64,000 nt of DNA from Asterochloris sp. CNOR1 (taxonomy: Eukaryota > Chlorophyta > Trebouxiophyceae > Trebouxiales > Trebouxiaceae): the NCBI GenBank assembly GCA_963969365.1, contig OZ017756.1, positions 1,736,001 to 1,800,000 on the forward strand, written 5' to 3'. This document shows, one piece after another, positions 1-64,000 of the stretch. The position numbers and the translations under genes are program-made. A model generated the notes under the pieces. That model did not search any database. It was not told the DNA's origin and saw only the letters and a list, made by a program, of their open reading frames with translations. The number at the start of each line of letters is the position of its first letter. The stretch's first letter is position 1.

Positions 1-167
1 ATGAGCAGCTGCAGCGATCAGTAAGGAACTAGGTTCAAGGCAAAGGCCAGCAGAACAGCTGCCATGAACTCAACAGCAAATGTGGGCTCCAGGCACCGAA
101 ACCAGTCACCAGCATGCAGTTCAGGCATAGGGGGACTGCCACAAGTTGCAGGCAGCAAAATTCCTAC

Positions 168-3100
168 CTGAGCACCACTGCCCACAAAGGCACAGAACAG
201 ATTTTTGTGGGGCGGGAACCTGAAGACATCCCCATGGATGTACTTCCACCCGGTCTCATCACTGTCATCCATCACTACAGCAGAGGCAGCGTCAAGTAAG
301 GCACTGCACAGCTGCGCCATGTCTCTGCAGCACAGTCCGATGCATTGCCTCTGCCAGCAAGCTAATGGTGCAGACTCCAGTGACTTGTGTGGGGTGCCAA
401 GCTGCAGGGCAGCCTTCCGATTGCCTGTGTACTGTTGCAGGCCATGTTCCTGCTGCTGCTGCTGATGGCAGGTACGCTTGCTGGCCTGCTGATGCTGTCA
501 CAGGAGCCATCAGACAAGCCAACAGAGGACACCCACCTTCATCATCTCTGGTGTATTTGACAAAGTCATTCTTGAGCACACGCATGAGGATGGTGGCCAG
601 GAACCCCGTGAGCAGCAGCACTGTGACACAGGAGTTGATGATGCTGAACCAATGGATCTGCAGGGCACAGATCCTTATGTGTCCAAACAGTCAGGTACAG
701 GCTGCACATTGCACAACATACACGGGCAACGTGCACCATGCTGTCACACTGGCGACTGCTGTGGTGGGCACCTGACTGCCCAGCACGCATAGGTCTCACT
801 ACTTCAGATTGCAGCCAGGCGGGGGCATCCTTGGGCAGATTGAGCAGGGCTTGGCCTCATGCTGTGTCAATGGAACAGGACGAACTCAGAGACCCACAAC
901 CCACTTTCAGGTGTTGGCAGGATCCAGACACCCTGCCAGCCAAGAGAAGGCAGTGTCCTGCAGTCCTCTCCGCATCTCTGAGGGAAGATCCAAGCTGTCA
1001 AGCCTCACCTCCAGGTGCTGGGGCAGAAACTGGTAGCGCCTGTACTTGTCCATGCGCTTGTCAAAGGTGACTTCTGTCTCCTTCCACTTGACTGAATAGG
1101 TGAAGTCCACGGGGACTGTTGCGCCCTCGTCCTGGCCCACCACCTGCCATGCGTGCATGAGGGCTGCTAAGTTGGAGGCATGCTACAATGCAGTCCCTGC
1201 ACTACCAAACAGTTTCAGGGGACCAGTGGCGCTCTTATCCTGGGGCCCCCTACCAACATGTGGGCTGTTGAGCTTTGAGAAGCCGTGCCCCTGCAGTTGT
1301 GGGTCTCAAGTGGGGGGCCAGCTACCTGCCACACTGCCACACTCAGGACAGACAGCTCGCCGTGCACAGCTCAGTGGCAAGTGGTGAGGGATGTGCAGGG
1401 CTCAGCAAGCATGACTGGCAGAGGCATGACATGGCAGAGGTGCACAGTCTGGCTGGCTCTTGCTATTGATAGCCCACACCAAGCCAAGTCTGCTTGCAGC
1501 AAGATCTCCCCTTCTACAGTACCTGCGCAGGATCTTTGCAGACGCAGCCCTCAGCAGCAAATCCAGCCTCAGAGCAGCTTATTGAAGGGTTGAAAGAACT
1601 CACCGAGGGTGATATGTCCACCACCTGTGCAGGGTCTGTTGAGACTGCCAGCTCGATGATGTAGTTGCCATTGTAGGAGACCTCGAAGTGGACGTGCGTG
1701 AAAATGAAGTACTTGAGCTCGTTCCCTGAGGCCTTGAGTAGCTTCTCCGGCTTACCAATGAACCCCCAGATCTGCGGGCAGGCACACTGACAGCATTCCA
1801 ATGTGATTTCAGTGGAGACTCAGCAGGGCCAGTGGATGAGACCTTCGCCAGTCCCCAATACCTTCGCCCGGGATGCGCGCACTTCTGCAGTAGGTGCAGA
1901 TGTAGCAAACCAAGCACTGCAGACCAGTACGCACGACAGCAGGGTGCTGTGAGGTCGCTTTGGCGCTGCATGCACTGATTTGTAACACAGACAGGCAAGT
2001 GCAGCTCACTGGGAGGTCGTCCAAGTACATCTGGAAATAGTAGTCCTTCTCGACAGCCTGCAGCCAGCCACTCTGCTGTCAGCATCCCATACAGCAGCAG
2101 CTTGAGCCGCTTCAGCGTGCGCAACCCAGAACCTGAAGCCTGCACCTGGCCACTCTGCCCTGGACCTGGTGCAGAGCTGAAGCTGACATGCCAAGGAGCT
2201 TGTGGCATGCCAGCATCCCACGAAGCGGCAGAGCTGAGTATGCGTGCGCGCCAGCAGCCAAAGCTGCACCCCGCATGGAGCAGCAGCGCTGCCTGACGGT
2301 GCATGCAAGAGGCAATCTTTGCCCGATGTGGTGTGCTAGGCAGACTGTCTGCAACCCAAGCGCCGCAACAGGCAGACCACCAGCCTGCCTGCCTGCCAGA
2401 GCTCTGTGCCCGACAGCAGTCATCTGCCCTCTGTGATCCCAAGCCGATGCAGGCAGACCCAGCTCACCTTTCTGAACTTGGCCACCTCGCTCTGTGTCAG
2501 CTGCTTGCTGCACAACACTGTGTGCTCCTTGTCCTGCTTGAAGGTGATGTCGTACAGCGTGTTGATCAGGCGATTCCCGTCCACTACCTGCAGACATGGT
2601 GTGGACAGCCAGGCTTGTGTAGGGAGTTTGAGCAGGCTGCTGGTACTCCAAATGCCAACGCCGTCTGTTGCGCTATTTGCACACATCAGAGAGCAAGAAC
2701 AAACGGACGGAGGCTGCTGGTCCTCCGTGGCTTTGGTGCAGCATGACAGCGCTGCACAGTGGGCGCATGTCAGGGTTTGCTCTCTGCCGGCTCTCCGCAA
2801 GGGCAAGCGTGGTTGCACATTGCAGAAGCATGTGGCTCTGGCACAGGCATGGGGGCAAGCCCGTGAAGCAGCAGTGAGTATGTGCCAGCACTTGCTGGCC
2901 TGCAGGTTGGGCAGTGCACATCTTGACTCAAAAGAGCTTGTGCAGATCACGCAATTCTGTGCAGAGGCAAAAATGGGTACGGTGCTGTGGACTGAACGGC
3001 TGAGTGACCTCTTGAAAATGCAATGCTAACCTCTCCGAGAGTCTCTGGCTTGTGCTCAAGGCCGTCTGGCGGCCGGCAGAATGGAAGGTCATAGTACTGA

Positions 3101-3964
3101 TATGTCTCCCTGCATGGTCGAGACTGATATGTCCATGCAGCTTAGCTTGTCCAGAGTTGCCAGCACCTTGGAAAGAGCTGTGATGCCGAGCAGCTGGCAG
3201 CTTCTGTGACGCAGGCCAGGTGCATGGGTTGATGCTGACAACAGCCTCGAACACTGAGGTGCCCAGCATGGCACGCGCTGCCAGGGGCCTACAGCTTGAC
3301 AGCATGCCCTCTGCAGGGGCGCCTGCACACAGCCCCTGGACATGTATGTACCCAACCTGACTCACGTGGGGTTGCTGAATGGCCCAACCTGCAGGGGACT
3401 GGAGACTCGTCAGCGTTTGCCAACAGCAGCACTGCAGCAGAGCACAAGCAGCCCTGGCACCCAGCATGAGGGCTCATGCCAACCACAATTGAGCACCTGG
3501 CAGGAGGCTCAAGCCAGCAGATGCAGTGGCACAGGTAGCAGCAATACCCTCATGCCAGCAGCAGCAAGTATGAACACCTGAGCACATACCTTATTTGCGT
3601 ACAACTTGATCCGGTCACCATCCTGGAATTTGTGGCCTGCAGAACAGAGCAGACATTATGCGACGGCAGGACGGTTGACAGCGCCAAGAAGCCAGTGCCA
3701 TGTGTTGCTTGGTAAGTGTCCTAAACCATCTGATAGCCCTGGGTGCTCACTGGCTAAGAGGGATCGGTGTGGCCTAACCAAGTCCTGCACATCATTCAAT
3801 GTCAAACCTCACCAGACATGACCAGCTTTGTGGTGCTTCACACCATTGTTGCAACTGGGCCATGACAGGCAGACACCAAGAAGCAGACCACTGACCTGTG
3901 ATGCTGCAGCTGCCGAATTGGCAACCAAGGCAAGCAGGCTCAGGAGAGCCAGCATGCCCTTCAT
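168..3964 (-). CDS. Transmembrane 9 superfamily protein (nonaspanin), N-terminal part
   Basis: TM9SF/EMP70 proteins are nine-pass membrane proteins of Golgi and endosomes involved in sorting of membrane cargo. Ten exons read in phase on the minus strand: 3964-3892, 3636-3590, 3388-3366 (23 nt), 3109-3031, 2587-2468, 2057-2010, 1771-1604, 1131-1009, 657-537, 274-168, together 303 codons. The start [20 protein letters not shown] is a clear signal peptide. Family motifs follow in order: [51 protein letters not shown] (joined across an intron), FTYSVKW, a first membrane helix ending in LMRVLKNDF, and [13 protein letters not shown]. The remaining helices lie beyond the left edge, so the gene is incomplete in the window. 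The exact donor of exon 1 (3892 or 3896) was chosen by phase. Identity is secure; the subfamily is not resolved. Confidence 0.93.
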
Positions 3965-4394
3965 GACTGTGAAGGACCAAGGGGTCAGAGAACCGTCATA
4001 TCTGTGCTCCAAGCTGTCGATCTGTCGATCTGGCTCCGAGCCTGCTGCCTAGCCCTTTTAACTGAATCAGGAAGCCTTCTGAACGCGTACTGATTGCCTG
4101 TTGTACATTGTTCAAAGAAACAAAAGTGCCCTCAAAGAAAGAGAAGGGACAGAAGTGTGTGAGACCTCGTTCGCCTCAGCTGGCTGGCAGGATTCGGGCC
4201 AAGTCTTGGAGGCAGCACGGTTGCATATCAGCTGGCCACATGGTTGCATACCAGCTGGCCATGTTCACCAGCGTTCATGTGCACAGCAGCACTTGGCAGC
4301 CTTTGTGATGCAGGGACAGAAGGAGGCATGCAATGTTGATGAGTGGAGTACAAATGTCAAGGCAACACTGGGATGTCTGAGCCTGATGGGCCTC
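3965..4394. other. Intergenic: upstream of TM9SF, downstream of MsrA
   Basis: 430 bp between the TM9SF start codon and the MsrA stop codon. It holds a short direct repeat (GGTTGCATA-CAGCTGGCCA type) at about 4218-4262. Open frames crossing it show no recognisable protein. It should carry the TM9SF promoter and the MsrA 3' UTR. No defined motif was found. Confidence 0.5.
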
Positions 4395-5875
4395 TCAGCC
4401 ATAACATCTGATGGGGTCGCTGCACCCCTTGGCAGGGTTTTGGGCCTTGCCAAATCGCCCACCCCTTGCCAGGTACTCCTGGTGATGTACCTCAGCACCA
4501 GCATACTTGCTGACAGGCGCCACTTCGGATACTATGGGGTCCTGCAGCACAAGGGAACATGTGTCCTGTTGGACTGCAAGAGCCAGTGCCGTAGGGCGCT
4601 CGTAAGAAGCTGACATCTCAGCGTAAGTCTGCAGCTCTGCTATCATACTGCAATCAAGACAGTCAGATTGGCCAATCTGCAGGCAGCGCTTGGTCCAGCG
4701 CTGCGCATGAGTGCCCCTCAGGCTTGCAGCTCCCCTTGGCGCCCCAGCGCCTGCTGCCTTGCCTCAGCAGCAGGAGCCCACCTTGAACTTGCTCTGGGCC
4801 CGCTTCAGAAACTTCTCAGCGATCTGCTCCTGTTCCTCGGTGTGGGTGTAGATGCCAGACCTAGCGTCAGGCAAACTTCAACTGATGGGAAGGGGCAGGC
4901 CAGGAGTTGACAGCATGCTCCAGTGCTCATGACAGAGGCCCAAGCAGCTGCTGAGTAGGCAGCCCTGCTTTTGTTAGCAGCGGCACAAAATCGCCCGAGC
5001 GACATGCAGAACATGGCAGTTTGCTGGCAGATTGTGAGATGTGTTGACGAAGCAGGCAGTGAGTGATGCCGTCAATGTAGATGTGAAGCAAACACTGAAC
5101 CCAAAGGAATTAAAAACTGCATGCCCAGGCACAGCCACCAGCAGACACTAGCTGCTTGCCTGTACTGTGAGCCAGTGTCGCCGCCTTGCCGATTCAGCGT
5201 GGTGGGGTCATGATTTTCAAGCCAAATCTCCAGAAGTTGCTCGTATGATGTCTCCTTGGGATTGTAGGTGACCTGCAGGCTGATGTTTCAGGTGGGACAG
5301 CCATGCTCAAGCAATAGACATGGCGCTGGAAACAGCACGTGAGGCAGAGGATGGGCTGATCCAGCATTGTACAGCAGCGATGCAGAGCCACATACAGCTA
5401 TTGTCAACAAGCATGCCAGCCATTGGGGCTACACCCAGACACTAGTCCTGCTGCCTCTGGGTCCCCTCACCTGGACAACTTCAGCATGGCCTGTCATGCC
5501 AGAACAGACCTGCAGAGCATCTGAGGCCACTCAGCGCAGATGAACAATGCACTCGGATGCAAGCTGAGGTAGCCCATGGACCAGGATCAGGGCCGCTGGT
5601 CTGGCTTTGCAGAGAATGAGTCAGCAATTGAGAACTTGCTTTCACCTCGTCATATGTGGGGTTGTCAGTTTCACCGTTACTGTACCCCACTGCGGTCTGC
5701 ACCACGCCTGGCACCCGCTGGAAGAGGAGCTGAGGCCCCCAGAAGCAGCCTGCAACCAGGCAGAGCCTCATGCTCAGCCATGCAGGTTCCCATCATGGAC
5801 GGCATTGCCGGGCAACATGCTCTGCAGTCTCGTGCCCTCACCTGCACCAAAGGTGGCTTGCTCCAGCTCACCCGC
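4395..5875 (-). CDS. MsrA: Peptide methionine sulfoxide reductase A
   Basis: Reduces methionine-S-sulfoxide in proteins using thioredoxin. Six exons read in phase: 5875-5842, 5749-5646, 5509-5471 (39 nt), 5272-5160, 4860-4782, 4541-4395. The catalytic box [11 protein letters not shown] is split by an intron in the Gly codon; then come [29 protein letters not shown] (the 39-nt exon), [30 protein letters not shown] and [11 protein letters not shown]. These are the usual MsrA blocks in the usual order. The intron after 5160 has a GC donor. The protein ends with a Cys near the C-terminus (IRCYG), a possible resolving residue. The first exon with the start codon and any transit peptide lies upstream of 5875 and was not found with confidence, so the 5' end given is that of the second exon. 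Confidence 0.92.
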
Positions 5876-6442
5876 CTGCACCCAGCATGAGGCTATTGTC
5901 GATGCGAGTACTGACCTGGTGCCACGGCCAGCCAGCTAAGGGCACAGCACCAAACTGCTGCTCAGTACCGCAGCACCATTTAACGCCAAGGCAAGCAGCT
6001 TGCTGCCAACAGGAGGCAGGTAAGCTGCTGGGGCAGACTGAGAGAGCCAACACCTGACTCCTTATGCAGGGTGCAGGGCAGCAGCATGGCACCCCAGCCC
6101 AAGCCAGCAGGCACGCAGGCAGGCAGGCAGGCTGACACATAGCATGACGAGCAGTCGCCTGTCGTCATCTTCTGCAGCTGCTCCAGCCCATCAGCTGGAC
6201 TGCCAGCAGGCAGGAGGGACAGGTGGCACCCACCAGCCCCTAATTTCATGATTCAAATCAGGGTGGAGGTTGGGTGGTGCCTGTTGATCCTTTTTAGGCT
6301 TGACCAGCCCTACACATTAGGCCAGGCTCTATGAGTCCTTCTCATCCGAACCCACTTCTGTGCAGTAACTAGCAGCTTAGTGCCAGCTATGGCTGGACAG
6401 CAGATGCAGCAGCACCTGCTGGCATGAGGCCTTTGTTAGTCT
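5876..6442. other. MsrA 5' end (unresolved) and FKBP 3' UTR
   Basis: 567 bp that should contain the first coding exon of MsrA, its promoter and the 3' UTR of the FKBP gene. Several short minus-strand frames beginning with Met occur near 6050-6250, including a Cys-rich one, but none joins in phase to the second MsrA exon with convincing splice sites. A GCAG-rich simple stretch lies at 6112-6132. Confidence 0.4.
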
Positions 6443-7760
6443 CTAGTCTGCTGGCTGTTTGGGGGAAGCAGCACCAACCTTCTGCAGCTTGACCAGCTCC
6501 ACATCAAAGGTCAGGCTCTGCCCAGCCAGCTCGGGATTGGCATCAATGGTGATCTGCTCATCTGTGACCTCCAGCACTTTGGCCAGCATGCCGTTGGACA
6601 GCTGCACCTGTGCCCCAACTGGGAGCTTCTCCTTGGGGGCGCTGGATGCGGGGACTTGCACAACCAGGTCGGCCCTCTTCTGCCCTGCATCGCCAGAGCG
6701 ATATTGCAGAGTAGAATGGCCTGCTGCATGCGCAACAAGGAAGCAAACTTCAGGCTAGCTGCTCTTCTGGCCTGCAGGGTTTGGAAATGAAAGGTGGCAG
6801 AGTTTGCCTGTTGCACCCATACTGGTAACAGAGCAGGTGGCTGTGGTGAGGGTCTGAAGACAGGCGCCAGCAGGTCAGTCTGACTTTGCTGTGCAATCCT
6901 GGGGAGTCTGCTGCCGCTTACCTCCCCTGCTGACTGCAAGAAAGCGCGTACTCACTGAACGCTGCCTGGCAGAGTTTCCCACTGTTTGCTGCCTGGCGCG
7001 GAGGCCCTCTTCCTGCCTCATTGTATCTTACCGTACGCTGACTCCGGGGAGATGCGCTGCTTGCGCGACCCTCCCTGCGCCAAGCCCTCCACGATCTCAG
7101 AGAAGCCCTTGATGACCCGGTTGTCGCCCACCGTGAACTCCAGGGGTTCCCTGCCTCTGCTGCTGTCAAACTGGGTTCCATCGTCAAGGGTGCCTGTGTA
7201 GTGCACCTGACAGGGGCAGGGACAACAGCAGTACTGGAAAGCCCCATGTCAAAGGGTGGTGCATCAGCAGAAAGAGCAATGCAGCATGTCTGGCAGATGG
7301 AGAGAAAAAGTGTGCAAAGCCGTTGATGGCACAGCATATGCAACAGCATTGCATTGGCATGCTCAGCCTCAAGCGACCAAGCACTGGGCCACAAAAAAGA
7401 GCTGAGAAGCGACAAGGCTAGCTAGACGGTGCATGCATGCATACCTGCACGAAGTCGCCGGGCGCTGCCACTGTCTGCTCAGCAGTGGCAGCTGCCAGGC
7501 ACACGTGTGACCTGCAGCAGCTGCGCCCTGACTGCAGCCCGTGAGCCGGCCGTAGAGCAGGTGGACGGCCTTGAAGTGCTGGTGATCTGCAGTCACAGCA
7601 TGCCTGACTGGGCTTCCAAGTGTTGCCTTCCACAGGTTTCAAGAGCTTCCCAGCACCTGTACTGCAACCGTGATGCACATAGTGCAGCAGATCTGGGCAT
7701 TGCTACCAACGTCGGTGCCATCCTGGCACCAGCAGCATTCAGTCTGCCAACCAGCAGCAT
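6443..7760 (-). CDS. FKBP-type peptidyl-prolyl isomerase, SlyD-like
   Basis: Catalyses cis-trans isomerisation of Xaa-Pro bonds. Four exons in exact phase: 7760-7657, 7511-7445, 7206-7032, 6684-6443, giving 195 residues. The first exon encodes a basic, hydroxylated N-terminus (starting MLLVGRLNAAGARMA) that looks like an organelle transit peptide. The FKBP core follows: APGDFVQ-VHYTGTLDDGTQFDSS, FTVGDNRVIKGFSE, GLAQGG, ISPESAYG, then LVVQVP. The C-terminal part (LPVGAQVQLSNGMLAKVLEV, FDVELVKLQKV) resembles the insert-in-flap layout of SlyD proteins rather than the 12-kDa FKBP. No metal-binding His/Cys tail is present. The gene is head to head with the Mpv17 gene. Plastid or mitochondrial targeting is inference. 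Confidence 0.92.
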
Positions 7761-7917
7761 CGTTCCTCACAGGTGAGATCTGCCAAGAAAGCGGTCAACT
7801 CTGTAGGTCACCGGCGCCAACTCCGGTTTCGTCTCCCGCAGCTTGCGTCCTGATCAGGGATCAAGCTTAGCAGCCTAGAATATGGGTGGCCCCAGCTGAG
7901 TCAAGGACACAGCCAAC
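7761..7917. promoter_or_regulatory. Divergent promoter region FKBP / Mpv17
   Basis: 157 bp separate the two start codons of oppositely transcribed genes, so both 5' UTRs and promoters must fit here or reach into first exons. No TATA-like element is obvious. Confidence 0.55.
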
Positions 7918-9288
7918 ATGACCGTTCTGGCCAGGAGCATTGGGCTGTGGAGACGCTATGAGGCAGCTCTACATGCAAAGCCCATGCGCACACAGATTGT
8001 GACCAGTGCAGTGCTATGGTGAGGCATCAACCTGCACTGCCAGTGCAGTGGTGCTGCCCATACAGTGGCGTGCTGTCCATCTGGTGGCTGATGCCATCTG
8101 CTGCTTGCCATGTGCTCACACAATGTCCCTCTCCACTGCAGGGGCATTGGCGATGTATGTGCTCAGCGCATAGATGGTACCAGGGTGTGTGAACGCGCAT
8201 GTAAGTCCCGATGTGGTGTGTGCTGCAGCCTCAGCCTGCTGAGCTCTTGCCCCACACCTGCAGCCCCACAACAAGCAAAGAACGCTGGCCACAGCTGGCT
8301 ATGGCGCCTGTGTGATCGGCCCTGTCGGGCACATCTTCTATGAGTGGCTAGACCGGGCTGTCAAGCACGTTTTCTTGCCTGCCACGCCTGGCTTTGTCGT
8401 GGCCAAGGTGCTCGGCGACGCACTGATATTTGGCCCTGTGCACGTGGCAGGCGAGCATTCGCAGGGTGTGCTGTGGGGGCTGTTGCTGTCAGGCCAGGCT
8501 TGCTTGTGGCCACACTACTTGGCAATGCCCTGACTTGTGCATGCAGCAGGTGATGCCCGCTGAGGCATGTCACGCTTTGCTGTGTGTTGTCAAGGTGCTT
8601 GAGATGCCCAGATGTTTTGGACCTTTGCATAGAGCAGCTGAGGAGCAGTCTGGGGCCTGTGCATGTGCAGCCGAGCTGTGTCGTAGCTCCAAGCTTTGTT
8701 GACACTCGTTCTGGTGAAGTGCAGGCTTCTTTGCCTGGATGATTAGAGCAGAAGGTGGCTCTTGGGAAGTAAGCTCAGACCACATGCTCCCACTGGCACC
8801 TGCTGCCTTGCTAGAAACACCAAACACTCTGCGACTAGTCGCTTGGCTGGTGGATTAGCATGTGAGCATGTCCTCTGGCCCTCACTCTGCAGGGCCCTCA
8901 GTGGCTGGTACCTCCACCGTAGATTGTTTGCTGCAGGATGTGGCCAAGCGCATAAAGCAGGACTTCATCCCAACCTTTGCAGCAGAGTGCACATACTGGC
9001 CCTTGATTCAGGGCACCAATTTCTATAGGGTCCCTGTGCAGCATCAGCTACTAGTGAGCAGCATACTATTGGCCAGCTCTACCATGATGCATTGTGTCTG
9101 CATTGGGCCTGCTGTTTCTTGGGTTCGTCACGATATGCACCAAGCATGACTGTCATCTGCAGGTGGTAAATCTAGCTTGCCTCGGCGACTCCACGTTTCT
9201 CAGCTGGGCAAAGGCGCAAGATGATTGGGTCAGCAAGCTTCCACTGCCTGAATCCTGGAAGCGGAAGCTGCCAGAGGACTGCCCCTGA
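7918..9288 (+). CDS. Mpv17/PMP22 family membrane protein
   Basis: Small four-helix proteins of peroxisomal, mitochondrial or plastid membranes thought to act as channels or stress factors. Five exons: 7918-8018, 8142-8176, 8244-8450, 8893-9053, 9163-9288, 209 residues. Family blocks: LWRRYEAALHAKPMRTQIV at the N-terminus, LW-GIGDVCAQ across intron 1, GPVGHIFYEWLDRAV, VVAKVLGDALIFGPV, YWPLIQGTNFYRVPVQHQ and VVNLACLGDSTFLSWAKAQ. The acceptor of exon 3 (8244) is the only one found giving an open in-phase join; a few residues there are uncertain. The donor after 8450 is GC. Intron 3 contains two decayed copies of the end of exon 3 (see repeats). It ends 251 bp from the end of the convergent kinase gene. 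Confidence 0.9.
8505..8660 (+). repeat. Two decayed copies of the Mpv17 exon 3 end in its intron
   Basis: Segments at about 8510-8560 and 8588-8655 align with the exon 3 end and donor at 8399-8466 (GGCCAAGGTGCTCGGCGACG and what follows, against GTCAAGGTGCTTGAGATGCC). They carry substitutions and small gaps and no longer read through. Confidence 0.6.
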
Positions 9289-9539
9289 CACAATAATGAC
9301 TGCATGAATGCATCAGTGACACTCAGTGCCTCCGATTTGCCCGGCCCCTTGCTGTCAGTCTCCTTTCCAATTATGTTTTGACACTGGCATCATGGACTTT
9401 AGCACAGTCAGAATCTCTCAGGTCTGCAAGCTTTCTCTTGTGCTTATAAACTGCTGCTGGCACTGTGAAGGGGCACACATGATGGCTCACTGCATCTTCA
9501 CTGGATATTTATTGGATGTTCAATGAGGTCACCGTGGAG

Positions 9540-12500
9540 CTATGCGCGCAGTCTCTTTCGGATAATGGCAGCCAGCTGGTGTGCATGGCAGCGCTCATAC
9601 TGCTTCTCCCAGCAGCTGCGCAGCACCTTCTCAACCAGCTTTGTAAGATTGCTGTCCACACCCCTCTCGGCGCACTGCTCCACAATGTCTGACAATGGCT
9701 TGGCGCCAGGCCCATCTCGGTTCTTGAACTGCACACCACAAGTCAGAGAAATGTGAAGTTGCAGCGGAGGTCACTGCTGGTGTCTGAAGACATTCCAGGT
9801 GGCTGCTAGTGCAGGCAAAAGGTGCGAGGTGTTAGTACTGTCATCAGCTGGTACCTTGGCATGCTCCACGGTAGCTGCGATGACAAGACACAGGCTGCCA
9901 CAGTACGCTGTCCCAGGGCGCACAGGATCATAGGATGCTCAAGGGAGGTCCAAGTGTGCAGCAGCCGGCAGGGGTGTGCAGTGAGCACTCAACGAGGGCC
10001 AGCGGAGGCCTGGCCCTAGAAGCAGCCACTGTTTCCAGTAAGAGTGCGCCAGATGGCGGAGCCTTGCAGCTCAGGCAGCCTGTGGTGGGTCCTCACCCAC
10101 TGCCTCTGGGCCTGCTGAACGGAAGCGCGGGACTCATGTCCAAACGGCATCCATCCGTCAACTGAGTACAGCATCTCAGCCAGCGCCACCCCCAGGCACC
10201 ACACATCGGCGCGGCTCAGGTCACCGGCTTTCAGGTCCCCTTCGATTGGGCTGCTGCCCGCTTCGACCTCGTCCAGGAACGTCAGCACCTCTGGGGCAGC
10301 ACACATGAAGGTGGCAGGGATGCTGAGCCGCAGCATCTCCTCTGCAGGCAGGGACAGACAGGACTACAGTTACGGTGCAATGGTGCAGCGCTCTGCACCA
10401 CCTCTGGGGCAGCGAACAGGAGGTGGTGGGTGCATGCCCAGCTGCCACATGCCCTCTGCAGGCAGGGGCACACAGGGCTGCAGTCGGACGCTCGCAAGCC
10501 AGCCTAGACTGGAAACGCTGCACCTCTGAGTGAAGACGGCAGGGGTGGCCAGCTGCCGCGGGTCCTCTGCAGGCAGGGCAAAGCATTGAGAGGGGTCAGT
10601 AACAACACCCTCTCACGATTGTATGGAACCACACAACCACCAGAGGTCCTCTGCAGGCAGGAGCTGCAGTCTCGGCTCGCAGCGGCAGACCTCTTAGCGG
10701 CAGCAGGCCTAGCGTTGCATGTCCTTTGCAGGAAGGAAAGCAGTCACAGCAAAAACAAAGCAACCAACCAAAGCCCCAGCCAGCATTGAGGCTGCAGCCA
10801 TGGCTCAGCAGATCGCCTGCAGGCCCCAGTCTTGACCTGCCTTTGCAAGACCTGGCTGCACACAGTGCAGGCTCCAACATTGCGAGGGACGTGATGCAGG
10901 CAGACTTACACACTGCCTGCTTACCTGTGTCGTCGGAGAACCACCCCTCAAAGCAGTCGATAAGGACTGGGTGGCAGCCCCCGTCATCTGGGCTGATCAG
11001 CACATTGTCCACCTTGAAGTCCACTCCATGGAACTTCCTGCGTTCGAGGGATGCCAGGGTCTGCAGGCAGCACTGGAGTGGTGGTGCAAGTGCGGCATGA
11101 GGCAAACATTGGCTACAACGACCTCCAGGGCTGCGAGGCTGGTATGCAGGCCGCAGCAGAGGGTCAAGACCACAGCACCATGGGGGGCGTCGTGCCAGCT
11201 CTCAGGCCCTGCAGCAGGCCCATGCAGCCAGGCAGAACCCCATGTCTTGTATTGTCATGCAGCATAGACAGCCTGCCGTCTGGTATCAGCAGGGAAGTGA
11301 GAAATACGGCATTGAGTCTGGAGGGCTGCAGGCTGGGCAGGGCCAGGCGCCTATGCAGGCCAGGAGGTGGTGCTTCAGCCATCAGGCTGCCCCAGCTCAG
11401 CTACAGGCACGCACCACAGGCCAGCCAGAGCCCACATGACAAGGCAGCAAGGTCACTCTGCAGGCCAAGCGCTGCTGTGCATGCCTGCCCACCTTGACCA
11501 CACACCAGATGCATTGGAAACTGCTGCAGATGGACCACCCTGCTCACTCTGGTCACCCTGTCATGAGGCTCTCTGGTGCCTGTTTACACACCCTGGCCAC
11601 ATGCAGGAGTGTGCGCAGCAACACCACTTTTGTGGCAGAGCATGCCTGAGCCTGCATGCTCATCTCGACCACACAGCAGAAGTAGCGGCAACGCCGCTCT
11701 GCAGATGGAGCCTGCCTGCTCACCTTGACCACACCGCAGCACAGCCATCCTGGTGGAACATTCTGTGAATGCCTGCTCACCTTGAATGCTGCAACATGTG
11801 CAAAACTGCTGTGCATACTGGACGTTCCTGGGCCCACCAGCGCTCGCCACATGGCAGATGGAGCACCCATGCCACCGTGCCGATGACCTCACCTGGGCCA
11901 CCTGGCAGATGATGGAGAGGCACAGCCTGAGGAAGTGCTCATAGCCATCTGGGTACCTCTCCATCCTCTGCTGCCGCACCCACTGCTGAAGCGTCTGCGT
12001 GCCCGCAACACTGCAGGTCAGCGGAGATCAGAGAGGGGTTGAGTGCTTTGTATTCAGCATATGCCTGAAACCAGCTTCTGGGTTGCCATATACACAACAG
12101 CCAGGGGCTTGCAGATTCAGGCGGCCAAGGCAAAAGAATCACTGCTCCACCGCTTTAGCTGGCAGGCTGCAGCATACAGGTGCAGGCGGACCACTGATGG
12201 CCTGTTTTAGCTGGCTGGTGGCAGCAGCACATGCAGCCAGGCGCGGCAATCCTGGGTTTTTCTTGCCGGCTGCCACCAGCAGCACGTAGCAACAGTGACA
12301 ACAGCTGGCGGCTGGGGTCCAGGCAAACCTGCGAATACATTCAGTGGCATAGCACAAGCCCCCAAACCCTACAGCGGTCACATGTATGGGGTCCAAAGAC
12401 CCAATGTGACCATCATCATGCGGTCACCTGCACAGTGCTGCACACCAGCATAGACTGCCACCCCACCTACCTCATCACGATCATGAGCCGCATCCGCTCG

Positions 12501-15500
12501 CCCGGCGAGGTCTCCTGCAGCCTGGCACAGTGCACAGCGACAGCCCCTTTCATGCCCATGTCGCGCACTGCCAGGCTGTTGCTGTGCGCGTGGGCAAGCA
12601 TCTCCACTGCCCTGGTGACCTCTGACTGAGCTTCGGAGAGGGCGGTCTCCAGGGCATCACGCAGGGTCGCCAGGATGTCCCGCTGTCTGTCCTCAAAGCG
12701 GATGGCCACCGTCTGGCCAGGGTGTCCCATCTTGTGTGCCCTGCAGCATGGTGGCAAGTTGTGTGTGTTGCACAGGGCAGAGCAGGGGCACCAGAAGGGC
12801 ACCTTGAGCCTGCTGGGGTCGGCCACAAGGCGCACCCTGCAGCGAGACAGATGCCATGGCTCTGTTGTGGCGGGAGTATGCATTGCTGGCTAGCAGCAAC
12901 AGCAGCCAGCCACCACCCAAGACAGGGTTTTTGGGGCAGGCGACCACCTTGGGTTGTCACAAGGAGTAGCCAGCAAACAGTCTCATAGCTGCCCAGCTGT
13001 GCAGCAAGGCTGAGGGTGTGTAGACACTTTCCAACCTCTGGGGAGCAGCAGTGGTGCGAGCAGGCCCCAGCTCAAGTCAGCATCTGACCTGTATGTGATG
13101 GCATGTCCCCCGCAGCCAAGCACTCCCGTCAGGTTCAGGGTGTAGTCCTCCTCGGCCGCCATCCTCTCAAACTCTTCCTTGCACTTCTCATTCTGCACTC
13201 AGGCCACAGGTCTTCAGCACGGTATGGCAGGGACAAAGCTCACATTTTGAACAGAATGGCGCGGACGACAAGGTAGTGAGCCCATGATGCCGGGTCTCCT
13301 CTGATTCATGCAGACTGCAGGTACACACGTACAGGGAATCAAGCTCTGCTCTGCACAGTGCACATGTTGCACAGCTCTAGCTGCCATGAGGCAGATCAGA
13401 AGGACAGTATGCTGCAGCTGAGCTGCTCCAGTAAGGCTGACCACTATCTCTGGGCGCTTGTTTGCCAGCTATAAGCTGCTTGGCAGCCCTTGGCAAGTGC
13501 TTTCCACGGCAGCCACCTTGCAAGGCAGCTCTCAGGGTCTGCCCTCGACGTGCCTGCAGATCAGCCCTGATGGCATCTACAGAGCGGGAGCACTTACGTG
13601 GGCCTCCCCCTCCTGCTCAATGGCCTCCAGTAGTGTGGCCAGGCAGTCAGCCAGGGTGCCAGGGGTAGGCGTGTGCCTCGCTGGCAGCAGCACGCGCTCC
13701 AGTGCGCACAGCACAGCCCTGCAGGGACACAGGGTCACATGGGCTCTCACGGCATGTGTCTTCTCATCAGCTAGGGCAGCGCCTGTTGCTGGTGCCTGCA
13801 CAAATGTGCATTCCAGACTGTCCAGGACAGGGTGCCAAGGCTTGGTGCAAAACTCGGCGCTAACAGCAGAAGACATGTGCACTTTTGAGGAGGCTGGCCT
13901 CAGCATCGCAAACAATGGCCCAAGAACACGAGATCCCCAGACATTCACCCTCACATTGCTCCACCGTTTCAAGGGCCTGACGCAGGAGGCCAGTTGGGCT
14001 GTGGACCACTCGTTCCCCTGTGGAAGGCACAGCCTCACCTGTGCTCCTCGTCATCCTCCACATCTCTGCCGCTGGCGTCATCCTCCTCATCACTGATGCC
14101 CTCACTGTCGGTGGTGTTGTTGCCGTCACCTTCCTCATCGCTGCTGTGCCCCTGCTGCAGCCTTTGAATCTCCTGCTGCCTGCACAAACCCGTAGCATTC
14201 TGGCAGCTCAGACACAATGCCCACCAGCCCCTGGTGTGGTGTCATGAGCTGCACTGTGGCTTCCAACTATGCAGGTGCGTGGAGCAGCAGGCAGGCAAGC
14301 AGGGTGGGCAGACAGAAGGGGGTCTGCGGCACCTGCCCAGTGCAAGGGGCATGACGCAGGACTCACCTTGCAGCCAAGTCTTGCTGGAGGGCTGCTTCAC
14401 GTGCATTGGCAACAGCCAGCTGCTCAGTCAACCCCTGCAGCTGCCTCCGCAGCTGGGTGTTGGCTGCCTGGGCTGCTGCATGTTGGGCTGCAACGCCTGA
14501 ATCTGTCTGGGCAGCTGCAAGCCGCTGGCGCTCCCCCTTCAGTGCCCCCTGCAGCCTGGTCACGGCAGCCTGAGTGGCTGTGTGCCGCTGGCGCTCTGCC
14601 TGCAGGTCAGCGCGTACCTGCCCCATCTCGGCCTGCGCCTGGATGACAGCAGCCCTCAGGTCTGCTGCCTGCTGGCCGCGCTCGTGCTGCAGCTCCACCT
14701 GCACCTGCTGGAGCTGCTGGTGTGCGTCCAGCAGGTCTGCCTCTGCCTGGGCAGCAGCGGTCTGAGAGGCCGCCCGCTCATGGCGCATCCTGCCAAGCTC
14801 AGCCTGGATCTGGCGCGGCTGCTGGCGATGGGCCTGCACGTCTGCCTGCGCCTGGGCAGCAGCGGCCGTTACGTCCCTGGTGCCCTGCTCCGCTGCTGCC
14901 AGTGAGCGCCGCAGCTGTGCCAGGGCCCCCTCGTGCTGCTCTTTCTGCCGCTGCAGATTCAGAGCGTGCTGGCTGTGCAGGCCCTGGATCTGCTGCGCAT
15001 GAGCTGTCACAACCTTCTGCACTGCGAGCTGGTGCTGCTCAGCTGCCTGGTCCTGCGCCTGAGCAACAGCGTTCTGCAGCTGGTGCAAGGCGCCTGCCCT
15101 CTCAGCAGCCCCGGCCTCCTGTGCCCGCTGCAGCTGCTGCCTGGTGGTGGCATGGGCAGTCTGCTCGCTGCTCAGCAGCGCCTGAGTGGCACTGTGAGCT
15201 GACTTGCTGCTGCTCAGCAGTGCTTGAGACCGCTGCCGCTCCACCCTGGTCTTCCCATGTGCAGCCTGCTCGTTGCACAGCTGCTGCTGTGTGTCCCTCA
15301 GCACAGGCCCCATGCGGGTGATCATGCTGCCAACCTTCCGGAAAGCCGACTCGAGCGTGTCGCCTGGCAGGACTGGGGGTGCTGGCAGCTGGGGGCGGCT
15401 GTACACTGTTGACTCAGGTCAGTCAGCTGCTGCTGCCTGCACCCACCACCATGTTTCTCAACAGGGCGCTGGACCAGCATAGCATGGGTGTCATCTCCCG

Positions 15501-16612
15501 CATCTGTAAACAGCACAAGCAGCAAAGGCAGGCTGCCTGATGGCAGAGATGGGCAGAGCACAGCAGCCTTGTATGGCCCCAAACAGCATGCCGTTTTACT
15601 TTGCCCAGCACGAAGTAGAAGCAGAGTCATGGCCCCTGAATTGACCAGCAAGCTCAGCCCCATTGTGCAGAGCAGAGGTTCAACAGCACACAAAGCAGGG
15701 CGTCTGACGTGGTCAGCTGGGAAGGGCGTTACAGCATGCCCCTCTCGCTGCAAGCAATGTGGGCAGAGCAGAGGGGGAAGGGGTACTCACAGCTGCAGCA
15801 GCTCTGGGCGCAGGCAGCGCAGCTCTGCCTCTTGGGTGGCCAGGGCTGTCTGGCAGGAAGCCCTGCAAATGGAGTACACCTTTCAGATGCCACTGACTGC
15901 ACCTTGCTAGCCCAGGCAAAAGCTGCCTTTTGGAGTCCCCTTGGTGAGCATGCTATTGCTGACAAGGGCATTTCAGGCAGGGTGGCATGTGGCATGGGGC
16001 CCCACTCAGCCATCCTGAGTAACAAATGTCAATTGTTGAGGCGGGCTATGACCCACTCTCATGCACCACTATGTTCTCAGCTTGGACGGCACACTCCCAC
16101 CCAGCACTGCCACTCCTTAGCAGCCCCTGCACATTGGGGCATAGCACAGGCCACCAGGCCTGCCTTCTACCTGGACAAGCACACGCGTATGTTGTTGAGG
16201 CTGTCTCTGACTCACTTCTCTGCTGTCTCATCCTCAAGTTCCCTCTCCAGGTCCTGGGTGCGCTGCCACAGAAGAGTGACCTCATTGCACAGGTCTGCAA
16301 CTTCGGCACGCTGAGCATCAAGGCGCTCCTTTAGGATGCCTCGCACTTCCTGCAAAGGAGTGCTGCCGGCATGTGAGCTCAGAGCTGCTGTCTCTGCCCA
16401 TGATCAGGAGTCAGGCGTACCTTCTTGTTGACTTTCGAGTGGACTATGAAGTCAGTGACGTCCTGCACCACGTCCTGGGCCTCCTCCACTTGGTCATAGA
16501 ATTGGTCACGCAACTCAGACGCTCTCTGCAAGCCTCTCTGCACGAAGCCAGGCAGAATCTCCATGCTGGTGTTGCTCAGAGCTGCAAACTGGTGTGTTGT
16601 TGACCACGCCAT
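9540..16612 (-). CDS. Coiled-coil protein with C-terminal atypical protein kinase domain
   Basis: Twelve exons in exact phase, 917 residues: 16612-16421, 16349-16216, 15862-15791, 15398-14367, 14179-14039, 13718-13598, 13192-13089, 12740-12471, 12010-11893, 11060-10925, 10341-10097, 9728-9540. Residues about 65-476 form a long Gln/Ala/Arg-rich coiled coil (exon 14367-15398). An acidic Ser/Asp/Glu stretch follows (about 477-523), then a kinase-like domain: glycine-loop equivalent TGVLGCGGHAITYR, TVAIRFED where the usual ATP-binding Lys is Arg, HGVDFKVDNVLI (catalytic Asp, Lys and Asn present), LIDCFEGW in place of DFG, AAPEVL, and SRADVWCLGVALAEML. The C-terminal lobe ends LVEKVLRSCW...HQLAAIIRKRL. 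Activity is doubtful: the nucleotide-binding motifs are degenerate. Family and substrate are not recognised. Exon 1 has a near-identical duplicate beyond a LINE upstream. Confidence 0.82.
10397..10665 (-). repeat. Tandem decayed copies of a kinase exon start inside its intron
   Basis: The acceptor and first about 60 bp of the exon ending at 10341 (plus-strand text CACCTCTGGGGCAGC ... CTCTGCAGGCAGGG, 10285-10352) recur with changes at 10397-10476 and 10520-10582, with a shorter remnant at 10640-10665. All lie in the intron immediately upstream in transcription order. Confidence 0.65.
11420..11800 (-). repeat. Degenerate tandem array resembling an exon-donor junction
   Basis: The motif CCTGCTCACCTTGACCACAC with flanking CAGATGGA recurs about every 55-120 bp (near 11485, 11540, 11655, 11715, 11770). 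It resembles the donor end of the exon at 11893 (CTCACCTGGGCCACCTGGCAGATG). The whole intron between 11061 and 11892 appears to be built largely of such units. Confidence 0.5.
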
Positions 16613-16656
16613 GTGGTGTTGACTGCAAGGTCAGTGATGGTCAATGCAAGATGCAG
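16343..16656 (-). repeat. Copy 1, left part, of a tandem duplication carrying kinase exon 1
   Basis: Contains the exon 2 acceptor edge, intron 1, exon 1 (16421-16612) and 44 bp of upstream sequence. It matches 18571-18884 at an offset of 2228 bp with three substitutions in the 293 bp after the first 21 bp. Those 21 bp (16343-16363) are inverted in the other copy. A LINE begins at 16657. Confidence 0.92.
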
Positions 16657-18455
16657 ACAAGGCCTCAATAATTACCGCCCCATCACAGTCATCCCGGTTC
16701 TGGCCAAGCTATTCGCCTCTGTGCTCACGCGCAGACTGGCAGACTGGACTGAGAGGAACAATCTCAGGGCGCCCACGCAAGCGGGCTTCCGGGCCAATCG
16801 CGGCACATCAGCTCAACTGAGTATCTTGAATTACATAGTCAAGAAATGCCTGTCACAGGGGAAGAAATTGTACTGCTGCTTTGTGGATTTTGAGAAAGCG
16901 TTTGACACAGTGGACAGGGAAGTGCTTTGGGCTGTCCTGGCCAACATTGGAGTGCGGGGGCAGTTCCTGAAGTGTCTGCAGAGCCTCTATGGTGTCGACT
17001 CTGCTGCAGTGAGAACTGCACAGGGCACCTCTGGGGCTTTCAGGTGCTTTCAGGGGGTACAGCAGGGGAGTCCCCTCAGCCCCCTGCTGTTCGGGCTGCT
17101 GCTTGACTGCTTGCACAAGGTCCTGAAAGCTGTGCCAGGCAATGGCGCCCCAAGCCTTGCCGATTTCTGGTTCACAGCTGCGGGCCGCGAGTGGAAGATG
17201 CAAAAGCCTGTGCCGCTGCTGCTCTACGCAGACGACCTTGCCATGCTAAGCACCAGAGCAGAGGGGCTACAGAACATGCTTGATGCAGTGCAGGTCTTTA
17301 GCAAGAAGAGGCGCCTCACAGTGAACCTGGAAAAGACTGAGGTGCTGGTCTTTGAGCTGCGGCACACCCCCTGCCGGGATTTCACATACGGCGGGAGAGT
17401 GCTCACCCGCAAGGACAGCTTCAAATATCTGGGCCTGTGGTTCCATGCCACGCAACGGGACTTCCGCCTTGCTCTGGGGAGTCTTGCAGCTTCTGCATGC
17501 AAAGCCATGCATGCCATGCGCCGCAGATGCTTCCAGCTTGGCTATGTGCACCCCCAGCGCATGTGCAACTTTTTCAATGCATTGGTGCTGCCCATCCTCA
17601 GCTATGGCTGTGAGGTGTGGTTCTGGCACCATGATGCCAGCAGCACAGTCACCAAAGTGCTGGAAGGCGTCCACCTCCAGTTCTTACGTGGCCTGCTGGG
17701 AGTGAAACGCACCACGCACCACTTGATTGCCCTGGCTGAGTTTGGCAGATACCCGCTTGCTGTGCATTGGCAAAAACAAGTTGACAAGTTCAGGCTGCGC
17801 ATCTGCAATGTCACTCGCACTGCATCTGACAACCCACTGTTCTGGGCGATGTTTGACGGCACACCCAATGTGGAAAACCTTAGGCTCCTGCGTACCCCTG
17901 CTGGATTTGCTGCCTTGCAGGCCCGCGGGAGGCCTGCCAGCGCCCCCAGCACAGAGCGCCATGGGCGGCTCTTTGCGGAGAACTCAGACAGCACCGTGGC
18001 AACGTACAAGCAGATGCGCGGCTTCAGCGCAGCGTACACCACGCAACCTTACATCCAGCAGATCAGAGGCTACAGACTGCGCAAATCAATGGCCCATATC
18101 CGCTGCAGCAGCCACAGGCTGAGAGTTGAGACAGGCCGCTACACATCAGAAGCCAGACACGAGAGGACCTGCCGCCTCTGCACATCAGCAACCGCCATAG
18201 AAGACGAGCAACACATCTTGCTGCACTGTCCCCAGCTCGATGACCTGCGCAACGCCCACAGCCACCTATTCCAGACGCCAGAACAGACTTTGACAGACCT
18301 CTTTGATGACCATTTCCCAATTTTGCTTGCTAAGTATGTGCGTGCAGCGCTGCTTATGCATCAATCAGTGCTGCTTTTGCCATGATTACATGAATTGTCA
18401 GTCCCATGCCCGTTCATTGTGGCCCCCGGACTTTGAATCCATTCTCTAAAAAAAA
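16657..18455 (+). mobile_element. 5'-truncated LINE (non-LTR retrotransposon), reverse transcriptase ORF open
   Basis: The element starts inside the reverse transcriptase at NYRPITVIPVLAKLFASVL, so the endonuclease and N-terminal region are missing, the normal outcome of incomplete target-primed reverse transcription. From there the frame is open to a TGA at 18383-18385, about 576 codons: FVDFEKAFDTVD (motif A), GVQQGSPLSPLLF (B), LLLYADDLAML (C), then a thumb region and a C-terminal zinc knuckle CRLC-x11-EDEQHILLHC. A short 3' UTR ends in A8 (18448-18455). The 4-bp sequence GCAG occurs on both sides (16653-16656 and 18456-18459), a possible short target-site duplication. The lack of internal stops points to a young insertion. 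The clade is not resolved from sequence alone. Confidence 0.92.
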
Positions 18456-18459
18456 GCAG

Positions 18460-18568
18460 TGCCTCCGCCAGGTGAAGCTTCCTCATCGAGATCTGGCCAA
18501 GGCCAAGAAAGATCAATGTCACTGCTGCGCATCGATTAGTTTGACTTCAAGGAATCCTCGTGACTTGG
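18460..18568. repeat. Copy 1, right part, of the kinase-5' tandem duplication
   Basis: 109 bp directly after the LINE, matching 18885-18993 with one substitution. In the undisturbed arrangement of copy 2 this segment follows the exon 1 upstream sequence directly, which places the LINE insertion point between 16656 and 18460 of copy 1. Confidence 0.9.
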
Positions 18569-18993
18569 CAGCACTCCTTTGCAGGAAGTGCGGCCGGCAT
18601 GTGAGCTCAGAGCTGCGGTCTCTGCCCATGATCAGGAGTCAGGCGTACCTTCTTGTTGACTTTCGAGTGGACTATGAAGTCAGTGACGTCCTGCACCACG
18701 TCCTGGGCCTCCTCCACTTGGTCATAGAATTGGTCACGCAACTCAGACGCTCTCTGCAAGCCTCTCCGCACGAAGCCAGGCAGAATCTCCATGCTGGTGT
18801 TGCTCAGAGCTGCAAACTGGTGTGTTGTTGACCACGCCATGTGGTGTTGACTGCAAGGTCAGTGATGGTCAATGCAAGATGCAGTGCCTCCGCCAGGTGA
18901 AGCTTCCTCATCGAGATCTGGCCAAGGCCAAGAAAGATCAATGTCACTGCTGCGCACCGATTAGTTTGACTTCAAGGAATCCTCGTGACTTGG
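18569..18993 (-). repeat. Copy 2 of the tandem duplication, with duplicate kinase exon 1 (18649-18840)
   Basis: Uninterrupted copy of about 425 bp. It holds a complete duplicate of the 64-codon first exon with start codon and donor site; the only coding change is Gln25 to Arg. The 21 bp that carry the exon 2 acceptor edge in copy 1 are present at 18571-18591 in inverted orientation, so no second exon 2 can follow here. Because this copy is nearest the original upstream region, the working transcript may start here and splice over copy 1 and the LINE to exon 2 at 16349. Confidence 0.85.
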
Positions 18994-20227
18994 TGCAGAC
19001 GCCTTAGCTATCCAGTTCATGCTGCACAGTGGGGGCACAGGCCTCTAGCACAGGCCACTGAGGCAGGTGCCCATGCGCATGGCGGGGGCCACCTGGCAGG
19101 CTACCAGGCAGTCCTGCGCGCAAGATCAACGAAATTGCTCTGCAGCACAAGCTTGTCACCAGAGAATGCAGGCTCTGTGCTGACACTCCTGCCTCAGCTG
19201 CGGCCAGCATCATATGGAGCTTGATCTCTGGGGTGCTGCCAAAGCCTTCAGTGGGCCCAGCAGGTCGAGTGGCAAAGGCAGAGTGACGCTTCACTGGAGC
19301 ATCTGCTGGCCACATGCGGGTCACAGCTCATTATCAGGGGTATTGGGTGCCTCCCAGGCTGCCCCAATGCTGTTGTGTGATGTTGTCATGCATTACATGA
19401 GCCACATGGGCTTCAGCAAAACCCAGCTGCCCTGTCACGCAACACTACCTGACTTGCAAAGCTGCTAACTTCGTGTAATGTTGTGAAGTATGCTGCAGCC
19501 AGCAACTTGAGCTGCATGAGGCTGTGTAGCTTGCCCAGGAAGGCAATGCCTCATTGGAGCAGAGCCAGACAATCGTCATCCCTGCGAGTTCTCAAGCTGA
19601 AGCTCAAATGCTATCCCCTGCTATCTGCTCCTTTTGCGCACTACAGCGGTGGCAGCAGATCCATCGCACAAGCAGCTGAGCAGCCTGCTGCTGCAGCCCA
19701 GAGCCATCTGCTGAGCGCCTGACTGAGCAGACACCGTTCCTGGCAGCTTAGCAGCAGAAGCCAAATGACAGGCCTTTCAACTGCTCCAACTCTCTATGTC
19801 ATGCTTTAGCCTCTTGCAAAGGCACACTGCATGCATGCTGCAATCAGTACAAAATCCTGGCGACTGCGCTTCATGTCCTTCTCAAATCATTGGTTCCCCC
19901 AACCTAATCAGGCCGACGTCACTAGCTGCCTACCTGGTATCCTTATTTTGGCGTCACAACAGGAGCTACCCAGAAGCTTGCTATCGAAGGCAACTTATTC
20001 GCAGACCTTTATGGTGGCACATGTATATGCTCTGGGACTGCCTGGCCACAACTTCATTCACAGGACCAGGAGGCCAGGTCAGGATGTGCTAGTAGCTTGT
20101 GATGAGCTGATGCTGCATCGCTCTGAGCCCACAAGGATCAGAAATCCCATCTTCAATCCCTACCCGCATTCAGTCGCCTGGCATTGGCTCTGCTGCAGGC
20201 AGCCAATGGCAGAGCAAGCTCCCGCAC
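18994..20227. promoter_or_regulatory. Intergenic region between divergent kinase and lipid-kinase genes
   Basis: 1.2 kb between the duplicated kinase 5' end and the lipid kinase start codon. Several frames of 60-170 codons cross it, but none shows a recognisable domain or in-phase splicing. It should hold both promoters. No RNA gene was seen. Confidence 0.5.
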
Positions 20228-23200
20228 ATGCTGATTGCTGCAACAGCCACATGGGGTCTGTCAGCCTGCACAGCCTCAGCCCAGTCGCAGGCACCACAGC
20301 AGCAGGCGCGAATCTTTGTGATAGCACATGGCGGCAAGGCCCAGGCTGATGAATTCAAGAAAGCTGCAGAGTGGCTGCAGTCAGCAGGCCACCACATGGA
20401 GCTGCATGAAACCAACAGCCCTGAAGATCTGTCCTCAGGCGTAAAGGAGTACATCAAGGAGAAAGGAGGTAGGCACAACACACTGGTCAGCCGGCTGCCG
20501 TGAGTGCTTTCAGCAGACCAGGGCAAGGCAGATGGGCAGAGATGCTGGAAGCCAGCCGGCATCTGTGTCTGCTGCTCAATCTATATCGCATGCAACAGTG
20601 CATCAGGGGAACAGGCGGTGGGAAGGAGGTGGCTAGCAGCCAGCTACACAAGTTCCGCGGGCAGCTGGGATCAATGCCAATGGGAGCAGCCTAGAATGGC
20701 TGCCCACAGGAAACTTGGCAGGCTTTTCAAGTTGCATGTGTGGCAAAGGCTGCTCCTGCGCAATATCCATCAACTGTGTCTGAGCTTTGAGCACAGAACC
20801 TGAGGGCAGCTAACAACTGCATGATCTGCGGCAGCAGCTGGATTGTGTGCAGTGCAGGCAGCAGCGGTGGGGAGGGGGTCAGCACCCTGTAGGCCAGCCA
20901 TCTGGTCAGCAGCTTCTGCTCCTTTATTGCCCAAGGCAGTGGTGCTGCTGCAGAGCATGATGTGCTGGTTGCGGCTGGAGGAGACGGCAGCATCAACCAA
21001 GTGAGCCGCCCGCAGGCTGCGGCTGCATCAGCCTGCGTGAGCACTTCACTCTTGGCAGTGCAGCCCCCGTTGCTCTTGCCTCAGCATGCTAGATGATGTC
21101 AGCATGCCTGTGTGACTGCAAGCTGGGGCTGCAGCAAGGTGCACATATGTCGAGACTGCACATGTGGTCTAGCGGTCCAAGGGTCTTCAAAATTTGATGT
21201 GCAGTTGGTTAATGAGCTCTGCAAGCAGGACGCCCCCAGGGACAGCTGCATTGCTGTACTCCCTTTAGGAACCGCCAACGACCTCGCAACATCTCTTGGC
21301 ATCCCGTCTGACGACCTGGTCAAGGCCATGCAGATAGCTGTCGCAGGTGAGCTCATCATGATGGTGCCAAGCACCTTACATGCCTTTGCTGATGCCAGTA
21401 AAGCCATGGCACGTGTTGGCTTTCCGCCAGAAGCATTGTCCCTTATGCAGCAGCCATGTACTGTAGCAAGCAGAGGCACAGCGCAGTATTGCCAGCAGCT
21501 GTCAAGCTCAGAGTGCCGCGCATGGCTGCACTGCCACAGCATCACCACAGCATCTCAAGCGCTGCCTACAGGCAAACGCAACCGCAAGAAGATTGATGTT
21601 GGGTTTGTGAACAAGAAGGCCTTCCTGAACATGTGCTCCGGCGGTTTTGGGACCGAGGCTACCAAAAAAACTGACCAGGGCCTGAAGAATGTCCTGGGCA
21701 AGGCCTCCTACTTCATTACAGGTATGCAGTGCATTGTCTTGCCAGTGCCTCACGAGTGCCCTGGCCGTTGCTGCTGCAGTCATGCCCCCCGATCGTTGAT
21801 TTAGGGGATGGCCGGGTTCTGAGAGGGCTGCTGGCAGCTCACAGAAGGTACAGCAGGGTCTGCTGGCTGTCCTGAGTAAGGCATCTTGCTTCACCACAGG
21901 CGCGCTAGTGCCTGCTGCGAGTGGCATGAGTGCAGCGGCAGCATTTGCTGGCGCCCCTACCACATCGGGGCTGCAGGTTGTATGTAGTCAGCTGGTGTTG
22001 AACTGTGTCCTGAGTGGTGGTTCAATGCCGACTGTGAGGTCCTGGGGCGCCACCTCTTATACTCTGGCACACTGGACCTGCATTGCAGTCATCACGCCCT
22101 GCAGGTCTGTTCCGGTCTGTTCCAGTGCTTGGGGCTCATGAGCTAAGCAGCAAGGAGGTGACAGCCAAGGCGCCCCTCAGTCGCCTTGCTTGTACACTGT
22201 ATGGCGCTGCCTGACAGCGCTGAATCACTGGGCACCAACAAGCTTGGCAACCAGGCGGCACCGGCCCACGCACGGCACTCTCGGAAAGCTCTGCATGGGG
22301 CGCCTGCATGACAGCCATCTCTGACTGCAGGTCTGTTCCACGCCCACGAGTTGAGCAGCAAGAAGGTCACAGCCAAGGCGCCCCACCTGCGGCAGGAGAG
22401 TGCTGCCGAGTGGCAGGTGGCCAGCAGCCATGGCCAGGGGAGCTCAGATGAGACGTGGGAGGGCAACCTGCTGATCCTGGGTGTTGGCAATGCGCAGCAA
22501 GCAGGTCCGTCTGTGCTGAGCACACCAGTATAGCCTCCCTTGCGGAGCCCGCCGTCCTAGGGCATGCTGGCATCAGCTCATGAGGAGCACCTCAGTCACA
22601 TGCCAGAGCTGCTCTCAACAAAATTGCCGCTAAAATTGCAGCACAGACCTCTCAATGACAGACCTCTCATGCTGGTGGGGGGGGGAGGGGGGGGGGGGGG
22701 GGGGGGGGGGGTGAGCAATGTGTGCAGGGCATGACCAGAGCACCACTGCAGAGCTGATGAGGATGCTGCCAGAGCCTATGTGCCTACTGTGCATGTGGTG
22801 GGCAGAGCTGTGGTTTTAAGTAGCACTCATATGGCCAACAGGGCAAAGCAGATGTCAAAAGCTCTGCTTTAGTCCTGATGTGCAGGTGACAGGCAGACTG
22901 ACTCCCCCACATGGGCCGTTAGCCACAGCTGCTCACAGGCATTCTAGCCAAGTCATTGTATGTCCGCTTTGCAGGTTGCGGGCAGATGTTGACCCCACCT
23001 GCTGACTGCTCTGATACTCCACTGTCGTAGATGCCTGAGGAGCCTGTAAGCCGCCGGATGACCCTCCTGTATTCCTGCTGCGCAGGTGGCGGGCAAAAGC
23101 TGTGCCCTGAGGCCCAGCTGGATGACGGCTTGTTGGACGTGACTTTCGTCCAAAATGTGCCTCCCAGGAGGGTGCCGGAGCTGATGCAAGTTGTCCTGGC

Positions 23201-23669
23201 TGGCAAGCGGCAGGACGACTTGCAGGAATGTGTGAAGACCTTCAAGACCCCCTGGTTTGAGGTGCGCCAGCAGCTCTTTCTCTGCTGTGTAGCAGACCTG
23301 CATTGTCAGGCGGCATCCAGCCCGGCAAGCCTCAAGGCATCCATGTTTCAATCTCTTCCAGCAGGGCTTTGTGGCGCATCTGCACATCTGACAGGTGGCG
23401 AAGTGCACTGCCAAAGCCAAGACTCTGAATGAGTCGCCTTGATATGTACACAGCATGTCTCGGCTGCACTCAATGAGATGCTTTTCTCGATGATGCAGGT
23501 CAGCAGCAAGGAGGACCTCCAGGTGAACCGAGATGGGGAGCCAATGAATGAAGATCACTACAAGTTCGAAATTGAGAAGCACAGGTTGCATATCATGGTG
23601 CCAGATGAGGCCAGACACCTGTTCAAATACTGGTCCCACCCAGACAGCAAGTCAGACAGACTGCACTAG
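20228..23669 (+). CDS. Bacterial-type lipid kinase (YegS/DAGK family)
   Basis: Members phosphorylate diacylglycerol-like or related lipids. Seven exons in exact phase, 366 residues: 20228-20468, 20954-21000, 21205-21346, 21572-21721, 22331-22504, 23086-23261, 23499-23669. An N-terminal leader of about 26 residues (MLIAATATWGLSACTASAQS) could be a targeting peptide. The catalytic domain shows ARIFVIAHGGKAQ, VLVAAGGDGSINQ (the GGDG nucleotide-binding motif, about residues 90-93), [71 protein letters not shown] (split here by an intron) and the C-terminal DGEP-like VNRDGEPMNEDHYKFEI. This is the layout of bacterial YegS proteins rather than of animal DAG or sphingosine kinases. Introns contain several exon echoes and a long G tract. 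Confidence 0.94.
21851..22178 (+). repeat. Exon echoes in intron 4 of the lipid kinase
   Basis: 21851-21900 is a decayed copy of the end of exon 4 (21672-21721): both read ...GTCCTG-G-AAGGC-TC-T--TTCA--ACAGG. 22101-22178 is a decayed copy of the start of exon 5 with its acceptor (22328-22395): both read GCAGGTCTGTTCC ... GAGCAGCAAG-AGGT-ACAGCCAAGGCGCCCC-like sequence. The second copy has an in-frame stop and is not a usable alternative exon. Confidence 0.8.
22677..22711 (+). repeat. 35-nt guanine tract
   Basis: A run of G interrupted by one A (22686), in intron 5 of the lipid kinase gene on the coding strand. Such a tract can form G-quadruplexes or R-loops during transcription. Its exact length may be a sequencing artefact. 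Confidence 0.85.
22958..22996 (+). repeat. Echo of the lipid kinase exon 6 start
   Basis: TGTATGTCCGCTTTGCAGGT-GCGGGCA resembles the acceptor and start of exon 6 at 23069-23105 (TGTATTCCTGCTGCGCAGGT-GCGGGCA), about 111 bp upstream of it. Confidence 0.65.
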
Positions 23670-23998
23670 GCTCCAGAAGATGTGCAACCCCCTCAAGAAA
23701 GCATGCGTTCTGCATGCATGAACACCCCACTGTATGGAGAGCATTATCAGATGTCAGTTGTCCTTTGGCCCCCATGAACTGCTCATTGAACCACAAGCAG
23801 CAAGCACTTGTAACAGGATCGCTGACAGTAAATGCAATCAGCAACCTGCAGATGCTCAATGCTTGGCGAGGGGTTATGACAGTGTTCATTTGGAAATGCC
23901 AAACGTCCATTGTTGCTACCGGTGGGGCACCTTTTATTCATTCCAGAAAAGACCAGGAGGACTGGGTTCGGGGCGGCTGCGGTCTGGGACTGAGCCTT
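23670..23998. other. Convergent 3' ends of lipid kinase and cyclin L
   Basis: 329 bp between the two stop codons. A TGTAA, the polyadenylation signal usual in green algae, lies at 23809-23813, 140 nt after the lipid kinase stop; chance occurrence cannot be excluded. Confidence 0.4.
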
Positions 23999-26900
23999 TC
24001 ATCTGCGGCCATAGTCCCGGTGCCTGTCGCGGTCTCTATCCCTATCGCGGTCACGCCTGTCATCATGGCGCCGCCTCTGGTCCCCTGGCCGGTGGTCATG
24101 CCGCCGGTCCCTATGCCTGCAACGCAAATGTCGATTGTCTACAAACAGGCAGCATATGCAGAAGCTACTGTTGTTTACACAAACACACTGAGGCAGCAAT
24201 GGCATGCAACAGCACATTGCCTCAAACTGCAGCACGGCAGAAGGGCAGCCTCAACAGCCACCATTGGCAGGGAGAAGCAGCCATGACATGGCATGCTTGA
24301 CCCATCTGGGTCAGTGCTTGCTGACGTTACAAACCATGTGACCTACAACACCATCTCTTCTCACGCCTGAGCAAATGAATGAATGTGATTCAATATGCCC
24401 ATGCCGCGATCTGCTGCCAGCAGGACCTGCACAATGCGTTCCCTTGCACCTCTCCAAATGTATAAACGTCACTCAACCAGGGCACCTGGCCAGGTTGGGA
24501 CGCGTAGCAACTGCTGCTGCACAAGAGGGCCAACTGGTTCAAGAGTTGGACAGGGATGCCAGGGGACACTGCTGCTGCCCACAACAGAGGCGGCCCCCCC
24601 AGTGCGGTCTGCACACCTCACCATGCATTTAGTCTCCTGGTCATGGGCTGCTGCGACAAAAGCCCTCAGGCACAGGTCCTGGCTGCCCTGCACAGGAGTG
24701 GGCTCACCTGGCGCGGTCTGTACGCCTTGCCCTGCGGTCAGCATCGGGAGAGTGATCTCGGCGCCTGTAGTCCCGGTCCTCGCGAGGTCCCATGCGGACA
24801 TCCCTGCAATACAGCGCAGCAGCATGTTCAGTGCCACAACAGCATTGGAGGTTTGCAGGATCAGACGGCCGCCCTGCGCTGAGAGCTGCAGGGGCGATTG
24901 GGGATCTGCTGAAGCCACTGCACCTTACCACCGGGGAGGTGCTGCACACGCAAGGCGCAGATATGTTGCACCGTTGCATGTGTTTGAGATGAGGTGCTGC
25001 CATGTAATACAGTGTTCTCTGTGGCATCTGGCGAATCCATAGCAGCTTTGGCTCAAGTGGGGGCCTGCCTCTCAAGTGGGGCTGCCTCTCAGACGCCAGA
25101 TGAGCCTTACAGCAGCACTGAGCAATGAAACAGGGACTCACACCCTAGTGTGGCCTGATGGCGGCCTTGTCTTGCAGCGCCAGGAGACCAGCATGCAGAA
25201 TGACACACTGCAGGCACAGAGGCAGAGGCAGTTGCGCCAGCAGTGGCGGGCCCCACAGGCGCCTGCATGTACCATTCCCAATCGCTCAAGTCGTGCTCAC
25301 ATGGGGTTCCAACCAGCTGACTGTGGTGTGTGGTGACATTGCACTGCATCCCAGGTTGTGGCAGTGGTGGCAAACCCTGCAGTCCCAGTGCTGACAACGC
25401 TCACCTGGGGTCAAGGTAGCTGTCTGTGGTGCGGTGGTGGCTGCGCGAGCGCTGGCGCGCTCTGCGCTCCCAGTCTGCGTCCCGCGAGCGCCCCAGGCTG
25501 CCCCGATGGGAGCTGCTGCTGGGGCTGTCTGGGGAGTGGTCCCTGCCCCGACTGGCTCGAGGGGAGTCCTGCAGCGGCCATGTGGCTTCAGTCAGAGCAT
25601 TTTGCTCAAAGACACTGACTAACTTACAGCAGCTGAGCCCTGCTTGTGCCAGACACATGAACGCAAAAGAGGGTGCAATGCACCCAAGCCTGCACCCTGT
25701 ATGATGCATTGCACCAACCACCTGCTGCAGGCGTCCCGATGGTGCCTGCTCCTGTACACCCCCCTCTGGCTCCCTGCTGCCCGCCCCATTTGCTAGCACA
25801 GCCTGGGGAGCCTCCTCGTCAACAGCTGCCTGCAGGGCCAACAGGAGCTGAAGGCCTCTGAGAATGTACCTGGTGACCAGTTTGAGGCAACACGCTCCAG
25901 TACGACCATTGCACAGCCCCTGCAGCACCCCCTGCAGCGCAGCACCCAGGTGCCACCCAGCTGTACGGTCGGGAGTGCCTGGGAGTGCATCTGATTGAAA
26001 GCCTTGTCAGCTTTTCCCAGAACAGCACCCAAAGACAAGAACATCGCGTGACTGAGCACAGCGTGAGGCACAAGTGCACCTGGGTGGCAGCCGTGTCAGC
26101 GCCTCCACCTGCATGCCCCCCCACAGGCGCCTCAGCTGCCTCAGAGGGGGCACGCGTTGAGGTGGGCGAGGCGTGGTGCTTCTTGGCTTCATTGGAGAGG
26201 GGGATGTAGGCTGCCTTGGGCCGCTGGTACAGGCTGTGCACCTCGCAGGCCACCTCTATCAGGTCTGGCTTCTTCACATGGAATACGGTCCACCAGGGCG
26301 GGTCCTCTGGCAAGGCAACCTGCAAACGCGCCATCGAGAAACTCAGATGATGCCTACTGCCCGAGTGAGTGGTGAAGGCTGCAGCAGATAGAGTGTACCA
26401 CCAAGGAGCTTCTCTGGCAGGCCAATCTGCACAGTGCCATGCACAATTTGAGTTCCCAGGTGCCTGAGCAGTAATGTGAGGGTGATGCTGCAGCCACAGG
26501 AATGCCGTCCTCTGGCGGAGCCGCTTGGAGAGACAGGTGACCATTCAAGATGAGATCCATGCAGGGCTGAGTGGGAGGGCTGAGTAGGGACACACTATTG
26601 AGCAGTGAAGCCCCCCGGCAGTGCCACCTGCAAACCCAGGCAACAGCATCTCAGGCCACCACCTCGAATGATAGTGTGAGGGAGTCTGCCGCAGGTGGTG
26701 CTCAGGATGCTACACAGTGCACACCAGAGCAGCCCTGCTGACAGCTCCCATGCCTGTGAGCAGGCGGCTTGAAAAAAGCACTTGTCTGGCAAGCTGTTCA
26801 TCCCTGCACCTGCCAGTGATTAGTGCCAGCAAGAGACGTGTCTGCTGAAGGGATGCATACGACTTGGCATGCTGAGCTGCGCTTCACAGAGGGCTCCTGG

Positions 26901-29900
26901 CAGCACAAAGGCCTGCATAGAGAGACAACACGCAGGTTCAGCTTGAGTGGTCAATGCAGCTGTCCGACCAGCCTTAGCCAAGCAGTGCACGACACTTATT
27001 GCCACAGCAGGAGAAATTTGACAGCCTGTATCTCTACCACTTATTGCTGGGTGAAACCCTGTAGGCAGGCTCTGATGGCCCCAGGCAGTGGCAGCTGCAG
27101 GCTAGGTGCCTTGTGGCCCAAGCAGGTCCTCTGCACGGCTGGATGTCAAGGTGCACATGTGATGCAGCTGGAAGCAGGTGCATTCCCTGGCTGACTGCGC
27201 CTTCAGCCAGAGAGATGACTGGATCCAGGTCACTCCCATGCAATAAATGGTGGTTACAGACAGCAGACCTTGAGGGTCCTGCCCTGTCCGGGCTGCCCTG
27301 AGTGCATGGCCTGATGCTCGCTTGTCTGGTGCCACGGCAGCACGACACTGGTATTGTGATCAACCCAAAGATGAGGCAACGCAGATAAATCACCTTGAGA
27401 CGCCTTGCAGCCAGAAAGATGATGCCGCAGGCGACCACCTCGCACTTGTACTGGACACACAGCGTTGTGCGCAAGCTGCAGACAAGAGATGCTACCCTGA
27501 GATGAGGCCTCACTGCTGGGCACGATAGCATGATGCAGATGCAGAGGCACAGAGCAACATTTGATGCATCAGCAGCCAAATGCTGAAGGATCACGCCGCA
27601 ATGGCATCTGGATTCTTCATGGCTTGCTCTTGAAAGCACTACTTCTACCGCTGGCATGGACTGTGTGCGTTGATCTGCATCGGCAGAGGCAGTTAATCAG
27701 ATACATGCCCATCGGAGCAACGCACATCCTCACACACCGACAGCATGCTTGGGCAGTGCTACCTGCTGCAGCCTGACTCCTCTATCACTCTGAGTGAGCA
27801 GACCTCTTTCAGATGATTGGCCAGCATCGCAACCAGTGCCCCTGTCCCCACCTGTCGTTGCTGAGGCTCCAGGCCTCCTGCAGCAGGGCCTTGTCATTGA
27901 GCCCCAGCAGCTGCAGGTAGTTGAGCACGAACTTGTGTGGGTGGTCTACATGAGTGATGAAGCCAAAGGCGTTGAGCGCCATCCTCTCCAGCTGGTACAG
28001 CTGATTCTTCAGGCGGGCATATGTCTGCAGGGCAACACCTGATTCTTACACTGATTTGATGTGGAGTGATCGAGGTACCCTAAGGGCTCACCTTCCTGTG
28101 CCGATAGTCCAGGCCTATCCATCTCCACTGAACCCAGGTCTCAGTCAGCTCAAGTTGATGTAGCAATGGCTTCCTCAGGCCCCACCTGACTGTAAACGTC
28201 AAGAGCAACTGCCGAGTCTGAGGGCACAAGCATGGAGATGTGCAGTCCCACAGGATGGTGAGACGTCGGCCTCAACAAGTAGAACATGCATTCAGCACCA
28301 GAGCCATGCAAGCTGAAGAGGTGCATTGAGCGTGGGTTAGCTGAAGCCAACCTGGCTGTGAGACCTTGGGGCGACCACTGGCCTCTTGCAGCAGCAAAGC
28401 CCTCACCTGGCTGTAGAAGTCCAGGATGCGCAGTGACTTGCCCTCCCGCCGACGCTCGATGCGGTCAAACACCAGCAGTAGGTAGCGCGCATGCAGCTGG
28501 TTCTCCTCCAGCTTCCCCGCCAGAAAGCAGCAGGCCGCAGCAGCTGCCTGCAGCAATGAGCAGAAGCTTTGACGCACAGCCGCCTCAGAGTCTGTGCTGC
28601 TTCTCTTAAAGCTTGTTCCAGGCCTTGCAGGTACAACTCCTCCAGCCAGCTGTGGGCAGCATGCCGCAGCAGGCACCTGCAGCACCAGACTCAGTAGTCT
28701 TGGCATCCCATTGGCTGATATCTGCACACCCTGCAGCTGGGTCAACTCCAGCTTGTCTGCAAGGATGCAGCAGGCTGCAGCAGCTGCCTGCAGCAGCTGC
28801 CTGCAGCAGTAAGTACAGACACTGAGATGGGGCAGAAGCTCCATCTCGAATAGAGCGCCATGCCAACTGTGGCCGATACACGCCTCACAGCTGAGTCTCC
28901 TGCAGGGCACCTGTTAGCGAGCAGCTGATTGCAGACCCTGCCTGCAACACCTGGGGTCTGAGGCGTCCTGATGATCAGTCTGCAGTGGTCGGTACAACCA
29001 GGAGTGCCAGTAAATTGCACTGCCGCCTGCATGTTTTCCAGCTGGTGTACCTGTGGCATGCCAGCTGGACACCAGCCAGTACTGGCCAGCTGCAACAATG
29101 GCCATGCTCACTGCAATGTCATGTCAACTTTGCTCTGCATCTGGCAGCCTACAGAGTCTACCTAACGGGACCCCGCTGCGGCTGTCGTCATTTACACTTC
29201 AAAGATCATGCCTTGTGCCTGTGGGTGACACCCCAGAGTGCTGACTCACATGCACAGCAGCCTTCTTGCCATGCAACTCACCTTGACATCCACCTCCACA
29301 AGGCTGTGCTTGGAATAGAAGCGGTGCAGTAACACCTGCCCTGTGGCGGCGACAGCCTGGGGAGCCTTCAGCAGCGTGGTGGCCTCCTGCAGGCCGACAT
29401 GCCAGAGGTGACGGAGTGCAGCAGAATGCAGGCTGCAGCAGCCAGAGTAGCCTTGAAGGGTGCCACTCGCTTTCTGCATGCTAGAGAAGCAGAGCCGCAC
29501 AGCCTGCTGACAAGGCAAACATGTGTATTGCACACAGCAGTGGTCACATCTTGTGTATGCCTGCAGCAGGTGAACATGGCAAGAGAGCCTGCACCAAGCT
29601 GAGCACCCAGATGGTCGACTACCACCGCCAGACATTCATGTAGACCACAGAGCACAGGATGCCTGCATGTATGCAGCGCAAGCTGCAGCAGGCTGACATT
29701 TGCAAGAATGCCTATATGAAGCAGGGGCACCTGGATGATTTCACATCCATAGATACGCAGCTGGCGCTCCTCCTCTGTGCTGACGCCGCTGAGCCTGGAG
29801 GGGCTGTTCTGGAGCTCCTCAGCTGTCAAGTAGAAGTTGTCCAGTTGCAGCAGATGCTGTTGCTGCTGCTGCTGCTTGTCCACAAATACCATGGGGTAGG

Positions 29901-29907
29901 ATGCCAT
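23999..29907 (-). CDS. Cyclin L with C-terminal arginine/serine-rich tail
   Basis: L-type cyclins pair with CDK11-type kinases and act in nuclear speckles in pre-mRNA splicing. Nine exons in exact phase, 431 residues: 29907-29731, 29386-29282, 28547-28407, 28024-27852, 27475-27394, 26319-26080, 25568-25405, 24803-24708, 24116-23999. After a Gln run (residues about 12-17) come DNFYLTAEELQNSPSR, EEERQLRIYGCEIIQ, LLHRFYSKHSLVEVDVK, AAAAACCFLAGKLEENQ, ERMAFNAFGFITHVDHPHKF, QEAWSLSNDSLRTTLCVQY, CGIIFLAARRLKVALPEDPPWW and HVKKPDLIEVACEVHSLYQ: two cyclin folds as in cyclin L. Residues about 307-431 are rich in RS, RD and RRH. Introns are long and contain echoes of exons 3 and 6. Confidence 0.95.
26597..26640 (-). 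repeat. Echo of the cyclin L exon 6 start
   Basis: The minus strand reads CTGCAGGTGGCACTGCCGG (peptide QVALPGG), resembling the true acceptor and start at 26319 (GCAGGTTGCCTTGCCAGAGG, QVALPEDPP). It lies 280 bp upstream in transcription order. Confidence 0.5.
28605..28805 (-). repeat. Echoes of cyclin L exon 3 in the intron before it
   Basis: 28735-28795 aligns base for base with 28495-28555 at an offset of exactly 240 bp (acceptor plus the first about 50 bp of exon 3) with roughly one change in five. Translated, it gives QAAAAACCILADKLELTQL against the true QAAAAACCFLAGKLEENQL. A weaker third copy lies at about 28621-28680. Confidence 0.85.
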
Positions 29908-30289
29908 GACCGCTTTGCTCAAACAGCTGCCGTGAGATCAGACCAGGTGATACCACAGTAGCAGCTGCTGCTGTCGGTGTATCAGAAGCTGTTCAGGCGC
30001 AGAGCCATGCCGGACTGCTTTCGACTTTCAGATGGCAGTGTGGAAACATGAATGAGCGAGCCCGCACGGCACTGTGCTCCACAACACTGTGCTCCAGTCT
30101 GACAGATCTGTGCAATTGTAGATGTCAGACCATGTTTCTGTTGCTGGCTCAGGGGACACAAGCATGTCACGAGTGCATGTAGAGCATCAATGGCTCGAGT
30201 ATTGGACCAGCTGATGCTCCTGCAGGTGCCTGAAAGCTGCCAAGCTGGAGATCTGGCAGTTTCTGCGGGTAGAGACTTTCACCTTTAAA
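29908..30289. other. Upstream region of cyclin L
   Basis: About 380 bp between the cyclin L start codon and the ankyrin-repeat remnant. It presumably contains the cyclin L promoter. No recognisable frame or motif was found. Confidence 0.4.
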
Positions 30290-30775
30290 GATTACTTGCT
30301 CGAGAAGATCAGCCTCTGCGCAGCCAGAAAGGCCATGTGAATGTGCTGCGGTGGGCATGCGAGCAGGGCTGCCGTGCCTGGAGCTCAAGCACATGCGAGG
30401 CTGCAGCCGGAGGGGACCACCTGGCAGTGCCGCAGTATGCCCATCGGCATGGCTGTGCCTGGAGCTCAAGCACGTGCGAGGCTGCAGCCAGAGGGGGCCA
30501 CCTGGCAGTGCTGCACTATGCCCGTCGGCACGGCTGTGCCTGGAGCTCAAGCACGTGCGAGGCTGCAGGAGAGGAGGCCACCTGGCAGTGCTGCAGTTTG
30601 CCCACCAGAATGGCTGTGCCTGGGGCCCAGAAGTCTGCAGTGCAGCTGCCCAACGCGGCAACCTCAGCATTCTGAAGTAGCTTGCGCCAGAACGGCTGCC
30701 CGTGGGACAGCAGCACAAGTGCCCAAGCAGCTGTCAATGACAATCTTACAGTTTTGAGGTGGGCTCGTCAACACT
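30290..30775 (+). pseudogene. Ankyrin-repeat protein remnant
   Basis: Five or six repeats of 27-28 residues with consensus GCAWSSSTCEAAARGGHLAVLHYARRH (units near 30367, 30450, 30531, 30611 and 30692; DNA period 80-84 bp), the last closer to the family norm (GCPWDSSTSAQAAVNDNLTV). This Trp-containing ankyrin repeat type is common in algal and protist genomes and in some large DNA viruses. The repeats are spread over more than one frame with a few breaks, so it does not read as one protein. No start codon or second domain was found. Short introns could explain one break, but not all. Confidence 0.7.
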
Positions 30776-31768
30776 GCCTGTAGTGGTCCCGCCAGGAGTG
30801 CCTTGGGTTGCACTGTTGGCATGAGCCCAGCCCCTGTATTCTTGTGTTTCTTGCACAGCAGCAAGCATACTTGCTTTTTGGACATCGTGCTCAGGCTTGT
30901 GTCTCTGCAACTAAAGATGACAGATGCATTTTCCTCACTCAAAGCACCTCTGCCTGACAAGGCTCCCATGAGGTGGTACTGAGTATTGTGACCTTTGCTT
31001 CATAGAATCAGACCTGATCTGACCTTGCATGCTTGAGCAAGCTTGGGAACAAGTCTTGCTTTGGGCCGGTGGTGACAAGGCATGCCAATCTACAAGGAGT
31101 TCACATTATAGCTGGCAGAACATATTGCCATGAACAACAGGCTGTAATCAGCGCCCATGCTGTCTACAGAGCAACCTTTGCCTGAAGCCCCACGATGACA
31201 TGCTCTTGGATATTGTTTAATTCAATTGGAGAGCTGGGAAACAAGGGCCAGAGAGCTACATGAGGCTTATATTGTGCTGCAGTCTCACACCCATTTGCGC
31301 TTTCGCCTGTGCTACATTTCAAATGCTGCAGGGGTTCCAGGCACCCAGATGTTGGCTGACAGCTCACTATATCAGGTCATGCAGGCAAGAACCTCAGATT
31401 GCAGCCCTTTCAGACAAGCATAATAAAAATGACATGCAGGATGGTCAAAATTGATGGGGTCAAGGATACTCGGGTGTAGTGTTGTGCTTGGGGGCAGCTT
31501 ATGAATGCTGTGGAAAACATCTGGACCTGCAAGGCTGGGGGAGCAGTTGAAGCGCAGGCTAAGAAAGTGTCAGAATTCTGCGACACCTCTGTGAGGTGGC
31601 AAAGTAAAGCTGGTGACATCAGTTGGTTTGCAGCAGCCCATGCGGCCCAAAGCCAGGAGGACTGCATGACAGTGCACAGTGCCTGCTGGGCAAGCTGCAC
31701 GCAGCCTAAGCAGGCAGCTTGAGACACAGAATTCGCCCGCAGGGCCAGACTGCTGTGCAGCCACAGCC
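30776..31768. other. Downstream region of the UCH-related gene
   Basis: About 990 bp with no recognisable gene. A plus-strand frame of 73 codons (31501-31722) has no family resemblance. The part nearest 31768 should be the 3' UTR of the UCH-related gene. Confidence 0.4.
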
Positions 31769-34700
31769 TCACAGGCTTTGCTGCTGCTCGTAGAACAGCA
31801 CTGAGGGCTGGGAGCGGTTGCTCTTGATGCTGGCCTGGACTGCCTGCCAGTCCCCGACGTAGGCAATGTTTACATCGTCAAACAGCAGCCAGTCATTCAG
31901 CTCCTCGCTCAGGGCATATGCCTGGTAGTGGTGCCCAAAGTAGCAGATCACGCTGCGCAGCAGGTGGGGGGGCTGCTGGGTGGGCAGTCCCTTGAACAGG
32001 CTGCCCAGGCGCACTGAGGGACTCAGTGCGTCCACAGCTGCGGCAATGGCGTCTGTGGAGGCCTGCAGAGGAACGCCATTGGGTCGCTGAAGGGCACTAG
32101 TCAGACCAGCAGCTCTAGCTCCAACATGCTAAAGTGCCAAGAACTTGTCTCCCTGACTGGTGGACATTGTTGACTAAGCTGAACACAGCTGCCAAGTGAC
32201 CTGCTACAGCAATGCAGATGTCAGCCGCCTGTGCAGCCCAGGGCCGACTCAAGTCATGCAGAACAGTTGCACAAGGAGCAGCTCACATCAGTGGGCAGCG
32301 TATGCATCGTGGGCAGAGTGCAACTTCTGACCCATGTGTGCCGTTGCACAACCTGCACCTAGCAGCGTGCGACTCATGCGAGTGAACTTGCTGCCCGGCA
32401 GCTGGCCCAACTTGCAAGAGCTGATTTTGCGCAGGAAGAGGAGTGGGTGTAGCTTGGACCAGCCGACTGGCAGCAGAGTCACATGTGCTTCAGCGTGTAC
32501 AGACACCCCTGAATAGAGTGTGCACGACAGGACCAGCCAGGCGTGGCCTCACTCACATCCCAGAGTGTACAGCCTCCCATGCACAGCGTCTACGCAGAAG
32601 CACCGGCCAATCAGCTATCACCCTCATGTAAGCAGACTGCGCACTGTGCATGCTTTCTGTGCAGGCACCTGTGCTGATGTCTCACCTGAGCAGAGTCCCA
32701 CCCCAGCGCCAGCGTGAACACGCGGGGCGCTCCCAGCAAGGTCAGCTCGGGCGGATTGCCCTGGCCGCCCCTGCCCACCTGGGCCGCCCGCAGCAACACC
32801 TCAAAGCTGCCCCCGCGGCCATGCTCGAAGGCCTGCCTCAGCGCCTGCAAAGAGCCACAGAGGCCATGTCAACCACCCACACGTAACATGCAGCACCTCT
32901 GTGACAGGAGGCGCGTCACTGGTGGATGCAGGATGGTGGTCCAAGGCACTGATGCCCAACATGTAGCGCTGCAGTGCCCCATCTGCATCATGGGCGTGTG
33001 ATGCTCTTGAGGATGTTGTGCAGCTGCTGGCGTCCAGCAGCCAGTGACATAGCCGAGATGAGCTGCATCCAGCAGCAAGACATGCAGGTTCTTTTGCGCT
33101 GCAGAAACCTGCGTGACTGCGCTGCTGCAGCCATCTTGCTTTGAGGGGGAGTTTGACTGCAGCCAACCGACAGCTGCTCAGCCTGCCACTCCACCCCTGG
33201 AGTGGCTCTGTTCTGCAGACAGAACAATTGTTTTGCAGCAGCCAACAGTTCGAGCACTGCCCTCATCCAGACAGGCCTCAGGTAGCTCCACCGCCAGTGC
33301 AGGTGAAACTACGCACCAAACGGTTCCTCAGCCCTTAACAGGCACCGGCTGGCCCAGCCTCCCAAGCAGTACAACTGCGTCAACCCACAGTCCACAGAGA
33401 CTGCTCTTACCTTGACAGGCACCAGGTGACTCCACTTCCAGTACTGCTGCATCTCCACGACAGAGGGGTCCCTCAGCAGGCGCCTGGCAGCCGCCGCCTG
33501 CTGCTGCTGCTGCGCCTGCTGGCGCAGCTGGTTGGCCGAGGCTTTGCTCTGCTGCTGCTGCCAGGTGCCCACATCACCCCCACGAGGCTTTTTTGCTGCA
33601 GGTGCCTCGTCATCAGATGGCGGGCAGGGCTCCTGCACATCACCAAAGATCACGTTGAGTCAGTCATTGGCATGGCAATGTGACAGCGGTTGCCAGCGGA
33701 CAGGGCGATGCAGTGGGCAGCATCAAGGCTGGAAGCCTTGACCTGCAATGGTCCTTGGAAAAACCTGGGATGCCACCAGCAATGGGAGCACTTCGCATCC
33801 AGCCAGAAGGTCATGCTGCAAATACCCAAGCCATCCTATTTTTGGCTGCAGGCACTCTCGTACATGAAGGCTTCACACCTGTGTGCAGCTCATTGGGCCA
33901 GCACGCAGGGGCTCAGCACCCCCAGAGCTGAGGGCATGCGCAACCAATTGAAGGCTGAGCCCCTGTTCTCACCTGGACCTTAAGGCCAAACACGTCCTGC
34001 ACCATGCTGACATCTGTGACCTGGGCAGCACTCGTGCTGTTGGCCAAGCCCGCCTCTCCCTTAGGCAGGGCCAGGAGGGTTTGTCCGGGGCTACCAGCTG
34101 CGGCCACGCCCACAGCAGGGATCATGCCGCCGCCGCTGGGTGCACCCTGGCGCGGGACACGCACCACTTCAGGCAGCTGGGGATCGGGCACTGACTCGGC
34201 TGCCTGCCCCAGCTGCGCGCGGTATAGGCAGTTGAACACCTCGCCCAGCACCTGAGACAAGGGCACAACGAGGTCGGGAGCTGGATTTGCTTGCTGCCTG
34301 CCTGCCCCAGCTGCATGCTCTACAGGCAGTCAGGGGCACAAAGAGGATAGACACTAGGTTGCGCCCAAGCTGTGCCGTAGTGAAGGCGGCTGGAAATGTT
34401 CCCAAACACCTGCTACACACAAGCACTCCCGAGTTCAAGCACTGACAATTGAGATGGCTGCCTGCCCCAACTGCATGCACTTTAGGCAGCCGAACGCGCC
34501 TGGCACTCTGCACTTTGGGAGCTGAAGTGAGGCAACAACGTCAATTGCTGCTTGTGTGTGCACTGCTGGGCTGGGCACAGTGCAGGCAACAGACATCAGG
34601 CCCTTGCTACCCTGCTGGGTCCTTTAATGTTCCAACTGCTGAGGGTGGATGCCCACCTCGGCACCTGTTGTGATCGTTTGGTCATGCAGATGTCAACTGC

Positions 34701-37700
34701 TTCAGATCAAGCCCACGCCCGTCAGGCACGTTCACTGGGTCATACAGGATTCAACTGCTGAGAATCCAGCCCACCTCTGCGGCATCGTGCATCTCTGACA
34801 GCTCGAATTCCACGGCGCTCTGCCCCTTGTCCAGCTCGCTGAGTGCCTCCCTGAGCTCGTCTGGTGACACAATGTGCCCACTCATGGCACCACCAGGCGA
34901 TTGAGCATTGGGCGTCCCAGTTGGCGCCTTGCCAGAGGGCGCAGCAGGAGCAGCCTCACGGGCTGCAGGGGACAAAAGAGCCATACAGCATGAACAGAAG
35001 GGCACATGGCCAGAGCAAGGTCCCCTCCTGCACTTGGTGACGCAACGATCCGCCACAAAATCAGCAGGAACAATTTCTGTAAAATAAAATGCAACAGGTA
35101 GCAGGTATATCAGCAGGAGGGTTTGGGGCCACATGGGTCCTGACTTGAACACGGCCACCTGCCGAAGGGCACAGCAGGGGAGAAATACAGTCACAGAGGG
35201 TACGACCAAAAGGACATCTGGCCAGCATTGTATTTTAGCACGACACAGCTGCCTGATGGAAACAGTGGGAGCATCCCTGAGGGAGACACACCAGAGCTTT
35301 GAGTGCACTTGTAGGGTCTCTTGGCAAAATGGCAACATGCTACAATGCTTCCAGCTACATGGGAGGCAGGCTTCCAGTACAGATGCAGAGCTAGCTCTAA
35401 GACCCCGGGCAGCCTCCGTACAAATCTACAAGGCGCTTTCCAGGCCATGTTGCCAACTGAGCCTCAAGTGTCTGCGCGCATCCTGCTGCAGTCGAAGCCA
35501 CACTGCACCCATCCTGTGGCAGTTGGACCCCACACAAGGCTGCACATCACAACAGCAAATTTTCTGTGTGAGATGCTGGTTGCAAGCAGCATCCCATACA
35601 GCAGCTGCAGTCACGCACCTGCTCCTGCTGTGGAGCCAGATGTGGCATCGTCTGTCATGTTGACATCCTCAGGGGCAAGCTCAGGACTATCTGAAGGCGG
35701 CTGCATCGAGAAGGCGCTGAACACAATCCACAGCGCCTTCACGACAGCCAGGTCCTTGCTGGATGCACCATTGCCCTGCAGCAATTCGAGCTTCCCTCTT
35801 GCTCTGTGACTCAGATCATGGGGAGAAGATGGCGCTGAATACAACTGACAATCTCCAAGACTGCCAAGCCCTTGATGGAAGCACCCTGGAGGTACCGTTG
35901 CCCTGCAGCACAACAAGCTGCTGATCCTTCAGTGACACTAGTCATGGAAAGAGGAGAGCAATGAAAATGCTCCACAGCACCTTTACAACGACCGGGGCCT
36001 TGCTTGAAGCACGGGTGCTCTGCCAGTGTAACAGGCTGCTCGCCACAAAACCTTTAAAGATGATGGTGCTTGCCACAATACACACCGCCTTCATGGCGGC
36101 TTTGCTGAAGCTCAGCTGCCATGCATCACAACATAGCAGCAACTCATTGCACTCTTTTAGGGAATGAGGAATTGGGAACTGACAAGTGGGCTAAGAGCCA
36201 TCATGCTGCTGTTTCTGATCTAGATGCTTCACCTCTCCCCGGAGACAGACAATCGCTGCTTTACACAAACATGCAGCTGCCATGGCTGCATTCAAGTCAA
36301 GCCTGGCTGCAGATGCCACTTGCCCACTGATGTTCCACCTTCATGCGGCCCACCTTGAGCTTTGCAGGCGCCATCGCCAGCAGCGCATGCCTGAAGGAGG
36401 GCAGATGCCACAGTGCCTGGATGATGACGTTCAGGAAGCAGTTGTACTGCCCTGCAGGCCAGGCAGGCAGGTCAAGGTCAAATATCAACACGCAGCATGG
36501 CAAGTGTGGGAGGCAGGCAGTGCCCTGCTGCTGGCCAGGCGAGACAGCAGGCCAAGGTCACAGCAGAGCAGGCAGCTCTGCAACATAAGGTAGCAAGATG
36601 CAGTGCAGATGCACCCATGGAGAAGAGACATGCAGAGGCTCACCTGACGCATTGCTCAGTCCCCGAACTAACTTTAGGCGCTTCATGTTGTCCTGAGTGC
36701 CCTCCCAGACCATGCCGTTGATCTTCAGGATTTTGCGTTTCTCTCCAGCTGCAGCAAGCAGACAGCACAAATGTCACGGTGTCTGCTTGGGAGACCAGCC
36801 CCAGCCCCAGCCTTCAGGCTGGGTGCAGACACGCATGGCCTGATGCAGGCCCTAGATGCATGAACAGGATCAGAGGTGGTGCCCAGCAGGTCAGCGCTCA
36901 CGCAACTGGAGGGAGTGAGAGCATGCAGCTGAAGAGCAGTGCCCATAAATGCTGCCCAGAGGGCCTGTTCCAGGGTATCATGCAGCAGCTGCTGCCTGCA
37001 ACAGCGGCCTGTCAACAAATGGTGCCAGCCTTCATTTTGCCAAGTGACTTCGAAGCAACCAGTGACTGCAAGACATACACCAGGAAGTGCCAGCCTCACC
37101 TGATGACATGCTGCTACTGTTGCGACCTAGTGTGCGCCCAGCGTCTTCATGGCCACCTGCAAGCAAGCACACTTTTTGCTGTGCTTTTGCTGTGCAGTGA
37201 AAGCCTGCTGCAGGTACTGTGTGGTTGCATGCCCCTAAAAGCGGAATTCGAATGCAGGCCCTTTGCGCAGATTGCATTCAGCAAAGTCTTCAGCAAAACT
37301 CACACAGTCATGCTGGCTGCAGCGTCCTTCTTCCCTCCTGTTAGCTGACAGATGCCTCAAAGGCTTCTGAGACCACCCGATATGCAACACAGTCACTAGT
37401 AGTGCCGCACCTGCTGCAAAGCCTACCTGTGCCCCCCGTGGCTAGCAGGTGTCCCAGAGGAGCTTCAGGCACCCATCAGCAAGGGGACACAGGTTTTACC
37501 TGTGCCAGAGATGCAGTCGCTGCAGCACCCCACCTGCCTCATCTTGGCTGGCTGGTGCCTCAGAGACCAGTCGGTATGGAGCCCACACCTCAGCAATATC
37601 AAAGGTGCGCTTGCTGCAAGGCCCACCTGCCTCCCCTTGGCTGGCAGGTGCCTCAGAAGCACTGGCTCCTGATCCGGTGGCAGCTTCATGCAGGCTGCTC

Positions 37701-40700
37701 ATGGACCCCGTCCGGTTGAAATGTGACTGGGAGCTGCTGGTACTGCTGGCCCCCGATGGCACAGCGCCCACCACGGTGCTCCTGCAGAGTGCAGGCCAGT
37801 TGCTGTCAATGTCATGAGCCGGCCTCAGAATCTGCAAGAGACCCAAAACCCATATGGCACAATGGCCCCAGCGATGCTCTTGCAGGGTGCAAGCCAGGTG
37901 CTGTGGTATGGCAGCTGATGAGTCACAAGCTGCACGATCCTGCAAGTGGACTGGCCCTCTGATGGCAAGGTGCCTGCGGCAGTGCTCCTGCACAGGAAGA
38001 CTTCAGGGACACTGCCAGGCTTATGCAGGCTTGCAGGCTCTCTAAGGAATCAAGAAGTATATCTGCCTGCAAGTGCCAGCAGTGCCCTGCCAGAATGATC
38101 GCTGGACAGCCACCAGCCTACAGAACCCTGGAGATGGCCTGGCAGTCCACATGAGGGAATGTTGCCACCCCTCAAACATTCCCCAACGTGTTCTCCACCG
38201 ACAATGATGCAAACACAGCCCCCTGCCAGCACGCCTTGGCCCTTCAGCCGCCAGGCTCAATGCCTAGTAGAGAGCAAGCGCCCTGGCACTGAGCTTGACT
38301 GTCAAGGTGCGGGTTGCAGAGAAGTCCTTGCAAGGCACAGACGACACACATAGTGCTACTGCCAGGTTGACCATCTGGGAGACCCACCTTGCCCCAGACT
38401 GGCGAGTGCTGGCAGCAGCCCCCTCCTTGCCAGCCACTGCTGACCACTGGCGGCTGCTGGTGGGGCTGCTCCCCTGGCTGGCTGAGCTGACGGGGGTGAC
38501 TGGTACGAGCAGGCTCCTACGTTGAGCATGGGGCTGGGGGTGGGGTTGTTGCTGCTGCTCGGACTGAAGAGGCTCAGCGGGGGTCTGGTGGGCAGTTGTG
38601 TTGATGGCTGCTGGGGGGCCGCTGAGGGGTTCCTGCTTTGCAGAGGGCGGTGTCGCGGCGCTGGCAATTGGCGCAGCGTGCCCGGCCGTCGCCGCCTGCT
38701 GTGGCTGGTCAGACTGCTGGTGGAGCAGCTGCTGAGAGGGGGCCTGTGCCTGCTGCACATGGGCCTCCTGCAGGCCAAGCAATGTAAACTAGGAGAATGT
38801 CCATGAGAGATTGCAGCGAGCTGTGTCAAGGTGGTGCTAAGGAAACGCCTCTGTTGTGAGCTGGGACGAGCCTGTGCATGCTGGGCATGGACGTGGCCTC
38901 CTACAGATGAGCTGGCAGTAGGGGGGCCGTCTGAGAAAATGCAGTTGGCCTTGCCAGACAGGCACACCAGTCCATTAGGTATGGGCAACTTGCGATGGGC
39001 TTAAAGGGGCAGGCTGTGCAGAGGCTGCCTTGCCAGAGCGGCTGCTAAGGCTGAAGAGAAACTAGTAGATCACTGGAATGTATAAGCAATCTTGCAGGCA
39101 GCAGAACCCACCTCCAGCTGCTGCAGTTCACTGAAAGGCGCTGGGTGCTGCCCAGCAGACCTGAGGAGGGCTGCCTCGCCACTGCCTGAGCTCCTGAGTA
39201 CAGCAGCCTCAGCAAGCAGCGCAGCCCGCGCAGGCAGCTGGTGAGCTGACCCACCAAGCTGGGACCCCGCACTGCCAGGTCGAACCTGAAGGGGCCCACC
39301 ACCAGCAGCAGCAGCAGGGCCTGCCTGATGCTGCTGCTGCTGCGCCTGCTGTGGGGAGGGCGGCATCCCACGGCCGCCCCCTGGCACAAACGGCTTGGCC
39401 GTTGCGTTCAGCCCGCGCGTGCTTGCGCCAGGCGGGGGCGACGAGCTGTGCCCCACTGACCCGCTGTGCACGCGGGACAGGCCTCCCGTGACCAGTCGCG
39501 GCTGGGGACTCCCCCTCTTACCAGGCGACATTGGCGGCTCCATCTGCGCAGAGCCAGCCGAATGCGCATGAGGCAACCCCTGGCCCTGTGCAGGGGCAGG
39601 GGCCTGCTGCTGGGACATGGGCTGGCTGCCCTGCATGGGCATCATCATTGGCCCTTGCCCCTGCTGCATCATCAACTGGCTCATGTGCATGGGCACCAGG
39701 CCGCCCATGAAGGGGGACCCCATCAGGAACGGCCCCGGCACGCCGCTGGGGCCCTGGGGCTGCATGGGCAGCGAGCCCCCGCTGCTCACTGGTCCCTGCA
39801 GGAAGGCACTTGGAAGCACTGAGTTGCCGCTGTGCAGCAAGGCAACCAAGAGCAGGCCACATGGCACAGGCAGGTGTCCCGGCTGGGCAGCAAACGGCCT
39901 CCTGTCCAACACTGCTGGGCAGGGGACAAGTAAGCTATTTGCAGAAGCAGGCATGCTGCAAGCCCCCTCGACCAGTGCAGCGTGCAGGATCAGGTGTAAA
40001 GCCATTCCCGGGGGCGGCCCTAACCTTGTGAAAACAGGAGGAATTGTCTTTGAGATGAGAATATAGCGCCGAAGTCAAGTGCAGAAGCTTGCCTGATGTC
40101 CAGCACCTGGCACCATGCCACTGCTATGCGGGTACATGAGCATGGGCATCCCGTTTGCAGCCCGTATCGGCATGCCGTGCCCAGGCGCCATGCCCTGGTG
40201 CAGGTGCGAGCTCATGCCCGGCATGCCGTGCACAGGGAAGGGCCCTCCCATGCCACGCGGCACAAGCATGGGAGGCACTGGATGCTGCTGCCCCATGTGG
40301 GGCAGCTGGTGTCGCTGGTGGTGACTTGGCGAGGTGCTGTGCGTGGGGCTGGGGGATGAGATGGGGGCTGCCTGAGGCTGCTGGGCGGGCAGAGCATGTG
40401 GCGAACCTGGCGGGCCATGGGGCACAATGTGTGTGCCTTCTGGGTGCCTGCCCTGCCCCTGACCTGGTGCCTGAGCCTGCTGGTGCCTGAGAGAGAGTGC
40501 GGGACCTGGCAGGGGGCCAGGCTGAGTTGCTACCACCCCTCCCTCCTGCACCTGCACCTGCTGCTGGTGCTGGTGGGGGCCAGCCTGCTGCCGGCCGGCC
40601 GCAGGCAGATGTTTGTGAACTGCCTGTGCAGTTGCATCCTGCCCCTGGGTTGGCACAGGCACCAATTGGGCCTGGGGCTGTGGCAGCTGGACTGGCTGGG

Positions 40701-43700
40701 GATGTGGCAGCTGGGCTGGCTGGGGGTGAGGCGTCTGGGCTGGCTGGGGATGTGGCATCTGCACACGAGCAACAGCCGGCGGGCGCTGCTCAACGCACGT
40801 GGAGATGGGCTGGGGCTTGGCTGGGAAGGCAGTGGGCTGCTGGCTGGTCCCGGCAGGCCCACTCTTGTGCTGCTCAGCAGGCGCAGAGCCCGCTGAGCCC
40901 AGTTCGCCAGACGGCCGCAGGCCATGCCCATCACGCCGTACGGTCAGCACTACTGGCTGCGGCGGGTGCTGCTGCTGCTGCTGCTCTGAAGCACCGGCAG
41001 GCTCGGCACGAGGGGCAGCATGCTGGGCACGTTGCTGCTGCGGCGGCCTGGCATCGGGCAGATCACCTGCTGAATCAGCCCCTTTGCGCGAGTCTGCGTG
41101 GATCTCAATGAGGCCCTCTGAGCCAGACTTGCCTGCCTCAGCAACACCTGGAGGGCCTGCTTGGGGTGCCTCTGTGCTGGGCAGCTGCACTGTCTTGCCT
41201 ACATTGAAGGAGCAGGTGGCTGAGGACATGATGCTTGAAGATTGCATTTGCATCATGAATTTCCAATCAAGTCTGCAGCCTTCAAAGCAAGCAACTGGCA
41301 GCCTGGTGCCACCTGAGGCAAACCTGCTTGGTCACCTGCAACTGGCTTGTTCAAGAGGCCACCAGGCAGTCCCATACCTGAGGGGCTGCTGCCAACCTGC
41401 ACCTGCATGTGGCTGCTAGTGCCCCATCACCAAGCATCCAGGCACCTTTGCAGTATGCAGGCAGTCACCACATGGACTCCCAACTGCACCTGCAGCTGCC
41501 TGCTGGCGGACGGCGCCGTCAGTTCTGGCAGGGTCTGAGCTGGACCGGGGCACGCTGGCGATGAGCACAGCCGTCTTGGGCCCAGCCTTCTCAGGCCGGC
41601 GCGGGCGGCTACCGTCCTGGCGGGTTGGGCCCCTTTGGCTACGGAAGCGATCGCCAGAGTCTTTATCTCCAGGCCTGCAGCAGAACACAGCAAGTGTTGA
41701 AGATTGCATGAACACCCTTCTGGGTGTGGGCTTGTCCAGTGCATGTCTGTCAGGCCCCTTGTCATCGCCAAGCAGCAGCAAAAGACAAAAGACGACCTGC
41801 CTTCGCAACAATGCACGCAGCTCAGACTGCAGCATCATGCAGGCAGCCTCAACCCATGGAGGATAATGCTGCCCAGGACTGCAGCCTTTGTGGTAACAGT
41901 AATGTCTCTGGCCATTTCCTTCAAGCAAGGACTGTCATTGACAGTCAGGCCATCACAGATCTACTTTGTTAAAAGGTCCACAGACCACCAAAGAGCAAGT
42001 ACTGGCCACAGCGCTACAGTGATCTAGCACAAACCTGCTCTGGAAGACCCTGCTGCAATCCCGGCTGCGGCTGTCCCGATGGTTGCCCTGCCGGGAGCCT
42101 GGCGGGCCCCTGCCTCCATGCTCAGCTCCTTCACCTGCAGATGGCCTTACAGTCAAAGCTTTGCACGGCTCTGAGTGCAGCCCAAGTGGAGTCCAGTGTG
42201 CACTCCCCTCTTGTTGCGACCCTGCAGGCTGCTGCAGAGCACAGGCGCCTGGCCACGTATGGAGCAAGTCACAGGCTGCGGAGTGCGCCACATGACTTTT
42301 CATTGAAGGCCTTGAACGCAGGACCTGGTGGACACCGTACGGCACGCCAGCAGGAGCGGCTACGCCACGGATGCTTGCTGGTGAGAAAGCTGCAGCTGCT
42401 GCAGGGGTGCCAGAAATGCAGCTGTGTGCAGCCAGCAAGGGCAGCTCACCACCGCCACAGCGGAAAGCCCATAGCCAGGGGCTGCTGTTGGCAGGCATGC
42501 CCCTCTGTGCAAACGGGGCTTCACCTGCAAATGGGTAGGCGTGCAAGGCATCTAGAACGGACTGCTCAAGGTAGGCTGTGCACTCAGGGCAGCTCACCAA
42601 AGCCGTTGACAAAGGGACCGTAGCCGTTGGCCAGGGGGGAGTCGGGCCCTGCAGGCCCCTCCTTGTCGCTGCCGGCGCGGGGGGTCCTGCGCTGCCGCCG
42701 ACCCCCATGAGCGCCGTCCATGAAGGTGGCCTCCTCATCCGCTGGGGCTGTAGGAGCCGATGTGGATGAACCCTCATCCTCCTGCAAGGGACACCCTTGC
42801 TAATTCAGCTGTACCCCGAGCTTGACAGCCAGACCAGTCTGTCTCCATCTGATGCTGCTGACACAGAGAGGGCAGGACTGGCAGGTGTAAGGGCCAGCCC
42901 TGCACAAACCCATCTGCACCCAGGGCTTGATCCAACTTCATCGTGACTGGCAGGAGAGTTGCGCGGGCATCACCTCAAGCAACAAACCTACTCTGCTTGA
43001 GTCACCGCACCAGCACAGGGTATGCCTCACATGAACCACGAGCCCACCTGATCGAGGGCAGCAAAGTCAGGTGCACGACACATTGATGGGATACTGACCT
43101 ATCAGGGAGTGTTGAGACCCTGCTGGGTTGGAGTGCCAGCCCCACCTCGTCAGTCTCACACTCCTTGACTCGACACGAGATAACCCTAGGATGAGCCCTT
43201 GGTTATGGAGGCCAGGCCCGCCTTGTTAATCTCAGACACCTTGGTGCAAGCTAAGGCCATCAGACAGTGGTGGACACCTGAGTTGCTTAGGTGCCTGCAT
43301 GCTTGATGCAACGCGAGGCATCAGACTGTGGTGAAACTGTTTGTTGAGACCTCAGTCGTGCCCCACCTTGTCAGTCTCAGACTCCTCTATAGCAGGCCGC
43401 GTCAGACGCTGCTCTGCCTGCGCCTGCTCCATGCGCAGGCGCCAGTATCCGTCCTGCTCATTCAGCAGCTCTTGTCGGCGGCGCTCCATCTCAGCCTCAT
43501 CGGCCAGCTTCTTCTTCACCTTCTCCTCCTCGGCGCGCTTCCTGCAGCCAGTTTATCAGAGCTCCAGTCTTCTGCTGAGCCAGGTGGGCTGCTAAGCTGG
43601 GTGGCAACCATGACAGCGTCCATGCCAGCAGCTCCTTCAGAAGCAAAAACTTCGTCCTGCAGACTGATGCCAGCAAGTCGATGGCATTGCACCGTGATGT

Positions 43701-46700
43701 GCTCAGCATAATCCTCCTGCCTGGCATACTTCCTACAGGGGTTCAGGGGTGCACCAGGTGGGTTGCTGCAGCGTGCCCTGCAGGTTGTGAGGCTTGATCT
43801 GCCAAAGTCCTCCCTCTCAGCCTGCTCTCTGTCAGTGAGCAAATGGGCTTGTCAGGACATGGCGGCACTCATGGTATGGAGCCCAGCACAGCCTAGCATG
43901 CCTTGGCTCCCTGGCTGCAGGGAACACCAGGTACACTCAGCAAGCTGCCAGTCCAAGCCAGCGTGACATGCAAGCCCTGCAACTTCCTGCAAGAAAGCCT
44001 GGTGGCAGGTGGACTGAAGAGTGCCCAGCATGACAGCCCTCCATGCCCGCACTGGCAGGCTGCCCCGAAGTTGAACAGTCCCTTCATCCTCCTGCGTTGG
44101 ACTCAACTCTCCTGCCGGGCACAGCCATTGCAGACGCATGCGCCCTGCCACCGCCCAGCCCCACCTCTCAGGATGCTACCTCCACCACCACATCACTCCA
44201 GCACACTCTCTGTGCCAGCATCAAATTTCAAGACCCCAGCTCAAATCAGCTGCATCCATTTTTGCTGCTAGGGTCACCCTACTGCTTGGCCAAAGCATTG
44301 CACTACGTATGGGCCTGCCAGTACTGACAGGCAGGCCCACCTCTCAACAGCTGCCTCCTCCTCCCGCTGCTTGGCCTCAGCCTCCTGCCGGGTGCGAGCC
44401 TCCCTCTCAGAGGCCTCGCGCTCTGCAGCAGCCCGCTCCTTGGCAGTGCGCTCCTTGTCACGAGTCTTCTGCTTGAGCTTCTGGCGCCGCTCACGCTCTG
44501 CGCGCTCACGCTCAGCAATGTCCTCCTGCAGACGAGATGGGCACATTGCTGAGCATCAGTGGGCTGGAACAGGGGCATGCAGGGAATGCAGGCTGAGGCC
44601 TGTTTGCCATCAGGTCACCGCAAAGGCTGGCGCTCAGCAATATCCTTCTGCGACACAGATAGGCGCATCTTTGGGAGGTGGCCTGAAGCAGCAATGCACT
44701 TGCAGAGGACCCAGACAAGTGCCTGCCTGCCGCATGAGCAAAGCAGGACACGACGTGGGCCCGCAATGGGCCCCTGCTGCAGCACAGCCATGGTGTCAGC
44801 AAGGCGCGATTCCTATTGTATGAGGTGCAGCAATGACCTCCTGAGGAGAGGGAAAGCCGCCAAGATGCAGCAAGGGGATTGGCCATGGCAGCAGGCCTCA
44901 CGCTGGACACAGGCAGGCTTGGCAGCTTCCTCAGAGGACAGAAGCAAGTAGACAAAGCAGTCTGCTTGGCCACACCTCCAGTGAACGTGAAGTCAACATT
45001 GTTGCTGCAAAGTTGTTTTAATGAGCGCAATGCGTCGACGTCATCTCTGCAGCTGCACTCAAAAGTGCAGTGCATGCAGCGACATGTGGCCTTTGGGGCT
45101 TGATGCAGTGCAGCAACATAGCCCTTCTGCAAAGCAGCATGTGGCACAATTCATGACTCTGCTGCTCACCTCCATTTTCATGATCTCGGACTGTGCCTCA
45201 CGCGCCTTCTCATCAGCAAAGTCCATGGCCTTGCCCTCCAGGCGCTCCTGCAGCAGAGCCCGGGGCAGGCTCACTCACTAGACGGCACATCTGCTGCAGC
45301 TCATGCCAGCCAGCAGGCAGGCCCTCATGGTGCACCAAGGCACCGCTGTGCTGCACACCACAGCACAAGTCCCTTGGGGCATGCATTGCGCTGAGCCCAA
45401 TGCAGATGGGCACACGACCAGGTCAAATGCACCTCCCCCAGCATATCTGAGCAAATTCCCATAGCAGAAGTTCGCCAATGCAGGCACGACCCACCTGCAG
45501 GATGGGCAGCGCCAGCTGCACGCCAATGGCTGCTCCAGGGTCGTCGCAGGCCACATTCATCAGCTGGTTCTCCAGATGGAACAGTACTGCCCGTCCCTCC
45601 TCCAGCCGCTTCTCAGTGTCCTTCAGCTGGCCCTGGATCCACTTGAAGAACTTGATGTCGTCATCTTCGCCGTAAAGCTGGCGACGCACGTCCTGCACGG
45701 CACCATTCCACAGCTCATGTCAGCAGGAGGGACAACAGAGCAGCCTGACAGGGTACAGCAGGAGGCAGATCAGCACAAGTGGCAGAGGAGCGAATTGCCT
45801 GGCGCTGCTTCCAGCAATGCCTGACTTGGGCTTCTGCAGCACGGTGCTGGCCTGTGCAGCTCTGGGAGACAAGAGGCAATGGTGATGGCAGATGTGTTGT
45901 AAGGCTAACAGCGCTGCTACTGTCCAGCGCACATCTTCCCCGCTTCCCACTGAAGCGTGAAGAAAGCTGGGTCTCCAGGAAAGATATGGCGGTCTCTTTG
46001 AAAGCAAGTGTGGCTGCCCCAAGAGCAACCATGGCTCTCATGCAGAAGGCAGCTTACATTTTGGAAATGGGCCCTGATCTTGCTGAGCGTCTCTGAAGCG
46101 CGCGCCTGATCAGTGACCTGCCGCCCAGGCAAGCCAACCAGATCCACGTCATGCCCATTCTGCTCTGGCTCTGGACCCTTGGAGTCCTCCCCTGTCCGTG
46201 GTTCATGGTTGGGGATGCCCAGCACCTCCATGGTGTTTTCAAAGCGACTCATCAGATTGTTCACTGTCTGAGCCCACCCCTGCATTGATGACATAGGTGG
46301 TCAGCAGTCAAGACAAGCAACAACTAGTCTGCGATGTGCACAGGGGTTGCAGAGGTGCATCTGCCTGCCTCAGCAGCGCTGACTGCACCAGCGAGACTTG
46401 TACCACATAGCAGAGGGGCATTCACTGCCTGAGTAGAGTCTTCTGCAGGCAGTTCTCTCGCCGCCAGAGGACCAGTGCAGGCATAAAGCATGGGGTGCCT
46501 GCCTGCCTGAGGGAGCTGAAAAGGGCATGTGCAATGCAGGGAGCAGCACCTGCAGCTGCTTGATCTCCTGCTCTCGGTGCACCATATCGTGCTCCTGGCG
46601 CTGGCGCTGGTCGTAGATGCCCTGCAGAGCAGTACGAAGGGGTTCAGCTATGTTGCTACTCAAGCGGCGAGCATAGTGTGGGTGTTACAAAGCGACACAT

Positions 46701-49700
46701 GGCCTCGACTGCGTGCTGACAGCTGAGTGACAGTGGCTGCGAGAGGTCAGCTGTAGATGCCCTGCGTGAAGCAGTTGGTGAGCTGCCATGCTAGCTTGAC
46801 GCCGGCAATGTCAGCCTATGTCTTGCATGCTCAGCAGTGTGCTCTGACAAGCAAATACTACTATGATCGGCAGGATGCCTAAGCTGGCACCGCGATGACT
46901 GCAGGCAGATCCGCTGCCTGCACATGCGCCACCTGCTCCCTGATGGCTGTCCAGGCGCTCAATTCCAGCAGGCCCCTCTAAAGCATGCCTCAGGGTTGGC
47001 ATGACCTTTCCACAGCACAGTAGAAGCAGCCCTGCTCACTAAGCATCTACCTGCAAGTGCGCCCCGTGCTCTCTGAAGGCTGTCTGGACCTCCAGCTGCT
47101 CCTCGATGGCGGCATCTGCCAGCTGTGCACGGTGGCGCTCCATCTCTGCAGCTGTGCGGAATGTACCCTCCAGCCCGCGCGGCTGATTTTTTACATCCTC
47201 CAGGTCACGCTTCAGGCGGTCAAAGCGGGGCTCTCCCTGCACGGGTGACGCCTAGGGTTTAGTAACTTGCATATGAGCAACGGCAAACAGATGAGTCCCC
47301 TGCAGACTGCACTCGAGGCTGTCGGCGCGGCGCTTGTCATCAGTGCATTATGTGCGCATGGGCAGGGGGCATTCTGCTGAAATACCCAACAAGAGGCTTC
47401 AAGGGCTGGCACAAGCCGTTGCCCACCTGCAGCACCTCTGTCATCAGACTCTGGGCTGGCACATCTGCAGTACGTACACCAGCAACAACTTTGTGGGGAT
47501 TCAAAGCCCACAGCCATCCCAGGGCCCCAGCACAGGCCACAGTTTCAGCCTGCACGCTTGTCATCATCCCAGCACACCCCCCCCCCCCAGGAAACTAACC
47601 CTTGGCTGCCCACCTGACGCAGCTCTGTCTTCAGCTTCCTCAGCTGGCGCTCCCCCGTGATGTGATCATAGAAGAGTGCGTTGAGCTTAGCACGCGTCAG
47701 CAGGTTTTCGCGCTTCAGCATGGCCACGATGACATGCTCGGGAAGGTCTGCAGGGCCTGCTACAGCCTCTGAACCCTGCTCAGAGAGGCCATCAATGCCG
47801 GGCAGGGTCCTGGTTGGGGCAGTGGGGTTGGGCCTGCAGGGCAGTAAAAGGGGTCTAAGACATGTGTTACGACAGGTCTGCAGCGTCTGCAGCAACCTCT
47901 GCACTTTGTCTTGAGAGGCCAGCAATGCCAGGCAGGGCCCTGGGGGCGACCTCTGTGTGAGATCGGCAGCAACAGCCTGACGCAATGATGTTGGCACCCT
48001 TTGGTTCGTTGGCACTGTCAGGAGCCTTATGCTCAAGAGGGGAACCAGCCTCTGATCCTTAGGTTCCTGGAACCTACCTGGTATCATACTTCTTGCTCAG
48101 CCCCGCAGCCTCAGAGCGGCTCTGCAGCATCTCCTTCAGCAGCTCTTTGGCTTTGCGGTGGCGCTCCTCCCAGGTGTGCATGTCATTCAGTGCTGCCACC
48201 AGGTCCTCGTGCGCCTTCACTGCGCTGGGAGGAAGCGAGCCTGTAGAGAGTGTGAGACAGTCAGCTCATTGGACTGCAAGCGGTCTCAGCGTGCCAGCGG
48301 CAATGGCTGCCTAGCTACTTGTCAGCGTCGTGGTGCTGGGGGCAGTGCCTGTAGAGGCTATGGGACTATCAGAAATCTTGAGTGAGGAGAGGCACGGGTG
48401 TTCATGTCAGGGTCGACCATGTTTGGCCTTGCCCAGCTGTCAGCCTCCATTCAGACGTGAAGGCCGCCGCACCGGAATGTTTGGCTGCTGCAGTCAGTGG
48501 ATTGTGAACAGGCACGCAGGAAGGTGGCAGCCCTCTAGCAAGCCAAGTGCTATGCTGGAGGAGACAATCAGAGCATGCACGAGCTAGGCTGGTGCTCCAA
48601 ATGCCCCTGAAAAGTCCAACGCTGGCTGGTGCTCAGCAGCAATTCACAGCCAAGCTTGAGTGACAAGGTCAAAGACCACTCACCAAGGCAGCGCTTGGCA
48701 CCATCACGAGCCTTCTCAGCCGTGGACACAATGCTGCCAAAGACGTACTCCAGGCTGAGGCCCATGTTGTGAGGGTCCTCCCCAGCCTTTGCCTTGCGGG
48801 GATGCCCATCCTCGCCCAGCAGGCGCTCCTACAAGAGCAACATTTGGACATCTAAATGCAGGCTTGAGAAAGGAAGCCCCTTGGTGTGACTAGATGCAGC
48901 AGGTAAATGGGGCCAGTGCAGGGGCATGCCAGGCATATCACCTGGAGGTGCTGCAGCCACTTCGGGTTGACCTGCAGGCGACTCCCGTCCTCATTCAGGG
49001 TGAACAGGTCAACATCGCCGATGCCCTCCTCCTCTTCCTGCAGCAATGGGCAAGCAGTCAAACGGGCTGCATGTAGTTCGAGTTTGCACGACATTGATTC
49101 TAAAGCATGCATTGCCCTAAATGCTGCACAGCAAGCAGCTGACCTGCCAGCATCAAAGTAGTACTTGGAGTGGCGGTATTTTGCTGAGGCGGCTGGGCAG
49201 CCCCTGCATATTGTCCAGGCCCGCACACGTGTGCAGCTCAGCTGATCAGCATCTCGGCTACAAAACCCGGAGCTATCTGTACTCATTTCAGCTGCCCCTC
49301 CCCTCTGCCTGACAGCAGGGGAAAGACAAAGTTTGACGCACGACCTTTTTGGGCCCTGACTTGGCAAAGTGTGCATCCTGGGAGGCAAGATCTGGAATGG
49401 CAGATGCCTCCCCTATGCCGCCTGGCATGATGACATGGCGGCAGTGCCAGCTCCAGTCACCTCTTCCTGTGCCCTCTTGGAGATCATGGTGAGTTGCCAC
49501 TGTCGTGCAGCCCCACCCACCTCTTCCTCTGCCTCCTTTGGCTCTGCACGCGTCTTAGTGGTCAGGCTGTCCACCTTTTCGGTCAGCCACTCCGCGATGC
49601 GCGCGATCTCAGACACTGGCAGCTTCTCGATGTCCTCATACAGCAGCTCCATGCGGGAGGTCTCGCGCATGTGCTCGGGGAGCATCTCGCAGATGAAGGC

Positions 49701-52700
49701 TGTCACAGGCTCCTGGATGGTGCGTACCCTGCAGCAAAGGGCACAAAGAAGGGTCAAGAAGGGAGCTCTGCCAGCAGTATAATGGGCAGCCCAGCATGAC
49801 GCCTGCAAATGGTGTGCGCCCTGCAAGACCAGCAGCAGGCCTGTGGCAAGTGTTTAGGCAGCATGTTGGAAATGAAGGGCTGTCTTGAGTTCCTTGCCAG
49901 TGTGCACCTTGCAGCTAGGTCAAGACAGGAGGTCAACATTCAGCCACAACAGCGCAGGCCATAGCGGCTTTTGCTGGCCTGGACGCTGCTGCCCTGCAGC
50001 TTGGTCAGCATTTGGAGTTGCAGGTTGGCGCATCTGACTGCTGGCTTATGGTCTCTGCTAAGGGAGTGCCCCATGGGTGGGCTAGTCATGCAGGCAGAGC
50101 ATATCTCAGACCAGCAAGTAGAGATGTTGCCTGCACATATGCATGTGCATCCTCTACAGGTGACAGCATGCCAAAGCCAGCAATGCATAGCCCAACCACA
50201 CAGCAGCGCTGGACAGTCAAAAGTCAAGGACGATATAGACGGCAGCCAGGCAGCTCAGAAGCTGCTTGGGAGACTTCACAGCACTGCTGCCCACACTAAA
50301 GCAAGCACTAGGAAACTGAGAAGGGGCCCCACAGGTACTTGTGCTAATGATCCCGAAGAGCTCTGGCAGTATTTTCTGTCCATCTTGGCAAGGGGGAAAG
50401 CAATCATGAGCAGATGTTGACTTACAGGTACTCATGCTCATTGTCCAGGGCCTTCATGATGATTTGAATCAGCTCCAGGTTGCTGTCGCGCACAGGATCC
50501 TGCAGCTGCTCTGGACTGCCACGCTCACGGGGGCGCACTCGCCGCGTGTTCTGTTGGGCCACCTGCTGCTCCTGCACCTGGCGATTGAAGTCGTGCACGC
50601 GCTTCAGCAGCTCCGTCCTGCAATCAATCGCTGAGCACCTTGAGCTGTGCTGCACTTGTGAAAGTGGCAGAGGAGTTGTGCATGTGCTCCAGCAGCTCAG
50701 CAGATTGACATTTGCTCAGAAGGGCTTTCACAGGTTCTGACTTTGTGCACGCGCTTCAGCAGCTTAGTCCTGCAGGCACAAGGTTGAGCAGACCATGAGC
50801 ATCTGCAACGCTGACATCATACAACAATGCGGGAAATCATGTGCTAGCATTGCTAGCAGCTTGCACAACCACCCTGGCAGTCCACATGCACCGGTGGCAC
50901 ATGCAGCACGGACATCACAGCAAGCAGGCACTTAGCATTGCAGCCTCCAGGCTGGACTCGAGTGAAGGCTTGCAGCCATGTGGTCCCCTGTGTGCACTGG
51001 ACTTGCATGCAAAGGTGCAGTGCCTGCCCTCTTGGCTACTAGACCCCTGCTGGCCCCCCTTTAGCAACAGAATAGTGAGCCATGTCAAGTGCAGCGGGCT
51101 TACATGCGCAGGCGCAGCGCCTGCTCTGCTGGCTTTTCAATGGGGCGCCCTTCATCGTGAGGCAGAAGGCGGCGGAGGTTCTCATCAATGAAGTCCTCCT
51201 CGACGCACTGCCTGCGACACAATCAAACACAGATGTTGGGCAGGCTACCTACAGGAGGGGCATTACAGAGGAGGACGGGCCAGGGATTGCGCATCGCTGG
51301 GACATTCTGTGCCTGCAGAAGTTGGAGGAGCTGACTGCATTCTGCAAAACAGGTAAGTCTTCTTGCACACTTCGCCTGCTGCATCAAGCTGGGCGCACAG
51401 ACTGGAGACTTGCTCTGATGAGGGCTGCAGTTGGATCTGTGCAGCACGCCCAAGCAAGTGACATCAAATTAATGTAGACAGTGGTTGCAATCTACCCACC
51501 ACCTCCATTCAGGCAGCCATGAGAAGTGGCTCCAAGAGTGGCAGCCACAACCGCTTGGGTCTGAATGCACATGCAGGGGAAAATCTGTCTGTGCACACCA
51601 GAAGTCGATGTCAGCACAACAGCAAAAGTTCATTGCATGCAGGGCAATTGCAGCTGGCACTTACCTGAGCTCCTCAGCATTGAGCAAGGAGGACCTGTGG
51701 ACCAGCCAGCCAAGAATCTGCAACTCTTTGAGCAGCATACATCTTGAGCAGCATACAAAGGTGCCGTCACTCACTTGAACTCCTCAGCAGTGAGGAACTC
51801 CTTGGCAGCTGGCGGCCACATCCACAGCTTCCAGGTCTTGTTATTCTGAAGGCGCTGAATGCCCACAGTGACCAGCTCGTCCACTGTCGGGTCATAGGTG
51901 TAGTGCAGCAGGGTCTCCCCCTCTGCTAGCTGGGCCGCCTGCTCAGCGTCCATCTCGGCTGCAGCAGCGCGTATCATGCATTGAGGGAAGTCGCAGTGGC
52001 AGGCGCCCAGCCACAAACAGACGTAGCCATCTCAGGTGGAGCCCCAATCCAGGAGCTGCATTTCAGCCACACGCCAAGTATGCGCCACCAGCACAACTGT
52101 TACAAGCTGCAGTGTTAGGCAGACAGACTCATGCCTGCACAGGCAGCCCCCAACCACCCAGAGCTGAGCCAGGCATCCAGGCCCAAATGCTGCGAGCCAG
52201 CCACACATTGTGCATGCACAACCAGCCCTACACAGCACCCACAACCGGAGCCCAGCTACCCTGCAACCAGCCCAAGGCCTGCAGGTTGCTGCTTTCGATG
52301 CTTGAGTTGGGATGCCCAAAACAGGCGACGGGCGCATTGCACCAGACGAGATCCCAAGACCAAAAACATCACACCATGGGGCAGCCTGCTCACCTTCCTC
52401 ATCACGCTGCTTGGCCCTGCTTCAGCTGCCAGGTCTACAAGCTGGTTCAGAGGACTACCCACTGATGTGAGCCAGCAGGCTTGTGAGGTTACCCTGTTAA
52501 AGCAGTCTCTCAGAGAAGCAAGGTGAGGGGGCAGCCTGCCCAGCTTGTTCTGCTGCCTGGCGCCCCCTCTGAGCTGTCTGCTGCTTGAACTTGTCCAGAG
52601 CTCTGCCCCACGGCTGCCGAAAGGCCAGGGAGATGAGAAGCAGCCTGCCCACCCTGCCCACCTTGCTCTTTGCGCTGCCGGGCGCCCACTTCAGCAGCCC

Positions 52701-53831
52701 GCTGCTTGAGCTCAGTCAGAGGGATGCTGAGCAGGTCAAGGCGCTTCTCCTGGGGGACAGTCTCCCAGAAGGGCTTGACCTTGGCCACACGGTCCTGGGG
52801 TAGCACCTGGGGCTCCACAAAGTCATGCTGCAGAGTGAGCGGCCATTGTCAGTTGTACTGCAGCCCTAGTGAGCAAAATGCAGCCACTGCAGCTGTGGGC
52901 CTCTGTGCTGGGGGCATCTGGGACTCTGTGAGTCTTGCTGCACTTCAATTGGATGATGTCAGTCGTGCTGCAGCCCACATGAGCGGTACAGTGCCATGCC
53001 GCAGCTGTATCCAATTCAGCTTGGGGCGGCACCTAGGCTCGCATGCATCGTGCTGCACCATAGGGGTTTGCCTCTGCTTTGCTTGTCTTCTGCACCCCAG
53101 ACGAAGGACATTGCAGCACAGCTTGATAGCACAAGACTGTGCCGCAGCATGGATTGACAGCATCACTGCCCTTGCTGGCTTGCATATCTGCTTGGCTGTT
53201 GATGGTCTTATCAGCAAAAGCAGTCAATCCAGCCCATCCGCCTGCATGCCAGTGGTGCATCCCACAGAGCCAACTGAGCTTATAGCATATGGCGAAAGAG
53301 GCCGGCACAGTTCTCGAATGAGTTGCTGCTGCACATGTCATCCAGCTTCTCAACCCAGTGCAACAGTAGTCCCGAAACGCACAAAGAGCATTTTACTCCG
53401 CAGCCACGCTAAAGAGCTGGCTGCTTTTTGTAGCCAGCAACAGCTGTGCAAAGTCGTGCAGCAGCCAAGCTGCATTCCCAGACTATGCAGCCACCAGCTC
53501 TGAAGGTCTTTGATAGCAGCAGCAGCTGCTTGGCAGGCCTGACCCACGAGATGTCTGTGGTGGGGCCCAACAACTCAGGCGCAACAGGACGGCATGCTGA
53601 GAACTGAGCTAACCTGGGGACCCTAGCCTGGGCATTATATGACACTGGTCTTGCTGCAGTCAAAGTGGCAGTGTCAGGAGCAGGCATCCTGGCATTGCTC
53701 ACCGTGATCTGGGGCTTTTTGGGCTCTTTTGGCTTGCCATCCTTGTCCTTGCCACCTTTGGACTTGCTTTTGCTGCCGGCTTTGGCTTTCTTGGGCAGGC
53801 CCATGCTGGAGAGTAGCAGCTTCTCAGACAA
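31769..53831 (-). CDS. Giant UCH/USP-related protein with coiled coils and a PAM2-like motif
   Basis: Thirty-four exons join in phase to about 2361 residues. Exon starts, in transcription order: 53831, 52827, 51958, (51694, 30 nt), 51211, 50617, 49728, (49377, 33 nt), 49037, 48828, 48240, 47833, 47236, 46621, 46279, 45692, 45247, 44525, 43541, 42781, 42134, 41674, 41198, 39795, 38767, 37781, 36748, 36451, 35775, 34962, 34251, 33632, 32844, 32062. The N-terminus is Lys-rich (MSEKLLLSSMGLPKKAKAGS), then conserved-looking blocks PFWETVPQEKRLDLLSIPL and KTWKLWMWPPAAKEFLTAEE, charged coiled coils (residues about 780-930), a Gln/Pro/His-rich region (1087-1455), a PAM2-like LNATAKPFVPGG (about 1584) and a C-terminal USP fold: Cys box GQYNCFLNVIIQALWHLPSF (about 1900) and His box ICYFGHHYQAYAL (about 2309). 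The Cys and His are present. It resembles plant UCH-related proteins; the N-terminal family assignment is tentative. One donor is GC (after 40093). Confidence 0.85.
35829..36135 (-). repeat. Three echoes of a UCH-related exon in the intron before it
   Basis: The exon 35619-35775 starts GASSKDLAVVKALWIVFSAF. Decayed copies at about 35829-35910, 35945-36030 and 36058-36130 still translate in part, for example RASSKAPVVVKVLWSIFIAL and AAMKAVCIVASTIIF. The period is about 115 bp. All copies are in the same orientation and lie between this exon and the previous one (36354). Confidence 0.85.
37400..38020 (-). repeat. Echoes around the UCH-related exon 37627-37781
   Basis: Acceptor-side copies at about 37860-37910 and 37965-38000 resemble 37759-37800 (GGTGCTCCTGCAGAGTGCAGGCCAG type). 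A donor-side copy at about 37515-37575 encodes SEAPASQDEAGG against the true SEAPASQGEAG. Confidence 0.6.
43133..43248 (-). repeat. Echoes of the donor edge of the UCH-related exon 43367-43541
   Basis: The plus-strand text CCCCACCTCGTCAGTCTCACACTCCT (43140-43167) and CCCGCCTTGTTAATCTCAGACACC (43218-43241) match CCCCACCTTGTCAGTCTCAGACTCCT at the true donor edge (43361-43386). They lie in the following intron, which spans 42782-43366. Confidence 0.7.
44620..44675 (-). repeat. Echo of the acceptor edge of the UCH-related exon 44341-44525
   Basis: GCGCTCAGCAATATCCTTCTGCGACACAGAT-like text resembles CACGCTCAGCAATGTCCTCCTGCAGACGAGAT at 44505-44537, about 125 bp further upstream in transcription order. 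Confidence 0.6.
50737..50775 (-). repeat. Echo of the acceptor edge of the UCH-related exon 50426-50617
   Basis: GTGCACGCGCTTCAGCAGCTTAGTCCTGCAGG repeats GTGCACGCGCTTCAGCAGCTCCGTCCTGCAAT (50593-50624) with four changes, 148 bp upstream in transcription order. Confidence 0.75.
52530..53060 (-). repeat. Echoes on both sides of UCH-related exon 2
   Basis: The donor edge of exon 52662-52827 (52640-52722) is echoed at 52530-52605: both contain CAGCCTGCCCA, then a TTGTTCTGCTGCCTGGCGCC or TTGCTCTTTGCGCTGCCGGGCGCC stretch, then CTGCTTGAACT or CTGCTTGAGCT. The acceptor edge (52796-52834) is echoed at 53021-53058 and more weakly at 52911-52945. Confidence 0.75.
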
Positions 53832-54763
53832 AGTCCCTACTGCAGGCTGCAGCCTGTGGCAGCCTCCGCGGATGGCGGCGCCTGGAGCGCTGACCTAGCT
53901 GTCCTTGTGCAAAGCCAGTCCAATCACTGACTTGCAGAGCCACGAATGGCTGACCAAACTGACCACACTCGCGCAGCAGAGCAGGCTGATCTGTAACCAC
54001 AGTGGTCCTCTGTGAGTGTCGCTGGTGCTGGCAGTCTGCTGGTCAGCCCAGCAGACGTTGGCTGCGGGCGCGCCTCAGGCGCCTCATCGTTGAGGCTGCT
54101 CCATGGTCACTCTCACATGCCTGCTGCGCACAGGCACCTGCACATGGAGAGTGGCCGTGACACAAAAGTGGCACAGCCAGTATGGCAGGCAATGCGTCAG
54201 CTGGCTCAGCTGACACACCACTGGCTGCAGGATCTTGCGCTTGGAGCCTTAGACTTGCCAGAAGGCAGGCATCCTGTCAGCATGCAGCTGTGCCTCTGCA
54301 GGTGCAACACTTACTGGACATAGCTCCCACAGCATATAGCCAGGCATGCTGCAAATGAGCACAATAGGCTCTGCAGATTGCTGAGCAGCCTGCCGACAGG
54401 GCACCCCTCCGGGCCACCTTGCCCTTAGTGTACAGAGGCTGCAGGAGCCGGCGTGTCCCAATTCGGCCAGTCAGCGAGCCTCAAGGCATCGCTGACCACG
54501 TAGCGCATGGACCTGGCCGACCTGGGTGTTCGCAGCCAAGATAGATACACCCATTCCCGAACGCTGAGTTTGCCACAACAGGCTCACCTGAAGCGCAGTC
54601 CGCCAGTGCAAGTCAAGATTCTGGGTCCGTGAGCGAAAGCATTCATGCATCGTCTGCAACGTATGCGACCAGGGAATTGGCCTATTCATCATTGATGTGC
54701 TGAATTTTGTTGGTGCTGGGTGTTGGCTCTTCAATCTGATCAGCAATAACTCAGACCTTGCAC
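53832..54763. other. Upstream of the UCH-related gene, downstream of FCF2
   Basis: 930 bp without a recognisable gene. It should hold the UCH-related promoter and 5' UTR and the FCF2 3' UTR. The start at 53831 was chosen because it begins a Met-Lys-rich frame ending in a good donor in phase with the next exon; further upstream 5' UTR exons cannot be excluded. Confidence 0.4.
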
Positions 54764-56663
54764 TCAGTGCTTGGCCTTGCCCTGCTGCTTTCTGAGGCGA
54801 GCTGGGCCTCCCTTCTGTTTGGCCCGCTTGGATGACAGGTGAGCAGCCTCATCCTGTAGCTTCTTGAACCGCTTCTTTCTTGTTTGGTTGAGCTCAGCAT
54901 CAGCCAGTAGCTCATCTGTCAACGTCCTCTTGCGCTGCTTCTTGGCCAGACGGCCTGCACCAAGGTGATCAGTCTTGACACCCGCCAGCAGCCTAGCCCA
55001 GACCAATCAGCAGGGGGCCAGTAACAGCAGTGAACATTGGTCCGTGGCAGCTGGGCAACCTTCCAGGGGCAGTGCGCCCCTGATGTTTCCAGGCACTGCT
55101 GCTGCCCAGTACACACCCTTCAAGTCACGCATCTGACCTGAGTGGAAGTCAGCTGCAGACTCCACGACTGTCCCAATCTGGAAGTGCCGCGGGAACTTTT
55201 TGTGGTCAAAGCTCTTGTAGTGGCGCTTGGGGTCAAACGTGCCACGCAGCCTGAGCAGCCGCAGGTCCCGCTTCACATCCTCTGTCAACGCTTGGGCCGG
55301 CAGGTCGAACCAGTCCTTCCCGGCAGTATCGGGCGCATGGCGGCGCGCTGCCTTACCCAGGGCAGCCCGCGGCGGGGCAGTCAGCTGCGATGGCCGGCAA
55401 GAATTTTGTTGGCAGTTAGCAACGAAACAGGTAGCCTGTCTACAGTGTCTTGCAAACTGAGGCGTCCAAATGGAAGGCCAGCGCAGTGCCCGCCAACAGT
55501 CAGTAGGCCGGTCAGCAGGCAGCCAAGCAGGCAGTAGGACATAACTCAAGCTGTACAAGCTTCTTGAGCAGGATTCACCTGCTTTTCGAGCTGCTGCTGC
55601 CTGCTAGGTTGTAACTGCTGTAGCGTCTGCACATGATCTCCAGGTAACCCAGTCTCTGGCTGCCACTTCATCACTGCTGCATCGCCTGGAAGCGCAGGAA
55701 TGCCATCTCAGAAAGAGCGGCCCTTACAGCAGTTGAGCGGAGAATTCACTGCCAAAGAGCGGCAGTGCAGCACAGCACGGCAGCCCTGCAGGCCCTTGTC
55801 TCTAGCTCCAGTGACTGCCAACGCCCAGAGGCTGTGATGGCTGCCGCAGGACACAATCCAATTCCAGCATCACCTGGTGCAGTTCCATTATGCCCCTGCT
55901 CCAGCAGCAACGCAGCGTCCAAAGCATTTGCCGGCTGCTGCTGCTGCTGCCATCTCCCAGCCAGGGGCCTCTGATGCTCCTGCTGACTGCTGGACACCAG
56001 AGAGGAGAACAGCCCTGCTGTCAGCCGCGCCAGGAGCTCTGCATCCTCGTTGACAGGCTCATCATCAGATGAAAGGTCGTCATCCGACGCCTTCATGCCA
56101 ACATGAGCCTCCACTGCAGGAGCGCCTGGGGTCAGGCCTGGCTCATGTGGCTCTGTACCCTGATGTGAGAGCGACCTCCCAGCGTTACTGTCCCCTGGAT
56201 GGGCACCCCTAGACAGAATGTTGGCTGGATCTGCGCCTACATCATCGTCCGAAGAGGAGCCTGCATCCTCCTCTGAAGTGCCGTCACTAGGCACAGCCTG
56301 CTGCTGCTCAGCAGGAGGATGCAGCTGGACAGCTGCCCCAGCAGGTGCTGGCTCCTCGACATGCCCAGAGGGTGCTTCTTCTGCTGGTGGTGTGGTGTTC
56401 GTTTCACTGTAGAGATGTCTGGCTTTCGCCTCCTCAATGACAGCAGCTATGCTGCGGGTGCGCTTGGCCGTCCCTCTGCGCAAGCTACCGCCTGCGAGAA
56501 CAGCAGGCTGTCACCAGCTGTGCCCTGGACATTGCTGCAGCTCATCATGCAGCATCTTGTGCAGCCCAGGATGGTCCTCACCTCCGGTGCCCTGTCCAGA
56601 TGGTGAGGGCCCCTCACTCTCAGTAGCCAACTCCCCAACCTCTCGCGACCTCAGTGAGACCAT
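54764..56663 (-). CDS. FCF2: FCF2/DNTTIP2-like pre-rRNA processing factor
   Basis: FCF2 family proteins act in early pre-rRNA cleavage for the small ribosomal subunit in the nucleolus. Five exons in exact phase, 414 residues: 56663-56582, 56491-55874, 55685-55579, 55384-55138, 54954-54764. The N-terminal half is acidic and low in complexity (SSDDDVGADP, SDDDLSSDDEPVNEDAE), as in TdIF2/DNTTIP2 relatives. The Fcf2 domain occupies the last about 145 residues: KDWFDLPAQALTEDVKRDL, LLRLRGTFDPKRHYKSFD, FPRHFQIGTVVESAADFHS, then RLAKKQRKRTLTDELLADAE across the last intron, and a Lys/Arg-rich tail ending KQQGKAKH. Its start codon lies 96 bp from that of the divergent CFAP418 gene. Confidence 0.94.
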
Positions 56664-56759
56664 GAGGACAGGTGGTGAGCGAGGCTGCCAAGTGCAGATG
56701 ACCGATCAGATGGGCTCAGGACTGCTGCTGACCCACGAGCCATTGCCATTCCTTCCGGC
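56664..56759. promoter_or_regulatory. 96-bp divergent promoter FCF2 / CFAP418
   Basis: Only 96 bp separate the two ATG codons, so both promoters must overlap or extend into transcribed sequence. No TATA-like element is visible. Confidence 0.6.
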
Positions 56760-57631
56760 ATGTCCTCTGTCTCTGACTTGCTGAATGATCTTGACACTGA
56801 ATTGAGCCCTGGTGGGAGACCCAGAGAAGGCAGGCAGAGGAAGTCGACTGGCAGTGCCGACAGGACCCGCATGGTGAGGATATTATTGATGCCAAACCAC
56901 ATCTGCAAGTACAAAGATTTCATGCGCCTAACCTCAGCTGCAGGACATTGGTGGCGTGGATGCCTTGCTGCACGAGCTTGGAATGGCGGAATCTGCATCA
57001 AGCAGCCCCTGTGGGACCCCACAGCAGCCTTCTCCGCAAGCTGCCAGACTCAGTCAGGCTGCAGACCCCCAGCTGCCAGCTGCACATGCCAGTTGCACCA
57101 GCCCTGCAGGCTGGACAGCTGTTCAGCCAAAGCTGGCGTCCTCCATGCAACGATGTGCAGTGTTCAAGCTGGGCAGCAGCGGATGCAGCAGGGGTATGAA
57201 TGCTGGCCCAACTGACAGCACCTGCTGCAATCGTGCCAGATGCACCAAGTGCGACCTCGATGTCATGTGGTGGGTCTCAAAGTGGCTGAGCCTGCGAGAC
57301 ACAGACCCCGAAAGGGGATGACCTGAGGCGCACTGCTTGGCTGAGTGCTTATGCTGCTGACACATGCTGCCCCAAGGCAGGCAGAGCAATGGTGCACTGC
57401 CTCGCCTGAGGCCTGTACAGCTTACAGCTGCTGTCCTGCAGGTTTGATGACTGCGCTTGGGCCCCAGACACAGACTACCTTCACCTGCGCAACTGCTATC
57501 CTGATCGGCAGCTCCTGCACGGCCACCTGCTGCAGCACCCTGGGGCAGTGGCATCGTGCTGCCAGTGCATGTGGCGCACAGACCCACAGCTCCAGGCACC
57601 CAGTGTGCGATGGGTGTGCATAGGTCACTAA
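56760..57631 (+). CDS. CFAP418: CFAP418 (C8orf37) homologue
   Basis: In animals C8orf37/CFAP418 sits at the base of the photoreceptor cilium and is needed for retinal membrane organisation. Three exons in exact phase, 209 residues: 56760-56873, 56944-57269, 57442-57631, close to the human length of about 207. The N-terminus MSSVSDLLNDLDTEL and DIGGVDALLHELGM match the family's helical start. The C-terminal domain has CCNRARCTKCDLDVMWFDDC, DTDYLHLRNCYPDRQLLHGHL and SCCQCMWRTD, the conserved Cys pairs and DYLFLRN-like block. The middle (about residues 55-125) is low in complexity. Presence of this gene is compatible with a flagellated stage or a retained non-ciliary role. Confidence 0.9.
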
Positions 57632-57915
57632 GCACCAACGCTGTGATTGAGTAGTTTGATGTTTGACTTTCAGCTTGATGAGCACCTCTGCAGCTTGTGT
57701 TCCTTTTGTGGCAATGCTGAAGCCTACCAGCCTTCTTACATAGAGTCAGACATGCATCTTCATATCCCAAATGCAAAAATGTCATGTTAAAACTAAATTG
57801 TTGCTGCCACCGCCTGTGCATCACAGAGCCAGCAGGCACACTGCAGGAGCAAAGTGGGTACAAGAGCTGACCACAGAACAGACTGGTGCCATGCAAATGC
57901 AAGCGCTTGCTCATG

Positions 57916-59774
57916 TCAGATCATCCAGACTGTGCGGGCTGTGCTGCTCCTGGCTGAGGCAGACCTGCTGATGCCAGCCATTCCTGTGTACCTGGGCACA
58001 TGCAGGCGCTGGCCCAGCACCTGCTTCCTCAGCACAGGGACCTGCATGGTCCTCTTGGGGGCAGATGCACGCCTGCTGCCTGCCTGGGCTGTGGCACCGC
58101 CTGCTGACCCATAGCCTCTCTCCCCAGGGTTCTTCTTGCTGGCATCATGGAAATTGTCCTCCCGCACAGTTGTGGGGAGATGAGCCCCTGCAAAATTGGA
58201 AGCGCAAAGCTCAACGCCAGCAGAACGGTGAGAAAGCAATATCAGAGATTGAAAGGAGCCAGCCCAAAGCCTTGACGTGCTTGATGTCTGAAGCATGCTT
58301 ACAGCTCCTAGAAGATAACCAATTCATGAAATTTGAGGCGGTCATGCGAGCACGGTGGTATAGGCCATCAGCTCTTCTGACCTGGGTTCATTTTCCAGAT
58401 GCTGTAGTTCATAAGATTGGCAAAGCCCACCCACACCAAGTAAGGGATGAACAGCTTGCCAGCCAGGGGCTCCACTTTGGCAAACTCATTGGCGGTCAGG
58501 GAGGCTGTCGTCAGGCAGGCTGCAAGGGCACCAAGCGACAGCCATCAGCCAGCAGAGCACGACAGGAGGGACACTTCAGGCAATACGGTTGCTGAACAGG
58601 CAATGTGATAGATTCATGCTTTGCAGACAGCTGCAGAGTCTGAGATTGATGCACAACAGGCCAATGCAATGACAGCAGAAAGCATGCTCACACGTCACGC
58701 AGACAGTGACGCTGAGCTCAGTGCACAGCAGGCAACTTACACAGGGCAGGGCTAAACATTGTAAGCCAAGCTCACCCAGGTTCACCAGCTGGGCCCAGCC
58801 CAGCCGCTTCTTGATGAAAAAGGTCACAGGCCACAGCAGATTGAACGCCAGCTGAACAGCATACAGCTTAAATGCTAGGGGGTTGGCCTCCCAGCCGCCA
58901 TGCTGCCACACCAGGTACGAGGCATAGCCCATCACCTGCAGCAGGCAATAACATGAGTCAGACATTGTTCTGCCCAGGCCACAAGGGACCTCAGAAGTGG
59001 TGTGGCATCAGTATCAGCCTGAGCAGAGAAGGCAATGGCTGGGGCTGATAGCCAGCAGGCATGGGCGCAGCCATGCTGGTGCGTGATGCTGAGGTGGCAG
59101 GCAATCTGCATCAGCACTTGCAGGACAAGCAGTGCTGCTTTCTTGGTGAGACAGATCACGAGTAGCTGGGGACCTTTTAGCAAGCTGCGGCCACAAGCTG
59201 TACAACTCACCACGTAGAGCAGCGACCAGACTTGTCCAAAGATAGGCGCCTGCAGCAACAGGTGCGTCCAGGTCAGACTTGAATTTGGGTGAGCGCAGTG
59301 CACCTTTACGTCAGTCCTAGGCTGCCACGCCATAGCTCACCGGGGGCACCCATGATGGCTTCTTGAGGGTTGGGTACCTGCAGACATTGCAGGAACCTGG
59401 CACTGCTGGTGTCAGCAGCCAGCTGCTGTGCAGCTGGAATGTGTGAAAGTCCAACAGCTGCTCTGCAGCTGGACTGTATGAAAGTCTTACCAGTCCACGG
59501 TGGGCTTGGCCTGTGCTGCACCTACAATGGATCCCAGGCCAAAGGGAATGGCAATAGCAATGACCTGCACCCCACAGGAGAAGCTGGGCGCATTGCAGAA
59601 CTACATGCTGGCAGGAATGTCAACAAGACATGATGACTGAGTCTAAAACTTACACAGCAGGTGAGACGTGCAGCAGTCAAGCATTAGCAGGCATCCGGTA
59701 TGATTTTGTGTACTGCCAGCGCACACCTTGGCTTTTGTCCATTCAGTGAAGAACGAGCTGAGACTGGCTGCCAT
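57916..59774 (-). CDS. TSPO: TspO/MBR translocator protein with C-terminal extension
   Basis: TspO/TSPO proteins are five-helix membrane proteins that bind tetrapyrroles and sterols. Seven exons in exact phase, 255 residues: 59774-59727, 59564-59491, 59377-59341, 59249-59211 (39 nt), 58935-58776, 58519-58382, 58187-57916. Typical blocks: VIAIAIPFGLGSIVG, KPTVDWYPTLKKPSWVPP across an intron, APIFGQVWSLLYVVMGYASYLVW, LYAVQLAFNLLWPVTFFIKKR and LFIPYLVWVGFANLMNYSIWKMN. Most TspO proteins end soon after this; here a further about 90 residues follow (starting GAHLPTTVREDNFHDASKK), basic and Ser/Ala-rich. Its role is unknown. The gene is convergent with CFAP418, 284 bp between stop codons. Confidence 0.94.
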
Positions 59775-60648
59775 AGTCGCAGGTGTCTGCTCGAGATGGA
59801 CGTAAACTCCGAAACTTAGATTTTTACCGAGAAGCTTGCAGACCGTTGACTTATAAGGCTACCTTGGGCAAAACAGACTGGCTCCTTGCCATGGAGCCCT
59901 GAGACAGCAGCTGCAGCTGGGACGTTGGTTGGAAGTAACAAGGACGAGTCTCGGTGACACACATGGTTGCTCCGACGCAGGCCTCCCGGTGTCCTGTGGC
60001 AACTGGCAATTAACCATTTCAGGTGAAACCAACAAAGCCACTGATGCCGTGCTGGAATGTGCAGCTCAGTGCACCTTCAACAGCGCATGAGAACTCAAGG
60101 TGCTGCCCACCAGGGGTGAGATGCTTGTTCTCTCTGCCAGCAATAATGCTCAGGCTCCTCTTCCTCTGCACTCCAAGAGCGCTGGGGTCCATGATGCAGA
60201 GAAGGAGGAGCCTTTTGCTACTGCAGTTCCTGCAGGAGCAGCTGTGCATGCTCACAGTGCTGGAAGTGTACATATAAGGCTCTGTCCATACCAAAGCCCT
60301 CTTGCAAAGATGGTTTTTCTTTCAGAAGAGGCTCACCGTGAGCAGTCTTATCACCCATATGGACAACAGTTTGTGATGGGCATGATTCAATGTGCAGTGA
60401 AGGCAGGGCCACCGAGCTGCAGCTTTGGCCCAAAAGCGGGAAGGCCCGCAGGGTAACCTGAATACTGTGGCTGAGGTTGTGAGCAGAATTGCCTTATGTC
60501 CCCATAGGAGCGTAGACAGCTAGTGAGGACACTGGCTACCTCTTTCAGGTGGGCGGGGGAGGTGAAGCTGGTCATGCAGATAATTTCAATAGACAATGAT
60601 TAGGGCAGCTGCAGGTTATTGTGATGGCCAAATTCCAGGGTGTCATGG
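59775..60648. other. Intergenic: TspO upstream, PTH2 downstream
   Basis: About 870 bp. Minus- and plus-strand frames up to about 118 codons exist, but none has a family signature or convincing splice partner. It should hold the TspO promoter and PTH2 3' UTR. Confidence 0.4.
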
Positions 60649-62128
60649 TCACAGCAGACTGAATGTGCCTGTCAGCTCATCTAGCTGGGTCTTGCCAGCT
60701 GGCCCAAGTGCTAGCACTGCAAGGAGGGATGCAATCAAAAGTTGGGAAGGAGGCGATTGGCAGACAGCATGTACAGGATTGCTAACCCACCTGTTCGGGA
60801 GCCGGCAGCTATCTGGGTCCTTCCAGCATCGACCACAAGGTAGTGGGGAATTCCTGCTTCCACTGCCTGCTGGCGGAGCTCTATCTGCAGAGGAAGGCCG
60901 GACATGAATCGATAGGGCTGCCCAGCTTGAGCACAGTGGGTGGTCACGCTACACCCAAGGAGATGTGCAGCTTGCTGCATTGCACAAGCCAGCTCAACAC
61001 AGCGCTTCAGCTAGACAGAATTCCAATAGCATGGTGCAGTGCGTGCAATGAGCACACGCCAGCCTCCGCTGCATCAGTTTGACGGCTCGGCATCCCTGGC
61101 AGCAGCACATGCGGAGTTCTGAGGCTCTCCAACCAGCTGCCTGACGCTGGTGCACAAGATGCTGCTGTGCTGCCCTGCATAACATGCTTTGACAGGGAGC
61201 CTGCCGCAGTTTCAGCTGCATCGCATTGCTCCAGCCTGCGAGCTCAGCTCACCAGCTCCCTCTCCGTGGGAATCTTGATGGCAATCTTGGTTGCCCCGAA
61301 GGTCTGCCAATGTTTCAGGCGCACATCGCCTCTTGCCATAAGCTCCTCCACAACACCAGCTGCTGCATGGGCGCACTGAGCCGCTGCAGGCAGCCAAGCA
61401 GCCCTGCATGTCCTGACTTGGGACGAATGTTTGCCGGATGATCCAAGAAGCGCGCCCTTGCTTTGCGCAGAACGTTGGTTGGTGGAGAGGATGGTGACAG
61501 GCGGTGGCTTGTCTTCTTGAGAGCAACGAAGTGCCAAATGGCCTTCAGCGGAACAAAAGCAGCAGGCATGTGGGGCTCCAAATGTGCATCAGTCATTGAA
61601 GGTGACACAAGCACACAACAAAACAAGCATACAAGCTAGGCGCCCACCAGTCTTTCCTGCCCCCATCTTCAGCTCTCTGTTGACACACAGCATCTGCATG
61701 GGAGTCACTGACATCCTCAGGCAAGTGCGCCACGCAGAAGCCAGGGAGCCATGCAGCGGAGCACTGACCATCTTTAGATCCTCTTTTGCTGAAGGACCGG
61801 CCTGTCCTGCCTCCCTGCCCTTGCCTGTAATTTGTTTCTGTGCAGGCTGCATTTACAAAAGGCCTAAGGTCTGGGGTGAGCACATGGCAGATGGGCAGAA
61901 GTCCTTCAGTTGCCATGTGCTGACCTTTGAGCCGCTGCCTTCTGTGAGCCATCGCACACAGAACCCAATGACCAGCCCTGGCAGAAACCTTGTCACCCTG
62001 CATAGCAAAAGACCTGTGAGCACTGCAGGCTGTCCTTGAAGGGGCTAGCACCGTCTGGCTACACAGCCAGTTTGCACCCACCATGTACTGTTGCGCTTGG
62101 AGCGCGCATACATGCGCTGCCTCCGCAT
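60649..62128 (-). CDS. PTH2: Peptidyl-tRNA hydrolase 2 (PTH2 family)
   Basis: Releases peptide from peptidyl-tRNA lost by ribosomes. Seven exons in exact phase, 178 residues (human PTRH2 has 179): 62128-62082, 61997-61925, 61846-61769, 61693-61648, 61383-61253, 60884-60791, 60716-60649. A short hydrophobic N-terminal segment (TRFLPGLVIGFCVRWL) sits where PTRH2 has its membrane anchor. The PTH2 core: LCVNRELKMGAGKTGAAQCA (the Lys-Met-Gly-x-Gly-Lys and AQC blocks), KHWQTFGATKIAIKIPTERE, GIPHYLVVDAGRTQIAAGS and VLALGPAGKTQLDELTG. Mitochondrial membrane attachment is inferred from the family. It is divergent from the methyltransferase gene. Confidence 0.94.
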
Positions 62129-62329
62129 GTTGCGGCAGCTGCGTACAGCTTAAGCAGACTTCAGCCAATCAAGGCTGGCTGATCACCTTATCTGCTGATT
62201 TCTGTTGTTTGATGCAGAAGCTGATTGATGCATACACTGATGCTCAGCAATGGCATTCAAGACCTAAGCAGACTGTTGTCAAGTTTGACCAAACTCATTT
62301 GACCACCCCTGCCTGAAACCCGCTGGATC
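62129..62329. promoter_or_regulatory. Divergent promoter PTH2 / methyltransferase
   Basis: 201 bp between the PTH2 start and the first in-frame Met of the methyltransferase. It must serve both genes unless the methyltransferase starts further downstream. Confidence 0.45.
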
Positions 62330-63427
62330 ATGACACAATCTGACCCAACTTCAAGGATGCAGCAAGGTATCTCTCAGTACCTTCATACCGGTCAGCCAGC
62401 TACATGTGGCCGGAGGCCAGCAGCAAAGCATGCGCCTGCTGCCAAGCGCCTCAAGCTCTGGCGAGCGCCTCCAGTGTGCCAGTGGCACACCTCCGTCCCT
62501 TCAGCAGTGAACCAGCAGTCATCAGGCATAACACTATATACAGATGACCTGCAGCAGCCTCAGGCCCCTTGCCCCACAGCACATGCGGCTGCCTTTGCTG
62601 GAGTGGCAGTCAGCCCAAAGGTCCTGGCTGTGTTGGCTGGCCTAGCCATTCTCGTGCTCATCATCAAAAAGGTTCTGGACACCCCTTCTCGTACATACAA
62701 CGAGAATGTGGGAGATGAATATGATTGCTGGACGCAAGAGGGGATTTTGGAGTACTACTGGGGAGAGCACATCCACCTAGGTTACTACACAGGTGAGCCA
62801 CATGTGCACAGAGCAGAGGTTGCATGGCCTGCACCTGTCTCCATCTGAGGGCGGGCACAGCAATGCTGCCTGCCGGTCAGATGGCACCTCGACAGCTGTG
62901 CTGCAGCCCTGGCAGCTGACAGGGTGCTCAAACCTGGCAGGGTGTTGGCCAGAATTGCAGGGCCTGGGCAGCTGATCCTATTGACGCAAAAGCTGAGTCA
63001 GTCTCAGTCCTGCTGCAGTTCCGCCCTGTCGGCTGTGAAGTGTCCTGCTTACTCCCCAAGGGGTCGGCCCTGCATGAGCCTACTGCATGTGATGAGAAGC
63101 TGTGGCGCCGATCTTCCTGACTTCTCAAGCCATTGTCGGCTCATAGTACCCAGTCCCTGCACGGATCCTGTCCCTGCTGCGGTTAAGGACAGGCAGATAG
63201 TCGTGGTCGCCATATTGCACATTGATCAGTTACTCTTCTTGCTGCAGATGAGGAGAGGCAGCGGGGCTACAAGAAGAAGAACTTCAAGGGAGCCAAGCTG
63301 GACTTCACCAACGAAATGCTCAAATGGTCTGGCGCCCAGCAGCCAGAGAGCATTCTTGATGTGGGCTGCGGCTTTGGGGGCACCAGCAGGCATCTGGCCG
63401 CCACATTCCCGCAGGCGAAGGTGCAAG
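62330..63427 (+). CDS. MPBQ/tocopherol-type SAM methyltransferase, N-terminal part
   Basis: Two exons in phase, 62330-62792 and 63248-63427; the gene runs off the right edge. The first about 100 residues are Ala/Arg/Lys/Ser-rich like a plastid transit peptide, followed by a membrane helix VLAVLAGLAILVLIIKKVLD. Then come YNENVGDEYDCWTQEGILEY, YWGEHIHLGYYT, KLDFTNEMLKWSG and the SAM-binding motif ILDVGCGFGGTSRHLA. The block YYWGEHIHLGYY just before motif I is characteristic of cyanobacterial-type MPBQ/MSBQ methyltransferases, which methylate precursors of plastoquinone and tocopherol, and of related gamma-tocopherol methyltransferases. The exact substrate cannot be told from this part. The start codon could be one of two Mets (62330 or 62357). 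Confidence 0.88.
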
Positions 63428-63646
63428 GTAGGCACTGCTGAGTACATCTCGCAAGTTGCACGCTGGCTGCCCCTTGTGCTTGCTCAGCATCAGTAGCAGC
63501 GGCAGGTGAATCGCTTGCGTGCATCAGTGCACATACATCTGCATGGACAGCACATGCTTTGCATGGGGCCAACATGTGGTCACAGCGCTGTCTGAGGAGT
63601 GCACGGCAGCTACAACACTGAGCAACAGTGTTTTTTAGCAGGCACA

Positions 63647-63785
63647 GTGGGCACCTGCGCTGGCACTGCGACTGCCATGTGCGGCCAGGGTCCTGCTGCA
63701 AGGAGTGTGCTGCGCCAAGCTACCACATGGTGGGCACCTGCAGTGGCACTGCGGCTGCAGTGTTCAGCCAGGGTGATGCTCTGAT
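63647..63785 (+). repeat. 83-bp tandem duplication in a methyltransferase intron
   Basis: GTGGGCACCTGCGCTGGCACTGCGACTGC (from 63647) recurs as GTGGGCACCTGCAGTGGCACTGCGGCTGC (from 63730); similarity extends about 50 bp. It lies in the last, incomplete intron, so whether it echoes an exon cannot be judged. Confidence 0.65.
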
Positions 63786-64000
63786 GCACCTGGCAACCAC
63801 AGCCTGCATTGCAGCCGATACGCCCAAGCCTGGTCTGCGGTGGGCTCTGTCTGTGGCTCATAGGTTGCTGCAGGTAACATTGTGCTGCGCCAGGCATGAA
63901 AGATTGAGGCTGCAGGCATCATGCTGTGCAAGGTGCAGGTGCGTCACTTCACCCAGCTGGTCCATAAGTGCAATGCGGGTGATGCTGCCAGAGCTGCAGC

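Follow-up and report, generated by a model that had tools for sequence, protein, structure and literature searches.

Decaying copies of exon edges in the introns of a green alga and their probable origin in short tandem duplications

Why should introns contain decayed copies of the exons beside them? The question is raised by a 64,000-nucleotide stretch of Asterochloris sp. CNOR1 (contig OZ017756.1, positions 1,736,001 to 1,800,000; hereafter the window), for which a sequence-only reading had proposed that introns of at least five genes, labelled Mpv17, kinase, lipid kinase, cyclin L and UCH-related, carry diverged copies of the adjoining exon edge ("exon echoes"), left by tandem duplication across exon-intron junctions. 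Our analysis, which covered the window and 200 kb of contig C1, then a third contig (C5), or 0.56% of the 56 Mb genome, confirmed that the exon-edge copies are real. Gene models are our own gene-finder predictions throughout.

Echoes are present in all five named genes (Table 1), where 7 of 10 probes outscored every one of 1000 dinucleotide shuffles of the intron concerned and had inverted scores within the shuffle range. The other three were exon-only probes, also compared with 1000 shuffles: the lipid kinase acceptor 23086 (p=0.33) and the far edge of cyclin L (p=0.32), each against its own intron, and the UCH-related edge 52827 (p=0.05), which scores 20 once intron flank is added to the probe. 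The kinase was tested with two overlapping probes, both significant. "Mpv17" is the label of the sequence-only reading, and the tested piece of that gene had no Pfam match. "UCH-related" was ambiguous; we probed exon 52662-52827 since the reported finding ended at 53060, and the Pfam UCH match lies in a minus-strand gene from 31769, left of that exon, which has its own echoes. Both acceptor-side and donor-side echoes occur, as had been claimed, for example in the lipid kinase gene (22134-22176 and 21854-21899, respectively).

Table 1. Exon echoes, their sources and in-exon duplications in the window
Feature	Position	Strand	Evidence
Mpv17-labelled exon (8264-8450), 3' part; source of two echoes	8379-8450	+	gene model, probe
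Mpv17 echo of exon 8379-8426, offset 107	8486-8533	+	score 20
Mpv17 second echo, of exon 8380-8442	8568-8629	+	score 24, shuffle maximum 16
Kinase acceptor junction (exon 10097-10341) and intron flank; source of array, ~112-bp units	10283-10370	-	gene model, repeats, probe
Kinase first echo, offset 113; partly taken for exon by gene finder	10396-10484	-	score 44, shuffle maximum 21
Kinase second echo, offset 225 (two units)	10531-10578	-	score 26
Kinase third echo, weaker; resembles 10445-10469 and 10561-10577	10640-10664	-	score 17
In-frame duplication within one exon, offset 105; contrast to intron cases	14691-14865	-	score 36
Second in-exon duplication, offset 105	15120-15298	-	score 34
Lipid kinase exon, gives donor-side echo	21572-21721	+	gene model; Pfam DAGK_cat in protein
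Lipid kinase donor-side echo, offset 178	21854-21899	+	score 22, shuffle maximum 14
Lipid kinase junction-spanning acceptor-side echo, 18-bp alignment gap	22077-22176	+	22134-22176 scores 31
Lipid kinase exon, gives acceptor-side echo	22331-22504	+	gene model
Lipid kinase further repeat of 23086 acceptor junction, offset 200	22864-22895	+	score 18
Lipid kinase repeat of acceptor junction, exon 23086-23261, offset 111 (matches 23068-23107)	22957-22996	+	score 18
Cyclin L echo of exon edge (exon 28407-28547), taken for exon by gene finder	28732-28813	-	28732-28787 scores 36, shuffle maximum 18
Cyclin L second repeat, offset 394	28888-28949	-	score 22
Donor-side echo spanning junction 33410	33234-33332	-	score 31
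Pfam-UCH gene, echo of exon 33973-34251, offset 98	34298-34330	-	score 23
Pfam-UCH gene, second echo of exon 33973-34251, offset 258	34456-34495	-	score 24
Acceptor-side echo spanning junction 37781	37849-37904	-	score 30
Donor-side echo spanning junction 44340	44044-44148	-	score 30
Echo of exon edge 47833, offset 130	47896-47943	-	score 28; wider alignment 40
UCH-related (probed exon) echo of exon 52665-52721	52543-52600	-	score 24, shuffle maximum 19
Acceptor-side echo spanning junction 52827	52905-52984	-	score 25

When unmasked exon edges from the window and the 200 kb of C1 were compared with their own intron (570 of 623 introns used, those of at least 60 bp; exons of at least 40 bp), 29 of 959 scored at least 18, with no inverted control doing so and only 0.11 expected from shuffles and 0.05 from other introns. 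With the splice motif masked (introns of at least 90 bp, exons of at least 30 bp, targets of at least 40 bp), 56 of 882 edges from the same sequence scored at least 16 (inverted, 1; other introns, 2.5 expected), and the third contig added 13 of 160 (inverted, 0; expected, 0.5). Over the three contigs, a diverged direct copy was thus found in the adjoining intron for 69 of 1042 exon edges and in 65 of 580 introns, against 1 in inverted controls and about 3 expected from other introns. The refutation test proposed by the sequence-only reading, a comparison with shuffled and unrelated introns, does not refute the echoes, since the inverted, shuffle and other-intron controls all lie far below the observed counts. 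The kinase and Mpv17 introns are absent from these general tests, having been shortened where the gene finder took echoes for exons.

The copies share one orientation and lie within a few hundred bp, as had been noticed in the named genes: at offsets of 15-500 bp we counted 193 direct and 4 inverted repeats scoring at least 17, and 111 direct and 0 inverted scoring at least 20, inverted distances being approximate. An early blastn scan also gave a direct excess; it listed no direct match closer than 100 bp, making its nearest bin unreliable. The median distance of the copies is 119 bp, and echo alignments often cross the junction from exon into intron with the genomic order kept. Among 407 introns with both exons of at least 40 bp, longer introns have more echoes: the rate is 2 of 206 edges at intron lengths of 60-150 bp and reaches 4 of 42 above 600 bp, although there is less sequence to search in the shortest classes and the longest class is small. 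Low-complexity repeats were left out of the counts of repeat offsets, annotation shift, the third contig, head-to-tail arms and age profile.

The youngest repeats are head-to-tail with abutting arms, for example a junction-crossing repeat with offset 79 and an exon-edge repeat with offset 78; offsets of abutting young repeats are 79, 78, 49, 38, 27 and 22 (identity at least 0.85, arm at least 0.6 of the offset, a filter that itself selects for abutting), and other high-identity repeats, outside the arm-length filter, cover less of their offset. The few young copies match for roughly a further 0-10 bp at their ends. Selection on reading frame is visible within exons, where all 33 offsets are multiples of three (9 of 10 on C5), compared with 18 of 60 intron-intron offsets and 22 of 69 echoes. 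Repeats with both arms in introns have shorter offsets than those pairing intron with exon (median 89 versus 133, KS p=0.0006), a difference that one uniform process would yield only through detection effects.

The copies decay with age. In simulation the detected fraction is 0.91 at a true distance of 0.3-0.4, drops to 0.33 at 0.5-0.6 and is zero above 0.8. The number of observed pieces of at least 30 bp increases with age until about 0.35. A constant duplication rate was rejected, since young copies are too few: the simulated age profile is flat to a distance of about 0.3, whereas of 205 observed pieces of at least 20 bp only 6 lie below K 0.05 and 133 at 0.15-0.35, a profile in which old events break into several pieces and young repeats may be collapsed in the assembly.

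Are junctions themselves the target? When every class of probe carried an 11-bp mask, local duplicates were found for 58 of 1674 intron interiors (3.5%), 15 of 507 acceptors (3.0%), 28 of 510 donors (5.5%) and 24 of 729 exon interiors (3.3%), and junctions are therefore not clearly special. A junction-directed process, such as breaks or stalling at splice junctions, had been favoured by a comparison with shifted annotation, in which junction-spanning alignments are in excess (one arm, 45 versus 34.4, sd 5.3; intron-junction class, 58 versus 31.5). It was demoted to a rival because the masked rates are similar, acceptors and exon interiors being no higher than intron interiors, and we now regard it as unlikely. 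Moreover, selection preserves one exon copy, which alone favours detection at exon edges; the splice motif is common to both arms in the shift test; and the gene finder sometimes takes echoes for exons. The junction-spanning excess and the higher donor rate do leave room for some junction preference. Of the proposed tandem duplication across junctions, what stands is that the copies are tandem DNA copies, many of them crossing a junction, with the spare copy intronic and decaying; a process aimed at junctions finds no support.

Since masked rates are similar and offsets are held to multiples of three only within exons, selection would filter a general process of short tandem duplication, while splicing conceals the events that cross junctions. 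We thus consider it likely that short tandem duplications in all parts of genes, filtered by selection and hidden by splicing where they cross a junction, produce both the echoes and intron growth. Head-to-tail duplications of genomic DNA, mostly of some 25-300 bp, would occur roughly equally often in introns, in exons and across the junctions between them, and within one exon nearly only multiples of three would survive. A duplication crossing an acceptor or donor would leave a complete copy adjoining the rest of the exon, which splicing could use while removing the other; the outer one is probably the one used. The removed copy, being nearly neutral, would remain in the intron and decay into an echo, and the intron would be longer by one unit. 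The duplications themselves presumably arise when staggered breaks are repaired in an error-prone way, and not by replication slippage.

The sequence-only reading had the copies carry the splice site, and this holds only in part: with the site masked, of the echoes that span a junction 7 of 16 on the acceptor side still have AG and 5 of 18 on the donor side still have GT. These losses, together with frameshifting gaps in 30 of 57 echoes and weak codon periodicity (0.23, 0.20 and 0.28), argue against the echoes being working alternative or decoy exons. Leave-block-out identity likewise gave no clear conservation of donor sites and only a small rise at masked acceptor junctions (0.66), and conserved function was rejected. 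Kinase and cyclin L copies nevertheless keep splice sites and open frames enough for gene-finder exon calls, and one C1 intron contains a third copy of two homologous adjacent exons. Stop codons seem to be on the low side, 6 in 706 codons. Frame and splice sites are not kept in the echoes as a class, although single exceptions are possible, and a role as exons is quite improbable.

Even less probable is that these introns were gained by tandem duplication of AGGT-containing exon sequence, the model to which the sequence-only reading had appealed. Donors read AG/GT in 261 of 412 introns and acceptors in 82 of 412, and an ungapped in-register test (407 introns, both exons at least 40 bp) was weakly positive, with 7 of 388 versus 1.7 expected at identity of at least 0.42. 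This hint vanished in the gapped, motif-masked test on 412 introns of at least 110 bp, where similarity between donor and acceptor regions one intron length apart was at chance (2 of 412 versus 1.1 expected at scores of at least 13; 0 versus 0.15 at 16 or more), though old gains would escape detection. The process is growth of existing introns rather than gain by AGGT duplication. That the matches are introner-like mobile elements or chance similarity is extremely improbable. The composition is indeed TGCAG-rich, and other green algae are known to have introners (PMC3488318), but the excess persists in motif-masked tests with inverted and other-intron controls and in the unmasked test with shuffles. 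In addition, a genome search that skips very common words with two echo regions as queries (kinase 10396-10484 and lipid kinase 22077-22176) found no further copies of either.

In tandem exon duplication, including mutually exclusive exons, a whole or partial exon is duplicated next to the original, whereas most of the present copies comprise an exon edge plus intron flank and have decayed. The AGGT model shares with the present case a tandem duplication that involves exon sequence and splice sites and is concealed by splicing, but here existing introns grow and the gain signature is at chance. Repair of staggered breaks yields small tandem duplications (PMC8355091), which resemble ours in being head-to-tail, tens to hundreds of bp long and found in all kinds of sequence; here, by contrast, the record is old, diverged and genic, and visible because one copy is exon, and a repair origin is presumed. 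In the potato RdRp gene, a tandem duplication spanning a junction copied intron-exon structure with splice signals, and an 83-bp duplication inside an intron is also mentioned (PMC4974935); that is a single recent case with a new intron, while here 65 of 580 introns are affected and the copies are mostly decayed. Novel intron positions in Drosophila likewise involve coding sequence duplicated with splice-like sites, but concern new positions in few genes (PMC2891723). Introner elements of the green alga Micromonas are repeated intron sequences too, but dispersed (PMC3488318), whereas the two echo regions searched here are local only. Short tandem duplications and the junction-crossing potato case are thus known; what is newer is the dense record of intron growth.

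A practical warning for gene prediction follows, since echoes carrying splice sites deceive gene finders, as the kinase and cyclin L echoes called as exons here illustrate. The duplications also offer a natural experiment, the same events being held to multiples of three in exons and unfiltered where splicing conceals them. More tentatively, and with the odds somewhat against it, short tandem duplication may be the principal origin of this lineage's intron DNA, with the alignable part being the youngest record only; introns would then ratchet upward in length because splicing hides junction-crossing duplications from selection. If true, this could explain long green-algal introns without transposons or function. 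In Chlamydomonas and its relatives, median introns are 198-343 bp, the usual short peak is absent and the mechanism setting length is likely ancient, according to PMC8226300; a mutational cause with a readable record would make the cause of these long introns testable from sequence.

Copies of exon edges do occur in the adjoining introns of Asterochloris sp. CNOR1. When 60-bp exon edges were compared with their own introns, 29 of 959 matched at an alignment score of ≥18, while none matched in inverted orientation and 0.11 and 0.05 matches were expected from shuffles and from other introns, respectively. Once the splice motif had been masked and the probes extended into the intron flank, 56 of 882 edges matched at ≥16 (inverted, 1; other introns, 2.5), and a replicate contig, C5, gave 13 of 160 (inverted, 0; other introns, 0.5). 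Pooled, these diverged direct copies, or echoes, were found for 69 of 1042 edges and in 65 of 580 introns (20 of 116 in the window, 32 of 370 on contig C1, and 13 of 94 on C5). The echoes described in the sequence-only reading are therefore real, since direct counts far exceed the inverted, shuffle, and other-intron controls and the result was replicated on C5. For the five genes that it named (Mpv17, kinase, lipid kinase, cyclin L, and UCH-related), seven of 10 probes scored above all 1000 shuffles, but the other three did not.

The DNA analyzed comprised the window (C11:1736001-1800000), 200 kb of C1, and 50 kb of C5 as the replicate, in total 314 kb or 0.56% of a 56.4 Mb genome in 21 contigs; GC was ~58%, which, like the genome size and the splice signals, points to a green alga. 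Window bases 1-24000 were inspected by eye and the remainder via scripts. Throughout, and for this one genome, we used our own gene models from a small HMM, self-trained on the window and C1, which converged at 590 introns with the donor CAG/GTGAGC, the acceptor CTGCAG/G, and ~13 exons per gene; these models fuse adjacent genes, and some tiny exons are artefacts. The median length of all 625 predicted introns was 209 bp. Among eight protein pieces, Pfam matches above cut-offs were MsrA, FKBP, DAGK_cat, YegS_C, CycT2-like_C, TspO, PTH2, Fcf2, and UCH, those to Pkinase and Cyclin_N were below cut-offs, and a Pfam search with the piece labelled Mpv17 returned no match.

A gene-blind scan of the window and C1 yielded 193 direct vs. 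four inverted repeats at ≥17, with offsets between the two arms of 15-500 bp (60-200 bp in 113 of the 193), and 111 direct vs. no inverted repeats at ≥20. The arms of the youngest repeats abut head-to-tail. The junction is spanned by 34 of 56 echo alignments, and many keep the genomic order as they pass from exon to intron, which argues that the source of the copies was DNA rather than mRNA. A genome search with two echo regions found no copy elsewhere. The share of bases lying within local duplicates is 5.8% for introns, 7.1% for exons, and 2.2% for intergenic DNA, all lower bounds because high divergence defeats detection; at distant offsets, the control share was 0.17-0.27% for introns and 0.4-0.75% for exons. 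Individual repeats and neighboring features are listed in the table.

Repeats and other features observed in the window and on C1
Location	Feature	Details
Window 14408-15298	Tandem repeats in frame within long exons	Offsets include 102 and 105 bp
Window near 16350-16660	Gene-start sequence	Repeated near 18585-18890 (by eye)
Window ~16637-18337	Reverse-transcriptase-like reading frame	Flanked by two nearly identical stretches
Window 18451-18568	Repeated stretch	Second copy at 18876-18993, 97% identity
Window 22677-22711	Almost pure G run	35 nt, in lipid kinase intron
Window 30371-30698	81-bp minisatellite	~3 copies, outside predicted genes
Window 40672-40761	In-frame tandem repeats inside long exon	Offsets 24 and 48 bp
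L021 (piece of C1) 2515-2771	Intron with copy resembling both preceding and following exon	Likely tandem exon duplication

For exons of ≥180 bp, starts matched the upstream intron at ≥14 in 9 of 123 cases (expected 0.9; inverted 2), whereas middles did so in 1 of 123 (expected 1.3), an edge-over-middle pattern that short duplication units necessarily produce. Edges matched the intron beyond the far side of their own exon in slight excess (6 and 5 of 301; expected 1.3 and 0.9), and introns two positions off in 1 and 4 of 222 (expected 1.9 and 1.8). A symmetric test masked 11 bp per probe and searched 280 bp to either side. At ≥18, the junction classes gave matches for 28 of 510 donors and 15 of 507 acceptors, and the other classes for 58 of 1674 intron interiors, 24 of 729 exon interiors, and 5 of 226 intergenic probes; the inverted control gave one match in exon interiors and 0 in each other class, and the other-places control gave one at donors, one at acceptors, two in exon interiors, and 0 in intron interiors and intergenic DNA. 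Rates in intron interiors, acceptors, and exon interiors were thus broadly alike, with donors somewhat higher. Pointing the other way, alignments crossed junctions more commonly than under shifted annotation, with the caveats that the splice motif is common to both arms and that this test relies on gene models sometimes labelling echoes as exons.

Among the 57 of 69 echoes with ≥15 exon columns, 30 carry a frameshifting gap, six an in-frame stop, and 32 either, and mismatches at codon positions 1, 2, and 3 were 0.23, 0.20, and 0.28. Blind identity near junctions was mostly 0.5-0.7, with a small rise at acceptors (0.66) and no clear rise at donors. Same-exon offsets were divisible by three in 33 of 33 cases (9 of 10 on C5), whereas 18 of 60 intron-intron and 22 of 69 echo offsets were. 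This is one kind of event, filtered where the protein changes and unfiltered where splicing can remove the copy. The median offset was 89 for intron-intron vs. 133 for intron-exon repeats (KS p=0.0006), which may be a detection effect or a real difference. Relative to a constant rate, for which the age profile is expected to be flat up to a distance of ~0.3, the observed profile (window, pieces L009-L028 and L029-L033) is short of young copies, a scarcity that hints at a past more active period or at assembly collapse.

Small tandem duplications are a known phenomenon and have been linked to staggered breaks (PMC8355091), intron gain through tandem duplication has been reviewed (PMC3443670) and described in Drosophila (PMC2891723), a duplication spanning a junction is known in potato (PMC4974935), long introns of Chlamydomonas relatives have been described with no cause assigned (PMC8226300), and mean intron length in Coccomyxa is 240 bp (PMC3446292). 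Among papers screened by title and abstract opening, with subscription journals mostly outside coverage, none dealt with intronic copies of exon edges on the scale of a genome.

The sequence-only reading had proposed that introns grow by short tandem duplication across junctions and had cited the AGGT model of intron gain. The gain model found no support in the gapped test, where its signature was at chance (2 of 412 vs. 1.1 expected); the ungapped test gave 7 of 388 vs. 1.7. Lengthening, by contrast, is supported by an echo rate that climbs from the shortest to the longest intron class (2/206, 4/230, 8/238, 6/98, and 4/42 edges), a comparison in which the search was limited to ≤300 bp, the shortest classes give less to search, and the upper part alone is fair, with small numbers there. 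We infer a repair mechanism behind the duplications, and we take the record to reflect growth of existing introns.
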